DNA of 64,000 nt from Sinomicrobium oceani (GTDB lineage: Bacteria; Bacteroidota; Bacteroidia; Flavobacteriales; Flavobacteriaceae). The first letter of the stretch is position 1. Each line of letters opens with the position of its first letter. The translations under genes and the position numbers were made by a program. The stretch is from positions 62,001 through 126,000 of the forward strand of contig NZ_FPJE01000003.1 of the NCBI RefSeq assembly GCF_900119185.1, given 5' to 3'. The notes beneath the pieces were generated by a model, which had not been told where the DNA came from, made no database searches, and worked only from the letters and a program-made list of their open reading frames with translations. This document shows, in pieces, positions 1 through 64,000 of this stretch.

Positions 1-85
1 CGGTAAGCCCGAAACTTACACCGCTAAGGCCTGCAAGGGTGGTTAAACTTCCTATTCGTATAAAATTTCTTCTGGATTGTTTCAT
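1..85 (-). CDS. N-terminus of a Tat-exported protein (partial)
   Basis: Only the first 28 codons lie in the window; the gene runs off the left edge. Reading leftward from the ATG at 85-83 gives MKQSRRNFIRIG followed by a hydrophobic run (SLTTLAGLSGVSFGLT). The SRRNFI segment is a good twin-arginine motif, so the mature protein is probably folded in the cytoplasm and exported by Tat, as for many Bacteroidota cofactor-binding enzymes. It is co-directional with the BACON lipoprotein, SusD and SusC upstream, 245 bases beyond the BACON gene, so it may be the enzyme of that locus. The family cannot be assigned from so few residues. Confidence is for the start and the Tat signal only. Confidence 0.7.
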   Translation of the reverse strand, partial: MKQSRRNFIRIGSLTTLAGLSGVSFGLT

Positions 86-109
86 CTGTTTTTTTTCAGT
101 TGTTTAATT

Positions 110-172
110 ATCGGGTTAACGGGTATTTGCTTATCTTATCTGTAATACCCTATTAACCCGATACCTTTTTTT
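110..172 (+). other. Long hairpin with T tract on the plus side
   Basis: The arms ATCGGGTTAACGGGTA (110-125) and TACCCTATTAACCCGAT (146-162) pair over 15 bp with one small bulge around a 20-base loop. A run of seven T follows on the plus strand (166-172). It resembles an intrinsic terminator read on the plus strand, but no plus-strand gene precedes it. The minus-strand side, which the flanking genes use, lacks a T tract. It may be an RNA stem between the BACON gene and the Tat gene, or a remnant of a dispersed intergenic repeat. Confidence 0.5.
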
Positions 173-330
173 AATATTATTTCTCCAAGCTGACTTCCGT
201 TTATTTGCTGTCAGTCATCGAATCCGGTCATACACCAGGTAACCTATTAATCGCATATCCATGAACTCAGTAACTCAATAACCCATCACCAATAAACTAC
301 GAACGGATCAACTACCCGACTCGCTAACGA

Positions 331-1569
331 TCAGTCTATAATTTTAACTTTAATATCATCCAGAAATATCCTGTTCTTGCCTTGTCCGACTCCCCGGAGA
401 TCGAAATCGCCTCCCAGAAAACGGATTTGTGTATCGGAGGTAGCTCCTGTGATAATAAAGGTATAAGCCCTGTCTTTTGCCCAGATATCGTTTTCTGTTC
501 CGGCATCGTCTTCTGCTCTGGCATTGGGGATATTGTCGATTACCAGTTGTTCGGTATCGGTATCTCCGGCTCCCAGGACGGATATTTTCAGGATGCGGTC
601 ATCGACATTACCTCCTGCAGAAATATAGGCTGCTGCTTTGAAAGTAACCTCGAGATTAACGGTCCCTTCGATGTTGAGTTTCGGTGATATGAGGTCGCCA
701 CCATAGTTTGTTTTTCCGAGTTTGACAAACCCCTGGCGGGCATAGACGAGCTGTTGGTTTCCTGCGGCTTCGTTTGGTGTGCTGTACCATCCGCGTTCCC
801 GCTCTTCTTGTGTCCATCCGCTGTCGTAACGGGATTCCCCCGAAGTTTCATAGGGAATAGCACTTCCGTAAGCGAGCCAGTTAAAGTTTTCTTCGAGTAT
901 AATGGCGTTGGACGATTGCGATATGACGATCTGTTGTCGGAGTTCGGGGTAGGCCTCCGAACTTACCGTAACTATGGCGGAACGGCTTTCGTCTTTGTTT
1001 TCGAGGGCCTGTAATCGAATTTCTCCCGCACTGCCCTCGATTTCCGTGAGCCAGCTATCATCATCAATGCTGTATGTCCATGCCACAGTAGATTTTATAC
1101 GGAGACTTACTTCTCCGCCTGCAGCCGGTACGGAAATGCCCTCTTCGGCCCCTTCGATGGTTAAAAAGGGAACATTTTCTTCCTGCTCTACCCGGAAAAG
1201 TACCGGTTGCTCTTCTCCGTTGACCATAAATGCGAAGTTGGCTATTCGCATGGAAGTTGTCAGGTTTTCCGAAACGGTCATTTTAAAGATACCGTCGTCT
1301 TTTCCCTCGGTGGGAAAGACCTTTATCCAGTCAATTTCCTCCTGAGGTACAATCTGCCAGGGGCGGTTGGAACGGACCGTATAACTACCGGTATATGCTG
1401 TCGTTCCCGTGTTCAGTCCTGTCGGGTTCCCTTCGATAAGGAAATACGGATCTCCTGAAAGGCCATCATCATCGTTATGGCACGATATCAGGATAAGGGG
1501 GAAAAACAGGATAGCCGGGAGATGTTTTATCCCTGTTTTAACTATATTGAAAAGATGAAATGTATTCAT
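331..1569 (-). CDS. Surface lipoprotein with two BACON domains
   Basis: A 412-residue lipoprotein. The signal peptide ends in LISC with Cys30, followed by HNDDDG; such an acidic stretch after the lipid cysteine is typical of surface-exported Bacteroidota lipoproteins. Two BACON-type beta-sandwich repeats are visible (about 45-130 and 135-220), each with the usual Trp (RPWQI; VAWTYSI) and a closing beta strand (VLFRVEQEENVPFL; QQIVISQSS). The C-terminal half (about 222-412) looks like a jelly-roll of the choice-of-anchor J/carbohydrate-binding type, ending in IFLDDIKVKI. The ATG is 20 bases after the SusD stop, so it is the third gene of a susCD operon. It is likely a ligand-binding or spacer lipoprotein on the cell surface. 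The ligand is unknown. Confidence 0.8.
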   Translation of the reverse strand: MNTFHLFNIVKTGIKHLPAILFFPLILISCHNDDDGLSGDPYFLIEGNPTGLNTGTTAYTGSYTVRSNRPWQIVPQEEIDWIKVFPTEGKDDGIFKMTVSENLTTSMRIANFAFMVNGEEQPVLFRVEQEENVPFLTIEGAEEGISVPAAGGEVSLRIKSTVAWTYSIDDDSWLTEIEGSAGEIRLQALENKDESRSAIVTVSSEAYPELRQQIVISQSSNAIILEENFNWLAYGSAIPYETSGESRYDSGWTQEERERGWYSTPNEAAGNQQLVYARQGFVKLGKTNYGGDLISPKLNIEGTVNLEVTFKAAAYISAGGNVDDRILKISVLGAGDTDTEQLVIDNIPNARAEDDAGTENDIWAKDRAYTFIITGATSDTQIRFLGGDFDLRGVGQGKNRIFLDDIKVKIID

Positions 1570-1589
1570 GCTGTTTTGTTTTGTCTGCG

Positions 1590-3164
1590 TTATTTTCCTT
1601 CTTCGATAGCTTGTTTACTCCACCATACCGGGGTTCTCATATTGTTTTCTCCTCCCATGCGTTCCAGGGCTATTTTGGCATTTTCACCGTTGGTAGCCAT
1701 GGTCGTGGTAGGATATGCAAACCGGGTGGGCAGGATATAATTGTTATAAACCGTACCTCTGCCTATGGTCAATACCGGATATCCGGTACGCCGGTATTCG
1801 TGATAAGCTTCCATACCTACCCAGAACAGGGCCAGGTATTTCTGGTTGGCAATGAGTTCTTCCTTATTCTCCGAAAGGTCCCATGAAGCTAATGGAGAAT
1901 CGAGAAAAACGGTGATGTCGTTCGGGGAAATCTGTACGGGCGTTTCACTGTACTGGCCGAAAGGCGCCCATTTTTCGAGGGAAGCGGTCACAGCATTGGT
2001 ATAATATGATCTTGCAGCAGTTTCTCCTCCTGAAATGTATCCTTTTAAAGCGGCCTCTGCCAGGATAAACTGTACCTCTGCATAGTCCATAAACCATCCG
2101 GGAGCATTTGCACGGCAGAATACCGCAGCATTCAGAAATGCGGCGCCGCGATCTACGGAACTTTGTTCTTCTTCGGTACATCCGGCCACGGTACCTTTCC
2201 ACAGACCATCCGGATTGGCTTCTTTATTGAGGTTCTTCTTTCCTATCACAGCCAGGCGCGGATCTTCGTAAAGCTGTTGCCCGCTTGCAGCGGAGACCAC
2301 CGTCATACCTATCAGTTGCCTGGTGAGTTTACGGCCGGAGGTCGTAAAATCCGATTCCGGTGTAATGGCAAACTGGTTCAGGTACGGATCACTTCCGGAA
2401 AATAGTACCGTAGCATTATCGTCATTGGAGGTGAATATGGGATAACGGGACGGTGAACTGAGTATCTCGCTCATTTTGGCACCACTACCCATTTCACTTC
2501 TACCGCTTACCCTGCACAGTAAACGGAGGTATACCGAATTGTTAAATTTCCGCCATTTTTCCATGGACCCGTTATACATACCATCGAGTTCCGGTTTCAG
2601 GAACTGCGGATCGGTGGCATAGATATCGTTGGCAGCCTCCAGGTCGGCAAACATTTGTTCATAGACTTCTTTCTGGGAGTCGAATTTCGGTTTGGTGGTT
2701 CCGCCGGCTTCTCTTGCCGTAAATGCCTCCGAATAGGGGATATCTCCGTACATATCCGTAAGATTGGACAGGTAGAGTACCTTGAGGGTAAGGGCAATAG
2801 CGTGGAGCGCATGGTCTTCCTGGGAAATACTCAGGTCTTTCATGTGCACGGCGTTATTGGCATAACGGGCGTACATGTTCCAGACGCTTTGCCAGTTTCC
2901 GTCACTGATAAAATAACGGTGTTCCTGTCGGGTAGTTCCCCCGGTAAAGGCGGTAAACTGGATGAGCTCGTCATTCCAGAACCATGTATAATTCAACCAC
3001 GCATTGGCACCGTTGTACAACAGCGGTTCGAACATCCCACTGGCTTTGATATCGCCTACGGAGGTATTGTTCGGGTTGGTATTGGTTTCTTCGAAATCGG
3101 AAGTACAGCCCAGGGTGAGCATGGCCGTGAGTCCGAAAATCCATATTTTGTTTATACTGTTCAT
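1590..3164 (-). CDS. SusD/RagB-family outer-membrane lipoprotein (SusD-like_2 type)
   Basis: 524 residues with lipobox LTLGC (Cys20) and then TSDFEETNTNPN, the start typical of the SusD-like_2 branch rather than classical SusD. A helical TPR-like core follows (for example the ALTLKVLYLSNLTDMYGDIPYSEAF region), and near the C-terminus the conserved block with FMDYAEVQFILAEAA and YLALFWVGMEAYHEYRRTGYP. It would form the lid of the SusC barrel encoded 11 bases upstream and capture the ligand at the surface. Proteins of this branch are found with many kinds of substrate, so the sequence does not show what is bound. The next gene is a BACON lipoprotein rather than a recognisable hydrolase. Confidence 0.9.
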   Translation of the reverse strand: MNSINKIWIFGLTAMLTLGCTSDFEETNTNPNNTSVGDIKASGMFEPLLYNGANAWLNYTWFWNDELIQFTAFTGGTTRQEHRYFISDGNWQSVWNMYARYANNAVHMKDLSISQEDHALHAIALTLKVLYLSNLTDMYGDIPYSEAFTAREAGGTTKPKFDSQKEVYEQMFADLEAANDIYATDPQFLKPELDGMYNGSMEKWRKFNNSVYLRLLCRVSGRSEMGSGAKMSEILSSPSRYPIFTSNDDNATVLFSGSDPYLNQFAITPESDFTTSGRKLTRQLIGMTVVSAASGQQLYEDPRLAVIGKKNLNKEANPDGLWKGTVAGCTEEEQSSVDRGAAFLNAAVFCRANAPGWFMDYAEVQFILAEAALKGYISGGETAARSYYTNAVTASLEKWAPFGQYSETPVQISPNDITVFLDSPLASWDLSENKEELIANQKYLALFWVGMEAYHEYRRTGYPVLTIGRGTVYNNYILPTRFAYPTTTMATNGENAKIALERMGGENNMRTPVWWSKQAIEEGK

Positions 3165-3175
3165 ATCCCTAATGA

Positions 3176-6100
3176 TTAGAAAGAAAGTTTTACATTAAGC
3201 CCGTATGACCTGGTGAGCGGAAAGGACATGGATTCTATTCCCATGTGAATATTAGATCCGTTGAGCATTCCCGTTTCGGGGTCATACTGTGGAAATTTGC
3301 TGAGCACAAAGAGGTTGGTAGCATACATTCCTACACTGGCCCTTTGCAGAAAGCCCAGTTTTCGACAGACGGACTGCGGAATATCGTAATCCAGGCGTAT
3401 TTCCCGAAGTTTCAGGAAAGAGGTGTCGAATGTATTCATTTCGGTATTATTACGGTTCCAGATATAGGTGTTGTAATATGTTTGTATACTGCTGGTTACT
3501 GTTTTGTTTTCCTGGTAGCTCACGGTACCGTCCGTGTTCTGTACAATATTGACACCCTGGTGTACAAGTCCGTCGTACCGTCCCTCGAGAGAATTTTTGA
3601 GTTTTCCCTGGTAGGAAAGGGCAAAGTTGGTCACAGAAAATGCATTACCTCCCCATTGTCCGGCAAATGTGGCGGCCAGTGAAAAGTTTTTGTAACGGAA
3701 ACGCTGGGTCATACCCGCGCGCCAGTCGGGATTGACATTTCCTATTTTTCTGTCCGGGGATTCATCCAACAACGGATATCCGTCGGCATTGACAATATGC
3801 ATGCCGGAAGCATCTACCTGGTTTCCATTATCATCGATATAGAAAGCTCCTTCCGGAGCCCGCTGAAACCCTCTTCCGTAGATTACATTCATTTCTTCTC
3901 CTACATAAGAGTAGATATACGTACGGTTTCCGATAGTCGTACCGAGGTCGGCCTGGTAAGGCTCATCCGGGTCCCAGCCATCCTGCAGGCTTACCAGTTT
4001 GTTTATATTTTTGGACCAGGCGAGGTCAAAAGACCATTCGAAATTCGGACTGCGTACCGGAACGAATGTAGCTGCTATCTCGATACCTTTATTGGATATT
4101 TCTCCGGCGTTTATTTTTCTTCCCGTCGCCCCGGTAATCTGGTCTACATTGACCGATACGATCTGGTTGGTGGTAGCGGAACGGTAGACGGCGAGGTCGA
4201 GTGACACACGGTTCTTAAAGAGTTTGGCGACCAGACCGGCCTCCCAGCTTTCGGTATTTTCGGGCTTTATCAACGGATCGGGAATGGTACCGGGCAGGGT
4301 ATATCCTCCCGGGAACGAGCTGTTTCCATAGGTGGCATCAAGGGCATACGGGGACGTATCGTTACCGACATTGGCCCAGGATAGCCGGAGCTTCAGCATA
4401 TCTACCCAGGTCGCAGCAGAATGTATGTCCAGTACGTTGTCCAGCAGTACACTTCCTGCGACCGAAGGGTAAAAGTAAGACCAGTTGCCTCGGGATAATG
4501 TACTCGACCAGTCATTCCGTCCTGTAATGTCGAGGAAATAGCTGTCGTCCCAGCTCAGGGAAAGCAGACCGTATAAGCTGTTAACTTCCTTTTTGCTGTG
4601 ATAGTTATACGGGTCCGGATTGATCCCCGACGGGAGGTTGTTGGTGTGGTATATCCCTTCTTCGCCGAGCTGACTCAGGGTGATCTTACTGTTACGGTAT
4701 TTGTCTACCCTGTTATTACCCCCGGCCATGGCGGAGAATCCCAGTCGTCCGTCTGCCCAGGTGGTATTGTTATAGCGGAGCATAAAATCACTGTTGATCT
4801 CGTATTGGTTAACCGTTTGCTCCCGGTAAAAACCATTCTGGTAGCCAGCGGTGTAAAACGGTTTTCGCTGTGTACGGAAATCACCGGACCAGTCGAGTCC
4901 CGATCTGAGATCGAGTGTCAGGTTCTTTAACAGGTCGATGGACATGGTAATATTTCCGAAAACGCGGTTTTTGTCCTGAGTGTTGGTCGCTTCGTACAGG
5001 GTACGGTATGGGTTGTAGGTTCCGGCGGAGGGAAATACCAGCCCTTGTCCGTTCTGTCCCTGTGCCGCCCAGTTGGCATAATTGAAGCGTTTTTGAAAAT
5101 ATTCGTTTTTCCAGTCGTTAATACTGTTCACATTAAATCCCCATACCAGGGCATACATGGGGTTGGTCTCGTCATAGCCACCACCGGGCATGTTATCGCT
5201 CTGTTTGTTGTAGTAATTGATTTTGGAACTCAGTCGTATTTTATCGTGAACTTTCGTATTGAAAGTTAGCGATACCGTTTGCTTGTCAAAACCGGTATTG
5301 GGCAGGATCCATTCGTTGCGGTAATCCGTAAAAGAGAAACGTGTGGAGGTCCCTTCGCCGTTACTACCGTCGATCGTTACCGTGTTATTGGTGGTTATAC
5401 CGGTCTGGAAAAGTCCGGTATACCAGTCGTTCTGGTAGGTCCAGGGGAGTCTGGTGAAATCGCCTGTATCCCAGTTTTTGGAGGCATAGCGATAGCGCAT
5501 TTTACTGGCGTCGAACTTTTCCCCGAAAGTATACCGGGAATAGTTGCGGGGTACGGCAATACCGTCGGGAGCCATATCTGAGGTGATTTCCCAGAGCGAA
5601 TATTCGGATTGTCCCATATCCGATCCGTTTCCGTATTGTGTCTGGAAGTCGGGGAAATATCCTGCCCGGTCGAATGTGATGGAAGAGTTTACCGTGACTC
5701 CGAGGCCCTTGGTTTTTCTTCCGGATTTGGTGGTGATAATAATGGCTCCTCCTGCTGCTCTCGAACCGTAGAGTGCGGCAGCGGCAGGGCCTTTCAGGAC
5801 AGATACCGATTCGATATCTTCGGGGTTGAGGTCACTGGCTCCGTCACCATAATCTACCGGCGCATCTTCCTGGGCATAATTACTTACACTCCGGGTAGCG
5901 GTCATTCCGGAAGATATCGGGATACCATCGACTACGAAAAGTGCGGTGTTTTGCCCGTAATTGAGGGATTGATCGCCTCTCAGGGTAGCCCGGATGGAAG
6001 CGCTGGGTCCGGTACCGGCCTGAGCGAAGAAGAGCCCGGGTACTTTCCCGGACATATTGTTGAGCCAGTTCCCGGTAACCGATTTGGTGAGTTCTTCACC

Positions 6101-6769
6101 TTCTACCTTACCCACCGCATAACCCAGGGATTTTTCCTCCCGGGTGATATTGAGCGCGGTGACGACAACTTCATCCATGGCTACATTCTCTTCCTCGAGG
6201 GTAACCTGCATATCGGTTTGTCCGGCAACGGGAACTTCGAGAGTCTTCATTCCCATAAAGGAAAAGAGGAGTGTTCCGTTGGAGGGGATAGCGTTGAGCC
6301 GGAAATTTCCGTCAAAATCTACCGTAGTACCTGTGGAAGTCCCTTGAAGAATAACAGTGGCTCCTATAAGCGGTACCCCGTCTTTGTCGGTGACGGTTCC
6401 GCGGATGTTTTTCCGCTCTACCGTTTTCAGGGTTATCGAGGTATTGCCGGCCACATAAGTAAGTCCGGCATCTTTACTGATCCGGTCGAGAATATCGGTA
6501 AGTCCCGTGTCTGTAAATTCATAGGAAAACGATCTCCTGTCTTTCAGGATATCATCCGAGTACCGGAACTGGTAGCCTGATTTTTGTTCCAGTTGTTTAA
6601 AAAGCTGGTCCAGGGTTACATGCTGTACCTTGATGGTTAACTTTTTGTCCATGCCGCCCTGGGCGTAAACACGGCTTGCAGAGAAGCTCAGAAAAAGCAT
6701 CCCCAGCAAAAGTATGTGGGAAAACCTGAGGAGATAAGATTTCTCTTTCTCGCGTAAACTTAATTTCAT
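3176..6769 (-). CDS. SusC/RagA TonB-dependent transporter with STN signalling domain
   Basis: 1197 residues. A signal peptide (to about 37, ASRVYAQG) is followed by an STN domain (43-116) that signals to a FecR anti-sigma factor, a carboxypeptidase-D regulatory-like beta domain (122-193; VPLIGATVILQGTSTGTTVDFDG), a TonB-box-like DEVVVTALN (199-207), the plug (LFVVDGIPI, SVLKGPAAAALYGSRAAGGAIIITT) and a long beta barrel ending in an aromatic residue (LNVKLSF). It takes up a ligand through the outer membrane with the SusD downstream. The STN domain, and the FecI/FecR pair directly upstream on the same strand, indicate trans-envelope signalling. A terminator and an 18-bp palindrome lie between fecR and this start, so it probably has its own promoter. 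Confidence 0.95.
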   Translation of the reverse strand: MKLSLREKEKSYLLRFSHILLLGMLFLSFSASRVYAQGGMDKKLTIKVQHVTLDQLFKQLEQKSGYQFRYSDDILKDRRSFSYEFTDTGLTDILDRISKDAGLTYVAGNTSITLKTVERKNIRGTVTDKDGVPLIGATVILQGTSTGTTVDFDGNFRLNAIPSNGTLLFSFMGMKTLEVPVAGQTDMQVTLEEENVAMDEVVVTALNITREEKSLGYAVGKVEGEELTKSVTGNWLNNMSGKVPGLFFAQAGTGPSASIRATLRGDQSLNYGQNTALFVVDGIPISSGMTATRSVSNYAQEDAPVDYGDGASDLNPEDIESVSVLKGPAAAALYGSRAAGGAIIITTKSGRKTKGLGVTVNSSITFDRAGYFPDFQTQYGNGSDMGQSEYSLWEITSDMAPDGIAVPRNYSRYTFGEKFDASKMRYRYASKNWDTGDFTRLPWTYQNDWYTGLFQTGITTNNTVTIDGSNGEGTSTRFSFTDYRNEWILPNTGFDKQTVSLTFNTKVHDKIRLSSKINYYNKQSDNMPGGGYDETNPMYALVWGFNVNSINDWKNEYFQKRFNYANWAAQGQNGQGLVFPSAGTYNPYRTLYEATNTQDKNRVFGNITMSIDLLKNLTLDLRSGLDWSGDFRTQRKPFYTAGYQNGFYREQTVNQYEINSDFMLRYNNTTWADGRLGFSAMAGGNNRVDKYRNSKITLSQLGEEGIYHTNNLPSGINPDPYNYHSKKEVNSLYGLLSLSWDDSYFLDITGRNDWSSTLSRGNWSYFYPSVAGSVLLDNVLDIHSAATWVDMLKLRLSWANVGNDTSPYALDATYGNSSFPGGYTLPGTIPDPLIKPENTESWEAGLVAKLFKNRVSLDLAVYRSATTNQIVSVNVDQITGATGRKINAGEISNKGIEIAATFVPVRSPNFEWSFDLAWSKNINKLVSLQDGWDPDEPYQADLGTTIGNRTYIYSYVGEEMNVIYGRGFQRAPEGAFYIDDNGNQVDASGMHIVNADGYPLLDESPDRKIGNVNPDWRAGMTQRFRYKNFSLAATFAGQWGGNAFSVTNFALSYQGKLKNSLEGRYDGLVHQGVNIVQNTDGTVSYQENKTVTSSIQTYYNTYIWNRNNTEMNTFDTSFLKLREIRLDYDIPQSVCRKLGFLQRASVGMYATNLFVLSKFPQYDPETGMLNGSNIHMGIESMSFPLTRSYGLNVKLSF

Positions 6770-6799
6770 AATTTAGTTGTTTAATTATTTTTAGTAAAC

Positions 6800-6817
6800 T
6801 GAATTTTCGAAAATTCA
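6800..6817. promoter_or_regulatory. 18-bp perfect palindrome upstream of susC
   Basis: TGAATTTTCGAAAATTCA reads identically on both strands. It lies between the fecR terminator and the SusC start codon at 6769. Its position fits a regulator binding site or a promoter-proximal element. No protein is assigned to it. Confidence 0.45.
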
Positions 6818-6825
6818 AACTTCTC

Positions 6826-6860
6826 AAAACCGGAACTGTCGTCACCAGTTCCGGTTTTTT
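6826..6860. terminator. Bidirectional-looking intrinsic terminator after fecR
   Basis: A 9-bp perfect GC-rich stem (CCGGAACTG at 6830-6838 with CAGTTCCGG at 6846-6854) has a 7-base loop. It is flanked by AAAA on the left, which gives a short U tract for minus-strand transcripts, and by TTTTTT on the right. It lies 46 bases past the fecR stop and should separate the fecI-fecR transcript from susC. Confidence 0.75.
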
Positions 6861-6899
6861 CAGTCTTTATTTTTAGCTTCTGATTTTTACATACACAAT

Positions 6900-7886
6900 T
6901 TATTTGATGGTTATGGTATCGTTGTTCTGCCGGTATTCGAAACCTGTCATGAACTGCAAACTCTGCAGGACATTTTCCAGGGATTCGTTGTGATAGGATG
7001 CTCTTATTTTTTGAGTCAGAATAGCTTCGGATGTACAGTTTATTTTTATGCCGTACCATTTTTCTATCAGGGCAAAAGCTTGTTTCACCGTAATCTCGTC
7101 AAAGTGTAAAATGTTCCGGTGCCAGTCGGTCAGATGTTCCGCATGGACTTCCGAAGTGGTGAATTTTTGCTTTGCGGCGTCAAATGCGGCATGGTCGTTC
7201 CGGGTAAGGATCACACGTTCGCCGGTAGTGCGGTGTGCTACCCGGACTTTTCCGGTGGCCACAGTGACATTGATATGGGTAGTATCTTTGTAACACACCT
7301 CAAAGGTGGTACCGAGCACCGTAGTTTCGAAATCCCCGCTATACACGACAAAAGGTTGTTCCGGATTTCTCCGGACCTCGAAAAATGCTTTCCCGTGAAG
7401 TTCCACCCGGCGTTTATCACGGTCAAATGTTTCCGGATAGCGTAGCGTGGCCTGTGCATTGAGATAGGCTACGGAGCCATCTGGCAGCGTGATCTGTTTT
7501 CTTTCGCCGGCAGTACTGCTTATGGCCAGATATTCGGATGGCGGAATATTTTTGTTTTGTCCGGTATGGTAAATTGCGTAGCTTATTCCGAGAAAAAGGA
7601 TCACGGCAGCGGCGATACGCAGCAGGGTTATATGATGGAGGCGCGGGGCTTTTCGGATTGTCTGTTCTGATGTCTTTATCTTTTTCCGGAGTAGATAAAG
7701 ACCCCGGTCCAGACTGAATTCATCAGAGTGTTGCCGGAATTCTTTCTGCCACTCCTGTTGCAGCCATTGATAGGTTTTGCGATATTCGGTATGTTCGAGG
7801 TATTTTTGAAGCCTCCTGTTTTCGGTTTCCGATGCCTCCCCGGTAAGCACCTTGGCAGCGAGTTCATAAAAAATATGGTTGTCCAT
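6900..7886 (-). CDS. FecR-family anti-sigma factor
   Basis: 328 residues from the ATG at 7886 (MDNHIFYELAAKVLTGEA). An in-frame ATG nine codons upstream also exists but gives an atypical leader. The N-terminal helical cytoplasmic part is followed by one transmembrane helix (about 85-105, ITLLRIAAAVILFLGISYAI), a periplasmic FecR domain (STAGERKQITLPDGSVAYLNAQATL, VELHGKAFFEVRRNPEQPF) and a C-terminal DUF4974/STN-like domain (AFALIEKWYGIKINC). It would hold the sigma factor encoded 69 bases upstream and release it when the SusC STN domain signals ligand binding. It is adjacent to the STN-type SusC at 3176-6769, the obvious partner. Confidence 0.93.
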   Translation of the reverse strand: MDNHIFYELAAKVLTGEASETENRRLQKYLEHTEYRKTYQWLQQEWQKEFRQHSDEFSLDRGLYLLRKKIKTSEQTIRKAPRLHHITLLRIAAAVILFLGISYAIYHTGQNKNIPPSEYLAISSTAGERKQITLPDGSVAYLNAQATLRYPETFDRDKRRVELHGKAFFEVRRNPEQPFVVYSGDFETTVLGTTFEVCYKDTTHINVTVATGKVRVAHRTTGERVILTRNDHAAFDAAKQKFTTSEVHAEHLTDWHRNILHFDEITVKQAFALIEKWYGIKINCTSEAILTQKIRASYHNESLENVLQSLQFMTGFEYRQNNDTITIK

Positions 7887-7955
7887 AGATACGGCCTTTA
7901 TTTCTAAGACCATAAAAAAGGACCGGACCTGCCATCCGGGTTCGTTAACAAATGG

Positions 7956-8561
7956 TTAAGGGATTATTAAGTGTAGTCGGGTCAGAACAGAGGAGAGCGT
8001 AAAAGCACCGAAAACAAGAGATACAAAGAATTGCGATTCGTATTGCGAGATATACCGGATCGCTTCGATCATCTGTTTTTGAACGGTATTGACGGAAATC
8101 TGAAGAATATCGGCAATTTCTTTGTATTTGAAGCCTTCGAGACGGTTGAGTTTAAAGATGATCCTGCGTTGCGGGGGAAGTTCTTCGATAATGGTCTCTA
8201 TACGTTTTTCCACTTCGGCATAGTCGAGAGCGGATTCTGCAGTTAAACCCGAAACCTTTTGTTGGGATTCGGATATTTCCATGTCGAAGAACGAGATCCT
8301 GTTTTTCTTCAGTACATTGAGCGATTGATTCTTGATTGCAATGAAGAGGTAAGACTTCAGGTTGTTACGGATATCGAGTACATTCCGGTTCTGCCATATA
8401 TTAAAAAACACGTCAGAGACAACTTCTTCGGCGATATCCGGACTTTTTACAAACGACCCGGCAAACTGGCAAAGCGGATAATAGTATTTCCGGAACAGTT
8501 GTTCAAGAGCATGCTGATCGTTGTTCCGTATACGCTCTACTAACAATTTATCTTGCTCCAT
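7956..8561 (-). CDS. ECF RNA polymerase sigma factor (FecI type)
   Basis: 201 residues. Region 2 is clear (ALEQLFRKYYYPLCQFAGSF, DIAEEVVSDVFFNIWQNR), followed by region 4 (IEELPPQRRIIFKLNRLEGF, KYKEIADILQISVNTVQKQM). It belongs to the Bacteroidota-type sigma-70 group usually paired with FecR and an STN-type SusC, which is the arrangement here. It directs RNA polymerase to the promoters of its SusC/SusD operon. The C-terminal tail after region 4 (FFVSLVFGAFTLSSVLTRLHLIIP) is more hydrophobic than usual, which is a mild oddity. The 251 bases upstream, up to the neighbouring hydrolase gene, show no coding sequence. Confidence 0.95.
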   Translation of the reverse strand: MEQDKLLVERIRNNDQHALEQLFRKYYYPLCQFAGSFVKSPDIAEEVVSDVFFNIWQNRNVLDIRNNLKSYLFIAIKNQSLNVLKKNRISFFDMEISESQQKVSGLTAESALDYAEVEKRIETIIEELPPQRRIIFKLNRLEGFKYKEIADILQISVNTVQKQMIEAIRYISQYESQFFVSLVFGAFTLSSVLTRLHLIIP

Positions 8562-8812
8562 CCTCGTAGTTTGAACTTCAGTGAGACTGAAAAGCTTTGG
8601 TTCTTAGAAGGGAGCAAGTTACTTTTTAGGAAATATCCCGTTGTTACCGGACGGTTAAATTACCGTAATAGAAATGTTGTTTATACAGGTTTACAGGAAT
8701 GTTCTTACCGGATACAGCTAAATGAAGATTACCGGAGCGGATGAAACTCAGGAGACCGGGTACGGGGGGCAAAACGCATGGTCCGGCACAAGGGGTAACC
8801 CGGAGGCAGATT

Positions 8813-9958
8813 TCAGGGCATATCATATAGTTTGGCAACTTTCTGCACAATACGCAACCTTACTTCCGAAGTGTTTCTTCGTCCGTAGGCCGCTTTTGTC
8901 TTAAAGGCGAGAACGGTTTCTATGGCAGGGTAAACGGTGATGTTCTGCCCCATAGCCCCTTTGGCGGAATAAGCACCTTCATATCTTTTGTCTCTTACAT
9001 CCTGCCACAACCACCACATATAGCCGTAACCGAAATTGATGCCCGAATTGCGGAAATTGGGTACGTTATGGTTGAGTTCCGTATAAGCGGTCCGTTCGGC
9101 GAGCATTTCATCCACCCAGGATTCGCTGATGACCCTGGTGTCTTTCCATGTTCCTTTATTCAGCATGAGCAGTCCGAGGCGGGCCATGTCTCGTGTAGAA
9201 AACCACATAGGATAGGCGAGGTACCTGGAAATCGCCGTATTCCCTTCTTTGTGTTGCAGGGAACGGTCCCAGTCCTGCATGTGTAAGGGATCGGCGAGCT
9301 GCCGCTCTACTTCGTCATAAATGTTTGTGCCGGTTTCTTTTTCGAAGATATAGCCGGCTACATTAAAATCCCAGTTACTGTAGAGCCAGTAGGTACCCGG
9401 TTTTACACTACCTCGTTCCGGGGCGTATTCCTGCATGCCTCCCGGGTAGCCTTCGGGATGGAATATACCGGATCTTGCCGAGATGATATCCTTTACGGTG
9501 GCTGTCTGCTCTATGGGGAGAATGCCTTCGACATCGTCGATCTCCAGTTCCTTTACTGTTTTATCGAGCCGGATGGTGCCGTTCTCCACATAGCGGCCAT
9601 AGAGCATGGATAGCACGCTTTTCCGGCACGAGGCAATGTAACTTACTTCTTCCACATCGCCGAATTCGAAAACGACTTTCCCCCGGTGTACGATCATCAG
9701 TCCGGTTATTTTGGTACTGTCCGTCAGATATTCCCGGAAGGCATCTGTTTTTTTACGTTCCCATCTTTTGCTTTCTTCTTCAGATGCCCGGTGCCATATC
9801 CTGTCCGGGAATACCTGGGCCCGGAGACGTGTTATGGGACATCCGGTCAGGAGCAAAAGAAATATACCTAACATATATGGTGTCAGCACATCAGTCCGTT
9901 TTTTCAAACCAGACGTTTCTCGCCCTGCCATTACTGGCATATAGTCCTGTAATTTCAT
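8813..9958 (-). CDS. S12-like serine hydrolase (beta-lactamase fold), lipoprotein
   Basis: 381 residues from the first ATG. The fold's catalytic signatures are visible: SxxK as S110-C-R-K113, YxN as Y193-S-N195 and a third motif AKGAMG (332-337). A lipobox, LLLTGC with Cys40, anchors it in the envelope. The first ATG (9958) overlaps the upstream hydrolase gene by 68 bases; ATG codons at 9931 and 9874 (MLGIFLLLLTGC) would give a usual-length signal peptide and less or no overlap, so the start is uncertain. The family includes D-aminopeptidases, DD-peptidases and esterases. As the last gene of the susCD-M20-S12-S12 series it probably acts on peptides or amides in the periplasm. The true substrate is not shown. 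Confidence 0.85.
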   Translation of the reverse strand: MKLQDYMPVMAGRETSGLKKRTDVLTPYMLGIFLLLLTGCPITRLRAQVFPDRIWHRASEEESKRWERKKTDAFREYLTDSTKITGLMIVHRGKVVFEFGDVEEVSYIASCRKSVLSMLYGRYVENGTIRLDKTVKELEIDDVEGILPIEQTATVKDIISARSGIFHPEGYPGGMQEYAPERGSVKPGTYWLYSNWDFNVAGYIFEKETGTNIYDEVERQLADPLHMQDWDRSLQHKEGNTAISRYLAYPMWFSTRDMARLGLLMLNKGTWKDTRVISESWVDEMLAERTAYTELNHNVPNFRNSGINFGYGYMWWLWQDVRDKRYEGAYSAKGAMGQNITVYPAIETVLAFKTKAAYGRRNTSEVRLRIVQKVAKLYDMP

Positions 9959-11534
9959 TGTTTTGGTTTCGTTTGAATTTAATATTCCGCATCGGGTAAT
10001 CTCCCTGTAGTCTGTCTTCCTTTACCGGGGTCAATACTATTTTTCCGTGCCGGATATGGTAGGCAAAGAGTTTCCCGTCTTTGTAATGCAGGGTATAGAG
10101 CGTTTCCAGTTCGGGACTGTAATAGGTCCCCGTATAACTGTTCAGGAGGGCCGGAGTAGGCGGGGTTTTTACAAATTTTTCAAATTGTACGGGGGGGCTC
10201 CCGGCAGTGGGGTAGAGGGTCAAGGTATGGCCCTTAAAAGACAGTTTTTCTGCTGTAGCCGGTTGGACAGGGACAAAAGAATCTTTGGCTGCCGGAAGAT
10301 ATCCGGATATTTTTCTGCCGTTATGGAGCAGCAGGGTATCGCCCCGCGCACTTACCCGGCGTTGCTCGTAGGTTTTGTCATCCCAGTAATCCCCGATAAG
10401 GTTCTGTATATAGCGTTCCGGTAGTTTGATGGTACGGACAGGAGGTTCCTGGTCGTTTTTTCCGAATATAACCGTTGCGATCTCATCCGATAGGGAGGCG
10501 GGAGAAGATGAGGAGAAATTGGTCAGTACGACGATCGATGTTTTTTTTAGGGGAAAGACGGCGGCGTGAGAACGAAACCCACCGATAGAACCTCCGTGCG
10601 AAATACGCTGCTGTCCGTAGAGCGTATCGATATTAACACCAAAGGCATAGCGGTTAAAACTGCCGTCTGTCAACGGGTCCAGAGTCCGCATCATATCAAA
10701 GGCTTTTTCCCACCCGGGCCGAGGATCATAATAGTTTTTCAGGTATTTCAGCATGTCAGCCGTTGTGGTATGGATATTCCCCGAACCCACATAGCCCCAG
10801 TATTCCACAGCCCTGACAAAACCGTTGTCCGTAGCATCATAGGAGGTGGCGTTATCCGGGACCACGCGGTTGTACCGAGCTTCTACATAAGTTGCTGTCA
10901 TCCCCAATGGTTCAAAGATTTCATTTTGCATAAAAGTGGTAAAATCCTGTCCGGTGACGTTCTCAATAATATTGGCCAGGAACATATAACCGGTATTACA
11001 ATACAGGTATTCCGATCCGGGCTGGAAATTGAGATCCTGTTGTGCGGTCATGATCCGGTCCAGGTCGGCATTGGTACGAAGGTCATCATCCCGCCATCCG
11101 GCCAGAGCAAAAAGGGCATGCAGGCTCCGGAGTCCGCTGGTATGATGAAGCATCTGCCGGATGGTAATCCTGTTACCAAACCCGGGCAAATCGTCGATAT
11201 AACGGGATATGGGGGCATCCAAGGATAATTTGTGCTGCAGGTGAAGCACTACGATACCCAGACCACTGAACTGTTTGGAAACGGAAGCTATATTATAGCG
11301 CATCTCCGGGTTGTTGGGCACAGGATATTCGAGGCTGGCCAGGCCATAGGCCCCGGAGAATACCGTTTTGTCTCCCTGCATCACGGCTATACTGCCACCG
11401 GGATGCCCGGGAGCATTCCAGGAGCGGAAAAGGCTGTCTATTTTCGCGTATTGTGTTTCGCTGAGTTGTGCCTGTACTGCTGAGGTGAAAAGCAGTAAAA
11501 AAATCATATACAGCAGGGCTCGAAAGTTGTACAT
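9891..11534 (-). CDS. S12-like serine hydrolase with C-terminal beta domain
   Basis: 547 residues. A Sec signal peptide (cut after AVQAQ, about residue 23) precedes a class C beta-lactamase/DD-peptidase-like domain. Its motifs are SVSK (S84-x-x-K87), YCN (Y178-x-N180) and HGG (H313-x-G315). A C-terminal region (about 370-547, including YTGTYYSPELETLYTLHYKDG) resembles the lipocalin-like DUF3471 tail found on many family members. The gene starts 4 bases after the M20 peptidase stop, so the two are almost certainly co-transcribed. The context (SusC/SusD, M20 peptidase, second S12 hydrolase, D-aminoacylase nearby) suggests a D-amino-acid-specific peptidase or amidase rather than a beta-lactamase. 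This is inference. Confidence 0.9.
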   Translation of the reverse strand: MYNFRALLYMIFLLLFTSAVQAQLSETQYAKIDSLFRSWNAPGHPGGSIAVMQGDKTVFSGAYGLASLEYPVPNNPEMRYNIASVSKQFSGLGIVVLHLQHKLSLDAPISRYIDDLPGFGNRITIRQMLHHTSGLRSLHALFALAGWRDDDLRTNADLDRIMTAQQDLNFQPGSEYLYCNTGYMFLANIIENVTGQDFTTFMQNEIFEPLGMTATYVEARYNRVVPDNATSYDATDNGFVRAVEYWGYVGSGNIHTTTADMLKYLKNYYDPRPGWEKAFDMMRTLDPLTDGSFNRYAFGVNIDTLYGQQRISHGGSIGGFRSHAAVFPLKKTSIVVLTNFSSSSPASLSDEIATVIFGKNDQEPPVRTIKLPERYIQNLIGDYWDDKTYEQRRVSARGDTLLLHNGRKISGYLPAAKDSFVPVQPATAEKLSFKGHTLTLYPTAGSPPVQFEKFVKTPPTPALLNSYTGTYYSPELETLYTLHYKDGKLFAYHIRHGKIVLTPVKEDRLQGDYPMRNIKFKRNQNNEITGLYASNGRARNVWFEKTD

Positions 11535-11538
11535 CCTA

Positions 11539-12834
11539 TTATTTTTTGAGACCGGCCTGGGCCAGGGTGATCAGTAAGGCGAGTTTTATGGCTTCCGGAC
11601 CGTTCTCGTTAAGGTACCATTCGTCGAGGGAATGGGCCCCACCGCCTTTTCCGCCACGACCGATGCAAACGGCCGGAATACCGAGAGCGACAGGGATATT
11701 GATATTGGTAGATCCCCGTCCGGGTTGTGGTGTTTTACCAAAAAAGGAAGTAGCTGCAAGGGCACGTTGTATCAATGGCAATTCGGGGGAGAGTTCTCCC
11801 GAAGGTCTGTCCCCGATGCGGATAAGCTCATACGTAACCTGGTCTCGAATGCCACTCCGGTTATATGCGGTGATCGCCTTTTCTACCGATGTTTTGAATA
11901 TGTCTTCGATTTCCTGAAGGTTACGGGGGTCCAGTGCACGCATGTCTACTTCCATCCAGGATTCGAAAGGGATGGAGTTTATCGATGTTCCGCCGCCTAT
12001 GCGGCCTATGTTAAAGCTGGTTTTGGAAATATCCCCCGAAGTATAGGATTGGGCATCGGTAGCAAAAACATCAATAACTTTTCCGAGGGCATGGTGCGGA
12101 TTGGCCAGCCCGAAACTCCCCCACGAATGCCCTCCTTTACCGGATATAACAAGTTTGTAGCGTCTGGAGCCGAGTCCGGCATAGCTAATTCGCCCGAGAT
12201 CCCCGCCATCGATAGCAATCCAGGAGTCAACGTTCAGTCCGGATTCGTTGAAGATATATTTCATGCCCCGCAGATCTCCGAGTCCTTCTTCACCCACAGA
12301 ACCTACGAAAAGGACGTCTTTTTCTGTTCTGATACCGGTTTTGTTCATGGCTTTCAGGACGCTGATCACCATGGAGAGCCCACGGGTATCATCACCTATG
12401 CCCGGTGCTTTGAGTGTATCTCCCGATTTTTTCACGGTGACATCGGTACCTTCGGGGAAGACCACGTCGAGATGAGCTTCAAGTCCGACATACCCCGGGA
12501 TTCCCGCCGTGCCTTTACGAAGTCCGAGAACATTCCCCGCTTTATCGGTCCAGATACTGTCTATACCTGCCTCTTCGAGCATGGAAGCAAAGCGTTTTCC
12601 TCTTTCGGTTTCTTTAAAGGGAGGTGCGAGTATCTCCGTGAGTTCCACCAGATCTTCCATGGTTTCGTCATCCTGTTCATCGATGACGGTAAAAGCCTTT
12701 TTCAAAGCCTTGTCCTTACCGAGTTTGGTAATCTCCCGGGTATATTTTTTTTGTATGTCCGGGGTATGCTGGGCATGGATATTTAAAGAAAAAGCGATAA
12801 AAAAAGCACCCAGATACAGTGTCATAGTCTTCAT
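11539..12834 (-). CDS. Secreted M20-family metallopeptidase
   Basis: 431 residues from ATG 12834 (MKTMTLYLGAFFIAFSLNIHAQ), which gives a clean Sec signal peptide; an ATG 13 codons upstream adds an unlikely leader. Di-zinc peptidase residues of the M20/M25/M40 family can be seen: H121 in EAHLD, D148 in GIGDD, the E182-E183 pair in GEEGLGD, D210 in IDGGD and a late His in GGAHSLDEW. The dimerisation (lid) domain starts near SGKGGHSWG. The family includes dipeptidases, tripeptidases (PepT-like) and aminoacylases. It lies 100 bases after susD and 4 bases before an S12 hydrolase, so it probably finishes off imported peptides in the periplasm. Confidence 0.9.
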   Translation of the reverse strand: MKTMTLYLGAFFIAFSLNIHAQHTPDIQKKYTREITKLGKDKALKKAFTVIDEQDDETMEDLVELTEILAPPFKETERGKRFASMLEEAGIDSIWTDKAGNVLGLRKGTAGIPGYVGLEAHLDVVFPEGTDVTVKKSGDTLKAPGIGDDTRGLSMVISVLKAMNKTGIRTEKDVLFVGSVGEEGLGDLRGMKYIFNESGLNVDSWIAIDGGDLGRISYAGLGSRRYKLVISGKGGHSWGSFGLANPHHALGKVIDVFATDAQSYTSGDISKTSFNIGRIGGGTSINSIPFESWMEVDMRALDPRNLQEIEDIFKTSVEKAITAYNRSGIRDQVTYELIRIGDRPSGELSPELPLIQRALAATSFFGKTPQPGRGSTNINIPVALGIPAVCIGRGGKGGGAHSLDEWYLNENGPEAIKLALLITLAQAGLKK

Positions 12835-12934
12835 GTTTAAAATTTTAGTGTTAGTGTAAGCGGATCGGACCATTTAAATATAGCCATAATTTAAGGAAAG
12901 GGAAGATTTTACTTCCCTCATCCTATAGTGTTCA

Positions 12935-14341
12935 TTAGTAGTAATCCGGATTCTGATCTATGTTGTCATTCGCGTTGGTTTCTCCGTCGGGTATAGGCAG
13001 GATAAACCGGTCGTTGGGATAGGTGACTTCACATATGGTGGAGGTACAATCTTCGCGTACCATATCCTGTTTGTTCCTGGTAATGTCAAAGATACGGTGC
13101 CCTTCGAAACAGAGTTCTCTTCGTCTTTCCTTCAGGATCTCTTCGGTAAGAGCATCTCCGGTAAGGGTGAGGGGTACTGCATCGGGATTGGCACGTTGTC
13201 TGATGAGCTGCAGATCGGATCGTGCACCGATAAAATCGTTCATTCTGGCCCGCGCCTCGGCACGGTTGAGGTACACTTCGGAAAGGCGGATAACAGGAAT
13301 GTTATCCGTACCTATCTGTGAACCCGAACTCGGATATTTGTTAACCCGCAAACAGCAATATACCCCGCTAAGTTTGGGATCGGACATAAACATGGTTTTG
13401 CGGACATCATTGTCATCCATCATATCCAGCAGATCTTTTGCAGGCAGGTAATCTCCGTACCCGGTGGCTTTATACATACCTCCGAGATGATCGGAGCCGG
13501 GATTGTCCGTAATGCTGTACACCATTTCTACGATGGCTTCCGAAGAATTTCCTTCGAGAAACATGGAGGGATAAGCTGCTGCGGTAGCCAGTTCGTATTT
13601 CTGGCTGTCGATGACATCCGTGGCTTTGGCTTCTGCATTTTCATAGTCTTCCATATAGAGATAAACCCTGGATAACATGGCCTGTGCTGCTTCTTTGGAG
13701 AAATAGCCGGCATTGGAAGGATCTATGGTCATGAGGTCTTCCGCAGTAATGAGATCGGACAATACCTGGGTATAGACTTCCGCTACCGTATTTCTCGAGG
13801 GCAGGGCCATAGGATCGTAGGCAGTAACTACAGGCACCCCGAGATGGGAAGCATCGGCAGTATATGTATAGTGTTGTGCATACAGGCGTACGAGATCGAA
13901 ATGCCCTACGGCGCGTAACATGTACGCCTGTCCGAGGATATTGTTAAATTCGGTTTTGTTGCTTTCCAGGGGTTCGTATTCCGCATTGATCATAGTATTG
14001 GCAATATTGATGCCCTCGTAAATGGTTTTCCAGACGTCTTCCGGAATAAAATTGGTGAATGTACCGTTGTATTCGGCCCATTCCTTGGCCCGGTTGGCGC
14101 TGGCATTCTGCTTTACGTCCTCACCCATGACATCGGGTACCAGCAGAAAATATCTTCCATACCAGTTGGAGCTCTGCATCTGGTCGTACCCACCGAAAAT
14201 AGCTGACTGAAAGTCCTTAAGGGATTTCAGGTATTCCGTATCCGTAATGTTTTGCTGAGGTTCGCGATCTAAAAAATCACTGCCGCATGACAGGGACAAC
14301 ATCAATCCCGCACCTATCAATATTTGTTTAGTTAGCTTCAT
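12935..14341 (-). CDS. SusD/RagB-family lipoprotein (peptide-type locus)
   Basis: 468 residues; lipobox LSLSC (Cys19) then GSDFLDREPQQN, the classical SusD start. The helical core carries AYMLRAVGHFDLVRLYAQ and the C-terminal SusD signature (VIRLSEVYLNRAEA, ERRRELCFEGHRIFDI, YPNDRFILPIP). It is clearly paralogous to the SusD at 34365-35780: both have HFDLVRL, TADASHLGVPV and NDRFILPIP in register. The next genes downstream are an M20 peptidase and two S12 hydrolases, so the bound ligand is more likely peptide-like than glycan. Confidence 0.93.
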   Translation of the reverse strand: MKLTKQILIGAGLMLSLSCGSDFLDREPQQNITDTEYLKSLKDFQSAIFGGYDQMQSSNWYGRYFLLVPDVMGEDVKQNASANRAKEWAEYNGTFTNFIPEDVWKTIYEGINIANTMINAEYEPLESNKTEFNNILGQAYMLRAVGHFDLVRLYAQHYTYTADASHLGVPVVTAYDPMALPSRNTVAEVYTQVLSDLITAEDLMTIDPSNAGYFSKEAAQAMLSRVYLYMEDYENAEAKATDVIDSQKYELATAAAYPSMFLEGNSSEAIVEMVYSITDNPGSDHLGGMYKATGYGDYLPAKDLLDMMDDNDVRKTMFMSDPKLSGVYCCLRVNKYPSSGSQIGTDNIPVIRLSEVYLNRAEARARMNDFIGARSDLQLIRQRANPDAVPLTLTGDALTEEILKERRRELCFEGHRIFDITRNKQDMVREDCTSTICEVTYPNDRFILPIPDGETNANDNIDQNPDYY

Positions 14342-14367
14342 AATATTTTTTTAGAATCGTTAGTTGT

Positions 14368-17300
14368 TTAAAATCCTATGTTTAGTCCCACACTGACGGT
14401 TTTGTTGATGGGTGTAATGGTGTTGTACACGCCGTTAATGGTCTGTTCCGGATCGAAGTAAAGGGACTTGTCTTTTACCCAGGTCCAGAAATTGGCCATG
14501 TCGATATAGACCCTAAGGCTGCTCAACTGCATCTTTTCGAGTATTTCGGAAGTAAAGTCATAGTTCAGGGTCAGCGATTTCAGCCGGATATAATCTCCTT
14601 CAAAGAGGTAGCGATCGGAATATTGGGTGTTGGACGACTGATTGCCACCCCATCGGAACTGCGGGAATAATGCTTCCTGCCCGGGAGTGGTCCACCTGTT
14701 CTCGAAGGCATAGGCAGAAGTACTTCTCGGGTTATACCTGCCATCGCTGTGGATAACCCAGCCGGGAGCGTCATAGAGATAATTCCCGAATTGGTAATTG
14801 AACATGGCGTTCAGGGAGATGTTCTTATAGTGCGCACTGAGGTTAAACCCTCCGTAGAAATCAGGGGTGGCCGATTTTCCATCGTAATACCGTATGGCAT
14901 CGTTTACATTGTTGGTCGTGGTAGTTTTTGTACCATCGGTGTACCATAGCGGATCTCCGTTGGCAGGATCTACTCCTGCCCAGCCATAGAGGAAATATTC
15001 CTGAATGTCACGGCCTTCTTCGAGCCTTTTGGTGCCATCGGTAATCGGGGAAGGGAGGTATGTGATCTCATTGTTCAAGAAGGTAATATTTCCTCCGAGG
15101 GAAAGTCCGAAATTTTCTGTGTTTACGATATTGGCATGCAGTGCAATTTCCCATCCGCTGTTTTTCATGTCGCCTATATTTTCCGTAACCGATTCGAAAC
15201 CTGTGGTCAGCGAAAGTGGTCTGTCGAGCAGAAGGTCAGATGATACCTTATTGAAGTACTCTACGGAACCGGAGAGGACATAATCAAACAAAGTGAAGTC
15301 TATACCTGCATTGAAAGTGTTCTGGGATTCCCAGGTCAGTAATGCATTTGCCACCTGCGAAGGGGCTGCTGCGGCCTGACCGTCATAAGCTCTGTTAAAG
15401 CCCCATAGCCCGGCCCAGTTGTAATTTCCTATTCCGGCATTCCCGGAAGTACCGTAACTGGTCCTCAATTTCAGGTTGTTGACAAATTTAGCGTCACTCA
15501 TGAAGTTTTCCTTGGATATGGTGTACCCGCCTCCTACAGACCAGAAGGTACCCCATCTGCGGTCCGGTCCGAACCGGGAAGAGCCATCCCGGCGTATGGA
15601 GCCGGAGAGAAAATATTTTTTGTCATAATCATAGTTGATCCGTCCGAAATAGGAGTTAAAAGAGTATTCTATCCTGCTGCTGCCTACCGAAGTCGGATTG
15701 GCTGCATTGTCCAGGTATTTGAGTTCCGGATGCGAAAAGCCTTCGCCCTCGGCACTTACGATCGAGGTTTCCACGGCCTGTGCTTCGTAAGCAGCAAACA
15801 CGTTGAGGCTATGTACCTCGTTGAAGGTAGTGTGATAGTTAAGCGATTGTGTTCCGAGCCAGTTGTACTCGGTTGTCCGTGCTTCTTCGGCAATACCACC
15901 TACATTTCTTCCGTCCCCGTACCTTGCATTTGAAAAGATATATTCGCTGATATTCAGGATATCAAAACTCCATGCGGATTTAAAGGTGAGGTTATCCAGG
16001 ATCTTATAGCTGATGGTGAGGTTGTCGAGAATACGTGACTGATCCAGTTCCCTGCGATCTTCCCTGAGGTGTCCCATAGGGTTGTTTCCTGCCATAATAT
16101 CGGTATGTTCGCCATAGAAATCACCGTTCTCGTCATACACAGGTATGGTAGGAGGTAATAACAGGGCAAGATAAAAAGGGGCCTGCCAACGGGTACCGTC
16201 CGTAATGCCGCGCTGGTGGAATTTGGATAACGACATATTGTTGGTGAGCTGTAGTCTTTCCGTGAGTTTTACGTCTATATTCGCACGGAGTGAGTACCTC
16301 CGGAACATATTCTCTTCTACGATACCATCCTGGTTAAAATAATTCCCGGAAACAAAGTATGTAATGTTTTCACTACCGCCGTTTGCACTCAGATCGTATT
16401 CCTGGGTAATGCCCGTGCGGGTGATCTCGTCATACCAGTTGACATCATAATAATCGCCGGTATCAGGGTTTACGGGAAAAAGCGTGGCAAACTGTGCTGC
16501 GGCCTCATCGGTAGTCAGGGTTCCGGCATTGGCATATCCTTCCATAAAAAGTTGCCTGTATTGTGTGGTATTCAGGGGTTTCAGGAGGTTGTTATAGGCT
16601 TCGGAAGAAAAGCCGAGTTTGGATTTTAAGCTGATCTTTGCTTTTCCGGCCTTACCGCTTTTAGTGGTGATCAGCACAACCCCGTTAGCTCCCCTGGAAC
16701 CGTAAATGGCAGTGGAAGCCGCATCTTTAAGAACGACAAGACTTTCGATATCATTCGGGTTTATGGAAGCCAGAACATTGGAGCTGCTTCCGTCATTGCC
16801 GAAATCGGTTTGTGAAACACTTCCGGAAGTTACCGGAATACCGTCTATGACATACAGCGGATCGTTGGAGGCATTGATAGATCCGATACCTCTGACCCTT
16901 ACCGATATCGCTGCTCCGGGTGCCCCGTCGCTGGTAACGACCTGCAGACCGGGAGAAGCTCCCTGCATGGCATTCTGAAAGCTGGAGGAGGGCAGCATTT
17001 CAAGAGCTTCACTTTTTATCGTGGCGACAGACCCCGTGAGTTCTTCTTCACTCTGCGAACCGTATCCGACTACGATGACTTCACTGAGCTGGGAAGCATC
17101 TGCCTCGAGTTCGACATGCAGTGTGGTACGGTTACCTACCGTTACTTCCGAAGATTTCATACCCATATAGGAAAAAACGAGAATATCATCGGGAGAGGCG
17201 ATGATGGTGTATTTTCCGTCAAAATCAGTGGTTGTACCTTTTGAAGAACCCTTTACCTGTACAGAGACTCCGAGTAATGGCCCGGAATCGTCCGATACCG

Positions 17301-17379
17301 TCCCGGTAATGGAGTTTTGCGAGTACATAATTCCGCAAAGGAAAAATGTCATCACCTGTAATAGTTTGTTTTGAATCAT
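14368..17379 (-). CDS. SusC/RagA TonB-dependent transporter, no STN domain
   Basis: 1003 residues. A signal peptide (about 1-21) leads directly into the carboxypeptidase-D regulatory-like domain (24-92; LLGVSVQVKGSSKGTTTDFDG), a TonB-box-like SEVIVVGYG (99-107), the plug (DPLYVIDGIPVTSGS, VVLKDAASTAIYGSRGANGV) and the barrel, ending VGLNIGF. It lacks the STN domain, so it cannot signal to a FecR as the other two minus-strand SusC proteins can. It resembles the SusC at 35793-39182 along its length (INASNDPLYVIDGIPV versus INAGSDPLYVVDGIPV; YAGVDPANGD shared). It forms the outer-membrane barrel of the complex with the SusD 26 bases downstream. Confidence 0.95.
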   Translation of the reverse strand: MIQNKLLQVMTFFLCGIMYSQNSITGTVSDDSGPLLGVSVQVKGSSKGTTTDFDGKYTIIASPDDILVFSYMGMKSSEVTVGNRTTLHVELEADASQLSEVIVVGYGSQSEEELTGSVATIKSEALEMLPSSSFQNAMQGASPGLQVVTSDGAPGAAISVRVRGIGSINASNDPLYVIDGIPVTSGSVSQTDFGNDGSSSNVLASINPNDIESLVVLKDAASTAIYGSRGANGVVLITTKSGKAGKAKISLKSKLGFSSEAYNNLLKPLNTTQYRQLFMEGYANAGTLTTDEAAAQFATLFPVNPDTGDYYDVNWYDEITRTGITQEYDLSANGGSENITYFVSGNYFNQDGIVEENMFRRYSLRANIDVKLTERLQLTNNMSLSKFHQRGITDGTRWQAPFYLALLLPPTIPVYDENGDFYGEHTDIMAGNNPMGHLREDRRELDQSRILDNLTISYKILDNLTFKSAWSFDILNISEYIFSNARYGDGRNVGGIAEEARTTEYNWLGTQSLNYHTTFNEVHSLNVFAAYEAQAVETSIVSAEGEGFSHPELKYLDNAANPTSVGSSRIEYSFNSYFGRINYDYDKKYFLSGSIRRDGSSRFGPDRRWGTFWSVGGGYTISKENFMSDAKFVNNLKLRTSYGTSGNAGIGNYNWAGLWGFNRAYDGQAAAAPSQVANALLTWESQNTFNAGIDFTLFDYVLSGSVEYFNKVSSDLLLDRPLSLTTGFESVTENIGDMKNSGWEIALHANIVNTENFGLSLGGNITFLNNEITYLPSPITDGTKRLEEGRDIQEYFLYGWAGVDPANGDPLWYTDGTKTTTTNNVNDAIRYYDGKSATPDFYGGFNLSAHYKNISLNAMFNYQFGNYLYDAPGWVIHSDGRYNPRSTSAYAFENRWTTPGQEALFPQFRWGGNQSSNTQYSDRYLFEGDYIRLKSLTLNYDFTSEILEKMQLSSLRVYIDMANFWTWVKDKSLYFDPEQTINGVYNTITPINKTVSVGLNIGF

Positions 17380-17949
17380 AATGTTAGAGAGTTTAGGAAG
17401 CTTTTATTTTCATCAGGTTAAGGATGTATAAATCCGGCCCGGGGAAGTCACACCTGTATCAGGAGTTTCCTTTTCCGGAAGGAAAATCATCATTAATCTG
17501 TCATAAATCAGTTTGTGTCGCGTGTACTTTCGGGTTCTGTCCGAACTTTATTTTACGCGAATCACAGGAATGTATATGGAGAGCCCTTTCATAAACATAT
17601 GGGGAAGATAGAAAAAATGACAGGAGACGTGGCATACCAATTTCCTGTCCTTTGGCAGTCCAATATAAAATGAGAAGACTTTGTCAGTAAAACTTTAAAA
17701 AATAAAGATAAACGTTTTAATTTTGTTGTAGTTTATTGTTTAACAGTTTTTTACGTGTTTTTAGGAGGTTTTTGATTTCATAATTATAAAGGGGTAAATT
17801 TGATTTGTTTTGAATTTTGGATATTTCAAATTAAGAATTTGGTAATGTCTATGCGCAGACCAATTATTGGTCATTTCCGAGAAGCTTCAAAAAAAAATAC
17901 CTCCAAAAAAATGAAGGTATTGTGAGCAGGAGTAAAAACGGTTACTAAT
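17380..17949. other. 570-base non-coding stretch upstream of susC
   Basis: No credible gene. It must contain the susC promoter, but no exact minus-strand TAnnTTTG box is visible. It holds the D-aminoacylase terminator (17889-17921) and a 15-base interrupted palindrome GACCAATTATTGGTC at 17858-17872, a possible regulator site. The middle (about 17660-17850) is very AT-rich. Confidence 0.6.
17889..17921 (-). terminator. Intrinsic terminator of the D-aminoacylase operon
   Basis: Read on the minus strand, AATACCT and AGGTATT (17915-17921 with 17896-17902) form a 7-bp stem followed immediately by nine T. It lies 28 bases past the D-aminoacylase stop codon. Confidence 0.75.
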
Positions 17950-19527
17950 TCAGCTTCTTTTCAAGACAACTCCTGCCTTTTTATGATTAAATATTCCGTT
18001 ATCTACGGTTATGGTACCATTAACCAGGACGTATATCACCCCTTCCGGGTATTGGTGAGGATTGGCAAAGGTTCCTTTGTCTGAAATAGTTTCGGGATGG
18101 AAAACAACGATATCCGGTTTCATCCCTTCTTTGAGTGTACCCCTGTCCTTCAGTTGCATGGTCTGGGCGGGTAGTTGTGTCATTTTCCGGATGGCTTCCT
18201 GTAGTGAGAGTGTTTTTTCTTCTCTTACATAGTGGCCCAGAACACGGGGGAAGGTACCATACCATCTGGGGTGGGGATGCCCCATTCCCGGACGGACCAA
18301 TCTTCCGTCGGAAGCAATCATGGTTTGCGGATGCCGCATGATACGTTTCACGTCTTTTTCATCCATTGCATGAAAAACACAGGAAGCTCCCCCGTTTTTC
18401 TGAGCCTGGATCACCAGCTCCGCACCATTTTCCGGGGTGGGAGGGAGATCGCTTTCAACACACCAGTATTTTAATGTTTTTCCTTCCAGTTCGGGACGCC
18501 AGGCGACTTTGGCAAACTGTATCCGGTCCAGGTCATCGCCTCCGCGATCGTTTTGTATATTGAATACGATCTCTTTTTTGATACGGTCTCTCCATACGGG
18601 ATCTTCAATTCTTTTTTCAAAGGCCTGCTGTCCCCCTGCCCGTGCCCATCCCGGGATAAGCACGGATATACCTGTGTAGCTGGCCGTGTAGGGGTACTGG
18701 TCGATCTTGATATCCAGTCCGGCTGCCCTGGCAGAATCCACCATGGCAAGGGTACGTTCGCTTTTGCCCCACATGGGTTTACCTATGACCTTGTGATGGG
18801 TAAGAATAACCGGAATATCAGCCTGCTCCGAAATTTCAATGGCTTCCCGGACAGCCCCGAAGAGTCCGAGACCTTCCTCGCGCAGGTGAGAGGTGTAGAT
18901 ACCTCCGTAAGCAGAAGCTACTTCGGATAGCGCGATGACTTCATCGATTTCCGAGAACGTTCCGGGCAGGTATTTGAGTCCTGTGGATATTCCGAAGGCC
19001 CCGTCTTTCATCGCAGCGTCTACCTGGATCTTCATGGCTTCGAGTTCTTCGGGAGTGGGGCTCCTATTATCGAGTTGCATAATGTTTTTCCTGATGGTAT
19101 TGTGGCCTACGAGGTAACCCACATTCATTCCGATTCCGATGGTTTGAAGACTGTCCATGTAAGCAGCAAGAGGATAAGGAGAGTTGCCGTCCGGACCTCC
19201 GAGGGCGGTGGTTACTCCCTGTCTGACATGGCTTTCGCATTCCGATAGTTCCATAATAGGCTCAATATGAGCATGAAGGTCGATAAATCCCGGTGCAACG
19301 GCAAGCCCGCGGGCATCGATAACCCTGCCGGCCTTGGCATGCTTCAGATCGCCTATTTTTACGATGAGGTTCCCTTTTACAGCAATGTCCGCTGCCATCG
19401 GATCGGAACCCGTACCGTCATATACCATACCGTTGAGGATGAGGATATCATAGGCCTCGGAAGTACTGCATGATGTTATGCATATCAGGACTACTATTGC
19501 AGTAAGTTTTTGTAAACTGGTTTTCAT
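17950..19527 (-). CDS. N-acyl-D-amino-acid deacylase (D-aminoacylase) lipoprotein
   Basis: 525 residues from ATG 19527; the reading frame is open further upstream, but that part overlaps the transaminase gene and is not protein-like. Lipobox ICITSC (Cys20) places it in the envelope. It is an amidohydrolase superfamily member: H85-A-H87 in GFIDLHAH, SHLREEG (H214), LTHHK (H244/H245), DQYPYTAS and the late ASDG aspartate match the D-aminoacylase family, which removes acyl groups from N-acyl-D-amino acids. Where many family members have GNCG with a metal-binding Cys, this one reads GGPDG (Asp113), as in a known sub-branch. It starts 11 bases after the D-amino-acid transaminase, so deacylation and transamination are probably co-expressed. 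Activity on D-acyl peptides is possible. Confidence 0.88.
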   Translation of the reverse strand: MKTSLQKLTAIVVLICITSCSTSEAYDILILNGMVYDGTGSDPMAADIAVKGNLIVKIGDLKHAKAGRVIDARGLAVAPGFIDLHAHIEPIMELSECESHVRQGVTTALGGPDGNSPYPLAAYMDSLQTIGIGMNVGYLVGHNTIRKNIMQLDNRSPTPEELEAMKIQVDAAMKDGAFGISTGLKYLPGTFSEIDEVIALSEVASAYGGIYTSHLREEGLGLFGAVREAIEISEQADIPVILTHHKVIGKPMWGKSERTLAMVDSARAAGLDIKIDQYPYTASYTGISVLIPGWARAGGQQAFEKRIEDPVWRDRIKKEIVFNIQNDRGGDDLDRIQFAKVAWRPELEGKTLKYWCVESDLPPTPENGAELVIQAQKNGGASCVFHAMDEKDVKRIMRHPQTMIASDGRLVRPGMGHPHPRWYGTFPRVLGHYVREEKTLSLQEAIRKMTQLPAQTMQLKDRGTLKEGMKPDIVVFHPETISDKGTFANPHQYPEGVIYVLVNGTITVDNGIFNHKKAGVVLKRS

Positions 19528-19538
19528 CGTAGCTGTAT

Positions 19539-20420
19539 TTAAAGTTTTTGTTGTGTAGTGTCGGTCTTTTTGAGGTCGGCAAAGGCTTGCTGCAGGGTCC
19601 GGGTCACCGGGCCGCAGTTGTCGCCTTCGTAGTAGGTGTGTTCCCCGAGCCGGGCGATAGATGCGATCTGTACCGTAGTTCCGCTCAGGAAAGCTTCGTC
19701 CGCCTGTTCCAGTGCTATGGCTTCCCATGCCGTTTCCTTTACGGGGATCCGGTGTTGCCGGCAGAGGGCGATCACGATTTTTCGGGTGATACCATTGAGA
19801 ATATGAGTGTCGGCAGGGTGGGTGTAGACCATACCGTCCCTTACAAAAAATATATTGCAGTGTGATCCTTCCGTAATCCGTCCGTCCCTTACAAAAACAG
19901 CTTCATCCGCATTCCGGAGATGCGCGGCTTCATTGGCCATAGTGTTCCCCATGAGAGATGTGGTCTTGATATCGCAACGCTGCCATCGGTAATCGGGGAC
20001 TACCACAGCAGTTATATTGCTTGTATTTACCGGTGTAATAGTATATGGTACGGCATACATAAAAAGGGTGGGGGAAGGATTGTCCGGATAGGCGTGTTTT
20101 CGTGGTGCCACACCTCGGGTCACCTGAATGTAGATCAGTGCGGTTTCCGATTGAAGGTCGTTCCGGAGCAGCAGTTCGGGAATTTGTTTCTCTATTTTAG
20201 AGATGTTATATTGCAAACCAATTTTGTGTAGGTTTTCCTGTAACCGATCCAGGTGAGCAGACTGAAAAAACACACCGTGCTTTTCTCTGACCATAACTTC
20301 GTAAATGCCGTCTCCAAAAAGGAACCCCCTGTCAAAAACAGGGATGTATGCCGATTCGTATGGTATGATGTGGTCATTTAATAGTATATTTTTGGGGTAG
20401 TGTATTTTTTTTGTAGACAT
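19539..20420 (-). CDS. dat: D-amino-acid transaminase (PLP, fold type IV)
   Basis: 293 residues, the usual length. It converts D-amino acids and 2-oxoglutarate to 2-oxo acids and D-glutamate (EC 2.6.1.21). Close matches to the Bacillus-type enzyme are visible: FDRGFLFGDGIYEV, the IQVTRGVAPRKHAYPD segment with the carboxylate-binding RxH, RWQRCDIKTTSL with the PLP lysine K152, EGSHCNIFFV, LNGITRKIVI and SGTTVQI. The VTRG-x-PR-x-H and RCDIK motifs favour D-specificity over branched-chain (IlvE) or aminodeoxychorismate lyase activity. No signal peptide, so it is cytoplasmic. It is the first gene of a two-gene operon with D-aminoacylase and is divergent from a MocR regulator 138 bases away. Confidence 0.88.
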   Translation of the reverse strand: MSTKKIHYPKNILLNDHIIPYESAYIPVFDRGFLFGDGIYEVMVREKHGVFFQSAHLDRLQENLHKIGLQYNISKIEKQIPELLLRNDLQSETALIYIQVTRGVAPRKHAYPDNPSPTLFMYAVPYTITPVNTSNITAVVVPDYRWQRCDIKTTSLMGNTMANEAAHLRNADEAVFVRDGRITEGSHCNIFFVRDGMVYTHPADTHILNGITRKIVIALCRQHRIPVKETAWEAIALEQADEAFLSGTTVQIASIARLGEHTYYEGDNCGPVTRTLQQAFADLKKTDTTQQKL

Positions 20421-20558
20421 ATCCTGTTGGTGTTGCTTTTTGTGAGAAAAGGTTTCGTATTCGAAAAAATTCTCGATATGGATCCAAATTCCCGATGAAA
20501 GTAAATGTTATTTTTCTACTTTTAGCATACCAATTTTCCATTTCTCAACAGATCAATT
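20421..20558. promoter_or_regulatory. Divergent dat/mocR control region
   Basis: 138 bases between two divergent start codons. It contains a near-perfect dyad ATATGGATCCAAAT (20476-20489, one mismatched pair) and repeated ATTCGA/ATTCTCGA words just to its left. MocR proteins commonly bind paired repeats between their own gene and a divergent target, so this is the expected operator location. A plus-strand TACTTTTA close to the -7 consensus precedes the mocR start. Confidence 0.5.
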
Positions 20559-22058
20559 ATGAGTAATAAGCTCAACGGTATTCTCATGGCTCATGGTTTT
20601 GGTTCGGGTCAGGCTGGCGAAAGTCTGTACCTGGAGCTGTATAACGCCATCAAAAAAGCTATCATTAAAAAAAAGCTGGAATACAATACCCGGTTGCCAC
20701 CCACCCGGTTGCTGTCCCAAGACCTCGGGGTGTCCAGAAGCACGGTGGTCAAGGCTTATGACATTCTGTGCCTGGAAAATTATATAACATCGGTCCAGGG
20801 ATCGGGATATTTTGTCAATGACTTCCAGCAGAAAAAGATCAAATACAGCCTGAAGACTTACGATAAGCCTACGGAATACCCGTCGGTTTCGGAAAAGGCC
20901 CGTCGTTTCCGGAAGCATCTGAACCTGATGAATCGTATGCATCAGCCTGGCCTTGCATTTCGTCCGGGATTACCTCCGCTCGATATCTTCCCGGTGGGGC
21001 AGTGGCAGCAGCTTACCAATAATTACTGGAAAGGGGTGAAATATTCGGACCTCTCCTATAAGTCGAGTCTCGGACTGGATTCGTTACGAAAGAGTATTGT
21101 CAATTACCTCAAGATATACCGCAATATACAGTGCCATTACGAACAGGTGGTTATTGTTACGGGCTCGTTACATTCCCTATCCATACTCGGGGAACTCCTC
21201 ATTGATCCCGGGGATGAAGTTATCGTAGAAAACCCTACCTATGCCAATGCCATAGCAATTTTCAGGAGCCTGAAATCGCGAATGACCGCTCTGGAAATCG
21301 ACGAGCAGGGACTGGATATTTCGGATGCCCGGAAAAAGGTCAAAAATCCGAAACTGATCTATACGACCCCGTCCAACCAATACCCTTCGGGAGTGCAGAT
21401 GAGCCTGCAGCGCCGGCTCGAACTCCTGGAGTATGCCAATGCCCGGAACTGCCTGATTATCGAAGACGACTACGATCATGAATTCAGTAACTGGGACAAC
21501 CCCATTACGTCTATCTTCGGCCTGGATAAAAACGAAAGGGTAATTTACCAGGGAACTTTCAACAAGCTCCTGCATCCTTCTATACGTCTCGGGTATATTA
21601 TTGTGCCTTCTTATCTCATCGAAGATATCAAGGCGTTATACGAACAGTCTCTTCGTTTTGTTTCACCGGAGGTACAGAAAGTGATGTCCGATTTCATAGA
21701 ACGCAATTACTTCAGCAGGCATCTTCGGAGTGTTTTGCAGATCTCCAGGGAACGGAGGGAGTTTTTTACGACCGCTTTTGATAAGCTCTTCGGTGGTGTT
21801 CTTAAAATTCTTCCGGTCAGTGGTGGCTTGCACCTGATTGTACAATTACCGGAAACGATCGATGATGTATTATTTTCCGATTACCTCGCAGATAACGGGA
21901 TCATTACTTTTCCGTATAGCAAGTATTTTTCCAGGGAACCTAAAAAAAACGGACTGATCATGGGGTTTTCCTCGGTGAGTACTCCGGTTATCAAACAAAA
22001 GCTGGAATTGATGTACCAGTTATATACTGCATATCCTGCCGTTGTAAAAGCGGAATGA
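20559..22058 (+). CDS. MocR/PdxR-type GntR regulator with aminotransferase domain
   Basis: 499 residues. An N-terminal GntR winged helix-turn-helix (about 22-88; LPPTRLLSQDLGVSRSTVVKAYD, VQGSGYFV) is fused to a fold-type-I aminotransferase-like domain (about 130-495). PLP-binding positions are kept: TPSNQYPSG, IEDDYDHEF and the lysine K336 in GTFNKLLHPSIRLGY. Such regulators sense PLP, amino acids or their adducts; characterised relatives control PLP synthesis (PdxR), GABA use (GabR) or D-Ala-D-Ala ligase (DdlR). The divergent neighbour is a D-amino-acid transaminase/D-aminoacylase operon and no PLP-synthesis gene is present, so a D-amino acid or D-dipeptide effector is the natural hypothesis. 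Confidence 0.92.
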   Translation: MSNKLNGILMAHGFGSGQAGESLYLELYNAIKKAIIKKKLEYNTRLPPTRLLSQDLGVSRSTVVKAYDILCLENYITSVQGSGYFVNDFQQKKIKYSLKTYDKPTEYPSVSEKARRFRKHLNLMNRMHQPGLAFRPGLPPLDIFPVGQWQQLTNNYWKGVKYSDLSYKSSLGLDSLRKSIVNYLKIYRNIQCHYEQVVIVTGSLHSLSILGELLIDPGDEVIVENPTYANAIAIFRSLKSRMTALEIDEQGLDISDARKKVKNPKLIYTTPSNQYPSGVQMSLQRRLELLEYANARNCLIIEDDYDHEFSNWDNPITSIFGLDKNERVIYQGTFNKLLHPSIRLGYIIVPSYLIEDIKALYEQSLRFVSPEVQKVMSDFIERNYFSRHLRSVLQISRERREFFTTAFDKLFGGVLKILPVSGGLHLIVQLPETIDDVLFSDYLADNGIITFPYSKYFSREPKKNGLIMGFSSVSTPVIKQKLELMYQLYTAYPAVVKAE

Positions 22059-22094
22059 CTGCTATGTAGTACCGGGTGTTCCGGCAGATATACG

Positions 22095-22102
22095 TATCTT
22101 TG
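22095..22102 (+). promoter_or_regulatory. Candidate -7 box (TATCTTTG) for the MFS gene
   Basis: Exact match to the Bacteroidota TAnnTTTG -7 element, about 143 bases before the ATG at 22246 and inside the non-coding gap after mocR. No clear TTG -33 box at the ideal distance. Confidence 0.45.
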
Positions 22103-22245
22103 CAGTATTGATAACATCAACCGGATCTTATGGTACGACTTTATGCTCTTCCGGAATTTTTGCCGTAAAGGAGTACGCGGGGGAGGTGTAATCGTTACCC
22201 ATTCCGGAATTTTGACCAACCTTTTCTTTGCAAACAGAAAAATGC

Positions 22246-23490
22246 ATGTCTTCTCGTTTTCGGAGTACTACATTCAGGGCTTTCCGCAATCGTAATTATG
22301 CGCTGTTCTTTACCGGGCAGTCGATTTCCCGGATGGGAATGTGGATGCAACGGACCGCTGTGATCTGGGTGGTTTACAGTATAACACATTCTCCGTTTAT
22401 GTTGGGGCTGACCTTATTTGCAGAGCAGTTTCCTTCTTTTCTCTTTTCGGCACTGGGCGGGATCGTGTCGGACCGTTATGACCGTTACCAACTGATATTA
22501 CTTACCCAGTTGCTTTCCATGATACAGGCCGTAGTACTTACTGTCGTTACCTATACGGGGCATGATACGGTATGGGCATTGCTTGTATTGAGTGCCGTAC
22601 TGGGTACGATCAATGCTTTTGATGTACCTGCGCGGCAACCGTTGGTACACGAAATGGTCAACGAACCCGAAGATCTGCCGAATGCGCTTTCCCTGAATTC
22701 GTCATTGACCAACCTGGCCAAAATGCTGGGCCCCGCCCTGGCGGGTATCGTTCTTTCCGAATGGGGAGCAGGAACCTGTTTTCTGATCAACGCGGTGAGT
22801 TTTATCGCAATCATTATCTGCCTCCTGCTGATGAAGCTTCCCCCGAGACCGACACCTCCTCCCCGGCAGAAAGTAGGTAAAGAACTCAGAGACGGATTCC
22901 GTTACCTTTATGAAACCCCCGAAATAGGGCTACCCTTGCTGATGCTCACCCTGGTTAGTCTTTTCGTGTTGCCTTACCGCACGCTTCTCCCGGTATTTGC
23001 CAAGGTTATTTTTCAGGGTGATGCCACGACGTACGGATATATTATGGGGTTTATAGGTCTGGGAGCCATTTCCGGAGCTATTTTTCTCGCTTCCCTGAAA
23101 GAAGGAAGCCGGCTGAAGAGGATTCTGGCCATAAATACCATCATTCTGGGGAGCTCTCTGTTGTTGTTCTCCCAGGTGAAAAACCTGTATGCATTGCTGT
23201 TTTTCGGGGTGCTTATCGGCTTTGGAGCTATGGCACAAACGACGGTCTGCAACATCCTGGTGCAAACCAAATCCAAAACCGAAATGCGTGGTCGGGCAAT
23301 GAGTTACCAGGCGATGGCCGCTTTTGGCATGATGCCGCTGGGGGGACTGCTTATCGGTACCGTATCCGAACATATCGGTGCCCCGATGAGCCTGTTGCTA
23401 CAAGGAGTAGTCGCATTGGTGATCGCATTGGCCTTTTCACGCTTTTTATGGAAAGGCAGGGATGAGCCCGAACCCGGTTCCGGACGATAG
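22246..23490 (+). CDS. MFS transporter (EntS-like exporter family)
   Basis: 414 residues from ATG 22246 (MSSRFRSTTFRAFRNRNYALFF); a TTG six codons upstream is a weaker alternative. About 12 membrane segments. Signatures: FRNRNYALFFTGQSISRMGMWMQ at the first helix and the GGIVSDRYDRYQL loop between helices 2 and 3. The NALSLNSSLTNLAKMLGPALAG segment is typical of the MFS_3/EntS-like exporters that export siderophores or drugs. No siderophore biosynthesis genes are nearby and the substrate is unknown. It follows mocR on the same strand after 187 bases with its own promoter candidate, so a link to D-amino-acid metabolism is possible but unsupported. Confidence 0.88.
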   Translation: MSSRFRSTTFRAFRNRNYALFFTGQSISRMGMWMQRTAVIWVVYSITHSPFMLGLTLFAEQFPSFLFSALGGIVSDRYDRYQLILLTQLLSMIQAVVLTVVTYTGHDTVWALLVLSAVLGTINAFDVPARQPLVHEMVNEPEDLPNALSLNSSLTNLAKMLGPALAGIVLSEWGAGTCFLINAVSFIAIIICLLLMKLPPRPTPPPRQKVGKELRDGFRYLYETPEIGLPLLMLTLVSLFVLPYRTLLPVFAKVIFQGDATTYGYIMGFIGLGAISGAIFLASLKEGSRLKRILAINTIILGSSLLLFSQVKNLYALLFFGVLIGFGAMAQTTVCNILVQTKSKTEMRGRAMSYQAMAAFGMMPLGGLLIGTVSEHIGAPMSLLLQGVVALVIALAFSRFLWKGRDEPEPGSGR

Positions 23491-23519
23491 CTTTTCTGCC
23501 GATCTTTACCCGTAATAGT

Positions 23520-23527
23520 TATCTTTG
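23520..23527 (+). promoter_or_regulatory. Candidate -7 box (TATCTTTG) for the NIPSNAP gene
   Basis: Exact TAnnTTTG match, 51 bases before the ATG at 23579 and just after the MFS stop, giving a plausible leader of about 45 bases. Confidence 0.5.
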
Positions 23528-23578
23528 TAACCGTATCCCCGGCTTTCCGGAGGAAAATTCAATTATAAAAACCGATAG

Positions 23579-24355
23579 ATGAAACCATCCTTACTTACCG
23601 TATTATTTTTTAGCCTTTGCTCAGGCCTGTTTTTCAGAGCGTATGCCCGCGATTTCTACCAGCTAACGGTCTATGAGTACACGTCGGATGAGCAGGAAAA
23701 GCAATTGGACAGCTACCTGGAGAATGCTTATCTGCCTGCATTGCACCGGGCAGGAATAGCCGATGTTGGCGTATTTAAGCCCTTTCCGAAACAGGAGGAA
23801 AAAATATTGCGGAGCATATATGTGTTTATTCCTTTTAAAAACCGTAAATCTTTTTTTAATCTGGAACACCGTCTGTCGAAAGACAAGGAGTACCAGGAAA
23901 CAGGTGCAGCCTATATCAATGCCGCATACGACAGTCCGCCTTTCGACCGTAAAGAGGTGATCCTGATGGATGCTTTTACAGGGCACGGACACTACCGGTT
24001 GCCCGCACTGAAATCTTCTATGCAGGACCGTGTCTATGAGCTGAGAAGCTATGAAAGCGCTACGGAAAAACTATACCGGAACAAAGTGAGAATGTTTAAT
24101 AAGGGGGATGAAATAGGTCTGTTCCGCAAACTGGGTTTTAATGCCGTTTTTTATGCGGAGGTAGTTTCCGGGAGCCAAATGCCCAATCTTATGTATCTCA
24201 CCACTTTCGAAAATATGCAATCGCGGGAGGAACACTGGAAAACTTTTGGTGATGATCCGTACTGGAAGTCGCTCTCCGGTAAGGCCGAGTACCGGAACAA
24301 TGTTTCCCGGGCCGAGATCATGCTGCTTTATCCCGTGGCGTATTCGGATATTTGA
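23579..24355 (+). CDS. Secreted NIPSNAP-family protein
   Basis: 258 residues with a Sec signal peptide (cleaved near AYARDF, about residue 24). Two NIPSNAP/ferredoxin-like alpha-beta repeats are visible. The first starts FYQLTVYEYTSDEQEKQLDSYL; the second starts RVYELRSYESATEKLYRNKVRMF and ends at a typical WKSLSGKAEYRNNVSRAEIMLL. In Bacteroidota these proteins are common beside glycan or sugar-degradation genes but have no defined biochemical role. The GH92 mannosidase starts 94 bases downstream without an obvious promoter or terminator between, so the two are probably co-transcribed. Confidence 0.85.
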   Translation: MKPSLLTVLFFSLCSGLFFRAYARDFYQLTVYEYTSDEQEKQLDSYLENAYLPALHRAGIADVGVFKPFPKQEEKILRSIYVFIPFKNRKSFFNLEHRLSKDKEYQETGAAYINAAYDSPPFDRKEVILMDAFTGHGHYRLPALKSSMQDRVYELRSYESATEKLYRNKVRMFNKGDEIGLFRKLGFNAVFYAEVVSGSQMPNLMYLTTFENMQSREEHWKTFGDDPYWKSLSGKAEYRNNVSRAEIMLLYPVAYSDI

Positions 24356-24449
24356 TGTAAACGCAAAGCTGATATAACCGGCCTGGTAATACTCCCCGGA
24401 AAGCGCTATTCGGATAAAAGACGAACTTTAAAAATCAAATCAATATTCA

Positions 24450-26738
24450 ATGAGAATTATCCCCGGAATTACTTTTGCGGTATGTAGTATACTGATGCTG
24501 GGAGGGTGTAATATGCCCGACCGGCCGGAAACTGAAATATTACCTTCCGATACACCTGTAGATCACGTCAACCCTTATATGGGAAATATCAGCCACCTGT
24601 TGGTCCCTACCTTTCCTACAATCCATTTGCCCAACAGCATGCTGCGGGTATATCCGGAAAGAAATGACTATACGGGCGATTTGCTTCATGGTCTTCCGCT
24701 TGTGGTGACCAGCCACCGCGGGAGTTCGGCATTTAACCTGAGCCCTGTAAACCGTTTGGACAGCGGGAAAATAAGAACCGTAACAGACTACAGCTACGAC
24801 AGGGAGAAGATCAATCCGTACTCCTATAGTGTTTACCTGGACGATGAAGCCATAGAAGTGCATTATGGCCTTTCACACCAGGCCGGGATGTACGAGCTGG
24901 ATTTTGAAAAAGAAGGAACGGAACGCCACCTTGTGCTGGCTTCCCGAAACGGACTGATGGAGTGGGACGGAACGGCTTTTTCCGGCTATCAGCAGTTGGC
25001 CAATACTACCAGGGTATATATCTACGCTGTTCCGGGGGAACAACCCTCGGGAGTACAAATAATCACCTCAGGGACTGCGGAAGAAGGAAACAAGGCAGAA
25101 GGAGAACATGCGGCACTGGCAGCTACCTTTCCGGCAAAGCAAGAAAAACTTGTCTTACGGTACGGGATCTCGTTTATAGACGCTGCACAGGCCCAAGCCA
25201 ATATGGAGCGCGAAGTAGCCGGGAAAGCCCTTGGCGAGCTCTGGCAATCGGGTAAGGAAGCCTGGAACAAAGCATTGGGTAAGATCGAAGTACAGGGAGA
25301 TTCCGATGAGGACAAAACAGTGTTTTATACCTCGCTTTACCGTACCTATGAACGTCCCGTCTGTATTTCCGAAGACGGCCGTTATTTCAGTGCTTTTGAC
25401 GGGAAGGTCCACGAAGACGGGGGGCGTCCTTTTTATACGGACGACTGGATCTGGGATTCCTACAGGGCGCATCATCCGTTACGCATTCTGGTAGACCCGA
25501 AAACAGAAGAAGATATTCTGCATTCCTTCCTGCTTATGGCAGAACAAATGGATGATTTCTGGATGCCTACCTTCCCGGAAATAACAGGTGACAGCCGAAG
25601 GATGAATTCCAATCATGCCGTGGCTTCTTTTATCGATGCTTACAGGAAAGGCCTTCGTCGCTTCAACCTGGAGGAGGCATACCGGGCGGCCAAAGGTGCC
25701 ATTACCGAAAAAACACTTGCTCCGTGGTCCGGTAAACCCGCAGGATGGCTCGACGCATTCTATAAAGAACACGGATATATCCCCGCACTTTACCCGGATG
25801 AGAAAGAAACCGTTCCGGAAGTCAACACTTTCGAGAAGCGACAGCCTGTAGCAGTGTCCCTGGGGACAGCATACGATCAGTGGTGTCTGGCGGAAATAGC
25901 GAAGGAACTCGACCTGAAAGAGGATTACCGCCATTTTCTGGGACAATCCTATAATTACAGGAAACTCTTTAACCCGGAGACCTCGTTTTTTCACCCCAAA
26001 GATAAAAACGGGAAGTTTATCGAACCTTTCGATTATGTTTTTTCCGGCGGACTCGGGGCACGGAATTATTATGGCGAAAACAATGCATGGACCTATCGCT
26101 GGGATGTACAACACAATATTGCCGATCTTATCGCATTGATGGGCGGAAGAGAGCAGTTTGTACAGAATCTCGACTCCATGTTCGCACAACCGCTGGGTAC
26201 GGGAAAGTTCCGGTTTTATGCACAACTTCCCGATCAGACCGGGAATGTAGGGCAGTTTACCATGGCTAATGAGCCCTCCCTGCATATTCCTTACCTCTAC
26301 AATTATGCGGGTCAACCGTGGAAAACGCAGAAGCGTATCCGTAAACTGGTCAAAACCTGGTTCAGGAATGACCTCATGGGAGTTCCGGGAGACGAAGACG
26401 GTGGCGGGATGTCGTCTTTTGTTGTTTTTTCGCAGCTTGGGTTTTATCCTGTTACTCCGGGCATGCCGGTATATGCTATAGGCAGCCCCTTCTTTAAAAG
26501 TGCCGTGATCCACCTGGACAACGGAAAGAAGTTTGAAGTCATTACCGAAAATTATGCGGAAGAAAACAACTATATACAATCTGCCGAACTCCATGGAAAA
26601 CCGTTGGATAAACCGTGGTTTTCTCACGAAGATATCCGCAATGGAGGAATACTGAAACTGGTGATGGGCAACCGTCCCCGGAAAACATGGGGAAGCGATG
26701 AGGCCGCTACACCCCCTTCCGGGGAAAAGTTACCGTAA
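24450..26738 (+). CDS. GH92 alpha-mannosidase lipoprotein
   Basis: 762 residues, lipobox LMLGGC (Cys20). Family GH92 enzymes are calcium-dependent exo-alpha-mannosidases that trim N-glycan-type mannans. Hallmarks present: DHVNPYMGNISHLLVPTFP at the N-terminus, WIWDSYRAHHP, MANEPSLHIPYLYNYAGQPW (catalytic-acid region) and GDEDGGGMSSFVVFSQLGFYP (catalytic-base and calcium region). The GDEDGGG version marks a sub-branch different from the canonical GNDDCG enzymes, so linkage specificity may differ from the well-studied alpha-1,2 group. No SusC/SusD is attached. It ends at a bidirectional terminator facing the convergent gene at 26894. Confidence 0.93.
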   Translation: MRIIPGITFAVCSILMLGGCNMPDRPETEILPSDTPVDHVNPYMGNISHLLVPTFPTIHLPNSMLRVYPERNDYTGDLLHGLPLVVTSHRGSSAFNLSPVNRLDSGKIRTVTDYSYDREKINPYSYSVYLDDEAIEVHYGLSHQAGMYELDFEKEGTERHLVLASRNGLMEWDGTAFSGYQQLANTTRVYIYAVPGEQPSGVQIITSGTAEEGNKAEGEHAALAATFPAKQEKLVLRYGISFIDAAQAQANMEREVAGKALGELWQSGKEAWNKALGKIEVQGDSDEDKTVFYTSLYRTYERPVCISEDGRYFSAFDGKVHEDGGRPFYTDDWIWDSYRAHHPLRILVDPKTEEDILHSFLLMAEQMDDFWMPTFPEITGDSRRMNSNHAVASFIDAYRKGLRRFNLEEAYRAAKGAITEKTLAPWSGKPAGWLDAFYKEHGYIPALYPDEKETVPEVNTFEKRQPVAVSLGTAYDQWCLAEIAKELDLKEDYRHFLGQSYNYRKLFNPETSFFHPKDKNGKFIEPFDYVFSGGLGARNYYGENNAWTYRWDVQHNIADLIALMGGREQFVQNLDSMFAQPLGTGKFRFYAQLPDQTGNVGQFTMANEPSLHIPYLYNYAGQPWKTQKRIRKLVKTWFRNDLMGVPGDEDGGGMSSFVVFSQLGFYPVTPGMPVYAIGSPFFKSAVIHLDNGKKFEVITENYAEENNYIQSAELHGKPLDKPWFSHEDIRNGGILKLVMGNRPRKTWGSDEAATPPSGEKLP

Positions 26739-26838
26739 AAACTAAAAAACGGTCGATAACCGGTTTTGACACAGGTAAAATAGGAGTCCCGGAAAGGGCT
26801 GTACATGATTGCGATATGGCGGTAGTTATAACGTAAAA

Positions 26839-26875
26839 GGCTTATGGTATTCGAATAACCATAAGCCCTTTTTTT
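26839..26875. terminator. Bidirectional terminator between convergent operons
   Basis: GGCTTATGGT (26839-26848) pairs with ACCATAAGCC (26858-26867); the loop contains ATTCGAAT. T7 follows on the plus strand (26869-26875), and AAAA before the stem gives T4 on the minus strand. It ends the GH92 transcript and the minus-strand series that stops at 26894. Confidence 0.85.
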
Positions 26876-26893
26876 GTTGGTGGTGACTGAGAC

Positions 26894-29401
26894 TTAATAA
26901 TAGGTACTGTAGTAGTCAAAATATTTACAGTTAGACTTTACCTCCTTGTAAAACGAAGTATGGTCAAGGGCCTTGAGCGCTTTGAAATATTTCCGGTACC
27001 TGGAGGTCTTGATCGCGAGAAGTTGATTTTTACGCTCCCTGTAGTCAAGATTTTCTACATTATTGAGTTCTTCATCATCCTGGATGCTGTAAAAAATCCC
27101 CTGTTCGCATTTGGAAGCCGCGAAAAGTATCCTGGCTTTCAGCTCATCTTCACGGGTCTGGTCGAGCGCCTTATCCAGGAAATCCAGCGGACGGTGGAAA
27201 TTGTCCTGATACCAGGGTTTCCAGGTATAGTCCTTGAAATAGAGGATATGGTGCGGGGGCGTGGGGATAAAGTGGCTGCCCCAGTAGAAATAATTGTGAA
27301 ATTTAGAATTTTTACCGTTACCACTACTAAATGTCAGCATTTGTCTGTAGTATCCTATGAGAGAGGTGTTGAAATAAAAGTTCCCTAAAAGATAATTGGC
27401 TTTGGCTGCTTTTTCACCGTTTCCTTCTCCTGTTTTTTGTAATCGTATAATAGCATCGGAGAGTTCTTTTTTGTTCATGGATGATTTTACAAACGGAAAT
27501 TCGTCGAGATAGTCGGTCTGTATGACACCGGCTTCGGGACATTCGAAGCATTCGATACGGTTAAAGCCGAATATCTCAGAAGTAATGCCCTCAAAATTAA
27601 GTAAAGAAGCGGAGATTTTACGAACATTTTCAAAGGCAGCCGATGCTTTTTTCGGTTCTCCGTTCCAAAGATAGATGTTCCCCTTCATATTGGCCACATA
27701 GCTTTCAAAGTCGAATTCGGGATTTTGCTGATATTTTCTGACCTGGTAATCGTAGGTCACGGTCGGAATATTTTCTGCCAGCATTTTTTCCCAATCATTT
27801 TTACCTTTTTTGTTATGAAGTTCTACAATAGCATCGAGTATTTCCATATCGGGATTATATTCGAGAGCATCAATATGATTCTGCAGGAGAAAAGCCTTGG
27901 CATAATCTTTTTGCAACAGGTAGCGATTGGCAAGAACATCGGTAATAAATCCGCGTGTACTGCCGCTACGACCGGAATACGGATCATAATCCGAAGGAGA
28001 AACAAGGAGGACATCCTTATATTTTGTCATCAAGACGTCTTCAAAGTCTTTGGTAATCTCTTGTTGCTGTGTTATGGTGATCAACATGTCGAGCCTGTCT
28101 TTCTGGGCAGATAATCCGGCACTTTCGGAGCTGAACTGTTTGAGGTAATCCTGTGCGGTTTCATAATCGCCCCGGATAAAATACAACCAGGCAGTCGTGA
28201 GTTGCCAGAATTCTTTTTCCCTTACGTTATCGTCGCGTACCTGTTGCAGGGCGGTTTCGAGGGTCAGTTCCAGGAAAGGTACCGCACTTCGATCGAGGCT
28301 TAGCGGAAGGTGGTGTTCGGTAATTTTTTCCATACAGTCCGGATCCTTGTATGGACAGCTGTAATAGACCGGAAAGAAATTCCTTTCGAGCTGATTTACG
28401 GCCCGGGCCATAAGTACTTTGGCCTGTGGGGCATTGGGGTCGTTTTTTATAATTTGATGTAATGCAGACAGCGGATTGTTGAAATCCCGGTATCCCAGCA
28501 GGAGGTAGAGATCATTTTTTTCATTCGGGGTTTTTGCTTCGGAAAGTAATTTTTCGAAGTCCAGGTCCCTGGTGACGCGCATAGAGGTATAGGCTTCTTC
28601 TTTCCGGTTCCTGGTGTGTGTGAAAAAACGGAAAAAATCGTCATTGGCCTGCATAAAATTCCCCAATCCGCGTTCCGCACCTCCCTTCTGGTCCAGGGCG
28701 TAATAATACATGATGGGCTTATGATCCAGGGATTCTACATGCGTATTGAAATAAGCTACGGCTTCCCGGTAATTTCTGTTGTAATGCGCAAACCGGACCA
28801 ACTGATACCCGTAACGGAGTTTGAGCTCTTTGTCGGTTTCGGCCTGCCAGCTTTTTTCGAGGACTCCGATTACTTTATCGTAATCCAGTTCGTCTACGGT
28901 ATGTCGGGGCTTGTCTCCCCAGTAATACCTCTGATCTCCTTTAACGGCCATGTAGGGAGCCAGGTACTTGGCATAAGCCAGGTACAGCAAAGCCTGTTTG
29001 TGTTTGCTTACAAAGCCTTTGTCTGCAAAACCGAGCTTGCTGTCCGCTGTCGGCTTACCCTGAGCCAGGGCCCTGAGATCTTCCCGTTTTGACCCAAAGA
29101 CGAGGTACTGTGCCTGATCGTAGGTAGTACCGAGGTATTGCTGCCATTCTTCGATATTTTCGTTTTTCAGCGTAGGATCCGGTTGGTCCGGGGTATAGAA
29201 GATGTTCTCATACGTAAGCAGGAATGCCTGGTATTGTGGCTCTTCGATATTTTCCTGGGCAAAGAGGTTGTAATACGAATAATCTTCGCCCCAACCGCCT
29301 GCGCAAAAATAGGGCGAATGGTCTGCCGGAGTATGGGCGTAACCCACCCCGATGAATAAAAGCGCAGGGAAGAAAAGCAGGTATAGAAACTTATTTTTCA
29401 T
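26894..29401 (-). CDS. Large secreted helical-repeat protein of unknown function
   Basis: 835 residues that I cannot assign to a named family. The N-terminus is a Sec signal (MKNKFLYLLFFPALLFIGVGYAH) followed by PYFCAGGWGEDYSYYNLFAQE. The rest is rich in helices and aromatic residues with TPR/alpha-solenoid character, for example LLYLAYAKYL, ADYDVL-like repeats around 170-240, LKLRYGYQLVRFAHYNRNYREAV, FIRGDYETAQDYLKQF and YLWNGEPKKASAAFENV. Conserved-looking Cys residues (FCAGG, SCPYKDPDC, ECFECPE) suggest disulfides. No membrane anchor or catalytic motif is visible. It is the last gene of the minus-strand series that begins with fecI at 40893 and lies 145 bases after the unknown lipoprotein. 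It could be a periplasmic binding scaffold for that locus, or an independent unit. Confidence 0.85.
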   Translation of the reverse strand: MKNKFLYLLFFPALLFIGVGYAHTPADHSPYFCAGGWGEDYSYYNLFAQENIEEPQYQAFLLTYENIFYTPDQPDPTLKNENIEEWQQYLGTTYDQAQYLVFGSKREDLRALAQGKPTADSKLGFADKGFVSKHKQALLYLAYAKYLAPYMAVKGDQRYYWGDKPRHTVDELDYDKVIGVLEKSWQAETDKELKLRYGYQLVRFAHYNRNYREAVAYFNTHVESLDHKPIMYYYALDQKGGAERGLGNFMQANDDFFRFFTHTRNRKEEAYTSMRVTRDLDFEKLLSEAKTPNEKNDLYLLLGYRDFNNPLSALHQIIKNDPNAPQAKVLMARAVNQLERNFFPVYYSCPYKDPDCMEKITEHHLPLSLDRSAVPFLELTLETALQQVRDDNVREKEFWQLTTAWLYFIRGDYETAQDYLKQFSSESAGLSAQKDRLDMLITITQQQEITKDFEDVLMTKYKDVLLVSPSDYDPYSGRSGSTRGFITDVLANRYLLQKDYAKAFLLQNHIDALEYNPDMEILDAIVELHNKKGKNDWEKMLAENIPTVTYDYQVRKYQQNPEFDFESYVANMKGNIYLWNGEPKKASAAFENVRKISASLLNFEGITSEIFGFNRIECFECPEAGVIQTDYLDEFPFVKSSMNKKELSDAIIRLQKTGEGNGEKAAKANYLLGNFYFNTSLIGYYRQMLTFSSGNGKNSKFHNYFYWGSHFIPTPPHHILYFKDYTWKPWYQDNFHRPLDFLDKALDQTREDELKARILFAASKCEQGIFYSIQDDEELNNVENLDYRERKNQLLAIKTSRYRKYFKALKALDHTSFYKEVKSNCKYFDYYSTYY

Positions 29402-29546
29402 CGTGTTATCAGTAATTAATATGTTTTGCCATCCGGATTGTACCGGATAGTTAAAGGTAATACATCAGGAGTAAAACAGGAAATCATGGGATTCCGGTAT
29501 TTTTTCTTCACCGCGAAAAAAGTTTTATATGGTTTGATCGACCCGG

Positions 29547-30539
29547 CTATTTCAGCATGTCGGGAGAAAACCTGGAAATAAAAAGACTGTCCAGGTGGTA
29601 ATAGACATAGCCGAAAGGCTTGTTGATCTTTGTTTCGAGAAATGTTCTGGTCTCGCTTAGCAATTCGGGTGAAACCGATTCTATGCGCAAGTGAAACCCT
29701 TTATTCAGGTAGATACCTCTCAGAAAAGTGTCTTCCAGTATTTCATATCGCCGTTCCCCTGTTTTTTGATATACTGCGGAGGGCAGTTCTTCTTCGGTAA
29801 CCCCGTTGATCAGTTTGGATTTTCCGAGATGATTGGTTGCGATAGCCCAGGAATAGAGGGGGAGAGCGACATCGGTGTCGAGGGGATAGTCTCCGATGTT
29901 TTTGAGATAATCTTTCAGAAGCGGAATATCGAGGATAGAATTTTTTCCGTCATCTTTTATGGGGTCCGAAGTGGCATAGGCCATGAGATATACTTTATCT
30001 GCCGGAGGAATACCGGTACGATCCCGGTATTTTACCTGGTGCATACGAAGGGTACAACTTATCTTACGTCCCGATATGTTCCGGAGTTCTCCCAGAAAGC
30101 TGAAAAAGCGTTCTCTGGTGGTAGCAGTCCAGTCACAGTCGATCTGGATCTCTGCCGGTACGCCCATCCGTTGATCTGCCATGATTTTCAGGATAAGCTC
30201 ATGAACATGTTCCGCCAGTGTGGCCACCCCGGAACCGGAAGTATGTGCCATGGTCCGGTTGGTGATAAAAACAACGGGGATATAATCGGCGGCAAGAGAC
30301 TCGGGGTCAAATGCGTGAATGGCAGCCTGGGGCTGGGGAATATTACCCTGTATATCCACGTCGAACAGGCGGACATATAATTTATCGGCTCCGGTACGTT
30401 CAAAAAAATGTTTTTCGGTATCGCCGATACCGGCATTACTTTTCCAGTAGTAAAAAGCTACGGGATGTGTGTTATGCTGTCTGCACGATTGCAGGATCGG
30501 CATACTGACCAGGATAAAGAGAAATGCAAAACGCATCAT
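29547..30539 (-). CDS. Lipoprotein of unknown function, possible TIM-barrel fold
   Basis: 330 or 331 residues from the tandem ATGs at 30539/30536; the frame extends upstream to a TTG that adds an unlikely leader. Lipobox PILQSC follows the hydrophobic stretch FAFLFILVSM. The segment VPAEIQIDCDWTATTRERFFSFLGELR, with YLMAYATSD and LPLYSWAIA, has the alternating beta/alpha rhythm and strand-end acidic residues of glycoside-hydrolase-like TIM barrels, similar in style to DUF3142 proteins. No catalytic pair can be assigned with confidence. It lies between the DUF819 membrane protein (108 bases) and the 835-residue secreted protein (145 bases), all on the minus strand, so the two unknowns may work together. 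Confidence 0.75.
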   Translation of the reverse strand: MMRFAFLFILVSMPILQSCRQHNTHPVAFYYWKSNAGIGDTEKHFFERTGADKLYVRLFDVDIQGNIPQPQAAIHAFDPESLAADYIPVVFITNRTMAHTSGSGVATLAEHVHELILKIMADQRMGVPAEIQIDCDWTATTRERFFSFLGELRNISGRKISCTLRMHQVKYRDRTGIPPADKVYLMAYATSDPIKDDGKNSILDIPLLKDYLKNIGDYPLDTDVALPLYSWAIATNHLGKSKLINGVTEEELPSAVYQKTGERRYEILEDTFLRGIYLNKGFHLRIESVSPELLSETRTFLETKINKPFGYVYYHLDSLFISRFSPDMLK

Positions 30540-30647
30540 ATAATAGCTGTACGATAGGTTGAACGGTATGGCTACTCTATACAATGCATACCTGCATACA
30601 AAGGTAAGGCGATATCTCCGTGTCGGGACTCCTTGTAAACAGGTATT

Positions 30648-31904
30648 TTACAGGTAGCCGAAAATAGTATTGAGGATAATACCACAGATATAGGCGCCAT
30701 AAGTGCCTACTGCATATCCGAGTACGGCGAGCAGCACACCTACGGGAGCGAGGTAGGGGCTGAAAGCTGCCGCTACAATGGGAGCGGAAGCTGCTCCGCC
30801 GATATTGGCCTGGCTGCCTACGGCAATAAAAAAGAAGGGAGCGCGGATAAGACGCGCCACGATAAGCATTACTGTTATATGGACCAATATCCAGACGATT
30901 CCTATGAGAAAAAACTTGGGGTTGTCCAGTACTGCGCCGAGATCCATGTGCATACCTATGGTGGCTACCAGGATGTAAAGAAATACGCTTCCTGTTTTGG
31001 AGGCCCCGTATGTTTCTATCTTTCTCGCCCTGGTAAAAGAAAGGATCAGTCCAAAAGATGTGGCGAGAATAATAAGCCAGAAAAAACTGCTGGTCAGGGA
31101 ATACTTTTCGAGTTGCGGGTAATTTTTACTGAAAAACGGGGCAATGTTATCGGCAAGGAGATGGGAAAGCCCGGTAATCCCGAACCCGGTAGCCATCAGG
31201 ATCATCAGCCTGTCCGCCGTAACGGGAAGCCATTGTCCGGCCTGTTGTTTCTCCAGCCTGCTTTCCAGCTCATAAATAGGAGTGCTGTCGGCTTTTAACC
31301 ATTTGTCGATAACCCCGGGGCGTTGCGACCAGTACAGTAGAAAGCCCATCCACAGATTGGCTACGAGGACGTCTACGGCAATCATTTGTGCAAACAGGTC
31401 CGAGCTGGCCCCGAATACTTCATACATGGCGGTTTGGTTTGCGCCACCGCCGATCCAGCTACCGGCAATGGTAGTCAGTCCTCTCCATACTTCTTCTCCT
31501 CCGGGATGCAGTACGTCGGTGAAAACAGAACCTACGAGATACAAGGCTATGGGAGCACCGAGGATAATACCGGCAGTTCCGGCAAGGAACATGATAATAG
31601 CTTTGCTTCCCAGCTTTCTGAGTTCCCTGAAATTAATGCTTATAGTCAGTAGCACGAGACTTGCGGGGAGCAGGTACCGGGAAGCTACGAAATAAAGCTG
31701 TGATGCCCCGCCATTGATAATGTGAAAGGTATTGAGGAGCGCCGGAATAAAGTAACAGAGCAACACGGAGGGCACGATCCTGTAAAAACGTTTCAGGAAG
31801 GTATTGTTGCTGGAAGCTGTGGTAAAAATAATACCGAGGGTTACGGTGAGTATCCCTAATACTACGGCATCGTTGGTTATCCACGGAGTGGGTGATTCTG
31901 ACAT
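30648..31904 (-). CDS. DUF819-family integral membrane protein, putative permease
   Basis: 418 residues, about ten or eleven transmembrane helices. It carries the two family-defining glycine-rich segments, GSWIGGGANQTAM (about 150-162) and GSQANIGGAASAPIVAAAF (about 370-390), arranged like inverted-repeat re-entrant loops of secondary transporters. The family (PF05684, YjcL-like) has no firmly established substrate. It lies 63 bases after an S12 hydrolase and two genes after a dipeptide epimerase, so uptake of the released dipeptides or amino acids across the inner membrane is the most economical role. That is inference from context. Confidence 0.88.
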   Translation of the reverse strand: MSESPTPWITNDAVVLGILTVTLGIIFTTASSNNTFLKRFYRIVPSVLLCYFIPALLNTFHIINGGASQLYFVASRYLLPASLVLLTISINFRELRKLGSKAIIMFLAGTAGIILGAPIALYLVGSVFTDVLHPGGEEVWRGLTTIAGSWIGGGANQTAMYEVFGASSDLFAQMIAVDVLVANLWMGFLLYWSQRPGVIDKWLKADSTPIYELESRLEKQQAGQWLPVTADRLMILMATGFGITGLSHLLADNIAPFFSKNYPQLEKYSLTSSFFWLIILATSFGLILSFTRARKIETYGASKTGSVFLYILVATIGMHMDLGAVLDNPKFFLIGIVWILVHITVMLIVARLIRAPFFFIAVGSQANIGGAASAPIVAAAFSPYLAPVGVLLAVLGYAVGTYGAYICGIILNTIFGYL

Positions 31905-31967
31905 GGGTGATAGCTGCTTGTTTGTTATTAATGATGGAACGTGAACCTGCCGGTCATGACAGAAAAA

Positions 31968-33329
31968 TTATATACCTGTTCTGCCGGGCCGGGCGAGAAG
32001 CTCTGTGATGAGCCCCGCTTTTGCTGTGTCCCCGTTTTCCCGGTAAAAAGCCCTTAACTTTTCCAGTTTTTTCCTGTCCCATAGCACATCACGGTGATTG
32101 TTTTCCCATTTACGGATGTCTTGTGTATGGAGATCACAACTCTCTTTTCGAAAAAGGTCACTGGCCTCCGGTTGGGGCAGTATGAGTGGTTTTCCCAGAA
32201 GGTAAGCATCCACAGCAGCCCTGATGGCTTTCATGTATGCCGATTCGAAAGTATTGTTCAGGATAATCACAAGGCTCTTATCTTTCGTAAATCTTTTGAT
32301 GTAGGAGAGGTTTCCGGCCCAGCTCCCGGTATGATATACGATTTTTCCGGTACTGTCGCTCTCCTGTATATGCCATCCGTAACCGTAATCGGAATCGTCT
32401 CCGGAAGGAGGATGTGGCCGGAAGACAACAGCTTTACTTCGGGCATTCAGGATCGTATTGGTATACAGTATACTATCCCACCGGATGAGGTCATCTACGC
32501 TCGAAGAGAGCCTCCCCGGACCGAATCGTCCACTGAGAAAACGGTAATAGTTTTTTCCGGGAAGTGTTTCCGGTCGCACATACGTACAGGTGGCCGGGTT
32601 GAGCCGGTATCCGGGAGCATAATTATCGAGGTCCCAGATACTGTCGCGCTCGTAGAATCCGCTGTTTGTCATCCCGGCTTTATCGAAAATATTTTGCTTA
32701 AGAAAACGATCCAGCGATTTACCGCTTACTACCCGGACCATTTCCGCCAGTACTACAAAGCCCGAATTGGAATAATGATATTTAACCCCGGGTGTGCTTA
32801 GGAGTTCCGGTTTTTCCGTTTCGAAATAAGCGAGGATATCCCGGTTGTAAGCTATACGTGTGGTATCCCAGTGCTTCCGGAAATAATCTTCGTAATCCGG
32901 GAGACCGGAGGTATGGGTAAGCAGGTGTTTAACCGTGATATCTGCGTAGGGGAAATCTTTACCGAGATAATGCTGTGCCGGCAGATCTACGTCGATTTTA
33001 TCCTGTTGCCGGAGTATCTGTATGGCAGCTGCCGTAAACTGCTTGGAAACAGAAGCGATCTCCATAGCGGTGTGTGTGGTAAACGGGGTGTGCTTTTCCA
33101 TATTGGCCGTACCATAACCTTTTTTGAAAATCAGCTCCCCGTTTTTTTTAACGGCGACGGCACCGTTAAACATTTTCCGGGCATACAACGTATCGAAAAA
33201 TGCTTCAAGTACCGGATCGTTAACTTTATTTATTTCCGGATTTACTTCTTTTTTTCCGGAAGTACATGAGCTCAACAGGAAAAGGGAGATGAGGTATAGT
33301 CCGAATGCTATATATAGTTTGATTTTCAT
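31968..33329 (-). CDS. S12-like serine hydrolase lipoprotein
   Basis: 453 residues. Lipobox LLSSC (Cys22) and the complete penicillin-recognising catalytic set: SVSK (S93-x-x-K96), YSN (Y186-x-N188) and HTG (H333-x-G335, in the usual KTG position). It is anchored in the envelope, facing the periplasm or the surface. Its ATG overlaps the stop of the dipeptide epimerase gene (ATGA, 4 bases), implying translational coupling, and DUF819 follows. Next to an epimerase for Ala-Glu-type dipeptides, a peptidase that releases such dipeptides from muropeptides or cross-linked peptides is a reasonable reading. Beta-lactamase or esterase activity cannot be excluded. Confidence 0.9.
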   Translation of the reverse strand: MKIKLYIAFGLYLISLFLLSSCTSGKKEVNPEINKVNDPVLEAFFDTLYARKMFNGAVAVKKNGELIFKKGYGTANMEKHTPFTTHTAMEIASVSKQFTAAAIQILRQQDKIDVDLPAQHYLGKDFPYADITVKHLLTHTSGLPDYEDYFRKHWDTTRIAYNRDILAYFETEKPELLSTPGVKYHYSNSGFVVLAEMVRVVSGKSLDRFLKQNIFDKAGMTNSGFYERDSIWDLDNYAPGYRLNPATCTYVRPETLPGKNYYRFLSGRFGPGRLSSSVDDLIRWDSILYTNTILNARSKAVVFRPHPPSGDDSDYGYGWHIQESDSTGKIVYHTGSWAGNLSYIKRFTKDKSLVIILNNTFESAYMKAIRAAVDAYLLGKPLILPQPEASDLFRKESCDLHTQDIRKWENNHRDVLWDRKKLEKLRAFYRENGDTAKAGLITELLARPGRTGI

Positions 33330-34363
33330 AAGTTTTTGATATGGTTCCAGTCCGGTGTGCTCAACCCGATTCCGGGGAGCCCGTTCGGTTTAATAATTCC
33401 TTTTTCCACGACGTGCCCGGTAAAAGGATCGTTGGTAACAGCGAGGTTTCCGTCGAGGTCTGTCCAGTCGGCCAATGCCCCCAGTTGTGATGCGGCGGCT
33501 ATGGCACATGAGGTTTCTGACATACATCCGAGCATGACTTTCAGTCCGGTTTTACGGGCGACAACAGCCATTTCGAATGCTTCTCTGAGACCTGTAGATT
33601 TCATCAGCTTGATGTTTATGGCATGGTAAAAACGCCCTGCCGTAAGTACATCTGAAAGTCTTTGTATGCCTTCGTCTCCTACAATGGGTAAAGGGGAGCG
33701 GGCTGCGAGCCACTCCATATCGTCATAGGCGGTTTTGGGCATGGGCTGTTCTATGAATACCACGTTCTTTTCTTGCAGCCATGCTATCTTTTCGAGTGCT
33801 TCTTCTTTGTGTTTCCACCCCTGGTTGGCATCGATATACAAAGGCTTTGCAGTTTCTTCACGGACCGTATCGATAATTTCGCGGTCATTACTGCCGCCCA
33901 GTTTTATTTTCAGATAGCTGAAATCTGTAGCTTCCCGTACCCGTTGCCGTATAATTTCGGCAGTATCGATACCTATGGTCTTACTGGTAGCGAGTTCTTT
34001 TCGGGCTAATCCGAAACAGGAATGAACCGGGATACCGAGCAACTTGCCGACAAGATCGTGCAGGGCGATATCCACGGCAGCCTTTACTGCAGGATTTCCC
34101 GGAGCAACACGATCTGTATACTCCAGGATATCTTCGGTGTTAAACGGGTCCTGAAAAGGGGAGAGATCTAACCGTGACAGGAAATCGGTAGCGGTTGCGA
34201 TGCTCTCCCCATACAACGGAGGCATAGAGGCTTCCCCGAAGCCTTCCACACCTTCATAGCGGAGGCGGACCAGGACGAGGGGGGTATTGGTCCTGGCGCC
34301 CCCTGCAATTCTGAAAATGTGCTTTTTATGTAAGGTATAGGGGATATACGATAAGGAAATCAT
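33326..34363 (-). CDS. Dipeptide epimerase (L-Ala-D/L-Glu type, enolase superfamily)
   Basis: 345 residues from ATG 34363, one base after the SusD stop region; an ATG 14 codons upstream lies inside susD. All muconate-lactonising-subgroup catalytic residues are present: KxK (K152-I-K154), metal ligands D178 (YIDAN), E205 (FIEQP) and D230 (VGDEG), and the opposite-face base K252 (NIKLMK). The D302-L-D304 motif (TDLDG) is the hallmark that binds the dipeptide amino group in dipeptide epimerases. The enzyme inverts the C-terminal residue of L-Ala-D-Glu or related dipeptides, making murein-derived peptides digestible. No signal peptide, so it is cytoplasmic. Exact dipeptide preference varies widely in this family and cannot be read here. 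Confidence 0.9.
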   Translation of the reverse strand: MISLSYIPYTLHKKHIFRIAGGARTNTPLVLVRLRYEGVEGFGEASMPPLYGESIATATDFLSRLDLSPFQDPFNTEDILEYTDRVAPGNPAVKAAVDIALHDLVGKLLGIPVHSCFGLARKELATSKTIGIDTAEIIRQRVREATDFSYLKIKLGGSNDREIIDTVREETAKPLYIDANQGWKHKEEALEKIAWLQEKNVVFIEQPMPKTAYDDMEWLAARSPLPIVGDEGIQRLSDVLTAGRFYHAINIKLMKSTGLREAFEMAVVARKTGLKVMLGCMSETSCAIAAASQLGALADWTDLDGNLAVTNDPFTGHVVEKGIIKPNGLPGIGLSTPDWNHIKNL

Positions 34364-34364
34364 A

Positions 34365-35780
34365 TTAATAACCGGGGTTTTGAGGTAAAATATCCGGATT
34401 GGCATTAATCTCGTTCAACGGAATTGGGAGAATAAACCTGTCGTTGGGATATGAAGCTTCGATACTATTTTCGCTTTGTATGATCCTGACATCTCTTTTA
34501 TTCCGATTGAGATCGAACAGCCGATGCCCTTCGAAAGCGAGTTCTTTTCTCCGTTCTTCTATAATACGGTCGGTGAGTTCCGTACCGCTTTCGTCAATTT
34601 CCGATATTCCGGGAGTTGCCCTGTTGACGACTTTCAGCAGATCGGCGCGGGCTTCGGCATCTTTCCCTGTTTTTGCATAGGCTTCCGCGCGGATCAGGAA
34701 CTGTTCCGCAAGACGAAGGATACGGACATTGTCATCGCGGGAGGTCCCCTTCGGAAATTTATAAACGAACAATGCCTCTTCTTCGGCTCCTGTTTTTGCG
34801 CCCAGTCGGATAGCTTCGAGCCGGACATCATTACCGGAATAACTGTTGTAAAGATCGGTTGTGACCAGTGCATCAGCATAACCATCCGGATCAAAATAGT
34901 GCCCGAGTCCGTTGGTACCTGCATTGTCGGCAATGGTATTTACGATCTCAAAAATAGATTCCGTATTGAATTCTTGTGCCCACAACTCCGGATAATCGGT
35001 ATTTGAGATCAGGCTGAACCCGCCGTCGTCTATAACTTCAGTACTCCATACAATGGCGTTATCATAGTCTTCCTGATACAGGTATGCCCTTGCTGCAAGG
35101 GCCTTGACGGCATAGGACGTAAACCTGCCGTCTTTTCTGTCAGCAGCTATTTTCTCCATAGCTACAGACAGGTCGCTGTTGATCTGGTCATAAACCTCTT
35201 TTACCGTATTTCTTGCCGGTGATATTTCATTGTCTTCCGAACGGTTGATTACGGGAACGCCGAGATGGCTTGCATCGGCCGTAAAATTGTAGGGTTGCGC
35301 AAAAAGACGGACGAGATCAAAATGGGCCAGGGCCCGGATCGCATAAGCTTCACCCGTAAGCTGGTCGATCTGTTCCTGTTGTTCCGGAGAAATAGCCTCG
35401 AGTTTCTCGGCACCGTCAATAGCCTTGGAAGCATTGACAATCACCTCGTATAGGATATTCCAGAGCCCGTCGGCAAAGGTGTCTTCTTCACTGACCACAA
35501 AGCCGTCATAATCGAGGTATCTCCCCGTATTGCGTGTACTCAAGGCGAGATTGTCGGCCATAAGCTCAGGAATGACATACATGCTACGTCCGTAATAGTC
35601 CGGGCTTTGCAGCTTACTGTAAACCCCGTTTATGGCAGTTTGCAGGGTGTTGACGTCGGTAATGGCTTTTTCTGACGAAACGTTTTGTTCCGGATCGATA
35701 TCAAGAAAATCACTGCTGCATGAAAACATACAGGAAAGCAGGAGCAGTGAGGCTATGGTATGTGTTATATTTCGAATCAT
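34365..35780 (-). CDS. SusD/RagB-family lipoprotein (dipeptide-epimerase locus)
   Basis: 471 residues; lipobox CMFSC (Cys21), then SSDFLDIDPEQN. SusD core and tail signatures are present (AYAIRALAHFDLVRLFAQ, RILRLAEQFLIRAEA, ERRKELAFEGHRLFDLNRNK, YPNDRFILPIP). It shares long stretches with the SusD at 12935-14341, including YNFTADASHLGVPV and NPGY-type endings, so these are paralogues serving related ligands. It forms the lid for the SusC encoded 12 bases upstream. Its stop codon abuts the ATG of the dipeptide epimerase. Confidence 0.94.
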   Translation of the reverse strand: MIRNITHTIASLLLLSCMFSCSSDFLDIDPEQNVSSEKAITDVNTLQTAINGVYSKLQSPDYYGRSMYVIPELMADNLALSTRNTGRYLDYDGFVVSEEDTFADGLWNILYEVIVNASKAIDGAEKLEAISPEQQEQIDQLTGEAYAIRALAHFDLVRLFAQPYNFTADASHLGVPVINRSEDNEISPARNTVKEVYDQINSDLSVAMEKIAADRKDGRFTSYAVKALAARAYLYQEDYDNAIVWSTEVIDDGGFSLISNTDYPELWAQEFNTESIFEIVNTIADNAGTNGLGHYFDPDGYADALVTTDLYNSYSGNDVRLEAIRLGAKTGAEEEALFVYKFPKGTSRDDNVRILRLAEQFLIRAEAYAKTGKDAEARADLLKVVNRATPGISEIDESGTELTDRIIEERRKELAFEGHRLFDLNRNKRDVRIIQSENSIEASYPNDRFILPIPLNEINANPDILPQNPGY

Positions 35781-35792
35781 AGATGTAAAGTT

Positions 35793-38700
35793 TTAGAATG
35801 AAAGATCAACGCCGAATAAAAACTGTTTGGAAATAGGGATCCTGAGATCGGATTGTCCGTCTATACCCACTTCGGGATCGATTTCTATTTTATCATCTTT
35901 TACCCAGGTGAGGATATTGGTGGTTTTTACGTAAAAACGAAGGTTATTGATGGCCAGTGTTTCCGTTACGCTTTTGGGCAGGGAATATGCGAGTGTAACA
36001 TCGCGTAATCTCAGGTAAGTCCCGTCATAAAGAAAGCGTGAGGAGTGCTGGGTGGAACGGCCCGATTGGGTATTTCCCCATACGACTTTCGGTACATCGG
36101 TGATATCACCCGGTTGCTGCCACCTGTTATCGTATATGTTTTGTGTCATATTGCCGCGATCGTTAAGTCCGGCACTTCCGTCACTGTTGGTGTACCTGCC
36201 CCAGTAATCGTATACTTTATTCCCGTAATTGAGATAGAAAAGGAAAGACAGGTTAAAGTTCTTATAGCTCAGGTTATTGGTGAGCCCTGCATAGAACTTA
36301 GGTAATGCACTTCCCTGTTTAAAGGGCTGAGCTTCGGAATACTGATTGGTAGTTTCGACCTTGCTGCCATCGGTATACCAAAGGGCATCGCCATTGGCAG
36401 GATCTACCCCGGCATATCCGGGCATGTAGAAGGTATAAAAATCATCCCCGATCTCACGGATATACTGCCCGTCTACTATGGGTGCATCGTCCTGTAGTTT
36501 GGTGATTTCATTGGTGTTGGAAGTGAAATTAAGCCCGGTGGTCCATCCGAAACCTTCCGGATTTTCGATATTGACGGAATTCAGTGAGACCTCCCATCCG
36601 GAATTTTTCATTTCCCCGATATTGGCCAGGTAACTCGTGAGTCCGTTTGTTGCGGATATAGGCACCTGAAAAAGAAGGTCGGTCGTGGTACGGGTGTAAT
36701 ATTCGACAGTACCGTCTATCCTGTTGAACAGGCTGAAATCGATCCCGACGTTAAAGGGTTTGTTCTTTTCCCAGGTAAGCAGCGGATTGGATTGCTGGCT
36801 GTATGCGTAACCGGGCTGTCCGTCATAGTCTTCTCCGGTTGCGTAAAGCCCTCTGGAAGCAAAATCTCCTATTTCCTGGTTTCCGTTTATACCGTAGCTG
36901 CTGCGCAGTTTCAGGCGGTCGACAAATGTTGCTTTTTCCATGAAATCTTCCGAGCTGATATTCCACGCAAAGCCTACCGAACCGAAATTGGCATAGCGGA
37001 CATCGGAGCCAAACCTGGACGAGCCGTCCCTTCGTGCCGTAACGTTAAAAATATATGTGTTCCGGTAGGTATAATTGACGTTGAAAAAATATGAAGCTAT
37101 GGAAGAGGCGGTTTTACTACTGGATGCTTCCCTGTATACCGAGGCATTTTCGAGGGTCTTCAGACCGGGAGCTCCGTAGTTGCTGGCAAAAGCATAGACC
37201 GAACTCCGGGTAATCTTTTGTGCTTCCTGTCCCAGGATAAAATTGAGGTTGTGATCCTCATTGATATTCCAGCGGTATTTGAGCAGGTTGGTAATATTGT
37301 AATTGAGTATTTTATTGTCATAGGCGCGTCCGAGCCCCCCGTCATTTCTTCCTTCACCGAAATAAGGATTGTCATAACGGAATTCGTCGGCAAGGTTGAA
37401 ATCCACATTTCCCTTGGTTTCGAAGCTCAGGTTATCGGTGAAATCATACGTAAGCCCCAGATTTCCAAGGATACCGTATAGTTTGGTCTCCCGGATATTT
37501 TCCTTTACGAGTCCTACGGGGTTATAGGTGAGCAGAATATCGGTGTTGTACGAACCATCCTGGTTGTACACGGGTTCCCAGGGGACTACCCGGAACAGTG
37601 CCCTTACCGGGTTGGCGGCATTTCCCGCATCGCTGTTGGTATGCAGTTTCTGGTTGCTGGCCGAAACCCCGAAATCTATGGTTAGTTTATCTGTTGCCTT
37701 ATGGCTGACGTTGAGTTTCGCGTTTAATTTTTTATAATCGATCCCTATAATAACTCCCTGCTGATCGAACATACCTAATGAGGCATAAAAATTTGTTTTT
37801 TCACTGCCGCCACTCGCACTCAGGTTGTATTGCTGGTATTGTCCGTTGCGGGTGATGACATCTACCCAGTCGGTATTGACATTGCTGTCGATACGACTGA
37901 ATATATAATCTTCGGCCTGCTCGCGGGTTTCCCCGTTATTCATACGTCCTTCCACGAGGAGCTCGGAAAGCTGGCTGGTATTAAGAGGCTTGAGCCGGTC
38001 GGGGAGTATCATGCTGCTTACACCGTACTGGGTACTGAAATCGAATTTGGTCTTTCCGGATTTTCCCTTTTTGGTGGTGATAAGGATCACCCCGTTGGCT
38101 CCCCTGGAACCGTAGATAGCGGTAGCCGATGCATCCTTGAGTACGGTAACCGAGGCGATATCTTTCGGATTGATGCCTGCAATCGTATTGGTACTTGTTG
38201 CGATCTGGCCGATGTTCCCGGAAACTACAGGTATTCCGTCTACCACATAGAGCGGATCGGAACCTGCGTTTATAGAACCGATACCCCGGATACGGATATT
38301 GGGTGCGGCACCCGGTTGCCCGCTTTGCGTGGACATCTGTACTCCGGCAACATTTCCCTGAAGGCTTTCCTGGAAGGAGGCCAGCGGTGTTTCTTCGATC
38401 TTCTTGATGTCGACATTCACGGCAGCACCGGTATATGAAGCCTTACTCTGTTTGTCATACGCTACGACGATAACTTCATTGAGCTGATCGGCTTCCGATT
38501 GAAGGGTAATGTTGAATGATGTTTTACTTCCGTCAATTTTTATACTCTCTTTCTTAAAGCCTATATAAGTCAGTTCGAGAATATCTCCCTTACCTGCGCG
38601 GATCGTAAACTTACCATCGAAATCCGTTTGTGTACCGGAAGTTGTCCCCATCACAACAATATTGACTCCGGGAAGCGGAACCCCGGTATCGTCCAGAACA

Positions 38701-39182
38701 GTTCCTGTAATATCCGTTTGGTCCTGGAGGATACTGCTTTCGGAAGTGTCTCCGACAAATGCAGGGATCTCCGATTCGTGTTCAGGAGGTTCGGTAACGG
38801 TTGGTGTATCTTCGCGATACAGTACGATACTTTCGCTGAGTATACGGAATTTTATGCCGGTATCTGCCAGTACCGCCTGTAATACTTCGGCGATATTGTC
38901 ACTGTTTAGCCGAATATCGATTTTCAGTTTTTCATTGATGATACTGGTGTTATAGAAAAAAATATAGTCGGTCTGTTTTTCTATATTCCGGAGGATCTCC
39001 CGGAGTTCTGTATTCCGGTAATTGAGTTCTACGTGCTGCCCGTAGGAAGCGGTGCTCCAGGCAGATATTTTAAAGATGGTCAGACAAAGGAGTAACGAGT
39101 AGATCTTCATAATGCGGAAGAGTTTACCAGGGCCAAGACATCGTAATGATGCCTGCCCGGTAACTTGTGGCTTTTTTTTCAT
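35793..39182 (-). CDS. SusC/RagA TonB-dependent transporter with STN domain
   Basis: 1129 residues. The signal-peptide region ends near TASYGQ (49). An STN domain (50-122; LNYRNTELREILRNIEKQTDYIF) is followed by a linker, the carboxypeptidase-D regulatory-like domain (157-228), a TonB-box-like NEVIVVAYD (235-243), the plug (DPLYVVDGIPVVSGN, TVLKDASATAIYGSRGANGV) and the barrel ending LFGVDLSF. The STN domain fits with the FecR and ECF sigma genes immediately upstream (94-base gap). The barrel resembles the STN-less SusC at 14368-17379. It takes up the substrate processed by the downstream epimerase and S12 hydrolase. Confidence 0.95.
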   Translation of the reverse strand: MKKKPQVTGQASLRCLGPGKLFRIMKIYSLLLCLTIFKISAWSTASYGQHVELNYRNTELREILRNIEKQTDYIFFYNTSIINEKLKIDIRLNSDNIAEVLQAVLADTGIKFRILSESIVLYREDTPTVTEPPEHESEIPAFVGDTSESSILQDQTDITGTVLDDTGVPLPGVNIVVMGTTSGTQTDFDGKFTIRAGKGDILELTYIGFKKESIKIDGSKTSFNITLQSEADQLNEVIVVAYDKQSKASYTGAAVNVDIKKIEETPLASFQESLQGNVAGVQMSTQSGQPGAAPNIRIRGIGSINAGSDPLYVVDGIPVVSGNIGQIATSTNTIAGINPKDIASVTVLKDASATAIYGSRGANGVILITTKKGKSGKTKFDFSTQYGVSSMILPDRLKPLNTSQLSELLVEGRMNNGETREQAEDYIFSRIDSNVNTDWVDVITRNGQYQQYNLSASGGSEKTNFYASLGMFDQQGVIIGIDYKKLNAKLNVSHKATDKLTIDFGVSASNQKLHTNSDAGNAANPVRALFRVVPWEPVYNQDGSYNTDILLTYNPVGLVKENIRETKLYGILGNLGLTYDFTDNLSFETKGNVDFNLADEFRYDNPYFGEGRNDGGLGRAYDNKILNYNITNLLKYRWNINEDHNLNFILGQEAQKITRSSVYAFASNYGAPGLKTLENASVYREASSSKTASSIASYFFNVNYTYRNTYIFNVTARRDGSSRFGSDVRYANFGSVGFAWNISSEDFMEKATFVDRLKLRSSYGINGNQEIGDFASRGLYATGEDYDGQPGYAYSQQSNPLLTWEKNKPFNVGIDFSLFNRIDGTVEYYTRTTTDLLFQVPISATNGLTSYLANIGEMKNSGWEVSLNSVNIENPEGFGWTTGLNFTSNTNEITKLQDDAPIVDGQYIREIGDDFYTFYMPGYAGVDPANGDALWYTDGSKVETTNQYSEAQPFKQGSALPKFYAGLTNNLSYKNFNLSFLFYLNYGNKVYDYWGRYTNSDGSAGLNDRGNMTQNIYDNRWQQPGDITDVPKVVWGNTQSGRSTQHSSRFLYDGTYLRLRDVTLAYSLPKSVTETLAINNLRFYVKTTNILTWVKDDKIEIDPEVGIDGQSDLRIPISKQFLFGVDLSF

Positions 39183-39240
39183 AACTTTAAACGGTTTTGA
39201 TTGTTAAGATGTCCTTTTAGCAATATCGAATCCGAAACAG

Positions 39241-39270
39241 AAGGGAGGTGCTGCAACACTTCCCTTTTTT
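39241..39270. other. Hairpin between fecR and susC
   Basis: AAGGGAGGTG (39241-39250) pairs with CACTTCCCTT (39257-39266) with one G-T wobble and a 6-base loop, followed on the plus strand by T tracts. Its place between fecR and an STN-type susC mirrors the stronger terminator at 6826-6860. On the minus strand the T tract is poor, so termination there would be partial. Confidence 0.5.
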
Positions 39271-39276
39271 ACAGGA

Positions 39277-40239
39277 TCAGCGGCGCTTTTTTAGGGATAC
39301 CTGGTTTTTGTTTTTATCATAATCATAATGTATTGGTGATGAGGTCTGTAATATGTCCATAACCTGTATAATGTCGTATTGCTTCCTGAATTTCCCGGAA
39401 AAAGTATAGTCTTCGAGGTCCGGATCTTCTATATGTACCGTAATCCCGTACCACCTTTCAATATCCTTGATCACACTGTTCAACGGGGTGTTGTCGAAAG
39501 TGAGAATACCTTCTTTCCATGAGGTAATGACATCCGTGACTACTTTTTCGACCCGGATATCTTTTTGTTTTTTCCGGAAAACGGCTTTTTGTTTGGGAGC
39601 GAGGATGGCGGCAGGGTCGGGATTGTCGTAATCGTATATTTCTACTTTACCACTGACGAGTGTGGTTTCTATGGTTTCGGTTTCCGGATAGGAGCGGACA
39701 TTAAAGCTGGTTCCGAGAACGCGGACCTGTACTCCGTTCGCGGTTTCCACGATAAAGGGTACGGCTTCGTTACGGGCCACGTCAAAGAATGCTTCTCCGT
39801 GTAATTTTACAGTTCTCGTGTCTTTATTGAATTGCGGGGATATTTCCAGGCTGCTCTCGGAGTTCAGAAAAATGGTGCTTCCGTCCGCGAGCTTAAACTC
39901 TTTTTGTTCGGACGATTTGGCCACATAAAGCATTGGTTTTTCCGTGCCGGGCCATACTATAAAAAGGGCGGAGACCAGGACTGCGATGATTGCAATAGCC
40001 GCAGCAGGTACCATTTTCGTATAAAATTGCCTGCTTCGACGTGTTCTCGATAAGAATTTCCGGAATTCTCCGGCAACATCCGTTTCATGTTCATGTCTGA
40101 AAGAAGCAACCTGCTCCGCTTTGATCCGGTTAAAAACAGCCCGGTTTTCCGGTGATGCTCCGATCCAGTCCATGACCTCTTTACGGAAGTCTGCATCGCC
40201 CTGCTTAGCTATAAATTGTAAAAGTTCTTTTCTGTTCAT
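39277..40239 (-). CDS. FecR-family anti-sigma factor
   Basis: 320 residues. The cytoplasmic N-terminus (MNRKELLQFIAKQGDADFRKEV, DWIGASPENRAVFNRIK) binds sigma. One transmembrane helix (about 76-95, VPAAAIAIIAVLVSALFIVW) precedes the periplasmic FecR domain (SSEQKEFKLADGSTIFLNSESSLEI, VKLHGEAFFDVARNEAVPFIVET) and the C-terminal DUF4974/STN-like domain (IKDIERWYGITVHIED). It lies between the ECF sigma gene (69 bases upstream) and the STN-type SusC (94 bases downstream), so it should relay ligand binding at that SusC to the sigma factor. Confidence 0.94.
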   Translation of the reverse strand: MNRKELLQFIAKQGDADFRKEVMDWIGASPENRAVFNRIKAEQVASFRHEHETDVAGEFRKFLSRTRRSRQFYTKMVPAAAIAIIAVLVSALFIVWPGTEKPMLYVAKSSEQKEFKLADGSTIFLNSESSLEISPQFNKDTRTVKLHGEAFFDVARNEAVPFIVETANGVQVRVLGTSFNVRSYPETETIETTLVSGKVEIYDYDNPDPAAILAPKQKAVFRKKQKDIRVEKVVTDVITSWKEGILTFDNTPLNSVIKDIERWYGITVHIEDPDLEDYTFSGKFRKQYDIIQVMDILQTSSPIHYDYDKNKNQVSLKKRR

Positions 40240-40308
40240 ATATATTAAGAACGATTTACATTAAAGTTACCCCTATGTTAAAAGTGTAATTTTTTTTCAG
40301 GAAAAGTG

Positions 40309-40893
40309 TTAAAGGAACAGTGTGAGGTATTCGCCCAGTTCATTTCGGAGGTGACGAAGTGCTTTTGATATCTGGTTTTCAACGGTTTTGACAGAGATAT
40401 TCAGTTCATCGGCTATTTCCTTGTACTTGAGCCCTTCGAACCTGCTTTTTATGAAGATTTCTTTACATCCCGGAGGAAGTTCGTCAATAAGACGATTTAC
40501 TTTAAGGAGTAATTCGTTTTCTATAAGTTGCAGACTGGGATCGTCCTGAAGAGAAGCTTCGAGAATTCCCGAACGGTTTTTCTCCAGGTCTTCACGGTAC
40601 CTGTACCGTATTTTCTGGTGCTTGAAGTAATCCAGACAATCATTTTTAACCGTAGCGAAGAGGTATGCATTGAGATTCAGATCTGCAGGGAGGGTACCCC
40701 GTTTTTTCCAGATCTTATAAAAGGTGTTCTGTACGATCTCTTTGGCATCTTCTGAATTTTCGATATAGGCGTTGGCAAAGTGATACAGCTTTTCGAAGTA
40801 AAGGTGAAAAAGAGCTTCGAAGGCTGTTTCCTCTCCTTTTTTCAGCCGATGAATAAAAAAAGAATTATTTACGCCGTTTGTATTCAAATTCAA
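40309..40893 (-). CDS. ECF RNA polymerase sigma factor (FecI type)
   Basis: 194 residues with region 2 (ETAFEALFHLYFEKLYHFANAY, DAKEIVQNTFYKIWKK, LNAYLFATVKNDCLDYF) and region 4 (IDELPPGCKEIFIKSRFEGL, KYKEIADELNISVKTVENQI). No ATG is in frame near the expected start. Translation most likely begins at a TTG (40893 or 40887), just upstream of the conserved RLKKGEETAFEALF. It heads the nine-gene minus-strand series. A compact promoter-plus-terminator element lies about 140 bases upstream on the same strand (41030-41098) and could attenuate or regulate it. Confidence 0.93.
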   Translation of the reverse strand: MNLNTNGVNNSFFIHRLKKGEETAFEALFHLYFEKLYHFANAYIENSEDAKEIVQNTFYKIWKKRGTLPADLNLNAYLFATVKNDCLDYFKHQKIRYRYREDLEKNRSGILEASLQDDPSLQLIENELLLKVNRLIDELPPGCKEIFIKSRFEGLKYKEIADELNISVKTVENQISKALRHLRNELGEYLTLFL

Positions 40894-41029
40894 AGGGATT
40901 ATCGCACGACAAGGTAAACATTTTTGACAAATAATTATAAATGAGAAACCACTGGCAAATCAGTATGGGAGAGGACTGATGCTACAACAATAAGATGAGG
41001 ATATGGATGCAGGATAAAAGTTACATCAA

Positions 41030-41098
41030 TAAAAAACCCCCTTACGGGGGTCGTGCTAAATAAAACCAAAACTAACCTTGTAACACTACACAAATATA
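41030..41098 (-). ncRNA. Candidate short RNA or attenuator (promoter box plus terminator)
   Basis: Read on the minus strand, an exact TATATTTG -7 box (41098-41091) is followed about 45 bases later by a strong terminator: five C (41050-41046), a GTAA-type loop and five G, then six T (41036-41031). The predicted transcript is only about 55 bases, with no room for a normal gene. It points at fecI, so it could be an attenuated leader of the fecI operon or an independent small RNA. The -33 box is not well spaced, so the promoter call is moderate; the terminator is convincing. Confidence 0.5.
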
Positions 41099-41456
41099 TA
41101 AATAAATTCTTACAATGAGTGTAAATTATGTTTTAAAATTTATAATTTATTATCACCTTAATGTTAATAAAGCAGTTTAGGGTGTTCTTTAAGCATTCAG
41201 ATCGGTTTTCAAAGCCTTTTTGTACTGTAAAGGATTTTTGATTTTCTGAGAGCTATCATTTACATGCAGAAGCAAAAAGCCCGGCCTGTTTGGATGATGA
41301 CATCATAGGTGTAGTATGACGCTAAGGTTTTTTGATCACGTCTTTGTGAATTTCAGGACTACAAACACGAAAATTATTTCGGATAAATATCACTCAAAAA
41401 GCATTTTTATCCTAAAAAGTATAACCAAATCTGTTTTTATAATTTAACATACTTTT

Positions 41457-41464
41457 TATCTTTG
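41457..41464 (+). promoter_or_regulatory. Candidate -7 box (TATCTTTG) for the glycan-locus susC
   Basis: Exact TAnnTTTG match on the plus strand, about 247 bases upstream of the SusC ATG at 41711. No good TTG box 20 bases further upstream. Confidence 0.35.
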
Positions 41465-41710
41465 TGTTATCGTAAACATTGTTGTATATATGATTTGTGT
41501 AATGTGTTTATGAATATTCGTTAAATAATTTAGATTTTTATTTTTAAATATTAATTTGCATATTAGTGTTTTATTAACACTTATGTCCCAAGAATTACTG
41601 TATGTGCAAGTTTAACCCTTATTTTTTCTGTCTTAATTTCTCTTGATTTGTAGGTTTTTACTACAGTATTAGAAGGAATGATTTAACAACCAATCAAAAA
41701 TTTTAATTTT

Positions 41711-44700
41711 ATGAAAAAAACCGGATTTAGTGCCTTCACGGCACTATGGCAGAATACGATTTGTATTTTGCTGCTCAGTAGTGTGACCGGATTATTGTAT
41801 GCCGGCAATGTAACCTCTTCGGAAGGTGGGGAAGTAGGTGATGTTCTGTTTTTTCTTTCGGTAACCGGACAGGTTACGGCAGATACCGATGGAATGCCTC
41901 TTGCGGGAGCCAGTATTATGGAAAAGGGAACGTCCAATGGTGTTGTTGCCGATTTTGACGGGAACTATAGTATAGAAGTTTCCGGGCCCGATGCCGTACT
42001 GGTAGTGTCTTATGTAGGGTTCAAAAAGAAAGAAGTACCGGTTAACGGTCAGGATGTGGTAAATATCCAGTTACAGGAAGATCTTGCACAACTCGATGAA
42101 GTTGTGGTGGTAGGATATGGAGAACAGAAGCGGGAAACGATAACAGGATCTGTCGCGACCGTTCAGAGTAAAGACCTGGCAAAATCACCTACGGTAAACG
42201 TATCGAATGCCATTGCAGGAAGAATGCCCGGTGTTATCGCCACACAGAACAGTGGAGAGCCCGGGAATGACGACTCCAATATTCGGATCAGGGGGGCAAA
42301 TTCTTTCGGAGATACCAGTCCCTTGGTGGTTGTAGATGGTATTCCTGCGAGGCAAGGGGGATTTTCCCGTATTAATCCGGCAGATATCGAAAGCATATCC
42401 GTATTGAAGGATGCTTCTGCGGCTATATACGGAGCCCGCGCAGCCAACGGGGTAATTCTGGTAACGACCAAAAGGGGAAGTGACGGAAAGCCGAAACTCA
42501 GTTACAACTATAATCTCGGATTTTCACAGCCCACGGTAATTCCCGATCTGGCCAATGCTTCGCAATATGCCGAAATGCGAAACGACCTGGAGATTTATAA
42601 ACTTCCGGCATCGGAGTGGGGTGCTGCAACCACAGCTTTTCAACAAACCGGAAGTTATACCCGCGCCAACGGAAATACCGTTACCGCACCCTTTTTACCG
42701 GATGATTTCCAGAAGTTCAGGGATGGTTCCGATCCCTGGGGACATCCCGATACCGATTGGTTCGGTGCTACTTTCAAGGACTGGTCCAAACAGGAGCGGC
42801 ACAATGTACAGCTTACGGGAGGGAATGAGAATATGAGATTCCTGACATCCCTGGGATATCAGAAACAGGATGCCTATTACAAAAACTCGGCAACGAATTA
42901 CGAGCAGTTTGATATCCGTATCAATCTCGATGCTAAGATCAACGATTATATTTCTACACAGATCGGGGTCTTGGGAAGGCAGGAAGACCGGAACTATCCG
43001 ACCAAATCTGCAAGTGCCATCTTTCGTATGCTTATGCGGGGTAACCCGACCCAGCCGGCTTACTGGCCCAACGGTATGCCCGGACCTGATATAGAATACG
43101 GAGAAAACCCCGTAGTGATTACGACCGATCAGACCGGTTACGACCGCGACCGGAGGTATTACTTCCAGACCAACGGAAAACTTGAGATCAAGATCCCGGG
43201 AGTGGAAGGACTGAAACTCACCGGAACCGCAGCCGTAGATAAATATATCCAGCAAAAGAAACGATGGGAAACTCCCTGGTATCTTTATACCTGGCAGGGC
43301 GACTATGAAGCAGACGGAGAAACCCCGCTGCTGGTAGCCGGGAAACGAGGTCCGGCAGAACCCAATCTTCGCCAGGAAAACCAGGACCAGTTGAACATAT
43401 TGCTGGGTGGTATAATTACATACGATCGTAAGTTCGGAGATCACCAGCTTAACCTCCTCGCCGGGGTGAACCGTGAAACGATACGAAACGATAACTTTTT
43501 TGCATTCCGCCGGTATTTTATTTCTACCGTGATCGACCAGATGTTTGCCGGGGGCGATGCCGAAAAAGATAATGGTGGTGATGCCTGGGAACGTGCGCGA
43601 CTCAACTATTTCGGGAGAGTAGGTTATAATTATAAAGAAAAATACCTGGCCGAATTCCTGTGGCGTTATGACGGTTCCTATATGTTTCCTGATGATAGTC
43701 GCTATGGCTTCTTTCCTGGAGTTATGCTGGGTTGGCGCATATCCGAAGAGGAATTCTGGAAGAACAATGTAGAAGTGGTCAATTATCTGAAACTCCGTGC
43801 TTCGTGGGGACAGATGGGGAACGACAATATTTATTTCGATGCGAACGGAGACGGGACTAAAACACTACAGGAATACCAGTACTATTCCACGTACGGTTTC
43901 GGTTCTTACATCGTAGACGGAAATGTGATGAAAAGCCTGTTCGAAAGCCGGGTGCCCAATACCATGATTACCTGGGAAGAAGCCAATAATTACAACATAG
44001 GTCTGGACGGGCAATTGTTTAACGGAAAACTGAACTTCGAACTGGACATGTTCCTCAATAAGCGAAACAGTATTCTCTGGAGAAGAAATGCTTCCGTACC
44101 ACAAACGACAGGGATGACCCTGCCTGCGGAAAACATAGGTAAAGTAGAAAACCGGGGATGGGAATTTAATGTCGGATATAACGGTACGGCCGGGGAGGTA
44201 CAGTATAATGTGAGTGTGAACGGAGGGTACGCCAAAAACAAGATCAAGTTCTGGGACGAAGCTCCGGGAGCGCCGGCCTGGCAGCGATCTACCGGAAGTG
44301 CCATAGATGCCGGGCTTTATTACCTCTACGATGGTGTCTTTAAGGATGAACAGGATATCGCTAATAATACGCTCGATTACAGTGATATAACCAATACGCT
44401 TAGACCTGGCGATATGAAATACAAGGATTATGACGGGGATGGGAAAATTACGCCGGACGATCGCGTTCGAAGAGACCGTAATAATCAACCTACTTTCCAG
44501 GGAGGTCTTAACCTCGGTGCCCAATACAAAGATTTTGATATTTCCATTCTGTTCCAGGGTGCCGCCGGCGGAGAACTTCGTGTAGGTACCGATGAGTCCG
44601 GAGCTATCGGGAACTACCTTCTCGATTTCTACAAGGACCGCTGGACCGTGGATAACCCCAGCAGTGTTCACCCGAGGATAACCGACAGAAGCGATCAGTA

Positions 44701-44953
44701 TTATTCTTTCGATAATACCTATTGGCTGAGAAGTACAAACTACATCCGTTTGAAGAACGTAGAACTCGGTTATAATCTTCCTGCTGAGGTCGGAGACAAA
44801 ATAGGCGTAAGCAGTCTCCGCGTGTACCTCAGCGGAATGAACCTGGTTACCTGGAGCAAGATTAAAGTATTGGATCCGGAATCCGTAAATTCTATCGGAC
44901 ATTATTATCCGCAGTCCCGTATCGTAAACATGGGAGTATCCGTAACCTTTTAA
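41711..44953 (+). CDS. SusC/RagA TonB-dependent transporter of the glycan locus
   Basis: 1080 residues. A signal peptide (to about 31, GLLYAGN) precedes the carboxypeptidase-D regulatory-like domain (51-121; MPLAGASIMEKGTSNGVVADFDG), a TonB-box-like DEVVVVGYG (129-137), the plug (PLVVVDGIPARQGG, SVLKDASAAIYGARAANGVI) and the barrel ending MGVSVTF. No STN domain, so it is not FecR-controlled. The loop YKDYDGDGKITPDDR has a calcium-loop-like DxDxDGxITxDD pattern common in glycan-type SusC proteins. It differs from the two paralogous peptide-type SusC proteins in this window. It heads a plus-strand operon with SusD 12 bases downstream. Confidence 0.95.
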   Translation: MKKTGFSAFTALWQNTICILLLSSVTGLLYAGNVTSSEGGEVGDVLFFLSVTGQVTADTDGMPLAGASIMEKGTSNGVVADFDGNYSIEVSGPDAVLVVSYVGFKKKEVPVNGQDVVNIQLQEDLAQLDEVVVVGYGEQKRETITGSVATVQSKDLAKSPTVNVSNAIAGRMPGVIATQNSGEPGNDDSNIRIRGANSFGDTSPLVVVDGIPARQGGFSRINPADIESISVLKDASAAIYGARAANGVILVTTKRGSDGKPKLSYNYNLGFSQPTVIPDLANASQYAEMRNDLEIYKLPASEWGAATTAFQQTGSYTRANGNTVTAPFLPDDFQKFRDGSDPWGHPDTDWFGATFKDWSKQERHNVQLTGGNENMRFLTSLGYQKQDAYYKNSATNYEQFDIRINLDAKINDYISTQIGVLGRQEDRNYPTKSASAIFRMLMRGNPTQPAYWPNGMPGPDIEYGENPVVITTDQTGYDRDRRYYFQTNGKLEIKIPGVEGLKLTGTAAVDKYIQQKKRWETPWYLYTWQGDYEADGETPLLVAGKRGPAEPNLRQENQDQLNILLGGIITYDRKFGDHQLNLLAGVNRETIRNDNFFAFRRYFISTVIDQMFAGGDAEKDNGGDAWERARLNYFGRVGYNYKEKYLAEFLWRYDGSYMFPDDSRYGFFPGVMLGWRISEEEFWKNNVEVVNYLKLRASWGQMGNDNIYFDANGDGTKTLQEYQYYSTYGFGSYIVDGNVMKSLFESRVPNTMITWEEANNYNIGLDGQLFNGKLNFELDMFLNKRNSILWRRNASVPQTTGMTLPAENIGKVENRGWEFNVGYNGTAGEVQYNVSVNGGYAKNKIKFWDEAPGAPAWQRSTGSAIDAGLYYLYDGVFKDEQDIANNTLDYSDITNTLRPGDMKYKDYDGDGKITPDDRVRRDRNNQPTFQGGLNLGAQYKDFDISILFQGAAGGELRVGTDESGAIGNYLLDFYKDRWTVDNPSSVHPRITDRSDQYYSFDNTYWLRSTNYIRLKNVELGYNLPAEVGDKIGVSSLRVYLSGMNLVTWSKIKVLDPESVNSIGHYYPQSRIVNMGVSVTF

Positions 44954-44965
44954 AAATCTTTTGCA

Positions 44966-46849
44966 ATGAACACTCTAAAAATAAAACATATATATATGTA
45001 CATGTTTGTCGCTCTTTTTGCGGCAGCATCGTGTAGCGATGATTTTGTGGACACCAAACCACTTAACGAGGTGCCTGATTCGGACGTATGGGCCGATCCT
45101 GCTTTGTCCGAAGCATTTGTAGTAGGCATCTATAACGGGTTCGGACAAGGAGGTTTTGATGAACAGATGCAGGCCTCCCTGACTGATGAAGCCCTGTTTA
45201 CCCACCCGGGAAGAGGGATAAATACCATTAATGAATCCCGCTCTAATCCTTCGGACCAGGGTTGGATCAACGGAAGTTACAGTTGGTCCGAAATGTATAA
45301 GCGTATCCGTGCAACAAACTTAGTGCTTAAAAATCTCGAAGAGCCGATGTTTGACGAACCGGAACTGGTAGACCGGCTTAAAGGGGAAGCTTATTTTCTC
45401 CGGGCATTCTTCTATCAGCAATTACTGCGTTATTACGGTGCCGTTCCCCTGGTGGACAGAGTGTATGAGCTTGGAGAAGAAGATTATACTGTTTCGCGTA
45501 ACACTTATGAAGAATGCGTCAATTTTATCGTAAGCGATTGTGATACGGCAGCAGGATTACTGGAAGGCCAGCCTACTTCGCTCGGAAGAGCAACCGATAT
45601 TTCGGCTATGGCGCTCAAAGCAAGGATATTGTTATATGCGGCAAGTGATTTGCACGATATTTCCACAGCGTCCTCCAATGCTTCGGTTATTGCGGGCTAT
45701 GATCATCCGGAATATCTCGGATATACTTCCGGAAGCAGGACTGAACGATGGGAAAAAGCCAAAGTAGCTGCCAAAGCGGTTGTGGATATGAATATGGGCT
45801 ATAAACTGGACCTTTCGGAACCCGTTACCCCGCAAGAAGGTAAGGAAAATTACATCGCCTTATCGCTCGGCGGAGGAAGTGCCGTAGCGGATGCAGCAGC
45901 AGGAACAGAACTTATTCTCGGAAGGTTTTTTGTAGACGAAAAAGATGAAGGAGGGGCTTATGTCGGAAGAAATAACGGGCCCAACGGGTATCATAACTGG
46001 TCGGGGAACACCCCTACGCAGAATCTCGTGGATGATTATGAAATGATCGACGGAACCCGTTTCGACTGGGATAATCCTGTGCATGCTGCAGCTCCTTACA
46101 AAGACCGCGACCCGAGACTATATGCCAGTATATTGCATGACGGAGCGGACTGGAAACCGCGAACATCAGATGTGGAAGACGGAGAGCCTTTTAACCAGAT
46201 ACAAACCGGGCGCTATGAGGTTATCAATGACTCGGGGCAGAAAGAAATATTCTACGGATACGATACCCGAAACAGTTCCATAGAGGACTGGAACGGTAGC
46301 TATACCGGGTATACTATGCGGAAATTTATAGATCCCGATCCGGCTATTGTAGACCAGAACACAAGGCAGCAGATCCCTTGGCCGGTATTCAAGTACACCG
46401 AAGCTGTACTCAACTACGCAGAGGCCTGTATCGCACTCGGGGAAGATGAGGAGGCCAGGAGCTGGCTCAATAAAATCCGTTACCGTGTGGGGATGCCTGC
46501 TATTCCCGATACGGAATCGGGTGATGTCCTTATGGACCGGTATCGTAACGAACGCCGGGTGGAACTCGCTTATGAAGAACACCGTTTTCACGATGCACGT
46601 CGTTGGATGATCGCCCCGGAAACACTGGGGCAACAAGTGCGTACCATCAATATATTCGGGGCTCTTAAAGCAGGAGCGGATATAGAAGTGTACAGGTACG
46701 ATCCGGAGAGTTATGACTACACGTATACTCCCCAGGAACTCGATCCGGGAATTGAAAACCGGAACTGGCTGGATAAAATGTACTTTATATCCATACACCG
46801 GGACGAAATAAACCGGAATGATAAACTGGTACAGAATCCCGGGTATTAA
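44966..46849 (+). CDS. SusD/RagB-family glycan-binding lipoprotein
   Basis: 627 residues, larger than the other SusD proteins here. Lipobox AAASC (Cys23), then SDDFVDTKPLNEVPDSDVW. Core motifs are GEAYFLRAFFYQQLLRYYGAVPLVD and, at the end, YTEAVLNYAEACIALGEDEEA, RNERRVELAYEEHRFHDARRW and NDKLVQNPGY, which are standard for SusD_RagB. It would capture the polysaccharide at the surface together with the upstream SusC. A strong terminator lies 22 bases after its stop, so the enzymes that follow are transcribed at least partly on their own. Confidence 0.95.
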   Translation: MNTLKIKHIYMYMFVALFAAASCSDDFVDTKPLNEVPDSDVWADPALSEAFVVGIYNGFGQGGFDEQMQASLTDEALFTHPGRGINTINESRSNPSDQGWINGSYSWSEMYKRIRATNLVLKNLEEPMFDEPELVDRLKGEAYFLRAFFYQQLLRYYGAVPLVDRVYELGEEDYTVSRNTYEECVNFIVSDCDTAAGLLEGQPTSLGRATDISAMALKARILLYAASDLHDISTASSNASVIAGYDHPEYLGYTSGSRTERWEKAKVAAKAVVDMNMGYKLDLSEPVTPQEGKENYIALSLGGGSAVADAAAGTELILGRFFVDEKDEGGAYVGRNNGPNGYHNWSGNTPTQNLVDDYEMIDGTRFDWDNPVHAAAPYKDRDPRLYASILHDGADWKPRTSDVEDGEPFNQIQTGRYEVINDSGQKEIFYGYDTRNSSIEDWNGSYTGYTMRKFIDPDPAIVDQNTRQQIPWPVFKYTEAVLNYAEACIALGEDEEARSWLNKIRYRVGMPAIPDTESGDVLMDRYRNERRVELAYEEHRFHDARRWMIAPETLGQQVRTINIFGALKAGADIEVYRYDPESYDYTYTPQELDPGIENRNWLDKMYFISIHRDEINRNDKLVQNPGY

Positions 46850-46871
46850 TCCGGTATAACCATTGAAATTT

Positions 46872-46916
46872 ACGGGCCCTTTTCCTGTTATGTTACAAAA
46901 GGGCCCGTATTTTTTT
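46872..46916 (+). terminator. Strong intrinsic terminator after susD
   Basis: A 12-bp perfect stem, ACGGGCCCTTTT (46872-46883) with AAAAGGGCCCGT (46897-46908), a 13-base loop and then seven T (46910-46916). It divides the susCD transcript from the downstream enzyme genes. Confidence 0.9.
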
Positions 46917-47001
46917 GTTAAAAACATGGAGATGTCATTGTTTTTTCGGAGGTAGAAGTTCCGTAAAGAAACGGATGGCCGGGGTGTTTTATCTATTTGA
47001 T

Positions 47002-47009
47002 TATCTTTG
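47002..47009 (+). promoter_or_regulatory. Candidate -7 box (TATCTTTG) for the enzyme genes
   Basis: Exact TAnnTTTG match 42 bases before the DUF4861 ATG at 47051 and just after the terminator at 46872-46916, as expected for a second transcription unit inside the locus. Confidence 0.6.
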
Positions 47010-47050
47010 AAGGTACAGCAAAACAAAATTTTAACCTAAAAAATGAAATT

Positions 47051-48253
47051 ATGAAAAAATGGACTACGGGAATCGTGGTACTGGGAGTGTTGGCCGGTTG
47101 CGGAAAATCCTCTCCTGTGCTCGAATTCTCCGTGACAAACCCGTTGGATACCGATCGTTTTTCGGAAACAGTCAGTATTAGCCCCGATGAATTTTCCACA
47201 CTGCCGGGAGCATCAGATCCGGAGCGGTTGTTTATTACAGATAAGGCTTCCGGCGATACATTGGTTACACAACTTATAGATAACGATGCAAACGGAACTC
47301 AGGATATGCTCCTGTTCCAGGTTGATCTGAAAGGCGGAGAGCATAAGAAACTGGTAGCTGCGGTTGCGGAAAAGGATTTTGAGATGCCGGAAACCGAACA
47401 ATCGGTGTTTTCCCGTTTTGTTCCGGAGCGTACGGACGATTATGCCTGGGAAAACGATCGTGTGGCGTTTCGTACTTTTGGTCCCGATGCCCAGCGCCGA
47501 ATTGAGGAAAATCTGCCGGATGGTACCTTATCCAGCGGCATCGATGCCTGGCTGAAAAGGGTATCCTATCCCATCATCAACAAATGGTACAAGAATAACG
47601 ATGAGAAAAAAGGAGCCTATCATATCGACTCGGGAGAAGGATACGATCCGTATCATGTAGGGTCCAGTCGGGGTGTCGGAGGCATCGGAATATGGATAAA
47701 GGACTCACTCTATGCATCGAAAAATTTTACGACATATAAAACTATTGCTACCGGTCCGCTGCGTACCGTATTCGAATTGGAGTATGCGGCATGGAATGCG
47801 GATAGTATACGGGTAAAAGAAACAAAACGGATAAGTCTTGACCTGGGGTCGAACCTGAGCAGGTTTGAGTCATCTTTCGAAAGTAGTGAATCCCTGCCTA
47901 ATATCACCATAGGATTGATGCTCCATGAAAAGGAAGGAAAGGTTACTGCAAACAAAGAAGAAGGCTGGTTCGGTTACTGGGAACCTATGGACGGATCGGA
48001 ACTCGGCGTAGGTGTAGTGATAGCCCCGGATGATATCCTCGAGTTTAAAGATCACCGTGTGGATTATAAAGACGGGAGTCAGTTGTTGATCATGGCAGAT
48101 GCCGAAGCCGGAAAAATAGTGTATTACGCAGGTTTCGGATGGAAGAAGAGCAAGCAGTTTACCGATGCGGAAGCATGGAACACTTACCTGAAAGATTTTG
48201 CGGCCAGACTTGCTCATCCCGTTGAAGTAAAATTTACAGAAGCTAAAAAATAA
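47051..48253 (+). CDS. DUF4861-family lipoprotein
   Basis: 400 residues from ATG 47051, which gives the lipobox VLAGC (Cys17); the frame is open back to a TTG upstream, but that start has no signal peptide. The sequence matches the DUF4861 family: an N-terminal beta-rich region (FSVTNPLDTDRFSETVSI, LVTQLIDNDANGTQDMLLFQVDL), then SRFVPERTDDYAWENDRVAFR, YHIDSGEGYDPYHVGSSRGVGGIGIW and the WFGYWEPMDGSELGVGVV block. The family occurs in Bacteroidota loci for pectin-like and uronate-containing glycans and is often suspected to be catalytic, but its function is not firmly known. It is the first gene after the internal terminator, followed by the DUF2264-GH16 fusion. Confidence 0.85.
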   Translation: MKKWTTGIVVLGVLAGCGKSSPVLEFSVTNPLDTDRFSETVSISPDEFSTLPGASDPERLFITDKASGDTLVTQLIDNDANGTQDMLLFQVDLKGGEHKKLVAAVAEKDFEMPETEQSVFSRFVPERTDDYAWENDRVAFRTFGPDAQRRIEENLPDGTLSSGIDAWLKRVSYPIINKWYKNNDEKKGAYHIDSGEGYDPYHVGSSRGVGGIGIWIKDSLYASKNFTTYKTIATGPLRTVFELEYAAWNADSIRVKETKRISLDLGSNLSRFESSFESSESLPNITIGLMLHEKEGKVTANKEEGWFGYWEPMDGSELGVGVVIAPDDILEFKDHRVDYKDGSQLLIMADAEAGKIVYYAGFGWKKSKQFTDAEAWNTYLKDFAARLAHPVEVKFTEAKK

Positions 48254-48361
48254 GCGTGGTATGAAGCTGCTGTAATGTCCGAAGGCATTTTTTTTACGTA
48301 TGTATTACAATCGATTGTATTTCTGAAAATATATTCGATACCTTATTATAAAGTACACCCG

Positions 48362-50338
48362 ATGATGTATCATAAACTCCGCATTTTTTTTCTGTTGTTG
48401 TTACTTTCCCCCCTACGGAGTACAGCGCAGGACGGTATTCAAAGCCGTGAATATTTTGTAAACAGTCTGGTGAAAATTTCCGGGCCCGTTTTAGAGGCAC
48501 TGGCCCGGAACGAACTGAAAAAGACGATGCCCGTAGAAGTTACTTCTCATCCCTGGGGCGATCGCAAACAGGTAGCTTATCTCGAAGCCTTCGGGCGTAC
48601 CTTGTCCGGTATAGCGCCCTGGCTGGAACTGGGTCCGGACGAAACGGAAGAAGGCAAACTCCGGGAAATGTATATCAGGCTGGCACTCCTGGGAATACAA
48701 AATGCCACCGACCCGGAATCTCCGGATTATATGAACTTTACGGAAGGGGGGCAGCCCCTGGTGGATGCTGCTTTTTTTGCCCAGGGATTACTTCGTGCTC
48801 CTACGCAGCTTTGGGAGAGGCTCGACGATCAAACCCGGCAAAATGTACTGCATGCATTGAAGTCGACCCGGGAAATTTCACCGGCTTACAGTAACTGGTT
48901 GTTATTTACCGCTATGGTAGAAGCAGCGTTGCTGAAGTTTGGCGATAAAGCCGACCTGGTCCGTATCGAATACGGTTGGAACAAACATAAAGAATGGTAC
49001 CTGGGCGATGGCGTATACGGTGACGGTCCGGACTTCCACTGGGACTATTACAACAGCTACGTCATACAACCCATGCTGCTCGATATAGGGGCTGTGCTCC
49101 GGGAGCAATACAATAATACAGGTGCCGAAAAATACAAACGTTTTTTGCGCGATTACGGAGACTTCAGGGAACGGGCAAAACGTTATGCCGCCATACAGGA
49201 ACGACTGATATCTCCGGAGGGGACATATCCGCCGATAGGACGTTCTATCCCATACAGGTTCGGCGCATTCCAGGTATTGTCTCAGATGGCTCTTCTGGGA
49301 AATCTGCCGGATGAGGTAAGTCCCGGACAGGTGCGGTCTGCATTGCACGCCATTATAAGCAGGCATCAGCAGGCCCCGGATATGTTTGATGAAAACGGTT
49401 GGCTGACCCTCGGTTTTTACGGTCGAGACCCGGAGATTGCAGAGGGCTACCTCTCCACAGGTAGCCTATACCTGTGTACCGAAGTGTTCCTGGCTCTCGG
49501 ATTGCCTCCTGAAGCTGCATTCTGGACAGATAACCCTGCCGACTGGACCCAGAGAAAGTTATGGAACGGCAAGCCGGTTAAGAGGGATCATGCCTATTAT
49601 CCGCAACGGAATAAAGAACCTGATTGGGAAACGGTGATCGATGGCAGGTCTTTTGACAATTATGCGGTTTTCGAACAGTATTGGGAATATAATTATCCAT
49701 GGGGAACCGATCATAACGGTTCTGCACGGATGTATGCGGATAACCAAGATCACGAACAACTTTCGCTGGAAGGTGGTATGTTGCATATAAAAGCCATACC
49801 GGTTGTAAAAGACGAAGGAAAAAGCAGTAGTCCGCCACACGCAAAAATACGATACCGGTCGGCAGCCATACATGCAAAGCACCAGATAAACGTAACCCGG
49901 GAATACCCGGTGTATAAAATATCAGGAGAATTTCGTGCGCCCACAACACCCGGAACCTGGCCGGCATTCTGGCTGACTGCGGTAAACGGCTGGCCTCCTG
50001 AAAGTGATATTCTCGAATTCAAGGGAGATGCCTACAACTGGCAGAATACGTTTATTACACCCGAAGAAGTCTCTACGGTAAAGAAAAATATACCGTCGGC
50101 CGCAGACCGGTGGCATACCTATACAGTAATACTCAAACGAACAGACGACACGAATCTCTCTGTCGAATATTTTGTTGATGGTGAACGGACAGGTAGTCAT
50201 ATCGCAAATTTCACCGGGAAACCGATGTGGCTGATTATCAACCTGCAGATGGAAGGTTCGTCCGGAAGTCCTGGGCCGGATACTCCAACATCATACTTCG
50301 CAAGAAACGTAAGTGTACAACGATCCGTTTCTCTTTAA
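48362..50338 (+). CDS. DUF2264 and GH16-like two-domain secreted enzyme
   Basis: 658 residues from ATG 48362 (MMYHKLRIFFLLLLLSPLRSTAQ), which gives a normal Sec signal; the open frame starts 29 codons earlier. The N-terminal domain (about 25-400) is DUF2264-like and helical, probably an (alpha/alpha)6 barrel: SREYFVNSLVKISGPVLEAL, LEAFGRTLSGIAPWLEL, DGVYGDGPDFHWDYYNSYVIQPM, SPEGTYPPIGRSIPYRFGAFQ. A proline-rich linker leads to a C-terminal beta-sandwich (about 420-655) with the GH16 signature WPAFWLTAV followed by ESDILE, the E-x-D-x-x-E catalytic set of laminarinase/galactanase-type GH16 enzymes. The first domain may be a glucuronidase-like hydrolase; the second an endo-glycanase. Joining the two in one chain is unusual. 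The domain calls are from motifs only. Confidence 0.82.
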   Translation: MMYHKLRIFFLLLLLSPLRSTAQDGIQSREYFVNSLVKISGPVLEALARNELKKTMPVEVTSHPWGDRKQVAYLEAFGRTLSGIAPWLELGPDETEEGKLREMYIRLALLGIQNATDPESPDYMNFTEGGQPLVDAAFFAQGLLRAPTQLWERLDDQTRQNVLHALKSTREISPAYSNWLLFTAMVEAALLKFGDKADLVRIEYGWNKHKEWYLGDGVYGDGPDFHWDYYNSYVIQPMLLDIGAVLREQYNNTGAEKYKRFLRDYGDFRERAKRYAAIQERLISPEGTYPPIGRSIPYRFGAFQVLSQMALLGNLPDEVSPGQVRSALHAIISRHQQAPDMFDENGWLTLGFYGRDPEIAEGYLSTGSLYLCTEVFLALGLPPEAAFWTDNPADWTQRKLWNGKPVKRDHAYYPQRNKEPDWETVIDGRSFDNYAVFEQYWEYNYPWGTDHNGSARMYADNQDHEQLSLEGGMLHIKAIPVVKDEGKSSSPPHAKIRYRSAAIHAKHQINVTREYPVYKISGEFRAPTTPGTWPAFWLTAVNGWPPESDILEFKGDAYNWQNTFITPEEVSTVKKNIPSAADRWHTYTVILKRTDDTNLSVEYFVDGERTGSHIANFTGKPMWLIINLQMEGSSGSPGPDTPTSYFARNVSVQRSVSL

Positions 50339-50361
50339 GCCTATAAAAATACAGGAAGTAA

Positions 50362-51699
50362 ATGAAAAGAACCTCACATGTGAATTCCGGAACGAGCTAT
50401 GGAAAAAATATCCCGGTCACAGTTTTGGCTTTATGGTGTGCCATGATCTCTTTTTCCCAGGAGGTTGTCCGGGAAACTATGGTAGGAAAGGGGTGGGCGG
50501 GTAATTCGGTCAATGCTGTAATATTCAGAAAAAATTCGGTGGTTAGCTATAAAAACATGCAATTTACCGGTTATTACGATGAAGGCGGAGTACTAACCCT
50601 CGCTATGCGGAAGCTTAAGGATACGGTCTGGACCGTGAGAAAAACGGTTTATAAAGGTAAAGTGTCGGATGCGCACAATACCATCAGCATGGCAATCGAT
50701 GGAGATGGTTATTTGCATGTGTCCTGGGATCACCACAATACTCCTTTGCGATATGCCAGAAGTCTGCGACCGCTCGACCTGGAACTGGGAGCCGAACAGC
50801 CGATGACGGGTGCCGAAGAAGCAAAAGTAACCTACCCGGAGTTTTATAACCTGCCTGGCGGCGACCTGTTGTTTTTCTACAGGTCAGGTAGTTCCGGCAG
50901 AGGCAATATGGTAGTAAACAGGTACGATACGAAACATAAAGTGTGGAAACCGCTTCATCGTAACCTCATAGACGGGGAAGAAGAGCGGAGTGCATACTGG
51001 CAGGCCTGCGTGGACGATGAGGGAGTCATACACCTCTCCTGGGTATGGCGGGAAACCTGGGATGTAGCGTCCAATCACGATCTCTGCTATGCCCGGTCGT
51101 ACGACGGAGGGAAGAGCTGGGAAAAATCCACCGGAGAAAAATACGGTCTGCCTATCCGTGAAGCGACAGCCGAATATGCCTGGAGGGTACCGGAGAACAG
51201 CGGGTTGATCAATCAGACTTCCATGACTTCGGATAGCCGGGGTAATCCCTATATCGCTACGTACTGGAATTCCGGAGCTGTGACGCAGTACCAGGTGGTA
51301 TATCTCCAAAACGGGACCTGGAAAAAACAAGCCACCGGCTTCCGGAAGGTCCCGTTTCGGCTCGGAGGTGGAGGGACCAAAAAAATCCCCTTATCACGTC
51401 CGCAATTATTGCTTGCCGAGAAAAAGGGAGATACGGATCTTTACCTGATTTTCCGGGATGAGGAACGAGGAAATAAGGTGTCCCTCGCAGGCATAAAAGC
51501 TGGAAGCAGGGAAACCTGGAGTGTTTCCGACCTGTCTTCGTCGTCTGTCGGGCAATGGGAGCCCTCCTATGATACCCAATTGTGGAGAGACCGGGGAGAA
51601 CTCCATCTCTTTGTACAGGACGTATCGCAGGAAGACGGGGAAGGACTCACCGAAAAGGCCGCCACCGATATCCGGGTTCTTGAAATCTCCGGTTTTTGA
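50362..51699 (+). CDS. BNR_4 beta-propeller protein, probable polysaccharide lyase (PL24/25/42-like)
   Basis: 445 residues with a signal peptide (to about SFSQ, 33). The body is a seven-bladed-propeller BNR_4 protein. Active-site-like residues can be placed: H105 in DAHNTISM, H125 in SWDHHNTPLRYA, Y158 in VTYPEF and R174 in FFYRSGSSG. The spacings H-20-H and Y-16-R equal those I recall for the PL25 ulvan lyase quartet (two His, Tyr, Arg), which supports lyase activity by beta-elimination at a uronate. PL24 and PL25 cut ulvan; the related PL42 removes rhamnose from alpha-1,4-linked glucuronate. It lies 23 bases after the DUF2264-GH16 gene and before GH88, which removes the unsaturated uronate that such a lyase leaves. 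Confidence 0.82.
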   Translation: MKRTSHVNSGTSYGKNIPVTVLALWCAMISFSQEVVRETMVGKGWAGNSVNAVIFRKNSVVSYKNMQFTGYYDEGGVLTLAMRKLKDTVWTVRKTVYKGKVSDAHNTISMAIDGDGYLHVSWDHHNTPLRYARSLRPLDLELGAEQPMTGAEEAKVTYPEFYNLPGGDLLFFYRSGSSGRGNMVVNRYDTKHKVWKPLHRNLIDGEEERSAYWQACVDDEGVIHLSWVWRETWDVASNHDLCYARSYDGGKSWEKSTGEKYGLPIREATAEYAWRVPENSGLINQTSMTSDSRGNPYIATYWNSGAVTQYQVVYLQNGTWKKQATGFRKVPFRLGGGGTKKIPLSRPQLLLAEKKGDTDLYLIFRDEERGNKVSLAGIKAGSRETWSVSDLSSSSVGQWEPSYDTQLWRDRGELHLFVQDVSQEDGEGLTEKAATDIRVLEISGF

Positions 51700-51803
51700 G
51701 AGAGCCATATTACATGGGGAATTAAAAATAAATCTTTCGGAGCGGGGTTCGGTACTGTTTTAAGTCGCAATTAGTAAAATCAATACACAAAATAATAATA
51801 AGC

Positions 51804-53003
51804 ATGAAAAAAATACTTTTACTCCTGATGTTTATATCGGCTTTACCGACCATGGCCCAGGAAAAAAACGAAGAATTGTATATAACGGCAGACCAGGTGC
51901 TTCAAAGGGCATCTCAACAATACAAATATATGATGACATTGCTATCCGATGACCGCTTTCCGAAAACATATCACTCCGAAAACGATACGTTCGAAACCAG
52001 TGATTCCGGATGGTGGTGCAGTGGATTTTATCCCGGAGTATTACTTTACCTGAATGAGGACCACCCGGATGATGAACTAAAAAAAGAGGCCGACCGTGTG
52101 ATGACATTACTTTCGAAGGAGCAGTTCAATAAAGGAACACATGATCTCGGGTTTATGATGTATTGCAGTTTCGGGAATGCCGAACGGCTGAACCCTTCGG
52201 AAGAGTACGAGGAGATATTGATGAACAGTGCCAGGTCTCTTGCCTCCCGGTTTAATGAAACTGTGGGATGCATACGGTCCTGGGATTCCCGTAATGATGA
52301 CTTTCTTGTTATTATAGACAATATGATGAATCTCGAATCGCTCTTCTGGGCCACCGAACACAGCGGGGATTCGACATATTATGACATAGCCGTACGACAT
52401 GCTGATGTGACTATGGAAAATCATTTCCGCGCAGATAACAGTTCGTATCACGTACTTAATTATGACGTCAACACGGGAAAGGTTCGGGAGAAAAAAACAG
52501 CTCAGGGATTCGCCGATGCTTCGGCCTGGGCCAGAGGGCAGGCCTGGGGATTATACGGTTATACGGTGATGTACCGGGCTACAGGGCAGCAAAAGTACCT
52601 GGATCAGGCTGTGAAAATAGCGGATTTTATACTCAATCATCCTGATTTACCGGCCGATAAAGTTCCGTATTGGGATTTTGATGCTCCGGATATCCCGGAT
52701 GCATTGCGCGATTCTTCGGCAGGGGCCATCATGGCATCGGCATTGCTCGAACTCAAAGACTATGTAAAAAAGCGCAAGGCAAAAAAGTATGCGGCAACGG
52801 CAGCTGAAATACTGGTTACACTGACGACCGGCGAATATATCGCTTCCCCGCGAACCAACGGGGGGTTCCTGTTGAAACACGGGGTAGGGCATATCCCTCA
52901 GAATTCTGAAGTTGATGTGCCGTTGACGTACGGAGACTACTACCTGGTAGAAGCATTGTTGCGTTATAAGAGCGATCGTGCAAAAACACAAAGCGATAGG
53001 TAA
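51804..53003 (+). CDS. GH88 unsaturated glucuronyl hydrolase
   Basis: 399 residues with a Sec signal (cut after TMAQ, about 19). An (alpha/alpha)6-barrel family that removes the 4,5-unsaturated uronic acid from the non-reducing end of lyase products by hydrating the vinyl ether. Key residues: D114 in GTHDLGFMMY and D172 in IDNMMNLESLFW, equivalent to the two catalytic aspartates of the Bacillus enzyme, plus SGWWCSGFYPGVLLYL and ADASAWARGQAWGLYGY. GH88 rather than GH105 is favoured by the HDLGF and WARGQAW forms. It sits 104 bases after the propeller lyase, completing a lyase/unsaturated-uronidase pair. Confidence 0.93.
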   Translation: MKKILLLLMFISALPTMAQEKNEELYITADQVLQRASQQYKYMMTLLSDDRFPKTYHSENDTFETSDSGWWCSGFYPGVLLYLNEDHPDDELKKEADRVMTLLSKEQFNKGTHDLGFMMYCSFGNAERLNPSEEYEEILMNSARSLASRFNETVGCIRSWDSRNDDFLVIIDNMMNLESLFWATEHSGDSTYYDIAVRHADVTMENHFRADNSSYHVLNYDVNTGKVREKKTAQGFADASAWARGQAWGLYGYTVMYRATGQQKYLDQAVKIADFILNHPDLPADKVPYWDFDAPDIPDALRDSSAGAIMASALLELKDYVKKRKAKKYAATAAEILVTLTTGEYIASPRTNGGFLLKHGVGHIPQNSEVDVPLTYGDYYLVEALLRYKSDRAKTQSDR

Positions 53004-53092
53004 AGGAAAAAGCTTTCAGGGTTCGCATAACAATCCGGATCCTGTAGCTTTTACGATCGGGATTGTCTTAGATCATTCTTATTTGTTGTGGA

Positions 53093-53899
53093 CTACGCAA
53101 AAAATCTGGATAGTCTGTATAGAAAGCTTTCGCTGAAGTATTGGTGCTTCTGTTTGCAAAGTAGTTTAGGTTGGATCGATAATTAAAGCTGATGTATTTT
53201 GCTATTGTTTGGAAACCTTTAAATCCGGGCTCTTCCACTTGCTTATGCTAATTTGGTATAGGCTATTTTTATATCTGTATTCTGGTTAAATATATTTCTT
53301 AATCCTTGAACCAGCTTATACGCTTTCTTTACTAATGGATATTCCTTAAATAGAACCTTTCCACGTTCCTTTTGGCCGGGAGTTCATTTTTTTTCCGGAG
53401 ATTTATATAGCAGATACCGGCTTCCAGTCAGGAGTTGTTTTGCTGCATCTCCACGGAGAAGGATAACCGGCTTATATTCCTTTGCACTGTTTAATAGCTT
53501 CATTTTCCTGGTCCATCGCTTCCTGTCGGTATCTGATCCGGAACTCTTCAAGTATCTCCATGGCCGGTTTTTGAATGTGGAACCGGTCAGTGACCCGTGT
53601 TGCTTTAGAAATCAGGTTTTTACAATATACTTGATGGAGTGTGTTATGTTCAATGTAATTTCCTGCGCTTTATTACGTACAGAAAAAGTAAGTTTTGGCA
53701 GGTGTTTGATGATGGGATCGCCCTGAGAAAGTGCAGTTTCATCTATAGAGAGATAAAGCTCCATATTCTCAGGGTACAAAAGGTATGTTCGGGCATGTGA
53801 TTTCTGATTCCAGGACTTAAAATCACTCATATAATCCTTATACTGACGTTGGAGTTTTTTTCCATTTACGGCATAGTCCTGGTGCTTTGGAAACGCTTC
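53093..53899 (-). pseudogene. Decayed ISL3-family (ISAon1-like) transposase
   Basis: Minus-strand translation in several frames gives recognisable pieces in order: EAFPKHQDYAVNGKKLQRQY, then SDFKSWNQKSHARTYLLYPENM and LSIDETALSQGD (53612-53899); after a frameshift TRVTDRFHIQKPAMEILEEF and RYRQEAMDQENEAI; then GDAAKQLLTGSRYLLYKS, LVKKAYKLVQGLRNIFNQ, GFKGFQTIAKYI, NYFANRSTNTSA and a terminal FLYRLSRFFA ending at a stop at 53093. This is the DDE transposase order of ISAon1-like ISL3 elements. The copy has lost the segment after SIDETALSQGD and part of the C-terminus and has stops and frameshifts, so it is inactive. An imperfect inverted repeat at 53030-53041/53055-53066 could be a relic of an end; I could not define both element ends. 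Confidence 0.85.
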
Positions 53900-54160
53900 T
53901 CATTAGGGAAGCTATTAGGATTTTTATTCCGGGATAAGCCCGGGTAATGCCATTTAAGGGATTGTGTTGACACCGAACCGGGATAGGTTAGCGGCTAAAG
54001 CAACCCGGTTAGCGGCGAACTTCATCGAGTCCGCCGCTTTTGTGTTTGCGTATGCATTCATAAGCAACCGGGTTAACCGCTAACCCAATTGCTTACGCAT
54101 TCTTTCCCTTTCCCTTTTACGGCTAAAGGGGTTTATGGCACCGTCAACCCATTCCCTTAG

Positions 54161-54480
54161 GCGGTTAACGTAACCCGGTTTGCCGTCAAAGCAGTTGGGG
54201 ATGACATCAGAAGTAAACCCGTTAGCGGTTGACGTAACCCGGTTTACCGTTAAAGCAGTTGGGTATGACGTCAGAAGTAAACCCGTTAGCGGTTAACGTA
54301 ACCCGGTTTACCGTCAAAGTAGTTGGGTATGACATCGGAAGCAACCCGGTTAGCGGTTGACGCAACCCGGTTTGTCGTCAACGTAGTTGGGTATGATATC
54401 ATAAGTAAACGGGTTAGCGGTTAACGTAACCCGGTTTACCGTTAAAGTATTTGTGTATAACATCGCAAGCAACCCGGTTA
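54161..54480. repeat. Tandem array: five 64-bp units
   Basis: Five contiguous units, each exactly 64 bp, start at 54161, 54225, 54289, 54353 and 54417 with GCGGTTRACGYAACCCGG. Units differ by scattered substitutions but not by length. Each carries an imperfect dyad around GTTAAC. Degenerate partial copies flank the array on the left (about 53985-54160) and a strong hairpin closes it on the right. There is no repeat/spacer division, so it is not CRISPR, and no reading frame spans it convincingly. Confidence 0.92.
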
Positions 54481-54514
54481 GCGGCTAACCCATTCCCTTT
54501 AGCCGCTAACCGGG
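54473..54514. repeat. Perfect 16-bp inverted repeat at the array's right edge
   Basis: CCCGGTTAGCGGCTAA (54473-54488) and TTAGCCGCTAACCGGG (54499-54514) are perfect reverse complements around a 10-base loop. No T tract follows on either side, so it is a structured DNA or RNA element rather than a standard terminator. Confidence 0.85.
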
Positions 54515-54540
54515 CCCCTTCCGGCGTCAAAGCGATTGCT

Positions 54541-54847
54541 TTAATGGTCGTTTTAGTAGTTTGTGGTTAGGTTATTAAGTTATTGGGTTATTGAGTTGGT
54601 AGCATGCAGCTTGGCTATTGATATATTATGCCGATAGCCAGGTTTTTTGGTTGTATCAGTATCTGAATAACTTAATAACTCCATTTTTTAGTTCGTAATT
54701 AAAGAGTCTCAGGTTTGCGTAGGACTAACCCGCTTTAACATCCAAAAAAAGTTAGGATCCGAATGGGGTGGGGGTATAGGGTTCATACGTTAGTATCTGA
54801 ATAACCTAATACCGAGTAACCAAAGAAGGATAAAGGATATCAGAGAC
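54541..54847. other. Non-coding stretch with dispersed TAAC/GTTA-rich words
   Basis: About 307 bases with no gene. It contains GTAGTTTGTGGTTAGG and GGGTTATTGAGTT (54556-54597) and two GAATAACYTAATA words (about 54665 and 54801). Reverse complements of the first two recur near the other end of the window (about 265-300). Confidence 0.6.
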
Positions 54848-55234
54848 TTAGTTAAGTGCAAAAGGAGCGCACAACTTGAACGTTGGAATATACACCCGGA
54901 ATTTTCGGGTAGATGTAAAATTTACCATATTGTAGTGCCCTCGCATGGCGCCTATGGGAGAAGTAAGAAGACAGCCCGAACTGTAGGAATGCGACTCGCC
55001 GGGTTTCAGTACCGGTTTCTTACCGATAACCCCTTCACCGTCTACGAATTCCGGATGATTCAGGGAATCGTATACCTGCCAGTGCCGTGACGTGAGCTGG
55101 ACGGAATCTTTACTCTGGTTTTCTATGGTGATCTTGTAGCCGAAGGCAAAATGCATTCTGTAGTTCTTGAAGAAAGTACCTTCAAAACTGGTGATTACCG
55201 ATATTTTTATGCCTTTGGTAACTTGTGTGATCAT
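54848..55234 (-). CDS. apaG: ApaG-family protein
   Basis: 128 residues, the whole ApaG domain: VTKGIKISVITSFEG at the start, YKITIENQSKDSVQLTSRHWQVYDS, GEGVIGKKPVLKPGESHSYSSG and TSPIGAMRGHYNMV. It is a small fibronectin-III-like fold linked genetically to cobalt/magnesium resistance in enterobacteria; its molecular role is not settled. No signal peptide, so it is cytoplasmic. It has its own good promoter on the minus strand (55304-55337) and is not obviously tied to the neighbouring plug gene, which ends 179 bases upstream. Confidence 0.93.
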   Translation of the reverse strand: MITQVTKGIKISVITSFEGTFFKNYRMHFAFGYKITIENQSKDSVQLTSRHWQVYDSLNHPEFVDGEGVIGKKPVLKPGESHSYSSGCLLTSPIGAMRGHYNMVNFTSTRKFRVYIPTFKLCAPFALN

Positions 55235-55303
55235 ATGAAAAGCTTAAAATGGTATAACCACAATTTCTGTGTTTTTCAAGAACGAACTTAGCATCCCTCC
55301 AAA

Positions 55304-55337
55304 CAAAAATACAAAATTTAGTTGTATCTGATCCAAA
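55304..55337 (-). promoter_or_regulatory. Promoter of apaG (TTTG, 22 bases, TATTTTTG)
   Basis: On the minus strand, TTTG (55337-55334) and TATTTTTG (55311-55304) are 22 bases apart, matching both boxes of the Bacteroidota housekeeping promoter. It lies 70 bases before the apaG ATG. Confidence 0.7.
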
Positions 55338-55413
55338 TTGCGAATAAAATTTTCGGTCACCTGTCCTGCTGTCCCGAAAAGCCGTGGGATAACGGTAATA
55401 TTTTGTAAATCTA

Positions 55414-56688
55414 TCAGTTGGATATATTCACCGAAGTTCCGCTTCCGATACCGATAAGGCTGTCATACATATCCCCGAAATTTCGGTAATACACCAGCAC
55501 GAGGTAGTTGTTTTCCGTTTCGAAATGATTTCCGCTAATCGTAGTATGATCTATACCCTCGGGACCGGCCATGACAAATTTATAATTGTAAAAACCTTGT
55601 TTGAGCCTTATTTTGGCTTTGAGTTTATTTCCGCTGTTGTCCAGTGTCATTTTGTTGCGGGAGTCGAGCTGGTAGTTGTTGAATTTCCCGTAAACATAAA
55701 CCTCATTCAGCCCCAGCTCCGGACTGTATTCCAGACTGAAGTGGACATCTGCATAATCGGCTTCCGTATCGTTGTCGCGGTCGTTGCCGTCGAGGGTCCT
55801 GATTTCGAAATCCCCGTTGATATCCGGATAGTAGGTGTAAGGTTTGTCTGTGTCTACCGTGTTGGTAAACAAGTAGGTATTGTACAGGTCCAGTAATTCG
55901 GTGCCGGCAATGGTATTGGTCAGGGCCCTGATCTCTTTGTTGTCGAAATAGAGGTACTCGTTGCCACCGTCAAAGGCTGTTTCTTCGTCATATTTGTAGA
56001 TCAGCTGGTTTCCCGAAAAAAACTGAGGTTTGATTCCGGTTATGGCCGTATTCCAGTTGTGGTTCTGAAGGATGACCACTTTGACCTCCTGTTGCGGGTT
56101 TACAAGCGTTTGCCCGTTGGTATTGATCGTAAAATGGACCACCTGCTTCTGATCGATAACATCCAGCTTCCTGGCTCTTTTGAGAACCACACCTACGGAT
56201 ACCATGTCCTTGTATATGACAAATCGACGTGAGAAGACCAGCTCATCATTACTATTGAATATCTTGAGCATATAGTTCCCTGAAAGTTTAAACCTGGTCC
56301 TCGAATTGGGGAGCGTGAGATCGTAATGTGAATAGGGCTGTAGCGTGGTTACCGAATTCCGGTAATCCATAATTCTCTGATTATCCACACCTTCCAGGAA
56401 TTGTGATTTGAGCAGATCGGAAGGAGTCCAGTCGGCATTACAATGAATGATTCGGTAATAATAATCCGATTCCCTGGCCCGAAGATCGTCGAAGGAAAGT
56501 GTAAATGCTTCGCCCGGTTTCAGGATGGGGAACTGGTCGTCCCGGTTTTCGCCATCGGTCTTAAAGACGATGGAACGGATGTATTCGGGTGGTTCCGTTT
56601 CGTATTCGGCCTGTCCGCTAAGTCCCGAAGACAGCAATAGCAACAGAAGGAAAAGGAGGTATGGCAAATGTCTTTTGAGGTGCATCAT
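55414..56688 (-). CDS. T9SS plug-type protein (formerly DUF5103)
   Basis: 424 residues with a Sec signal (HLPYLLFLLLLLLSSGLSGQA). The sequence follows the family named after the Flavobacterium Plug protein, which blocks the SprA translocon of the type IX secretion system from the periplasmic side: PPEYIRSIVFKTDGENRDDQFPI, GEAFTLSFDDLRARESDYYYRI, CNADWTPSDLLKSQFLEG, NRIMDYRNS-like segment, and a C-terminal beta domain with GLNEVYVYGKFNNY and LKQGFYNYKFVM. Three beta-sandwich domains are expected. No other T9SS gene is in the window. It is divergent from nqrA across 331 bases, an arrangement that may be conserved in related genomes. Confidence 0.85.
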   Translation of the reverse strand: MMHLKRHLPYLLFLLLLLLSSGLSGQAEYETEPPEYIRSIVFKTDGENRDDQFPILKPGEAFTLSFDDLRARESDYYYRIIHCNADWTPSDLLKSQFLEGVDNQRIMDYRNSVTTLQPYSHYDLTLPNSRTRFKLSGNYMLKIFNSNDELVFSRRFVIYKDMVSVGVVLKRARKLDVIDQKQVVHFTINTNGQTLVNPQQEVKVVILQNHNWNTAITGIKPQFFSGNQLIYKYDEETAFDGGNEYLYFDNKEIRALTNTIAGTELLDLYNTYLFTNTVDTDKPYTYYPDINGDFEIRTLDGNDRDNDTEADYADVHFSLEYSPELGLNEVYVYGKFNNYQLDSRNKMTLDNSGNKLKAKIRLKQGFYNYKFVMAGPEGIDHTTISGNHFETENNYLVLVYYRNFGDMYDSLIGIGSGTSVNISN

Positions 56689-57019
56689 GTGGTAAATATA
56701 CGCAAAAAATGAAATGGCAAAGCGTGTGTCGTATAAGGTGTTTTTTCTTACCTGCTACGGTAGGTAATCCGCAAATGATGGTTTTTTGGACTATATACCT
56801 ATTTATGCGGTTGTTTTTTTATAACATTACTTCCGGCAATGCTTTTGGGGCTTTTCTGACGGGGAGATTTAGAGGTTTATAATCAAAAACAAAGCAATTG
56901 TTTAGAATGGATATAAATAATGAAAACTGTGCTCAGCCTTGGATAATAAATACCCCATAAATTTATAAATTTGCGTGAATTTTTGAATAACCTATTTTTC
57001 AAAACAATCCAATTGTAAC
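56689..57019. other. Divergent intergenic region, plug gene / nqrA
   Basis: 331 bases without a gene. Minus side: TATATTTA (seven of eight -7 positions) about 10 bases before the plug ATG, too close to be certain. A small dyad TTACCT...AGGTAA lies at 56748-56767. Plus side: the nqr promoter candidate at 56966-56973. Confidence 0.55.
56966..56973 (+). promoter_or_regulatory. Candidate -7 box (TAAATTTG) of the nqr operon
   Basis: Exact TAnnTTTG match with TTG at 56939-56941, 24 bases upstream, and a leader of about 40 bases before the nqrA ATG at 57020. Confidence 0.6.
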
Positions 57020-58366
57020 ATGTCCAATGACATTCGTATCAGAAAAGGTTTGAACATCAATTTGAAAGGGGCGGCGGAAAAAGTAGTTTCAGAGGCCCCT
57101 CGAGTTAAGACCTTCGCATTAAAACCCACAGATTTTCACAGCGTTACTCCTAAGATGGTTGTGAAAGAGGGAGAAAAAGTAAAAGCAGGTGATGTTATTT
57201 TCTATTCCAAGTACAGCGAAAAGATAAAATTCGTGACTCCGGTCAGCGGTACACTCTCGGAAGTGAGGAGAGGTGCAAAGCGTAAAATACTGGAGGTGGT
57301 TATAGAAGCTGATAGCCAGGATGTTTACCGGGAGTTCGGAGTTAAGAACCCGGCGCAGATGTCTGCCGAAGAGGTAAAAGCATTTTTGCTGGAAAGCGGG
57401 TGCTGGCCTTTTATCCGTCAACGTCCTTATGATATCATTGCCGATCCGGAAGATACTCCTAAGTCCATTTTTATCTCGGCTTATGCCAGCGCACCGTTGG
57501 CTGCCGATATAGAGTTTACACTTCAGGGCAGAGAAGAGGATTTTCAGGCGGGTATAGATGCTATCAGTAAACTTACTACAGGAAAGACGCACTTGTCCGT
57601 AGCCAAGGGGTCGTCTTCTTTTCTTACGGGTGTAAAAGGAGTAGAGCTGCACAAGGTTTCCGGACCGCATCCGGCAGGGAACGTGGGCGTACAGATTCAT
57701 CACATCGACCCGGTTAATGCCGGAGAACATGTGTGGGTAATCAGTCCGGAAGATGTAGCTATTATCGGTACGTTATTACGAACCGGTAAATTCGATGCCA
57801 CACGTACCGTAGCTCTTGCGGGTACGGAAGTGGATAAACCGCAGTACTACAGGGTGAAGATAGGTTCTTCCGTCAGGGCTTTGGTGGACAGAAGCGACAG
57901 CATCGATATACGTATTATCAGTGGAGATGTGCTTACGGGAGATAAAATTACCGTAGATGGCTTTATCGGATTCTACGATAATACGGTTACCGTCATCCCG
58001 GAAGGAAATGATTACAGAATGTTCGGATGGCTGCCTTTTAAGGACAACAACATTCCGAGTATGCACCATACTTCTTTATCGTGGTTATTCCCGAATAAGA
58101 AATACACGGTAAATACCAATTTGAACGGCGAAGAGCGGGCTTTGGTAGTTACCGGGGAAATGGAGAAAGTGATGCCTATGGATATTTATCCGATGCAGCT
58201 TTTAAAAGCCTGTATGGCAAGCAATATTGAAAAAATGGAAAATCTGGGGATCTATGAAGTAGCCCCCGAAGACTTTGCGCTGGTAGACTATGCCTGTACT
58301 TCAAAGATAGAAGCTCAGGATATCATCAGACAGGGACTGGATTTAATGATTAAAGAAGTTGGCTAA
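57020..58366 (+). CDS. nqrA: Na+-translocating NADH:quinone reductase subunit A
   Basis: 448 residues, the usual length. It is the cytoplasmic peripheral subunit of the Na+-pumping NADH dehydrogenase, thought to take part in the quinone site with NqrB. Recognisable features: MSNDIRIRKGLNINLKGAAE at the start (RKGLDLPIxG-type), the HSVTPKMVVKEGEKVKAGDVIF biotinyl-like hairpin (about 40-62), PFIRQRPYDIIADPEDTPKSIFI and HTSLSWLFP. First of six genes in the canonical order A-F, with short gaps. It is transcribed from the promoter candidate at 56966. Confidence 0.97.
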   Translation: MSNDIRIRKGLNINLKGAAEKVVSEAPRVKTFALKPTDFHSVTPKMVVKEGEKVKAGDVIFYSKYSEKIKFVTPVSGTLSEVRRGAKRKILEVVIEADSQDVYREFGVKNPAQMSAEEVKAFLLESGCWPFIRQRPYDIIADPEDTPKSIFISAYASAPLAADIEFTLQGREEDFQAGIDAISKLTTGKTHLSVAKGSSSFLTGVKGVELHKVSGPHPAGNVGVQIHHIDPVNAGEHVWVISPEDVAIIGTLLRTGKFDATRTVALAGTEVDKPQYYRVKIGSSVRALVDRSDSIDIRIISGDVLTGDKITVDGFIGFYDNTVTVIPEGNDYRMFGWLPFKDNNIPSMHHTSLSWLFPNKKYTVNTNLNGEERALVVTGEMEKVMPMDIYPMQLLKACMASNIEKMENLGIYEVAPEDFALVDYACTSKIEAQDIIRQGLDLMIKEVG

Positions 58367-58376
58367 TCTCTAAGAT

Positions 58377-59540
58377 ATGAAGTTTTTAAGAAATAAAATA
58401 GATCAACTGAAAAAGCCCTTTGGAAAAGGGGAGAAGTGGGAGAAACTGGCACCCGCGATCAATGCTTTGGATACGTTTCTTTACGTACCCAACCACACCA
58501 CCAAAAAAGGTGCGCATATCCGTGATGCCGTGGATCTGAAACGAACTATGATCACCGTAGTGATTGCACTTATACCGGCTTTGATCTTCGGTATATATAA
58601 TACGGGATACCAGTACCTGCATCAGCTCAACGGCGGAGATGTGGCTTTTATGGATGCTTTCATGCACGGGCTGTGGAAAGTACTTCCTATTATCGTTGTT
58701 TCTTACGGCGTAGGTCTGGCTATCGAATTTATCTTTGCCATATACAGGGGGCACGAGGTTAACGAAGGGTTCCTCGTGACGGGGCTGCTCGTTCCTATGA
58801 TCATGCCTGTCGATATTCCGTTGTGGATGGTGGGACTTTCCGTAGCTTTTGCTGTATTGATAGGGAAAGAGGCTTTTGGAGGAACGGGGATGAACATTCT
58901 GAATCCGGCGTTGGTTGCCAGGGCTTTTGCCTTTTTTGCCTATCCGACGTATATGTCCGGAAACAAGGTCTGGGTTTCGGAAGCTTCTAAAGTAGATGCA
59001 ATTTCCGGGGAAACTATTCTCGGAAGCCTTGCTGCGGGACATGATGTACATTTCAGTATGTTTGACATGTTCAGCGGGGCAATTCCCGGTTCTATAGGAG
59101 AGACCTCCACACTGCTTATCCTTGTCGGAGCAGCTATTCTTATCCTTACCGGGGTGGGAAGCTGGAGAATTATGTTCGGTGCCGTAATCGGAGGAGCTGT
59201 TATGGGGCTGTTGTTTAACCTTTGGGGAGCCAATGCCCTGATGAGTTTTCCGTGGTATGAGCACCTGATTGTCGGTGGATTTGCTTTCGGTGTGGTATTT
59301 ATGGCCACAGACCCGGTTTCTGCCGCGCAGACAACGAAAGGGAAGTGGATTTACGGTATTCTCGTCGGGTTCTTCTGTATTATGATCCGGGTATTCAACC
59401 CTGCATATCCCGAAGGTGTAATGCTCGGAATATTGCTTATGAATGTTTTTGCGCCTACTATCGATCACTATGTTATAGAGGCAAACATAAAAAGAAGAAA
59501 GAAAAGACTGGCTGCATCTAAACAACTTAAAACTGCTTAG
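58377..59540 (+). CDS. nqrB: Na+-translocating NADH:quinone reductase subunit B
   Basis: 387 residues, about nine or ten transmembrane helices. This is the membrane subunit carrying riboflavin and a covalent FMN and forming the main sodium path. The GSIGETSTL segment (238-246) holds the threonine (T243) expected to carry FMN through a phosphoester. GFLVTGLLVPMIMP and MATDPVSAAQT are family-typical helix ends. Starts 10 bases after nqrA. Confidence 0.97.
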   Translation: MKFLRNKIDQLKKPFGKGEKWEKLAPAINALDTFLYVPNHTTKKGAHIRDAVDLKRTMITVVIALIPALIFGIYNTGYQYLHQLNGGDVAFMDAFMHGLWKVLPIIVVSYGVGLAIEFIFAIYRGHEVNEGFLVTGLLVPMIMPVDIPLWMVGLSVAFAVLIGKEAFGGTGMNILNPALVARAFAFFAYPTYMSGNKVWVSEASKVDAISGETILGSLAAGHDVHFSMFDMFSGAIPGSIGETSTLLILVGAAILILTGVGSWRIMFGAVIGGAVMGLLFNLWGANALMSFPWYEHLIVGGFAFGVVFMATDPVSAAQTTKGKWIYGILVGFFCIMIRVFNPAYPEGVMLGILLMNVFAPTIDHYVIEANIKRRKKRLAASKQLKTA

Positions 59541-59542
59541 TA

Positions 59543-60256
59543 ATGAACCGAGAGAGTAATACATATACATTTATCTTTGCCATAGGGATGGTAGTTGTCG
59601 TAGCATTTCTGCTTGCATTTGCCGCGACGTCCCTGAAACCTAAGCAGGATGAGAATGTGCGAAAAGAAAAAATGCAGAATATCCTCAAGACCATTGGTGT
59701 CGAAGTCGAAAGAGAGGCTGCAGAAGGAAAATATAAGGATTATATTAAGGAAGAATTGTCGCTGGAGTCAGACGGGTCGGTTGATGAGGGTACGGATGCT
59801 TTTGACGTAGATCTGAACAAAGAACTGAAATTGCCCGTAGAAGAGCAGCACTTCCCGATCTATATTGCCGATGTAGACGGAACCAAATATTATATAGTTC
59901 CTCTTCGCGGTGCCGGATTATGGGATGCGATCTGGGGATATGTGGCCCTTAAAGATGACCTGAATACCATAGAAGGAGTAACGTTTGACCATAAAGGGGA
60001 GACTCCCGGACTTGGAGCGGAGATTACACAACCCTGGTTCCAGGCACAGTTTGAAGGTAAAAAGATCTTTGATGACAATGATGAGCTTGTTGGTGTGAAA
60101 GTGTCAAAAGGCAGCGGCACCAAAGGAGATAATGAGGTAGATGCGATTTCCGGAGCGACGATTACCGGGAATGGTGTTACAGCGATGATCAAGGAGCGTC
60201 TGTCGCATTACCTGCCTTACTTTAAGAAACAGAAAACTCAATTAGCACTAAATTAA
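59543..60256 (+). CDS. nqrC: Na+-translocating NADH:quinone reductase subunit C
   Basis: 237 residues: one N-terminal transmembrane helix (about 8-29) and a periplasmic FMN-binding domain. The flavinylation motif is S203-G-A-T206 in [14 protein letters not shown], with FMN expected on T206. [12 protein letters not shown] and [10 protein letters not shown] are the conserved flavin-pocket segments. The ATG follows the nqrB stop by 2 bases. A flavin transferase (ApbE) is needed for maturation and is not in the window. Confidence 0.97.
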
Positions 60257-60261
60257 TTGCC

Positions 60262-60975
60262 ATGAGTAAAAAAGAGAAAAAGTCACCTATAGTCCTGTTC
60301 GTATCGGAAGAGAAAGAACCTCTTTTTTCCAAGAAAAACAGGAAGCTGATGTCAGACCCGTTAGGCGATGACAACCCGATTACCGTACAGGTACTGGGAA
60401 TATGTTCTGCACTTGCGATCACAGTGCAGTTAAAGCCTGCACTTGTAATGAGTCTTGCGGTACTGGCCGTACTCGCATGTAGTAACGTCATCGTGTCGCT
60501 TCTCCGAAACCTGATCCCGAGCCGTATCCGTATTATCGTACAGCTTGTTATCGTAGCTTCGTTGGTTATCCTGGTAGACCAGGTCTTAAAAGCTTATGCT
60601 TATGATGTTAGTAAACAGCTTTCCGTATTTGTGGGGCTCATTATTACTAACTGTATTCTTATGGGACGTCTCGAGGCATTTGCTCTTGGTAACGGTCCGT
60701 GGAAGTCTTTCCTGGATGGTATCGGTAACGCTGCAGGGTACGGACTTATCCTTATTATGGTAGCCTTCTTCCGTGAATTGCTCGGGTCCGGTAAACTTTT
60801 CGGGTATGAAGTTCTCGGTCACAAAGGAGTAACTCTGGCAGAATCTACCGGATTGTATGCGATGGGATATGAAAATAACGGTTTTATGTTATTCCCCCCT
60901 ATGGCTCTGGTTACTGTTGGTATCATCATTTGGGTACAGCGTTCCAAAAACAGAAAATTAATCGAAAAAGAATAG
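60262..60975 (+). CDS. nqrD: Na+-translocating NADH:quinone reductase subunit D
   Basis: 237 residues with six predicted helices. Family-typical segments are [40 protein letters not shown] with the Cys that helps hold the intramembrane [2Fe-2S] centre shared with NqrE, and [13 protein letters not shown]. The N-terminus has about 30 extra hydrophilic residues ([20 protein letters not shown]) before the usual start, as seen in other Bacteroidota. Confidence 0.96.
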
Positions 60976-61006
60976 AGGTAACAACAGCCTTGTAAAAATC
61001 AGAAAT

Positions 61007-61621
61007 ATGGATTACGTAAATCTTTTTGTAAAGAGTATCTTCATAGAGAACATGATTTTTGCCTACTTTCTGGGCATGTGTTCTTACCTTGCGGTATCTA
61101 AAACCGTAAAAACTGCTGTTGGTCTTGGAGCTGCCGTTATTTTCGTACTGGCAATCACCGTTCCGATCAACTACCTGATGGATAATTACCTGCTGAAGCC
61201 CGGCGCTTTGTCATGGCTTGGTGCAGAATATAAGAATGTAGACCTGAGCTTCCTCAGCTTTATCATGTTTATCGCGGTTATTGCCTCCATGGTACAGCTC
61301 GTGGAAATGGTTGTAGAGAAATTTGCTCCGGCACTATACGGAGCATTGGGAATCTTCCTTCCGCTGATTGCGGTAAACTGTGCCATCCTCGGGGGGTCAC
61401 TGTTTATGCAACAGAAAGATTTCGGAAGTGTAGGAGAGTCCGCTATTTACGGTGTAGGTTCCGGTATCGGCTGGTTCCTTGCAATCCTCGCGATCGCAGC
61501 TATCCGTGAAAAGATCACATATTCCAATGTACCTGCTCCCCTTCGTGGTCTCGGGATTACATTCATCATTACCGGACTCATGGCCATCGGCTTTATGAGT
61601 TTTATGGGAATTTCATTATAA
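61007..61621 (+). CDS. nqrE: Na+-translocating NADH:quinone reductase subunit E
   Basis: 204 residues, six helices, inverted-topology partner of NqrD. Conserved: [19 protein letters not shown] near the start, [18 protein letters not shown] with the paired Cys of the intramembrane iron-sulfur centre, and [17 protein letters not shown]. Starts 31 bases after nqrD, with no promoter or terminator between. Confidence 0.97.
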
Positions 61622-61640
61622 ATCGTTTTATATATAAGAT

Positions 61641-62939
61641 ATGGATTATTCAGTAATCTTAGCGAGTATAGTTGTTTTTTTGTTGTTGATCCTGGTGCTT
61701 GTCGCTATCCTTTTGGGTGCTAAATCCAAGCTGGTACCTTCAGGGCCCGTTTCACTGCATATCAACGGAGAAAAGGATGTGGAAGTTTCTTCGGGAGGGA
61801 CATTGTTGTCCACTCTGGGAAACAATAAAATATTTTTGCCTTCTGCCTGTGGTGGAGGAGGTACCTGTATCCAGTGTAAATGTCGTGTACTCGAAGGTGG
61901 TGGGAATATCCTGCCTACCGAAGAGCCGCATTTCACCAGAAAAGAGATCGCCGAAGGATGGCGTCTCGGTTGCCAGGTTAAGGTAAAACAGGATATGACC
62001 ATTGAGGTGCCCGAAGAAGTATTCGGTGTGAAAAAATGGGAAGCTGTTGTAGTACGTAATTATAACGTAGCATCTTTTATCAAGGAATTCGTTGTGGAAA
62101 TCCCGGAAGATATGGATTATCAGCCCGGAGGTTACATACAGATTGAGATTCCGAAATGTGTAGTGGAGTATAAAGATATCGATATTACCGCACACCCTAA
62201 AGAGCATCCCGGAGATCCCGAGAAGTTCAAGATGGAGTGGGATAAATTCAACCTGTGGCCACTTACGATGAAGAATGATGAGACCGTAGAACGGGCTTAT
62301 TCCATGGCTTCCTATCCTGCAGAAGGGCGGGAGATCATGCTTAACGTAAGGATTGCCACTCCGCCCTGGGACCGTGCAAAGAATGGATGGATGGATGTGA
62401 ATCCCGGTATAGCCTCTTCTTATATCTTCTCCAGGAAAGAAGGTGATAAAGTAACTATTTCCGGACCTTACGGAGAATTCTTTATCAATCCTTCCGAGTC
62501 CGAAATGCTGTATGTCGGTGGTGGAGCCGGAATGGCGCCTATGCGCTCTCACCTGTACCACCTCTTCAAAACATTGAAGACAGGACGGAAAGTGAGTTAC
62601 TGGTACGGTGGACGGTCCAAGAGAGAACTTTTCTACCTGGATCATTTTAAAGAACTCGAACAGGAATTCCCTAACTTCAAGTTCTACATCGTATTGTCCG
62701 AGCCGCTGCCGGAAGATAACTGGACCGAAAAGAAAAATGTTGACGATGCGGAAGGCGACGGGTTCTTAGGCTTTGTACACCAGGCTGTGATCGATCAATA
62801 CCTTAATCATCACGAAGCACCTGAGGATATAGAATTCTATTTCTGCGGACCTCCGTTGATGAACAAAGCGGTGGAGAAAATGTGCGATGACTTCGGAGTA
62901 CCACCGGAGAACGTCAGATTTGACGATTTCGGAGGATAG
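61641..62939 (+). CDS. nqrF: Na+-translocating NADH:quinone reductase subunit F
   Basis: 432 residues; the NADH-oxidising subunit. One N-terminal helix (about 5-27); a ferredoxin-type [2Fe-2S] domain with C70, C76, C79 and C111 ([19 protein letters not shown]); then an FAD domain ([10 protein letters not shown]) and an NADH domain ([29 protein letters not shown]), ending in the typical FDDFGG. Last gene of the operon, followed by a terminator at 62961-62999. Confidence 0.97.
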
Positions 62940-62960
62940 TAATCCCGATAATAACATACC

Positions 62961-62999
62961 AAAAAGCCGGTGCAGTTTCTGTATCGGCTTTTTCTTTTT
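62961..62999 (+). terminator. Terminator of the nqr operon
   Basis: AAAAAGCCG (62961-62969) pairs with CGGCTTTTT (62985-62993) around a 15-base loop, with a further T5 after one C. It lies 22 bases past the nqrF stop. Confidence 0.85.
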
Positions 63000-63097
63000 A
63001 TCAATCTCCGTAGTTGCTACGCCCGTTTTAGTGTCGTGTAAAAAACAGCAGGCGTATATCTTTATAACATACCACCCGGTTATAGTTAGATATTCGT

Positions 63098-63105
63098 TAT
63101 TTTTG
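63098..63105 (+). promoter_or_regulatory. Candidate -7 box (TATTTTTG) for the M49 gene
   Basis: Exact TAnnTTTG match, 30 bases before the ATG at 63135 and after the nqr terminator. Confidence 0.5.
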
Positions 63106-63134
63106 TGCTGATCTATTAAAAAATACACAAAAAT

Positions 63135-64000
63135 ATGAATCTAAAAACGTGGATTAGCTTTTCATTGGCTTGCGGACTATTCTTCTCCTGTGCCGATGAG
63201 AAAAAAGAGAGCCAGGAAAAAAAACCGGAAGTAGCTGAAAAAAAAACCGACCATGTCGTAGAACAGTTCGCCGACCTTCGTGTGCTCCGTTATCAGATAC
63301 CCGGTTGGGAAAACCTGACACTCAAAGAACAGAAACTGGTATACTACCTCACCCAGGCCGGGCTCTCCGGAAGGGATATGATGTGGGATCAGAACTACAG
63401 GCATAATCTCGCCATACGGGAAGCGCTGGAACATATATATACTACGTACCAGGGAGATAAGAGTTCCAAAGACTGGAAAGCATTCGAAGTGTACCTCAAG
63501 AGAGTATGGTTTTCCAACGGTATTCACCATCACTATTCGAACGATAAGATCATGCCTGGTTTTGAAAAAGCGTATTTCGACAAACTTCTGGACGAAACCG
63601 GAACCGTACTCGACCGCACTATCGCCGAAGTACTGTTTAACGATGCCGACGCTAAAAAAGTGAATCTCGATGCGTCTAAAGGATTGATAAAGGGATCGGC
63701 TGTTAATTTCTACGGACCGGGTATCAGTGATGATGAGGTGGATGCTTTCTATGCTAAAATGAAATCTCCGGATCCCGCCAAACCGCTTTCTTTCGGACTG
63801 AATTCAAAACTGGTCAGGGAGGATGGCAAACTGGTTGAAAAAGTATGGAAGAGCGGTGGCATGTATGGTGCAGCTATAGACGAGATCATTGGCTGGCTTG
63901 AAAAGGCGCAGGAGGTAGCTGAAAACGAAAAGCAGGGAAAAGCACTCGGATTGCTTATCGATTATTACAGAAGTGGTGACCTGCAGAAGTGGGATGATTA
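63135..64000 (+). CDS. Dipeptidyl-peptidase III-family (M49) lipoprotein, partial
   Basis: The first 288 codons; the gene runs off the right edge. Lipobox LFFSC (Cys19) then ADEKKES indicates an envelope lipoprotein. The sequence has the Bacteroidota M49 N-terminal half: VEQFADLRVLRYQIPGWENLTLKEQKLVYYL, SGRDMMWDQNYRHNLAIREAL, RVWFSNGIHHHYSNDKI, YGPGISDDEVDAFYAKM and SFGLNSKLV. The zinc motif (HExxGH type) would be downstream of the window, so catalytic competence cannot be checked. Proteins of this group are often mislabelled dihydrofolate reductase. It has its own promoter candidate and is separate from nqr. Confidence 0.88.
   Translation, partial: MNLKTWISFSLACGLFFSCADEKKESQEKKPEVAEKKTDHVVEQFADLRVLRYQIPGWENLTLKEQKLVYYLTQAGLSGRDMMWDQNYRHNLAIREALEHIYTTYQGDKSSKDWKAFEVYLKRVWFSNGIHHHYSNDKIMPGFEKAYFDKLLDETGTVLDRTIAEVLFNDADAKKVNLDASKGLIKGSAVNFYGPGISDDEVDAFYAKMKSPDPAKPLSFGLNSKLVREDGKLVEKVWKSGGMYGAAIDEIIGWLEKAQEVAENEKQGKALGLLIDYYRSGDLQKWDD

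Follow-up and report, generated by a model that had tools for sequence, protein, structure and literature searches.

Two adjacent SusCD-based modules for putative peptide catabolism in Sinomicrobium oceani

The genes at positions 8813–40893 of the Sinomicrobium oceani window (the whole 64-kb stretch of DNA analysed) are best explained, with a probability that we put at about 0.55, as two adjacent SusCD-based peptide catabolic modules. By Pfam the gene families split into module A, SusC-SusD-M20-S12-S12 (17379–8813) with an adjoining aminotransferase/D-aminoacylase-like/MocR cassette, and module B, FecI-FecR-SusC-SusD-epimerase-S12-DUF819-lipoprotein (40893–29547, minus strand). An earlier sequence-only reading had placed the region's ends correctly at 8813 and 40893, and we recovered the families behind the genes that it named: two SusC/SusD pairs, an M20 peptidase, a D-aminoacylase-type amidohydrolase, a class IV aminotransferase, a dipeptide epimerase with a DLD motif, a DUF819 protein, a MocR-type regulator and a FecI/FecR pair. 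We reject the single 32-kb utilisation locus that it proposed, because in the other Sinomicrobium genomes read module B occurs without module A's SusCD and because unrelated genes intervene. Between the modules lie MFS (22228–23490), NIPSNAP (23579–24355) and GH92 (24450–26738) genes, all on the plus strand and in neither module, and a minus-strand gene for a TPR protein with an N-terminal hydrophobic stretch (26894–29401), which comes after the module B lipoprotein in the window and in the four other Sinomicrobium loci read. The proposed theme of scavenging peptidoglycan or D-residue peptides fares better, although not as one locus: it is supported by the group to which the epimerase belongs, by the kin of the transaminase and the amidohydrolase, and by a run of genes in another family (L058).

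This genome is rich in SusD genes (55 rows matching PF07980 and 21 matching PF12741, some genes giving more than one row), so two SusCD pairs are by themselves nothing unusual; a further SusC/SusD pair lies on either side of the region, at 1590–6769 and 41711–46849. Matches to PF00144, the S12 family, number 9 in 5.02 Mb, and the Poisson probability of at least three in a pre-chosen 32 kb is 3e-5, or about 0.005 once some 157 windows of 32 kb are allowed for, values that overstate the clustering because two of the three proteins, S12b and S12c, are a tandem pair.

Module B starts with a FecI-type ECF sigma factor (40309–40893, above the TIGR02985 cut-off) and a FecR anti-sigma factor (39277–40239), followed by a SusC/RagA TonB-dependent transporter (35793–39182), the SusD lipoprotein SusDb (34365–35780; solved matches 3kez, 3mcx and 3myv), a dipeptide epimerase of the enolase superfamily with no signal peptide seen (33326–34405), an S12 serine hydrolase with a lipobox (S12a, 31968–33329), a DUF819 membrane protein (30648–31904) and a lipoprotein without a family (29547–30542), which belongs to the module in Sinomicrobium. 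The SusC proteins of the two modules score 856.5 and 845.8 bits against the TIGR04056 cut-off of 368.25. Only module B has a FecI/FecR pair and an STN-bearing SusC, the STN match (E 3e-5) lying under Pfam's cut-off. Of five further Sinomicrobium genomes, four have module B again, so that most of the genus shares it, and it also occurs in one genus besides Sinomicrobium.

The lipoprotein gives a lead only. Its AlphaFold model, built from two rows, is of low quality (pLDDT 50.8), and the top Foldseek matches of that model are TIM barrels with a GH18 chitinase first (TMq 0.39); the stretch EIQIDCDWT resembles the DxDxE signature of GH18 with Thr replacing Glu. Five orthologs scanned against Pfam at E 10 gave a single weak match that looks unrelated.

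The epimerase, an MR_MLE protein, is closest to the solved structures 3iji, 3ijl and 3ijq (E 2.6e-111), with the next match at E 2e-35; 3iji, labelled a muconate cycloisomerase in the PDB, is the Bacteroides thetaiotaomicron dipeptide epimerase. Residues K153, K155, D179, E206, D231, K253 and D303-L-D305 are the same in all eight aligned rows, which include E. coli YcjG, annotated as an L-Ala-D/L-Glu epimerase. The protein thus has the KxK, opposing Lys, acidic metal-site residues and DLD expected of L-Ala-D/L-Glu epimerases, presumably serving catalysis and metal binding, and R25, also shared with YcjG, is consistent with a candidate L-Ala-D-Glu activity. It scores below the NCBIfam cut-offs (140.0 against 500 bits for NF041118 and 124.2 against 343 for NF011708), and its provisional assignment follows kinship and context, not a curated equivalog.

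Neighbourhoods across the phylum point in the same direction. In 31 of 80 loci the gene directly upstream of the epimerase, in the same orientation, belongs to the NlpC/P60 family, the next families reaching 17, 14 and 12 loci; in the other 49 there is no NlpC/P60 gene within three genes. Those adjoining NlpC/P60 proteins that were scanned carry YkfC-type SH3 domains. In a ruminant Bacteroides (L020) the epimerase operon holds BadF-kinase, SIS, S12 and NlpC/P60 genes, the first two being MurK/MurQ-like; the Tannerella MurNAc kinase is of the BadF family and its gene shares an operon with murQ, as stated in the available text of PMC5790795. The YkfC-type neighbours and the MurK/MurQ-like genes together make a peptidoglycan-dipeptide role of the module B epimerase likely, as far as sequence comparison can indicate. 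Proximity to SusCD is rare: BLAST with the window proteins as queries, which can miss distant homologues, places SusC within 6 kb in 7 and SusD in 3 of the 80 loci. SusCD adjoins NlpC-epimerase in L068 and L069, and in L058 an uninterrupted series of SusCD, DUF4843-like, epimerase, S12 and deacylase genes is followed by DAO and NhaC-type genes.

The three S12 hydrolases had been credited with full SxxK/YxN/HxG sets. All three are PF00144 proteins, but the set is complete only in S12a (SVSK, YSN, HTG) and S12b (SVSK, YCN, HGG); S12c has SCRK and YSN, then GAYSAKGAMGQ where the HxG is expected, and two of the three nearest relatives fetched have a similar third motif. Among the NCBIfam families listed, S12, M20 and epimerase proteins all fall short of the cut-offs. 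DUF819 is described as N-out and of the CPA/AT family in the available text of PMC8396727, and may act as an inner-membrane carrier. S12 and DUF819 form one continuous frame in L033, a joining seen in one genome only, that of Sinomicrobium sp. N-1-3-6. DUF819 accompanies the epimerase in the window and in G021, and of the four further module B loci from Sinomicrobium two have it (L032 and L034 lack it). As a general epimerase partner we reject it at the level of the phylum: it is near the epimerase in 0 of 80 loci, and 20 DUF819-centred loci read have no constant partner.

Module A, on the minus strand, comprises a SusC/RagA transporter (14368–17379) in which Pfam found no STN, the SusD lipoprotein SusDa (12935–14341), an M20 metallopeptidase with an N-terminal hydrophobic stretch (11539–12873), S12b (9891–11534) and S12c (8813–9958). 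The adjoining cassette has a D-aminoacylase-like Amidohydro_3 protein with a lipobox (17950–19527) and a class IV aminotransferase (Aminotran_4, 19539–20420), both on the minus strand, and a divergent MocR-type GntR/aminotransferase regulator (20559–22058, plus strand). D-amino-acid transaminases head the solved-structure matches of the aminotransferase, and TIGR01121 (D-amino-acid transaminase) is the best of 19 families listed, at 233.7 bits against a cut-off of 277.45. The deacylase has 35 solved matches, led at E 1.3e-79 by 9g5m, which is titled 'amidohydrolase family protein'; next come the D-aminoacylases 1m7j, 1rjp, 1rjq and 1v4y (E 3e-79) and the N-acyl-D-Glu deacylase 3gip; the carbohydrate de-N-acetylase 9kb1/9kb3 (E 2e-70) is close behind the D-aminoacylases, before a gap to E 1e-8, and no cut-off among the NCBIfam families listed is reached. 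The regulator exceeds the curated cut-off for PdxR, a regulator of pyridoxine biosynthesis (NF052282, 377.8 against 320 bits), and may therefore serve vitamin B6 supply instead; against the rhizopine MocR model it scores 383.3 where 650 is needed. Its homologues (48–61%) lie near a deacylase in L139, L143, L161 and L162. Two distant genomes have M20, aminotransferase, deacylase, S12 and MocR genes linked in sets that overlap, which makes a D-amino-acid role of module A plausible, even though the regulator passes the PdxR cut-off and the deacylase's kin include a sugar de-N-acetylase. We counted the cassettes L161 and L162, and the larger loci of the genus (L138–L143), in favour of the two-module reading.

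The SusD subtype itself is a weak marker of D-amino-acid loci. A deacylase occurs in 6 of 9 other subtype-bearing genomes, compared with 79 of 295 (P 0.013, ignoring relatedness and assuming that both searches covered one set of 296 genomes), yet none of the ten phylum-sample loci with the closest subtype relatives has one within about 20 kb. The co-occurrence suggested by the sequence-only reading holds in part: module B is kept within the genus, and L058 joins SusCD, epimerase, S12 and deacylase, but the ten subtype loci read are without a nearby deacylase.

An alternative explanation is that module B, acting on peptidoglycan dipeptides, is a real system whereas module A has nothing to do with it, being another operon that came to lie next to it by coincidence, with no shared theme. 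The SusCD of module A is absent from five other Sinomicrobium genomes, in which the best matches of SusDa are at most 43% and in four of the five are the module B SusD; BLAST finds no module A gene in the 18.7 kb upstream of the MFS gene in Sinomicrobium G101 (L171); and relatives of SusDa in the phylum (46–51%), mostly without D-amino-acid genes, are nearer to it than SusDb is. The intervening genes and the abundance of SusD genes also fit coincidence. Nevertheless, SusDa and SusDb are mutual best paralogues in their own genome, L058 has SusCD, epimerase, S12 and deacylase in one run, and L162 links M20 (a 56% homologue of that in module A), aminotransferase, deacylase and MocR, so that we regard coincidence as unlikely.

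The substrates could also be others. If the epimerase were a DgcA-like N-acyl-D-glutamate racemase, or acted on gamma-glutamyl or poly-gamma-glutamate peptides, the substrate would be N-acyl-D-Glu or gamma-PGA instead of peptidoglycan. DgcA is its top NCBIfam match, the deacylase has 3gip among its relatives, and in loci of the genus SusCD stands together with genes for GGT, Asp/Glu racemase, FGase and an SDF symporter; but the DgcA score is 197.7 bits against a cut-off of 400, the GGT loci read (L139–L143) contain no epimerase, and the epimerase group most often adjoins YkfC-type NlpC/P60 genes, with MurK/MurQ-like genes in L020. We accordingly give this possibility rather little credence. 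Still less probable is a region degrading glycopeptides, amino sugars or D-residue antibiotics through the S12, M20, deacylase and GH92 proteins. Such a function would suit the GH92 gene between the modules, the de-N-acetylase kin of the deacylase and the similarity of the S12 proteins to D-peptidases and D-aminopeptidases and also to beta-lactamases, but it leaves the epimerase without an evident role, the module B flanks fetched from G101 (L031, L171) showed no GH92 gene, and no resistance family among those listed is reached at its cut-off.

For the two-module reading, gene order suggests a putative PUL-like peptide utilisation in which SusCD would import what the clustered enzymes degrade. 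Module B, expressed under FecI/FecR control, would bring short peptides, probably the stem peptides of peptidoglycan, into the periplasm, where the S12 lipoprotein may trim them; DUF819 could then move the resulting dipeptide, for example L-Ala-D-Glu, across the inner membrane, and the signal-less epimerase would convert it to L-Ala-L-Glu for ordinary dipeptidases to finish. Residues and kin support the type of epimerase reaction, with L-Ala-D-Glu as the putative substrate. For module A, families and recurring neighbourhoods suggest that SusCD takes in D-residue or N-acylated peptides, that M20, S12 and deacylase free D-amino acids outside the cytosol, and that a cytosolic D-amino-acid-type transaminase deaminates them, with MocR perhaps controlling the transaminase/deacylase pair. 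Module A was probably gained beside module B.

We raise more tentatively, and consider somewhat doubtful, an unnamed class of SusCD-dependent D-peptide/peptidoglycan utilisation loci in Bacteroidota, in which muropeptide-derived or D-residue peptides would enter through an outer-membrane importer, a periplasmic S12 D-peptidase would be in physical contact with DUF819 as the inner-membrane carrier of L-Ala-D-Glu-type dipeptides, and the epimerase would work in the cytosol; larger versions would add gamma-glutamyltranspeptidase, Asp/Glu racemase, deacylase and glutamate symporter. If true, some Bacteroidota import the cell-wall and D-amino-acid peptides of other bacteria by machinery usually read as sugar uptake, the annotation of many SusCD loci would change, DUF819 would gain a function, and a route would be indicated for recycling D-amino acids, which according to the available text of PMC12363236 make up an important part of the dissolved organic matter of the deep sea. 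The modules are a compact, testable gene set. No SusCD-epimerase locus is described in the titles and abstract openings among the literature matches listed, from coverage that leaves most subscription journals outside.

Known systems resemble the two modules in part. In polysaccharide utilisation loci SusCD, ECF-sigma/FecR and hydrolases share one operon, as here, but peptidase-type and D-amino-acid enzymes replace the glycosidases. RagAB of Porphyromonas gingivalis is a SusCD-type pair implicated in protein uptake in the available text of PMC11817032. Its genes are not known to share an operon with genes for an epimerase or for enzymes of D-amino acids. Peptidoglycan scavenging in Bacteroidota, as proposed here, is represented by the Tannerella murT-murK-murQ operon (PMC5790795, available text) and by the Bacteroides locus L020; however, no SusCD was seen in the fetched Bacteroides loci, and none of the module genes in the window was identified as MurK- or MurQ-like. 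In E. coli ycjG adjoins the murein tripeptide amidase gene mpaA, and in B. subtilis YkfC adjoins the epimerase (ykfBC; PMC5808125, available text). The catalytic residues of these systems are shared with the window epimerase in the YcjG alignment, whereas the window joins the epimerase to a SusCD importer of the outer membrane and to control by sigma and anti-sigma factors, and an S12 lipoprotein and DUF819 occupy the place of YkfC or MpaA.

The gene families named in the sequence-only reading were all recovered by Pfam search where they had been placed in this part of the 5.02-Mb genome of Sinomicrobium oceani. They do not form the single region proposed there; instead, they make up two modules, with MFS, NIPSNAP, GH92 and TPR genes in between. 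Module B (40893-29547, minus strand) runs in the order FecI, FecR, SusC, SusD, epimerase, S12 (S12a, 31968-33329), DUF819 and lipoprotein, followed by a TPR gene. The FecI/FecR pair is present but confined to this module, as is the STN-type SusC. Module A (17379-8813, minus strand) contains tightly spaced genes for SusC, SusD, M20 and two S12 proteins, S12b (9891-11534) and S12c (8813-9958), with an aminotransferase/deacylase/MocR cassette alongside (17950-22058). Full S12 motif sets had been described for three proteins; two have them, and S12c lacks an HxG at the third motif position. GC content does not mark either module off.

By regular expression and hydropathy, without a dedicated predictor, lipobox-like signals were seen on both SusD proteins (12935-14341 and 34365-35780), S12a, S12c, the deacylase (17950-19527) and the 29547-30542 lipoprotein, and an N-terminal hydrophobic stretch on S12b and M20; the same approach found neither feature on the epimerase, aminotransferase or MocR. 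A GH92 protein with a lipobox is encoded between the modules (24450-26738). One flank carries a separate SusD-like_2-type SusCD locus (331-8561) that has a FecI/FecR pair of its own and encodes a lipoprotein with a BACON domain. In the other are a candidate polysaccharide locus (41711-53003), where SusCD is accompanied by a weak GH127/GH88-like protein and by DUF4861, DUF2264 and BNR_4 proteins and whose SusC also adjoins module B in three genus loci (L031, L032 and L033), and, by Pfam, Na+-translocating NADH:quinone reductase (nqr) genes (57020-62939).

Epimerase matches at E 1e-80 or better occur in five of the six genus genomes, own genome counted, and genes for FecR, SusC, SusD, epimerase, S12, lipoprotein and TPR are common to the window and four further loci (L031-L034), with DUF819 in three of these five. 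In the family sample, an epimerase at E 1e-60 was found in 3/100 genomes, two of them Sinomicrobium (2/99 genera). These counts indicate that module B is strongly conserved yet narrow in spread. The second genus (G021) retains FecI through DUF819, with no lipoprotein or TPR gene within the stretch read.

In one genus genome (G094) the S12 and DUF819 coding regions form a single 865-codon frame; one report (PMC8396727) places DUF819 among the CPA/AT transporters and gives it an N-out orientation, which agrees with a periplasmic S12 domain at the DUF819 N terminus. Another describes an M15 peptidase gene followed by a DUF819 gene in 75 of its N. meningitidis genomes (PMC12671195). A second DUF819 gene in the own genome (C19:312000-331999) has a same-strand S12 gene upstream, with one gene (HAD-like by eye) between, and in G107 (L049, 5458-7780) DUF819 directly adjoins a YkfC-like NlpC/P60 gene on the same strand. 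The 29547-30542 lipoprotein belongs to no family; its structural model, itself poor, weakly resembles a GH18-like barrel. Its DCDWT, unchanged in 5/5 aligned orthologs, stands where GH18 enzymes have DxDxE, and it could be a non-catalytic glycan-binding protein.

Across the phylum, 81 of 395 genomes (own genome counted) have the epimerase at E 1e-60, and we read 80 of the 88 non-own neighbourhoods. The commonest neighbour family is NlpC/P60, immediately upstream and in the same orientation in 31/80; other families, grouped without a family search, occur at 17, 14, 12 and fewer loci. No NlpC/P60 lies within three genes in the remaining 49/80, where representative neighbours include some housekeeping-like genes (mutL-, ftsY- and purF-like by eye). 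Within 6 kb of the epimerase we found SusC at 7 loci, SusD at 3, S12 at 3, deacylase at 1 and DUF819 at 0/80, and the SusCD-epimerase linkage is an exception in the phylum. Of the 80 epimerases, 20 are extended at the N terminus by a segment that includes a hydrophobic stretch; 16 of these have NlpC/P60 nearby, and none of the seven with SusC nearby is so extended.

NlpC/P60 occurs in six of 14 named epimerase loci, and in four of the six an S12 gene adjoins it (L019, L020, L022, L029). L020, the one locus scanned along its run, goes through an HGSNAT-like membrane protein, a BadF-type kinase, a SIS protein that we infer to be MurQ-like, an S12 with GDSL, NlpC/P60 and the epimerase. The Tannerella MurNAc kinase is of the BadF family, its gene sharing an operon with murQ (PMC5790795), and it is mainly this correspondence that suggests a peptidoglycan role for the epimerase group. 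The four NlpC/P60 match rows in the own genome all lie on contigs other than the window's, so S12 plausibly performs the NlpC/P60 step in Sinomicrobium.

In the module A cassette, the aminotransferase precedes the deacylase, which ends 570 bp upstream of SusC, and MocR is divergent. Within the genus, a 60% deacylase relative lies next to S12 genes on a different contig in G102 (L138), while G102 and G094 also have relatives of lower similarity; three of the six genomes have none at 1e-40. In 4/5 other genus genomes the module A SusD finds its best match in the module B SusD (42-43%), and in G101 (L171) the 18.7 kb upstream of MFS hold no module A gene. Two loci come from other families. One has, in a row, MocR (61%), a DAP_DH-type dehydrogenase, class IV aminotransferase (55%), M20 (56%) and deacylase (64%; L162, G241); the other has MocR (58%), the same type of dehydrogenase, aminotransferase (46%), deacylase (65%) and a protein related to S12c (36%; L161, G172). 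These gene sets connect the cassette with two genes of the SusCD operon, M20 and S12c. Only these two of the ten deacylase loci read, picked from the top-scoring matches of a longer list (L161-L170), have both aminotransferase and MocR.

The proposed association of the SusD subtype with D-amino-acid genes was not borne out: ten subtype loci (L151-L160) contain the deacylase in none, S12 in three and a confirmed M20 in one. Curated NCBIfam cut-offs were reached, among the scanned module proteins, by both SusC, FecI and the MocR-type regulator (as PdxR), and by none of S12, M20, epimerase, deacylase and transaminase among the families listed; the module enzymes are classed by kinship and context only. 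The regulator's PdxR match and the presence of a carbohydrate de-N-acetylase among the solved relatives of the deacylase also count against the proposed reading.

Following homologues, and not as a random sample, we reached other loci that combine these genes. In another family, G387 (L058) has one run of FecI, FecR, SusC, SusD, a DUF4843-like protein, epimerase (59%), an S12a relative (45%) and deacylase (41%), then DAO and NhaC-type genes. G094 and G102 each have a second epimerase locus, SusC-SusD-DUF4843-S12-epimerase-S12 (L035, L036). Their larger loci on G094 C38 (L142, L143) and G102 C27 (L139-L141) carry SusCD, DUF4843-like and FGase-like proteins, gamma-glutamyltranspeptidase, penicillin-amidase, Asp/Glu racemase, several S12, deacylase, S9, a glutamate-type SDF symporter and MocR, most G102 assignments being by BLAST to G094 proteins. 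By their content they resemble loci for the use of gamma-glutamyl or D-Glu peptides. G102 C26 has S58, S12, asparaginase-2, S51, Asp/Glu racemase, an S12c relative and deacylase.

Judged from sequence, module B likely acts on peptidoglycan dipeptides and module A may plausibly serve D-amino acids. They are two neighbours with a plausible common theme, and they may act jointly. The modules would work in the manner of a PUL, but for peptides.
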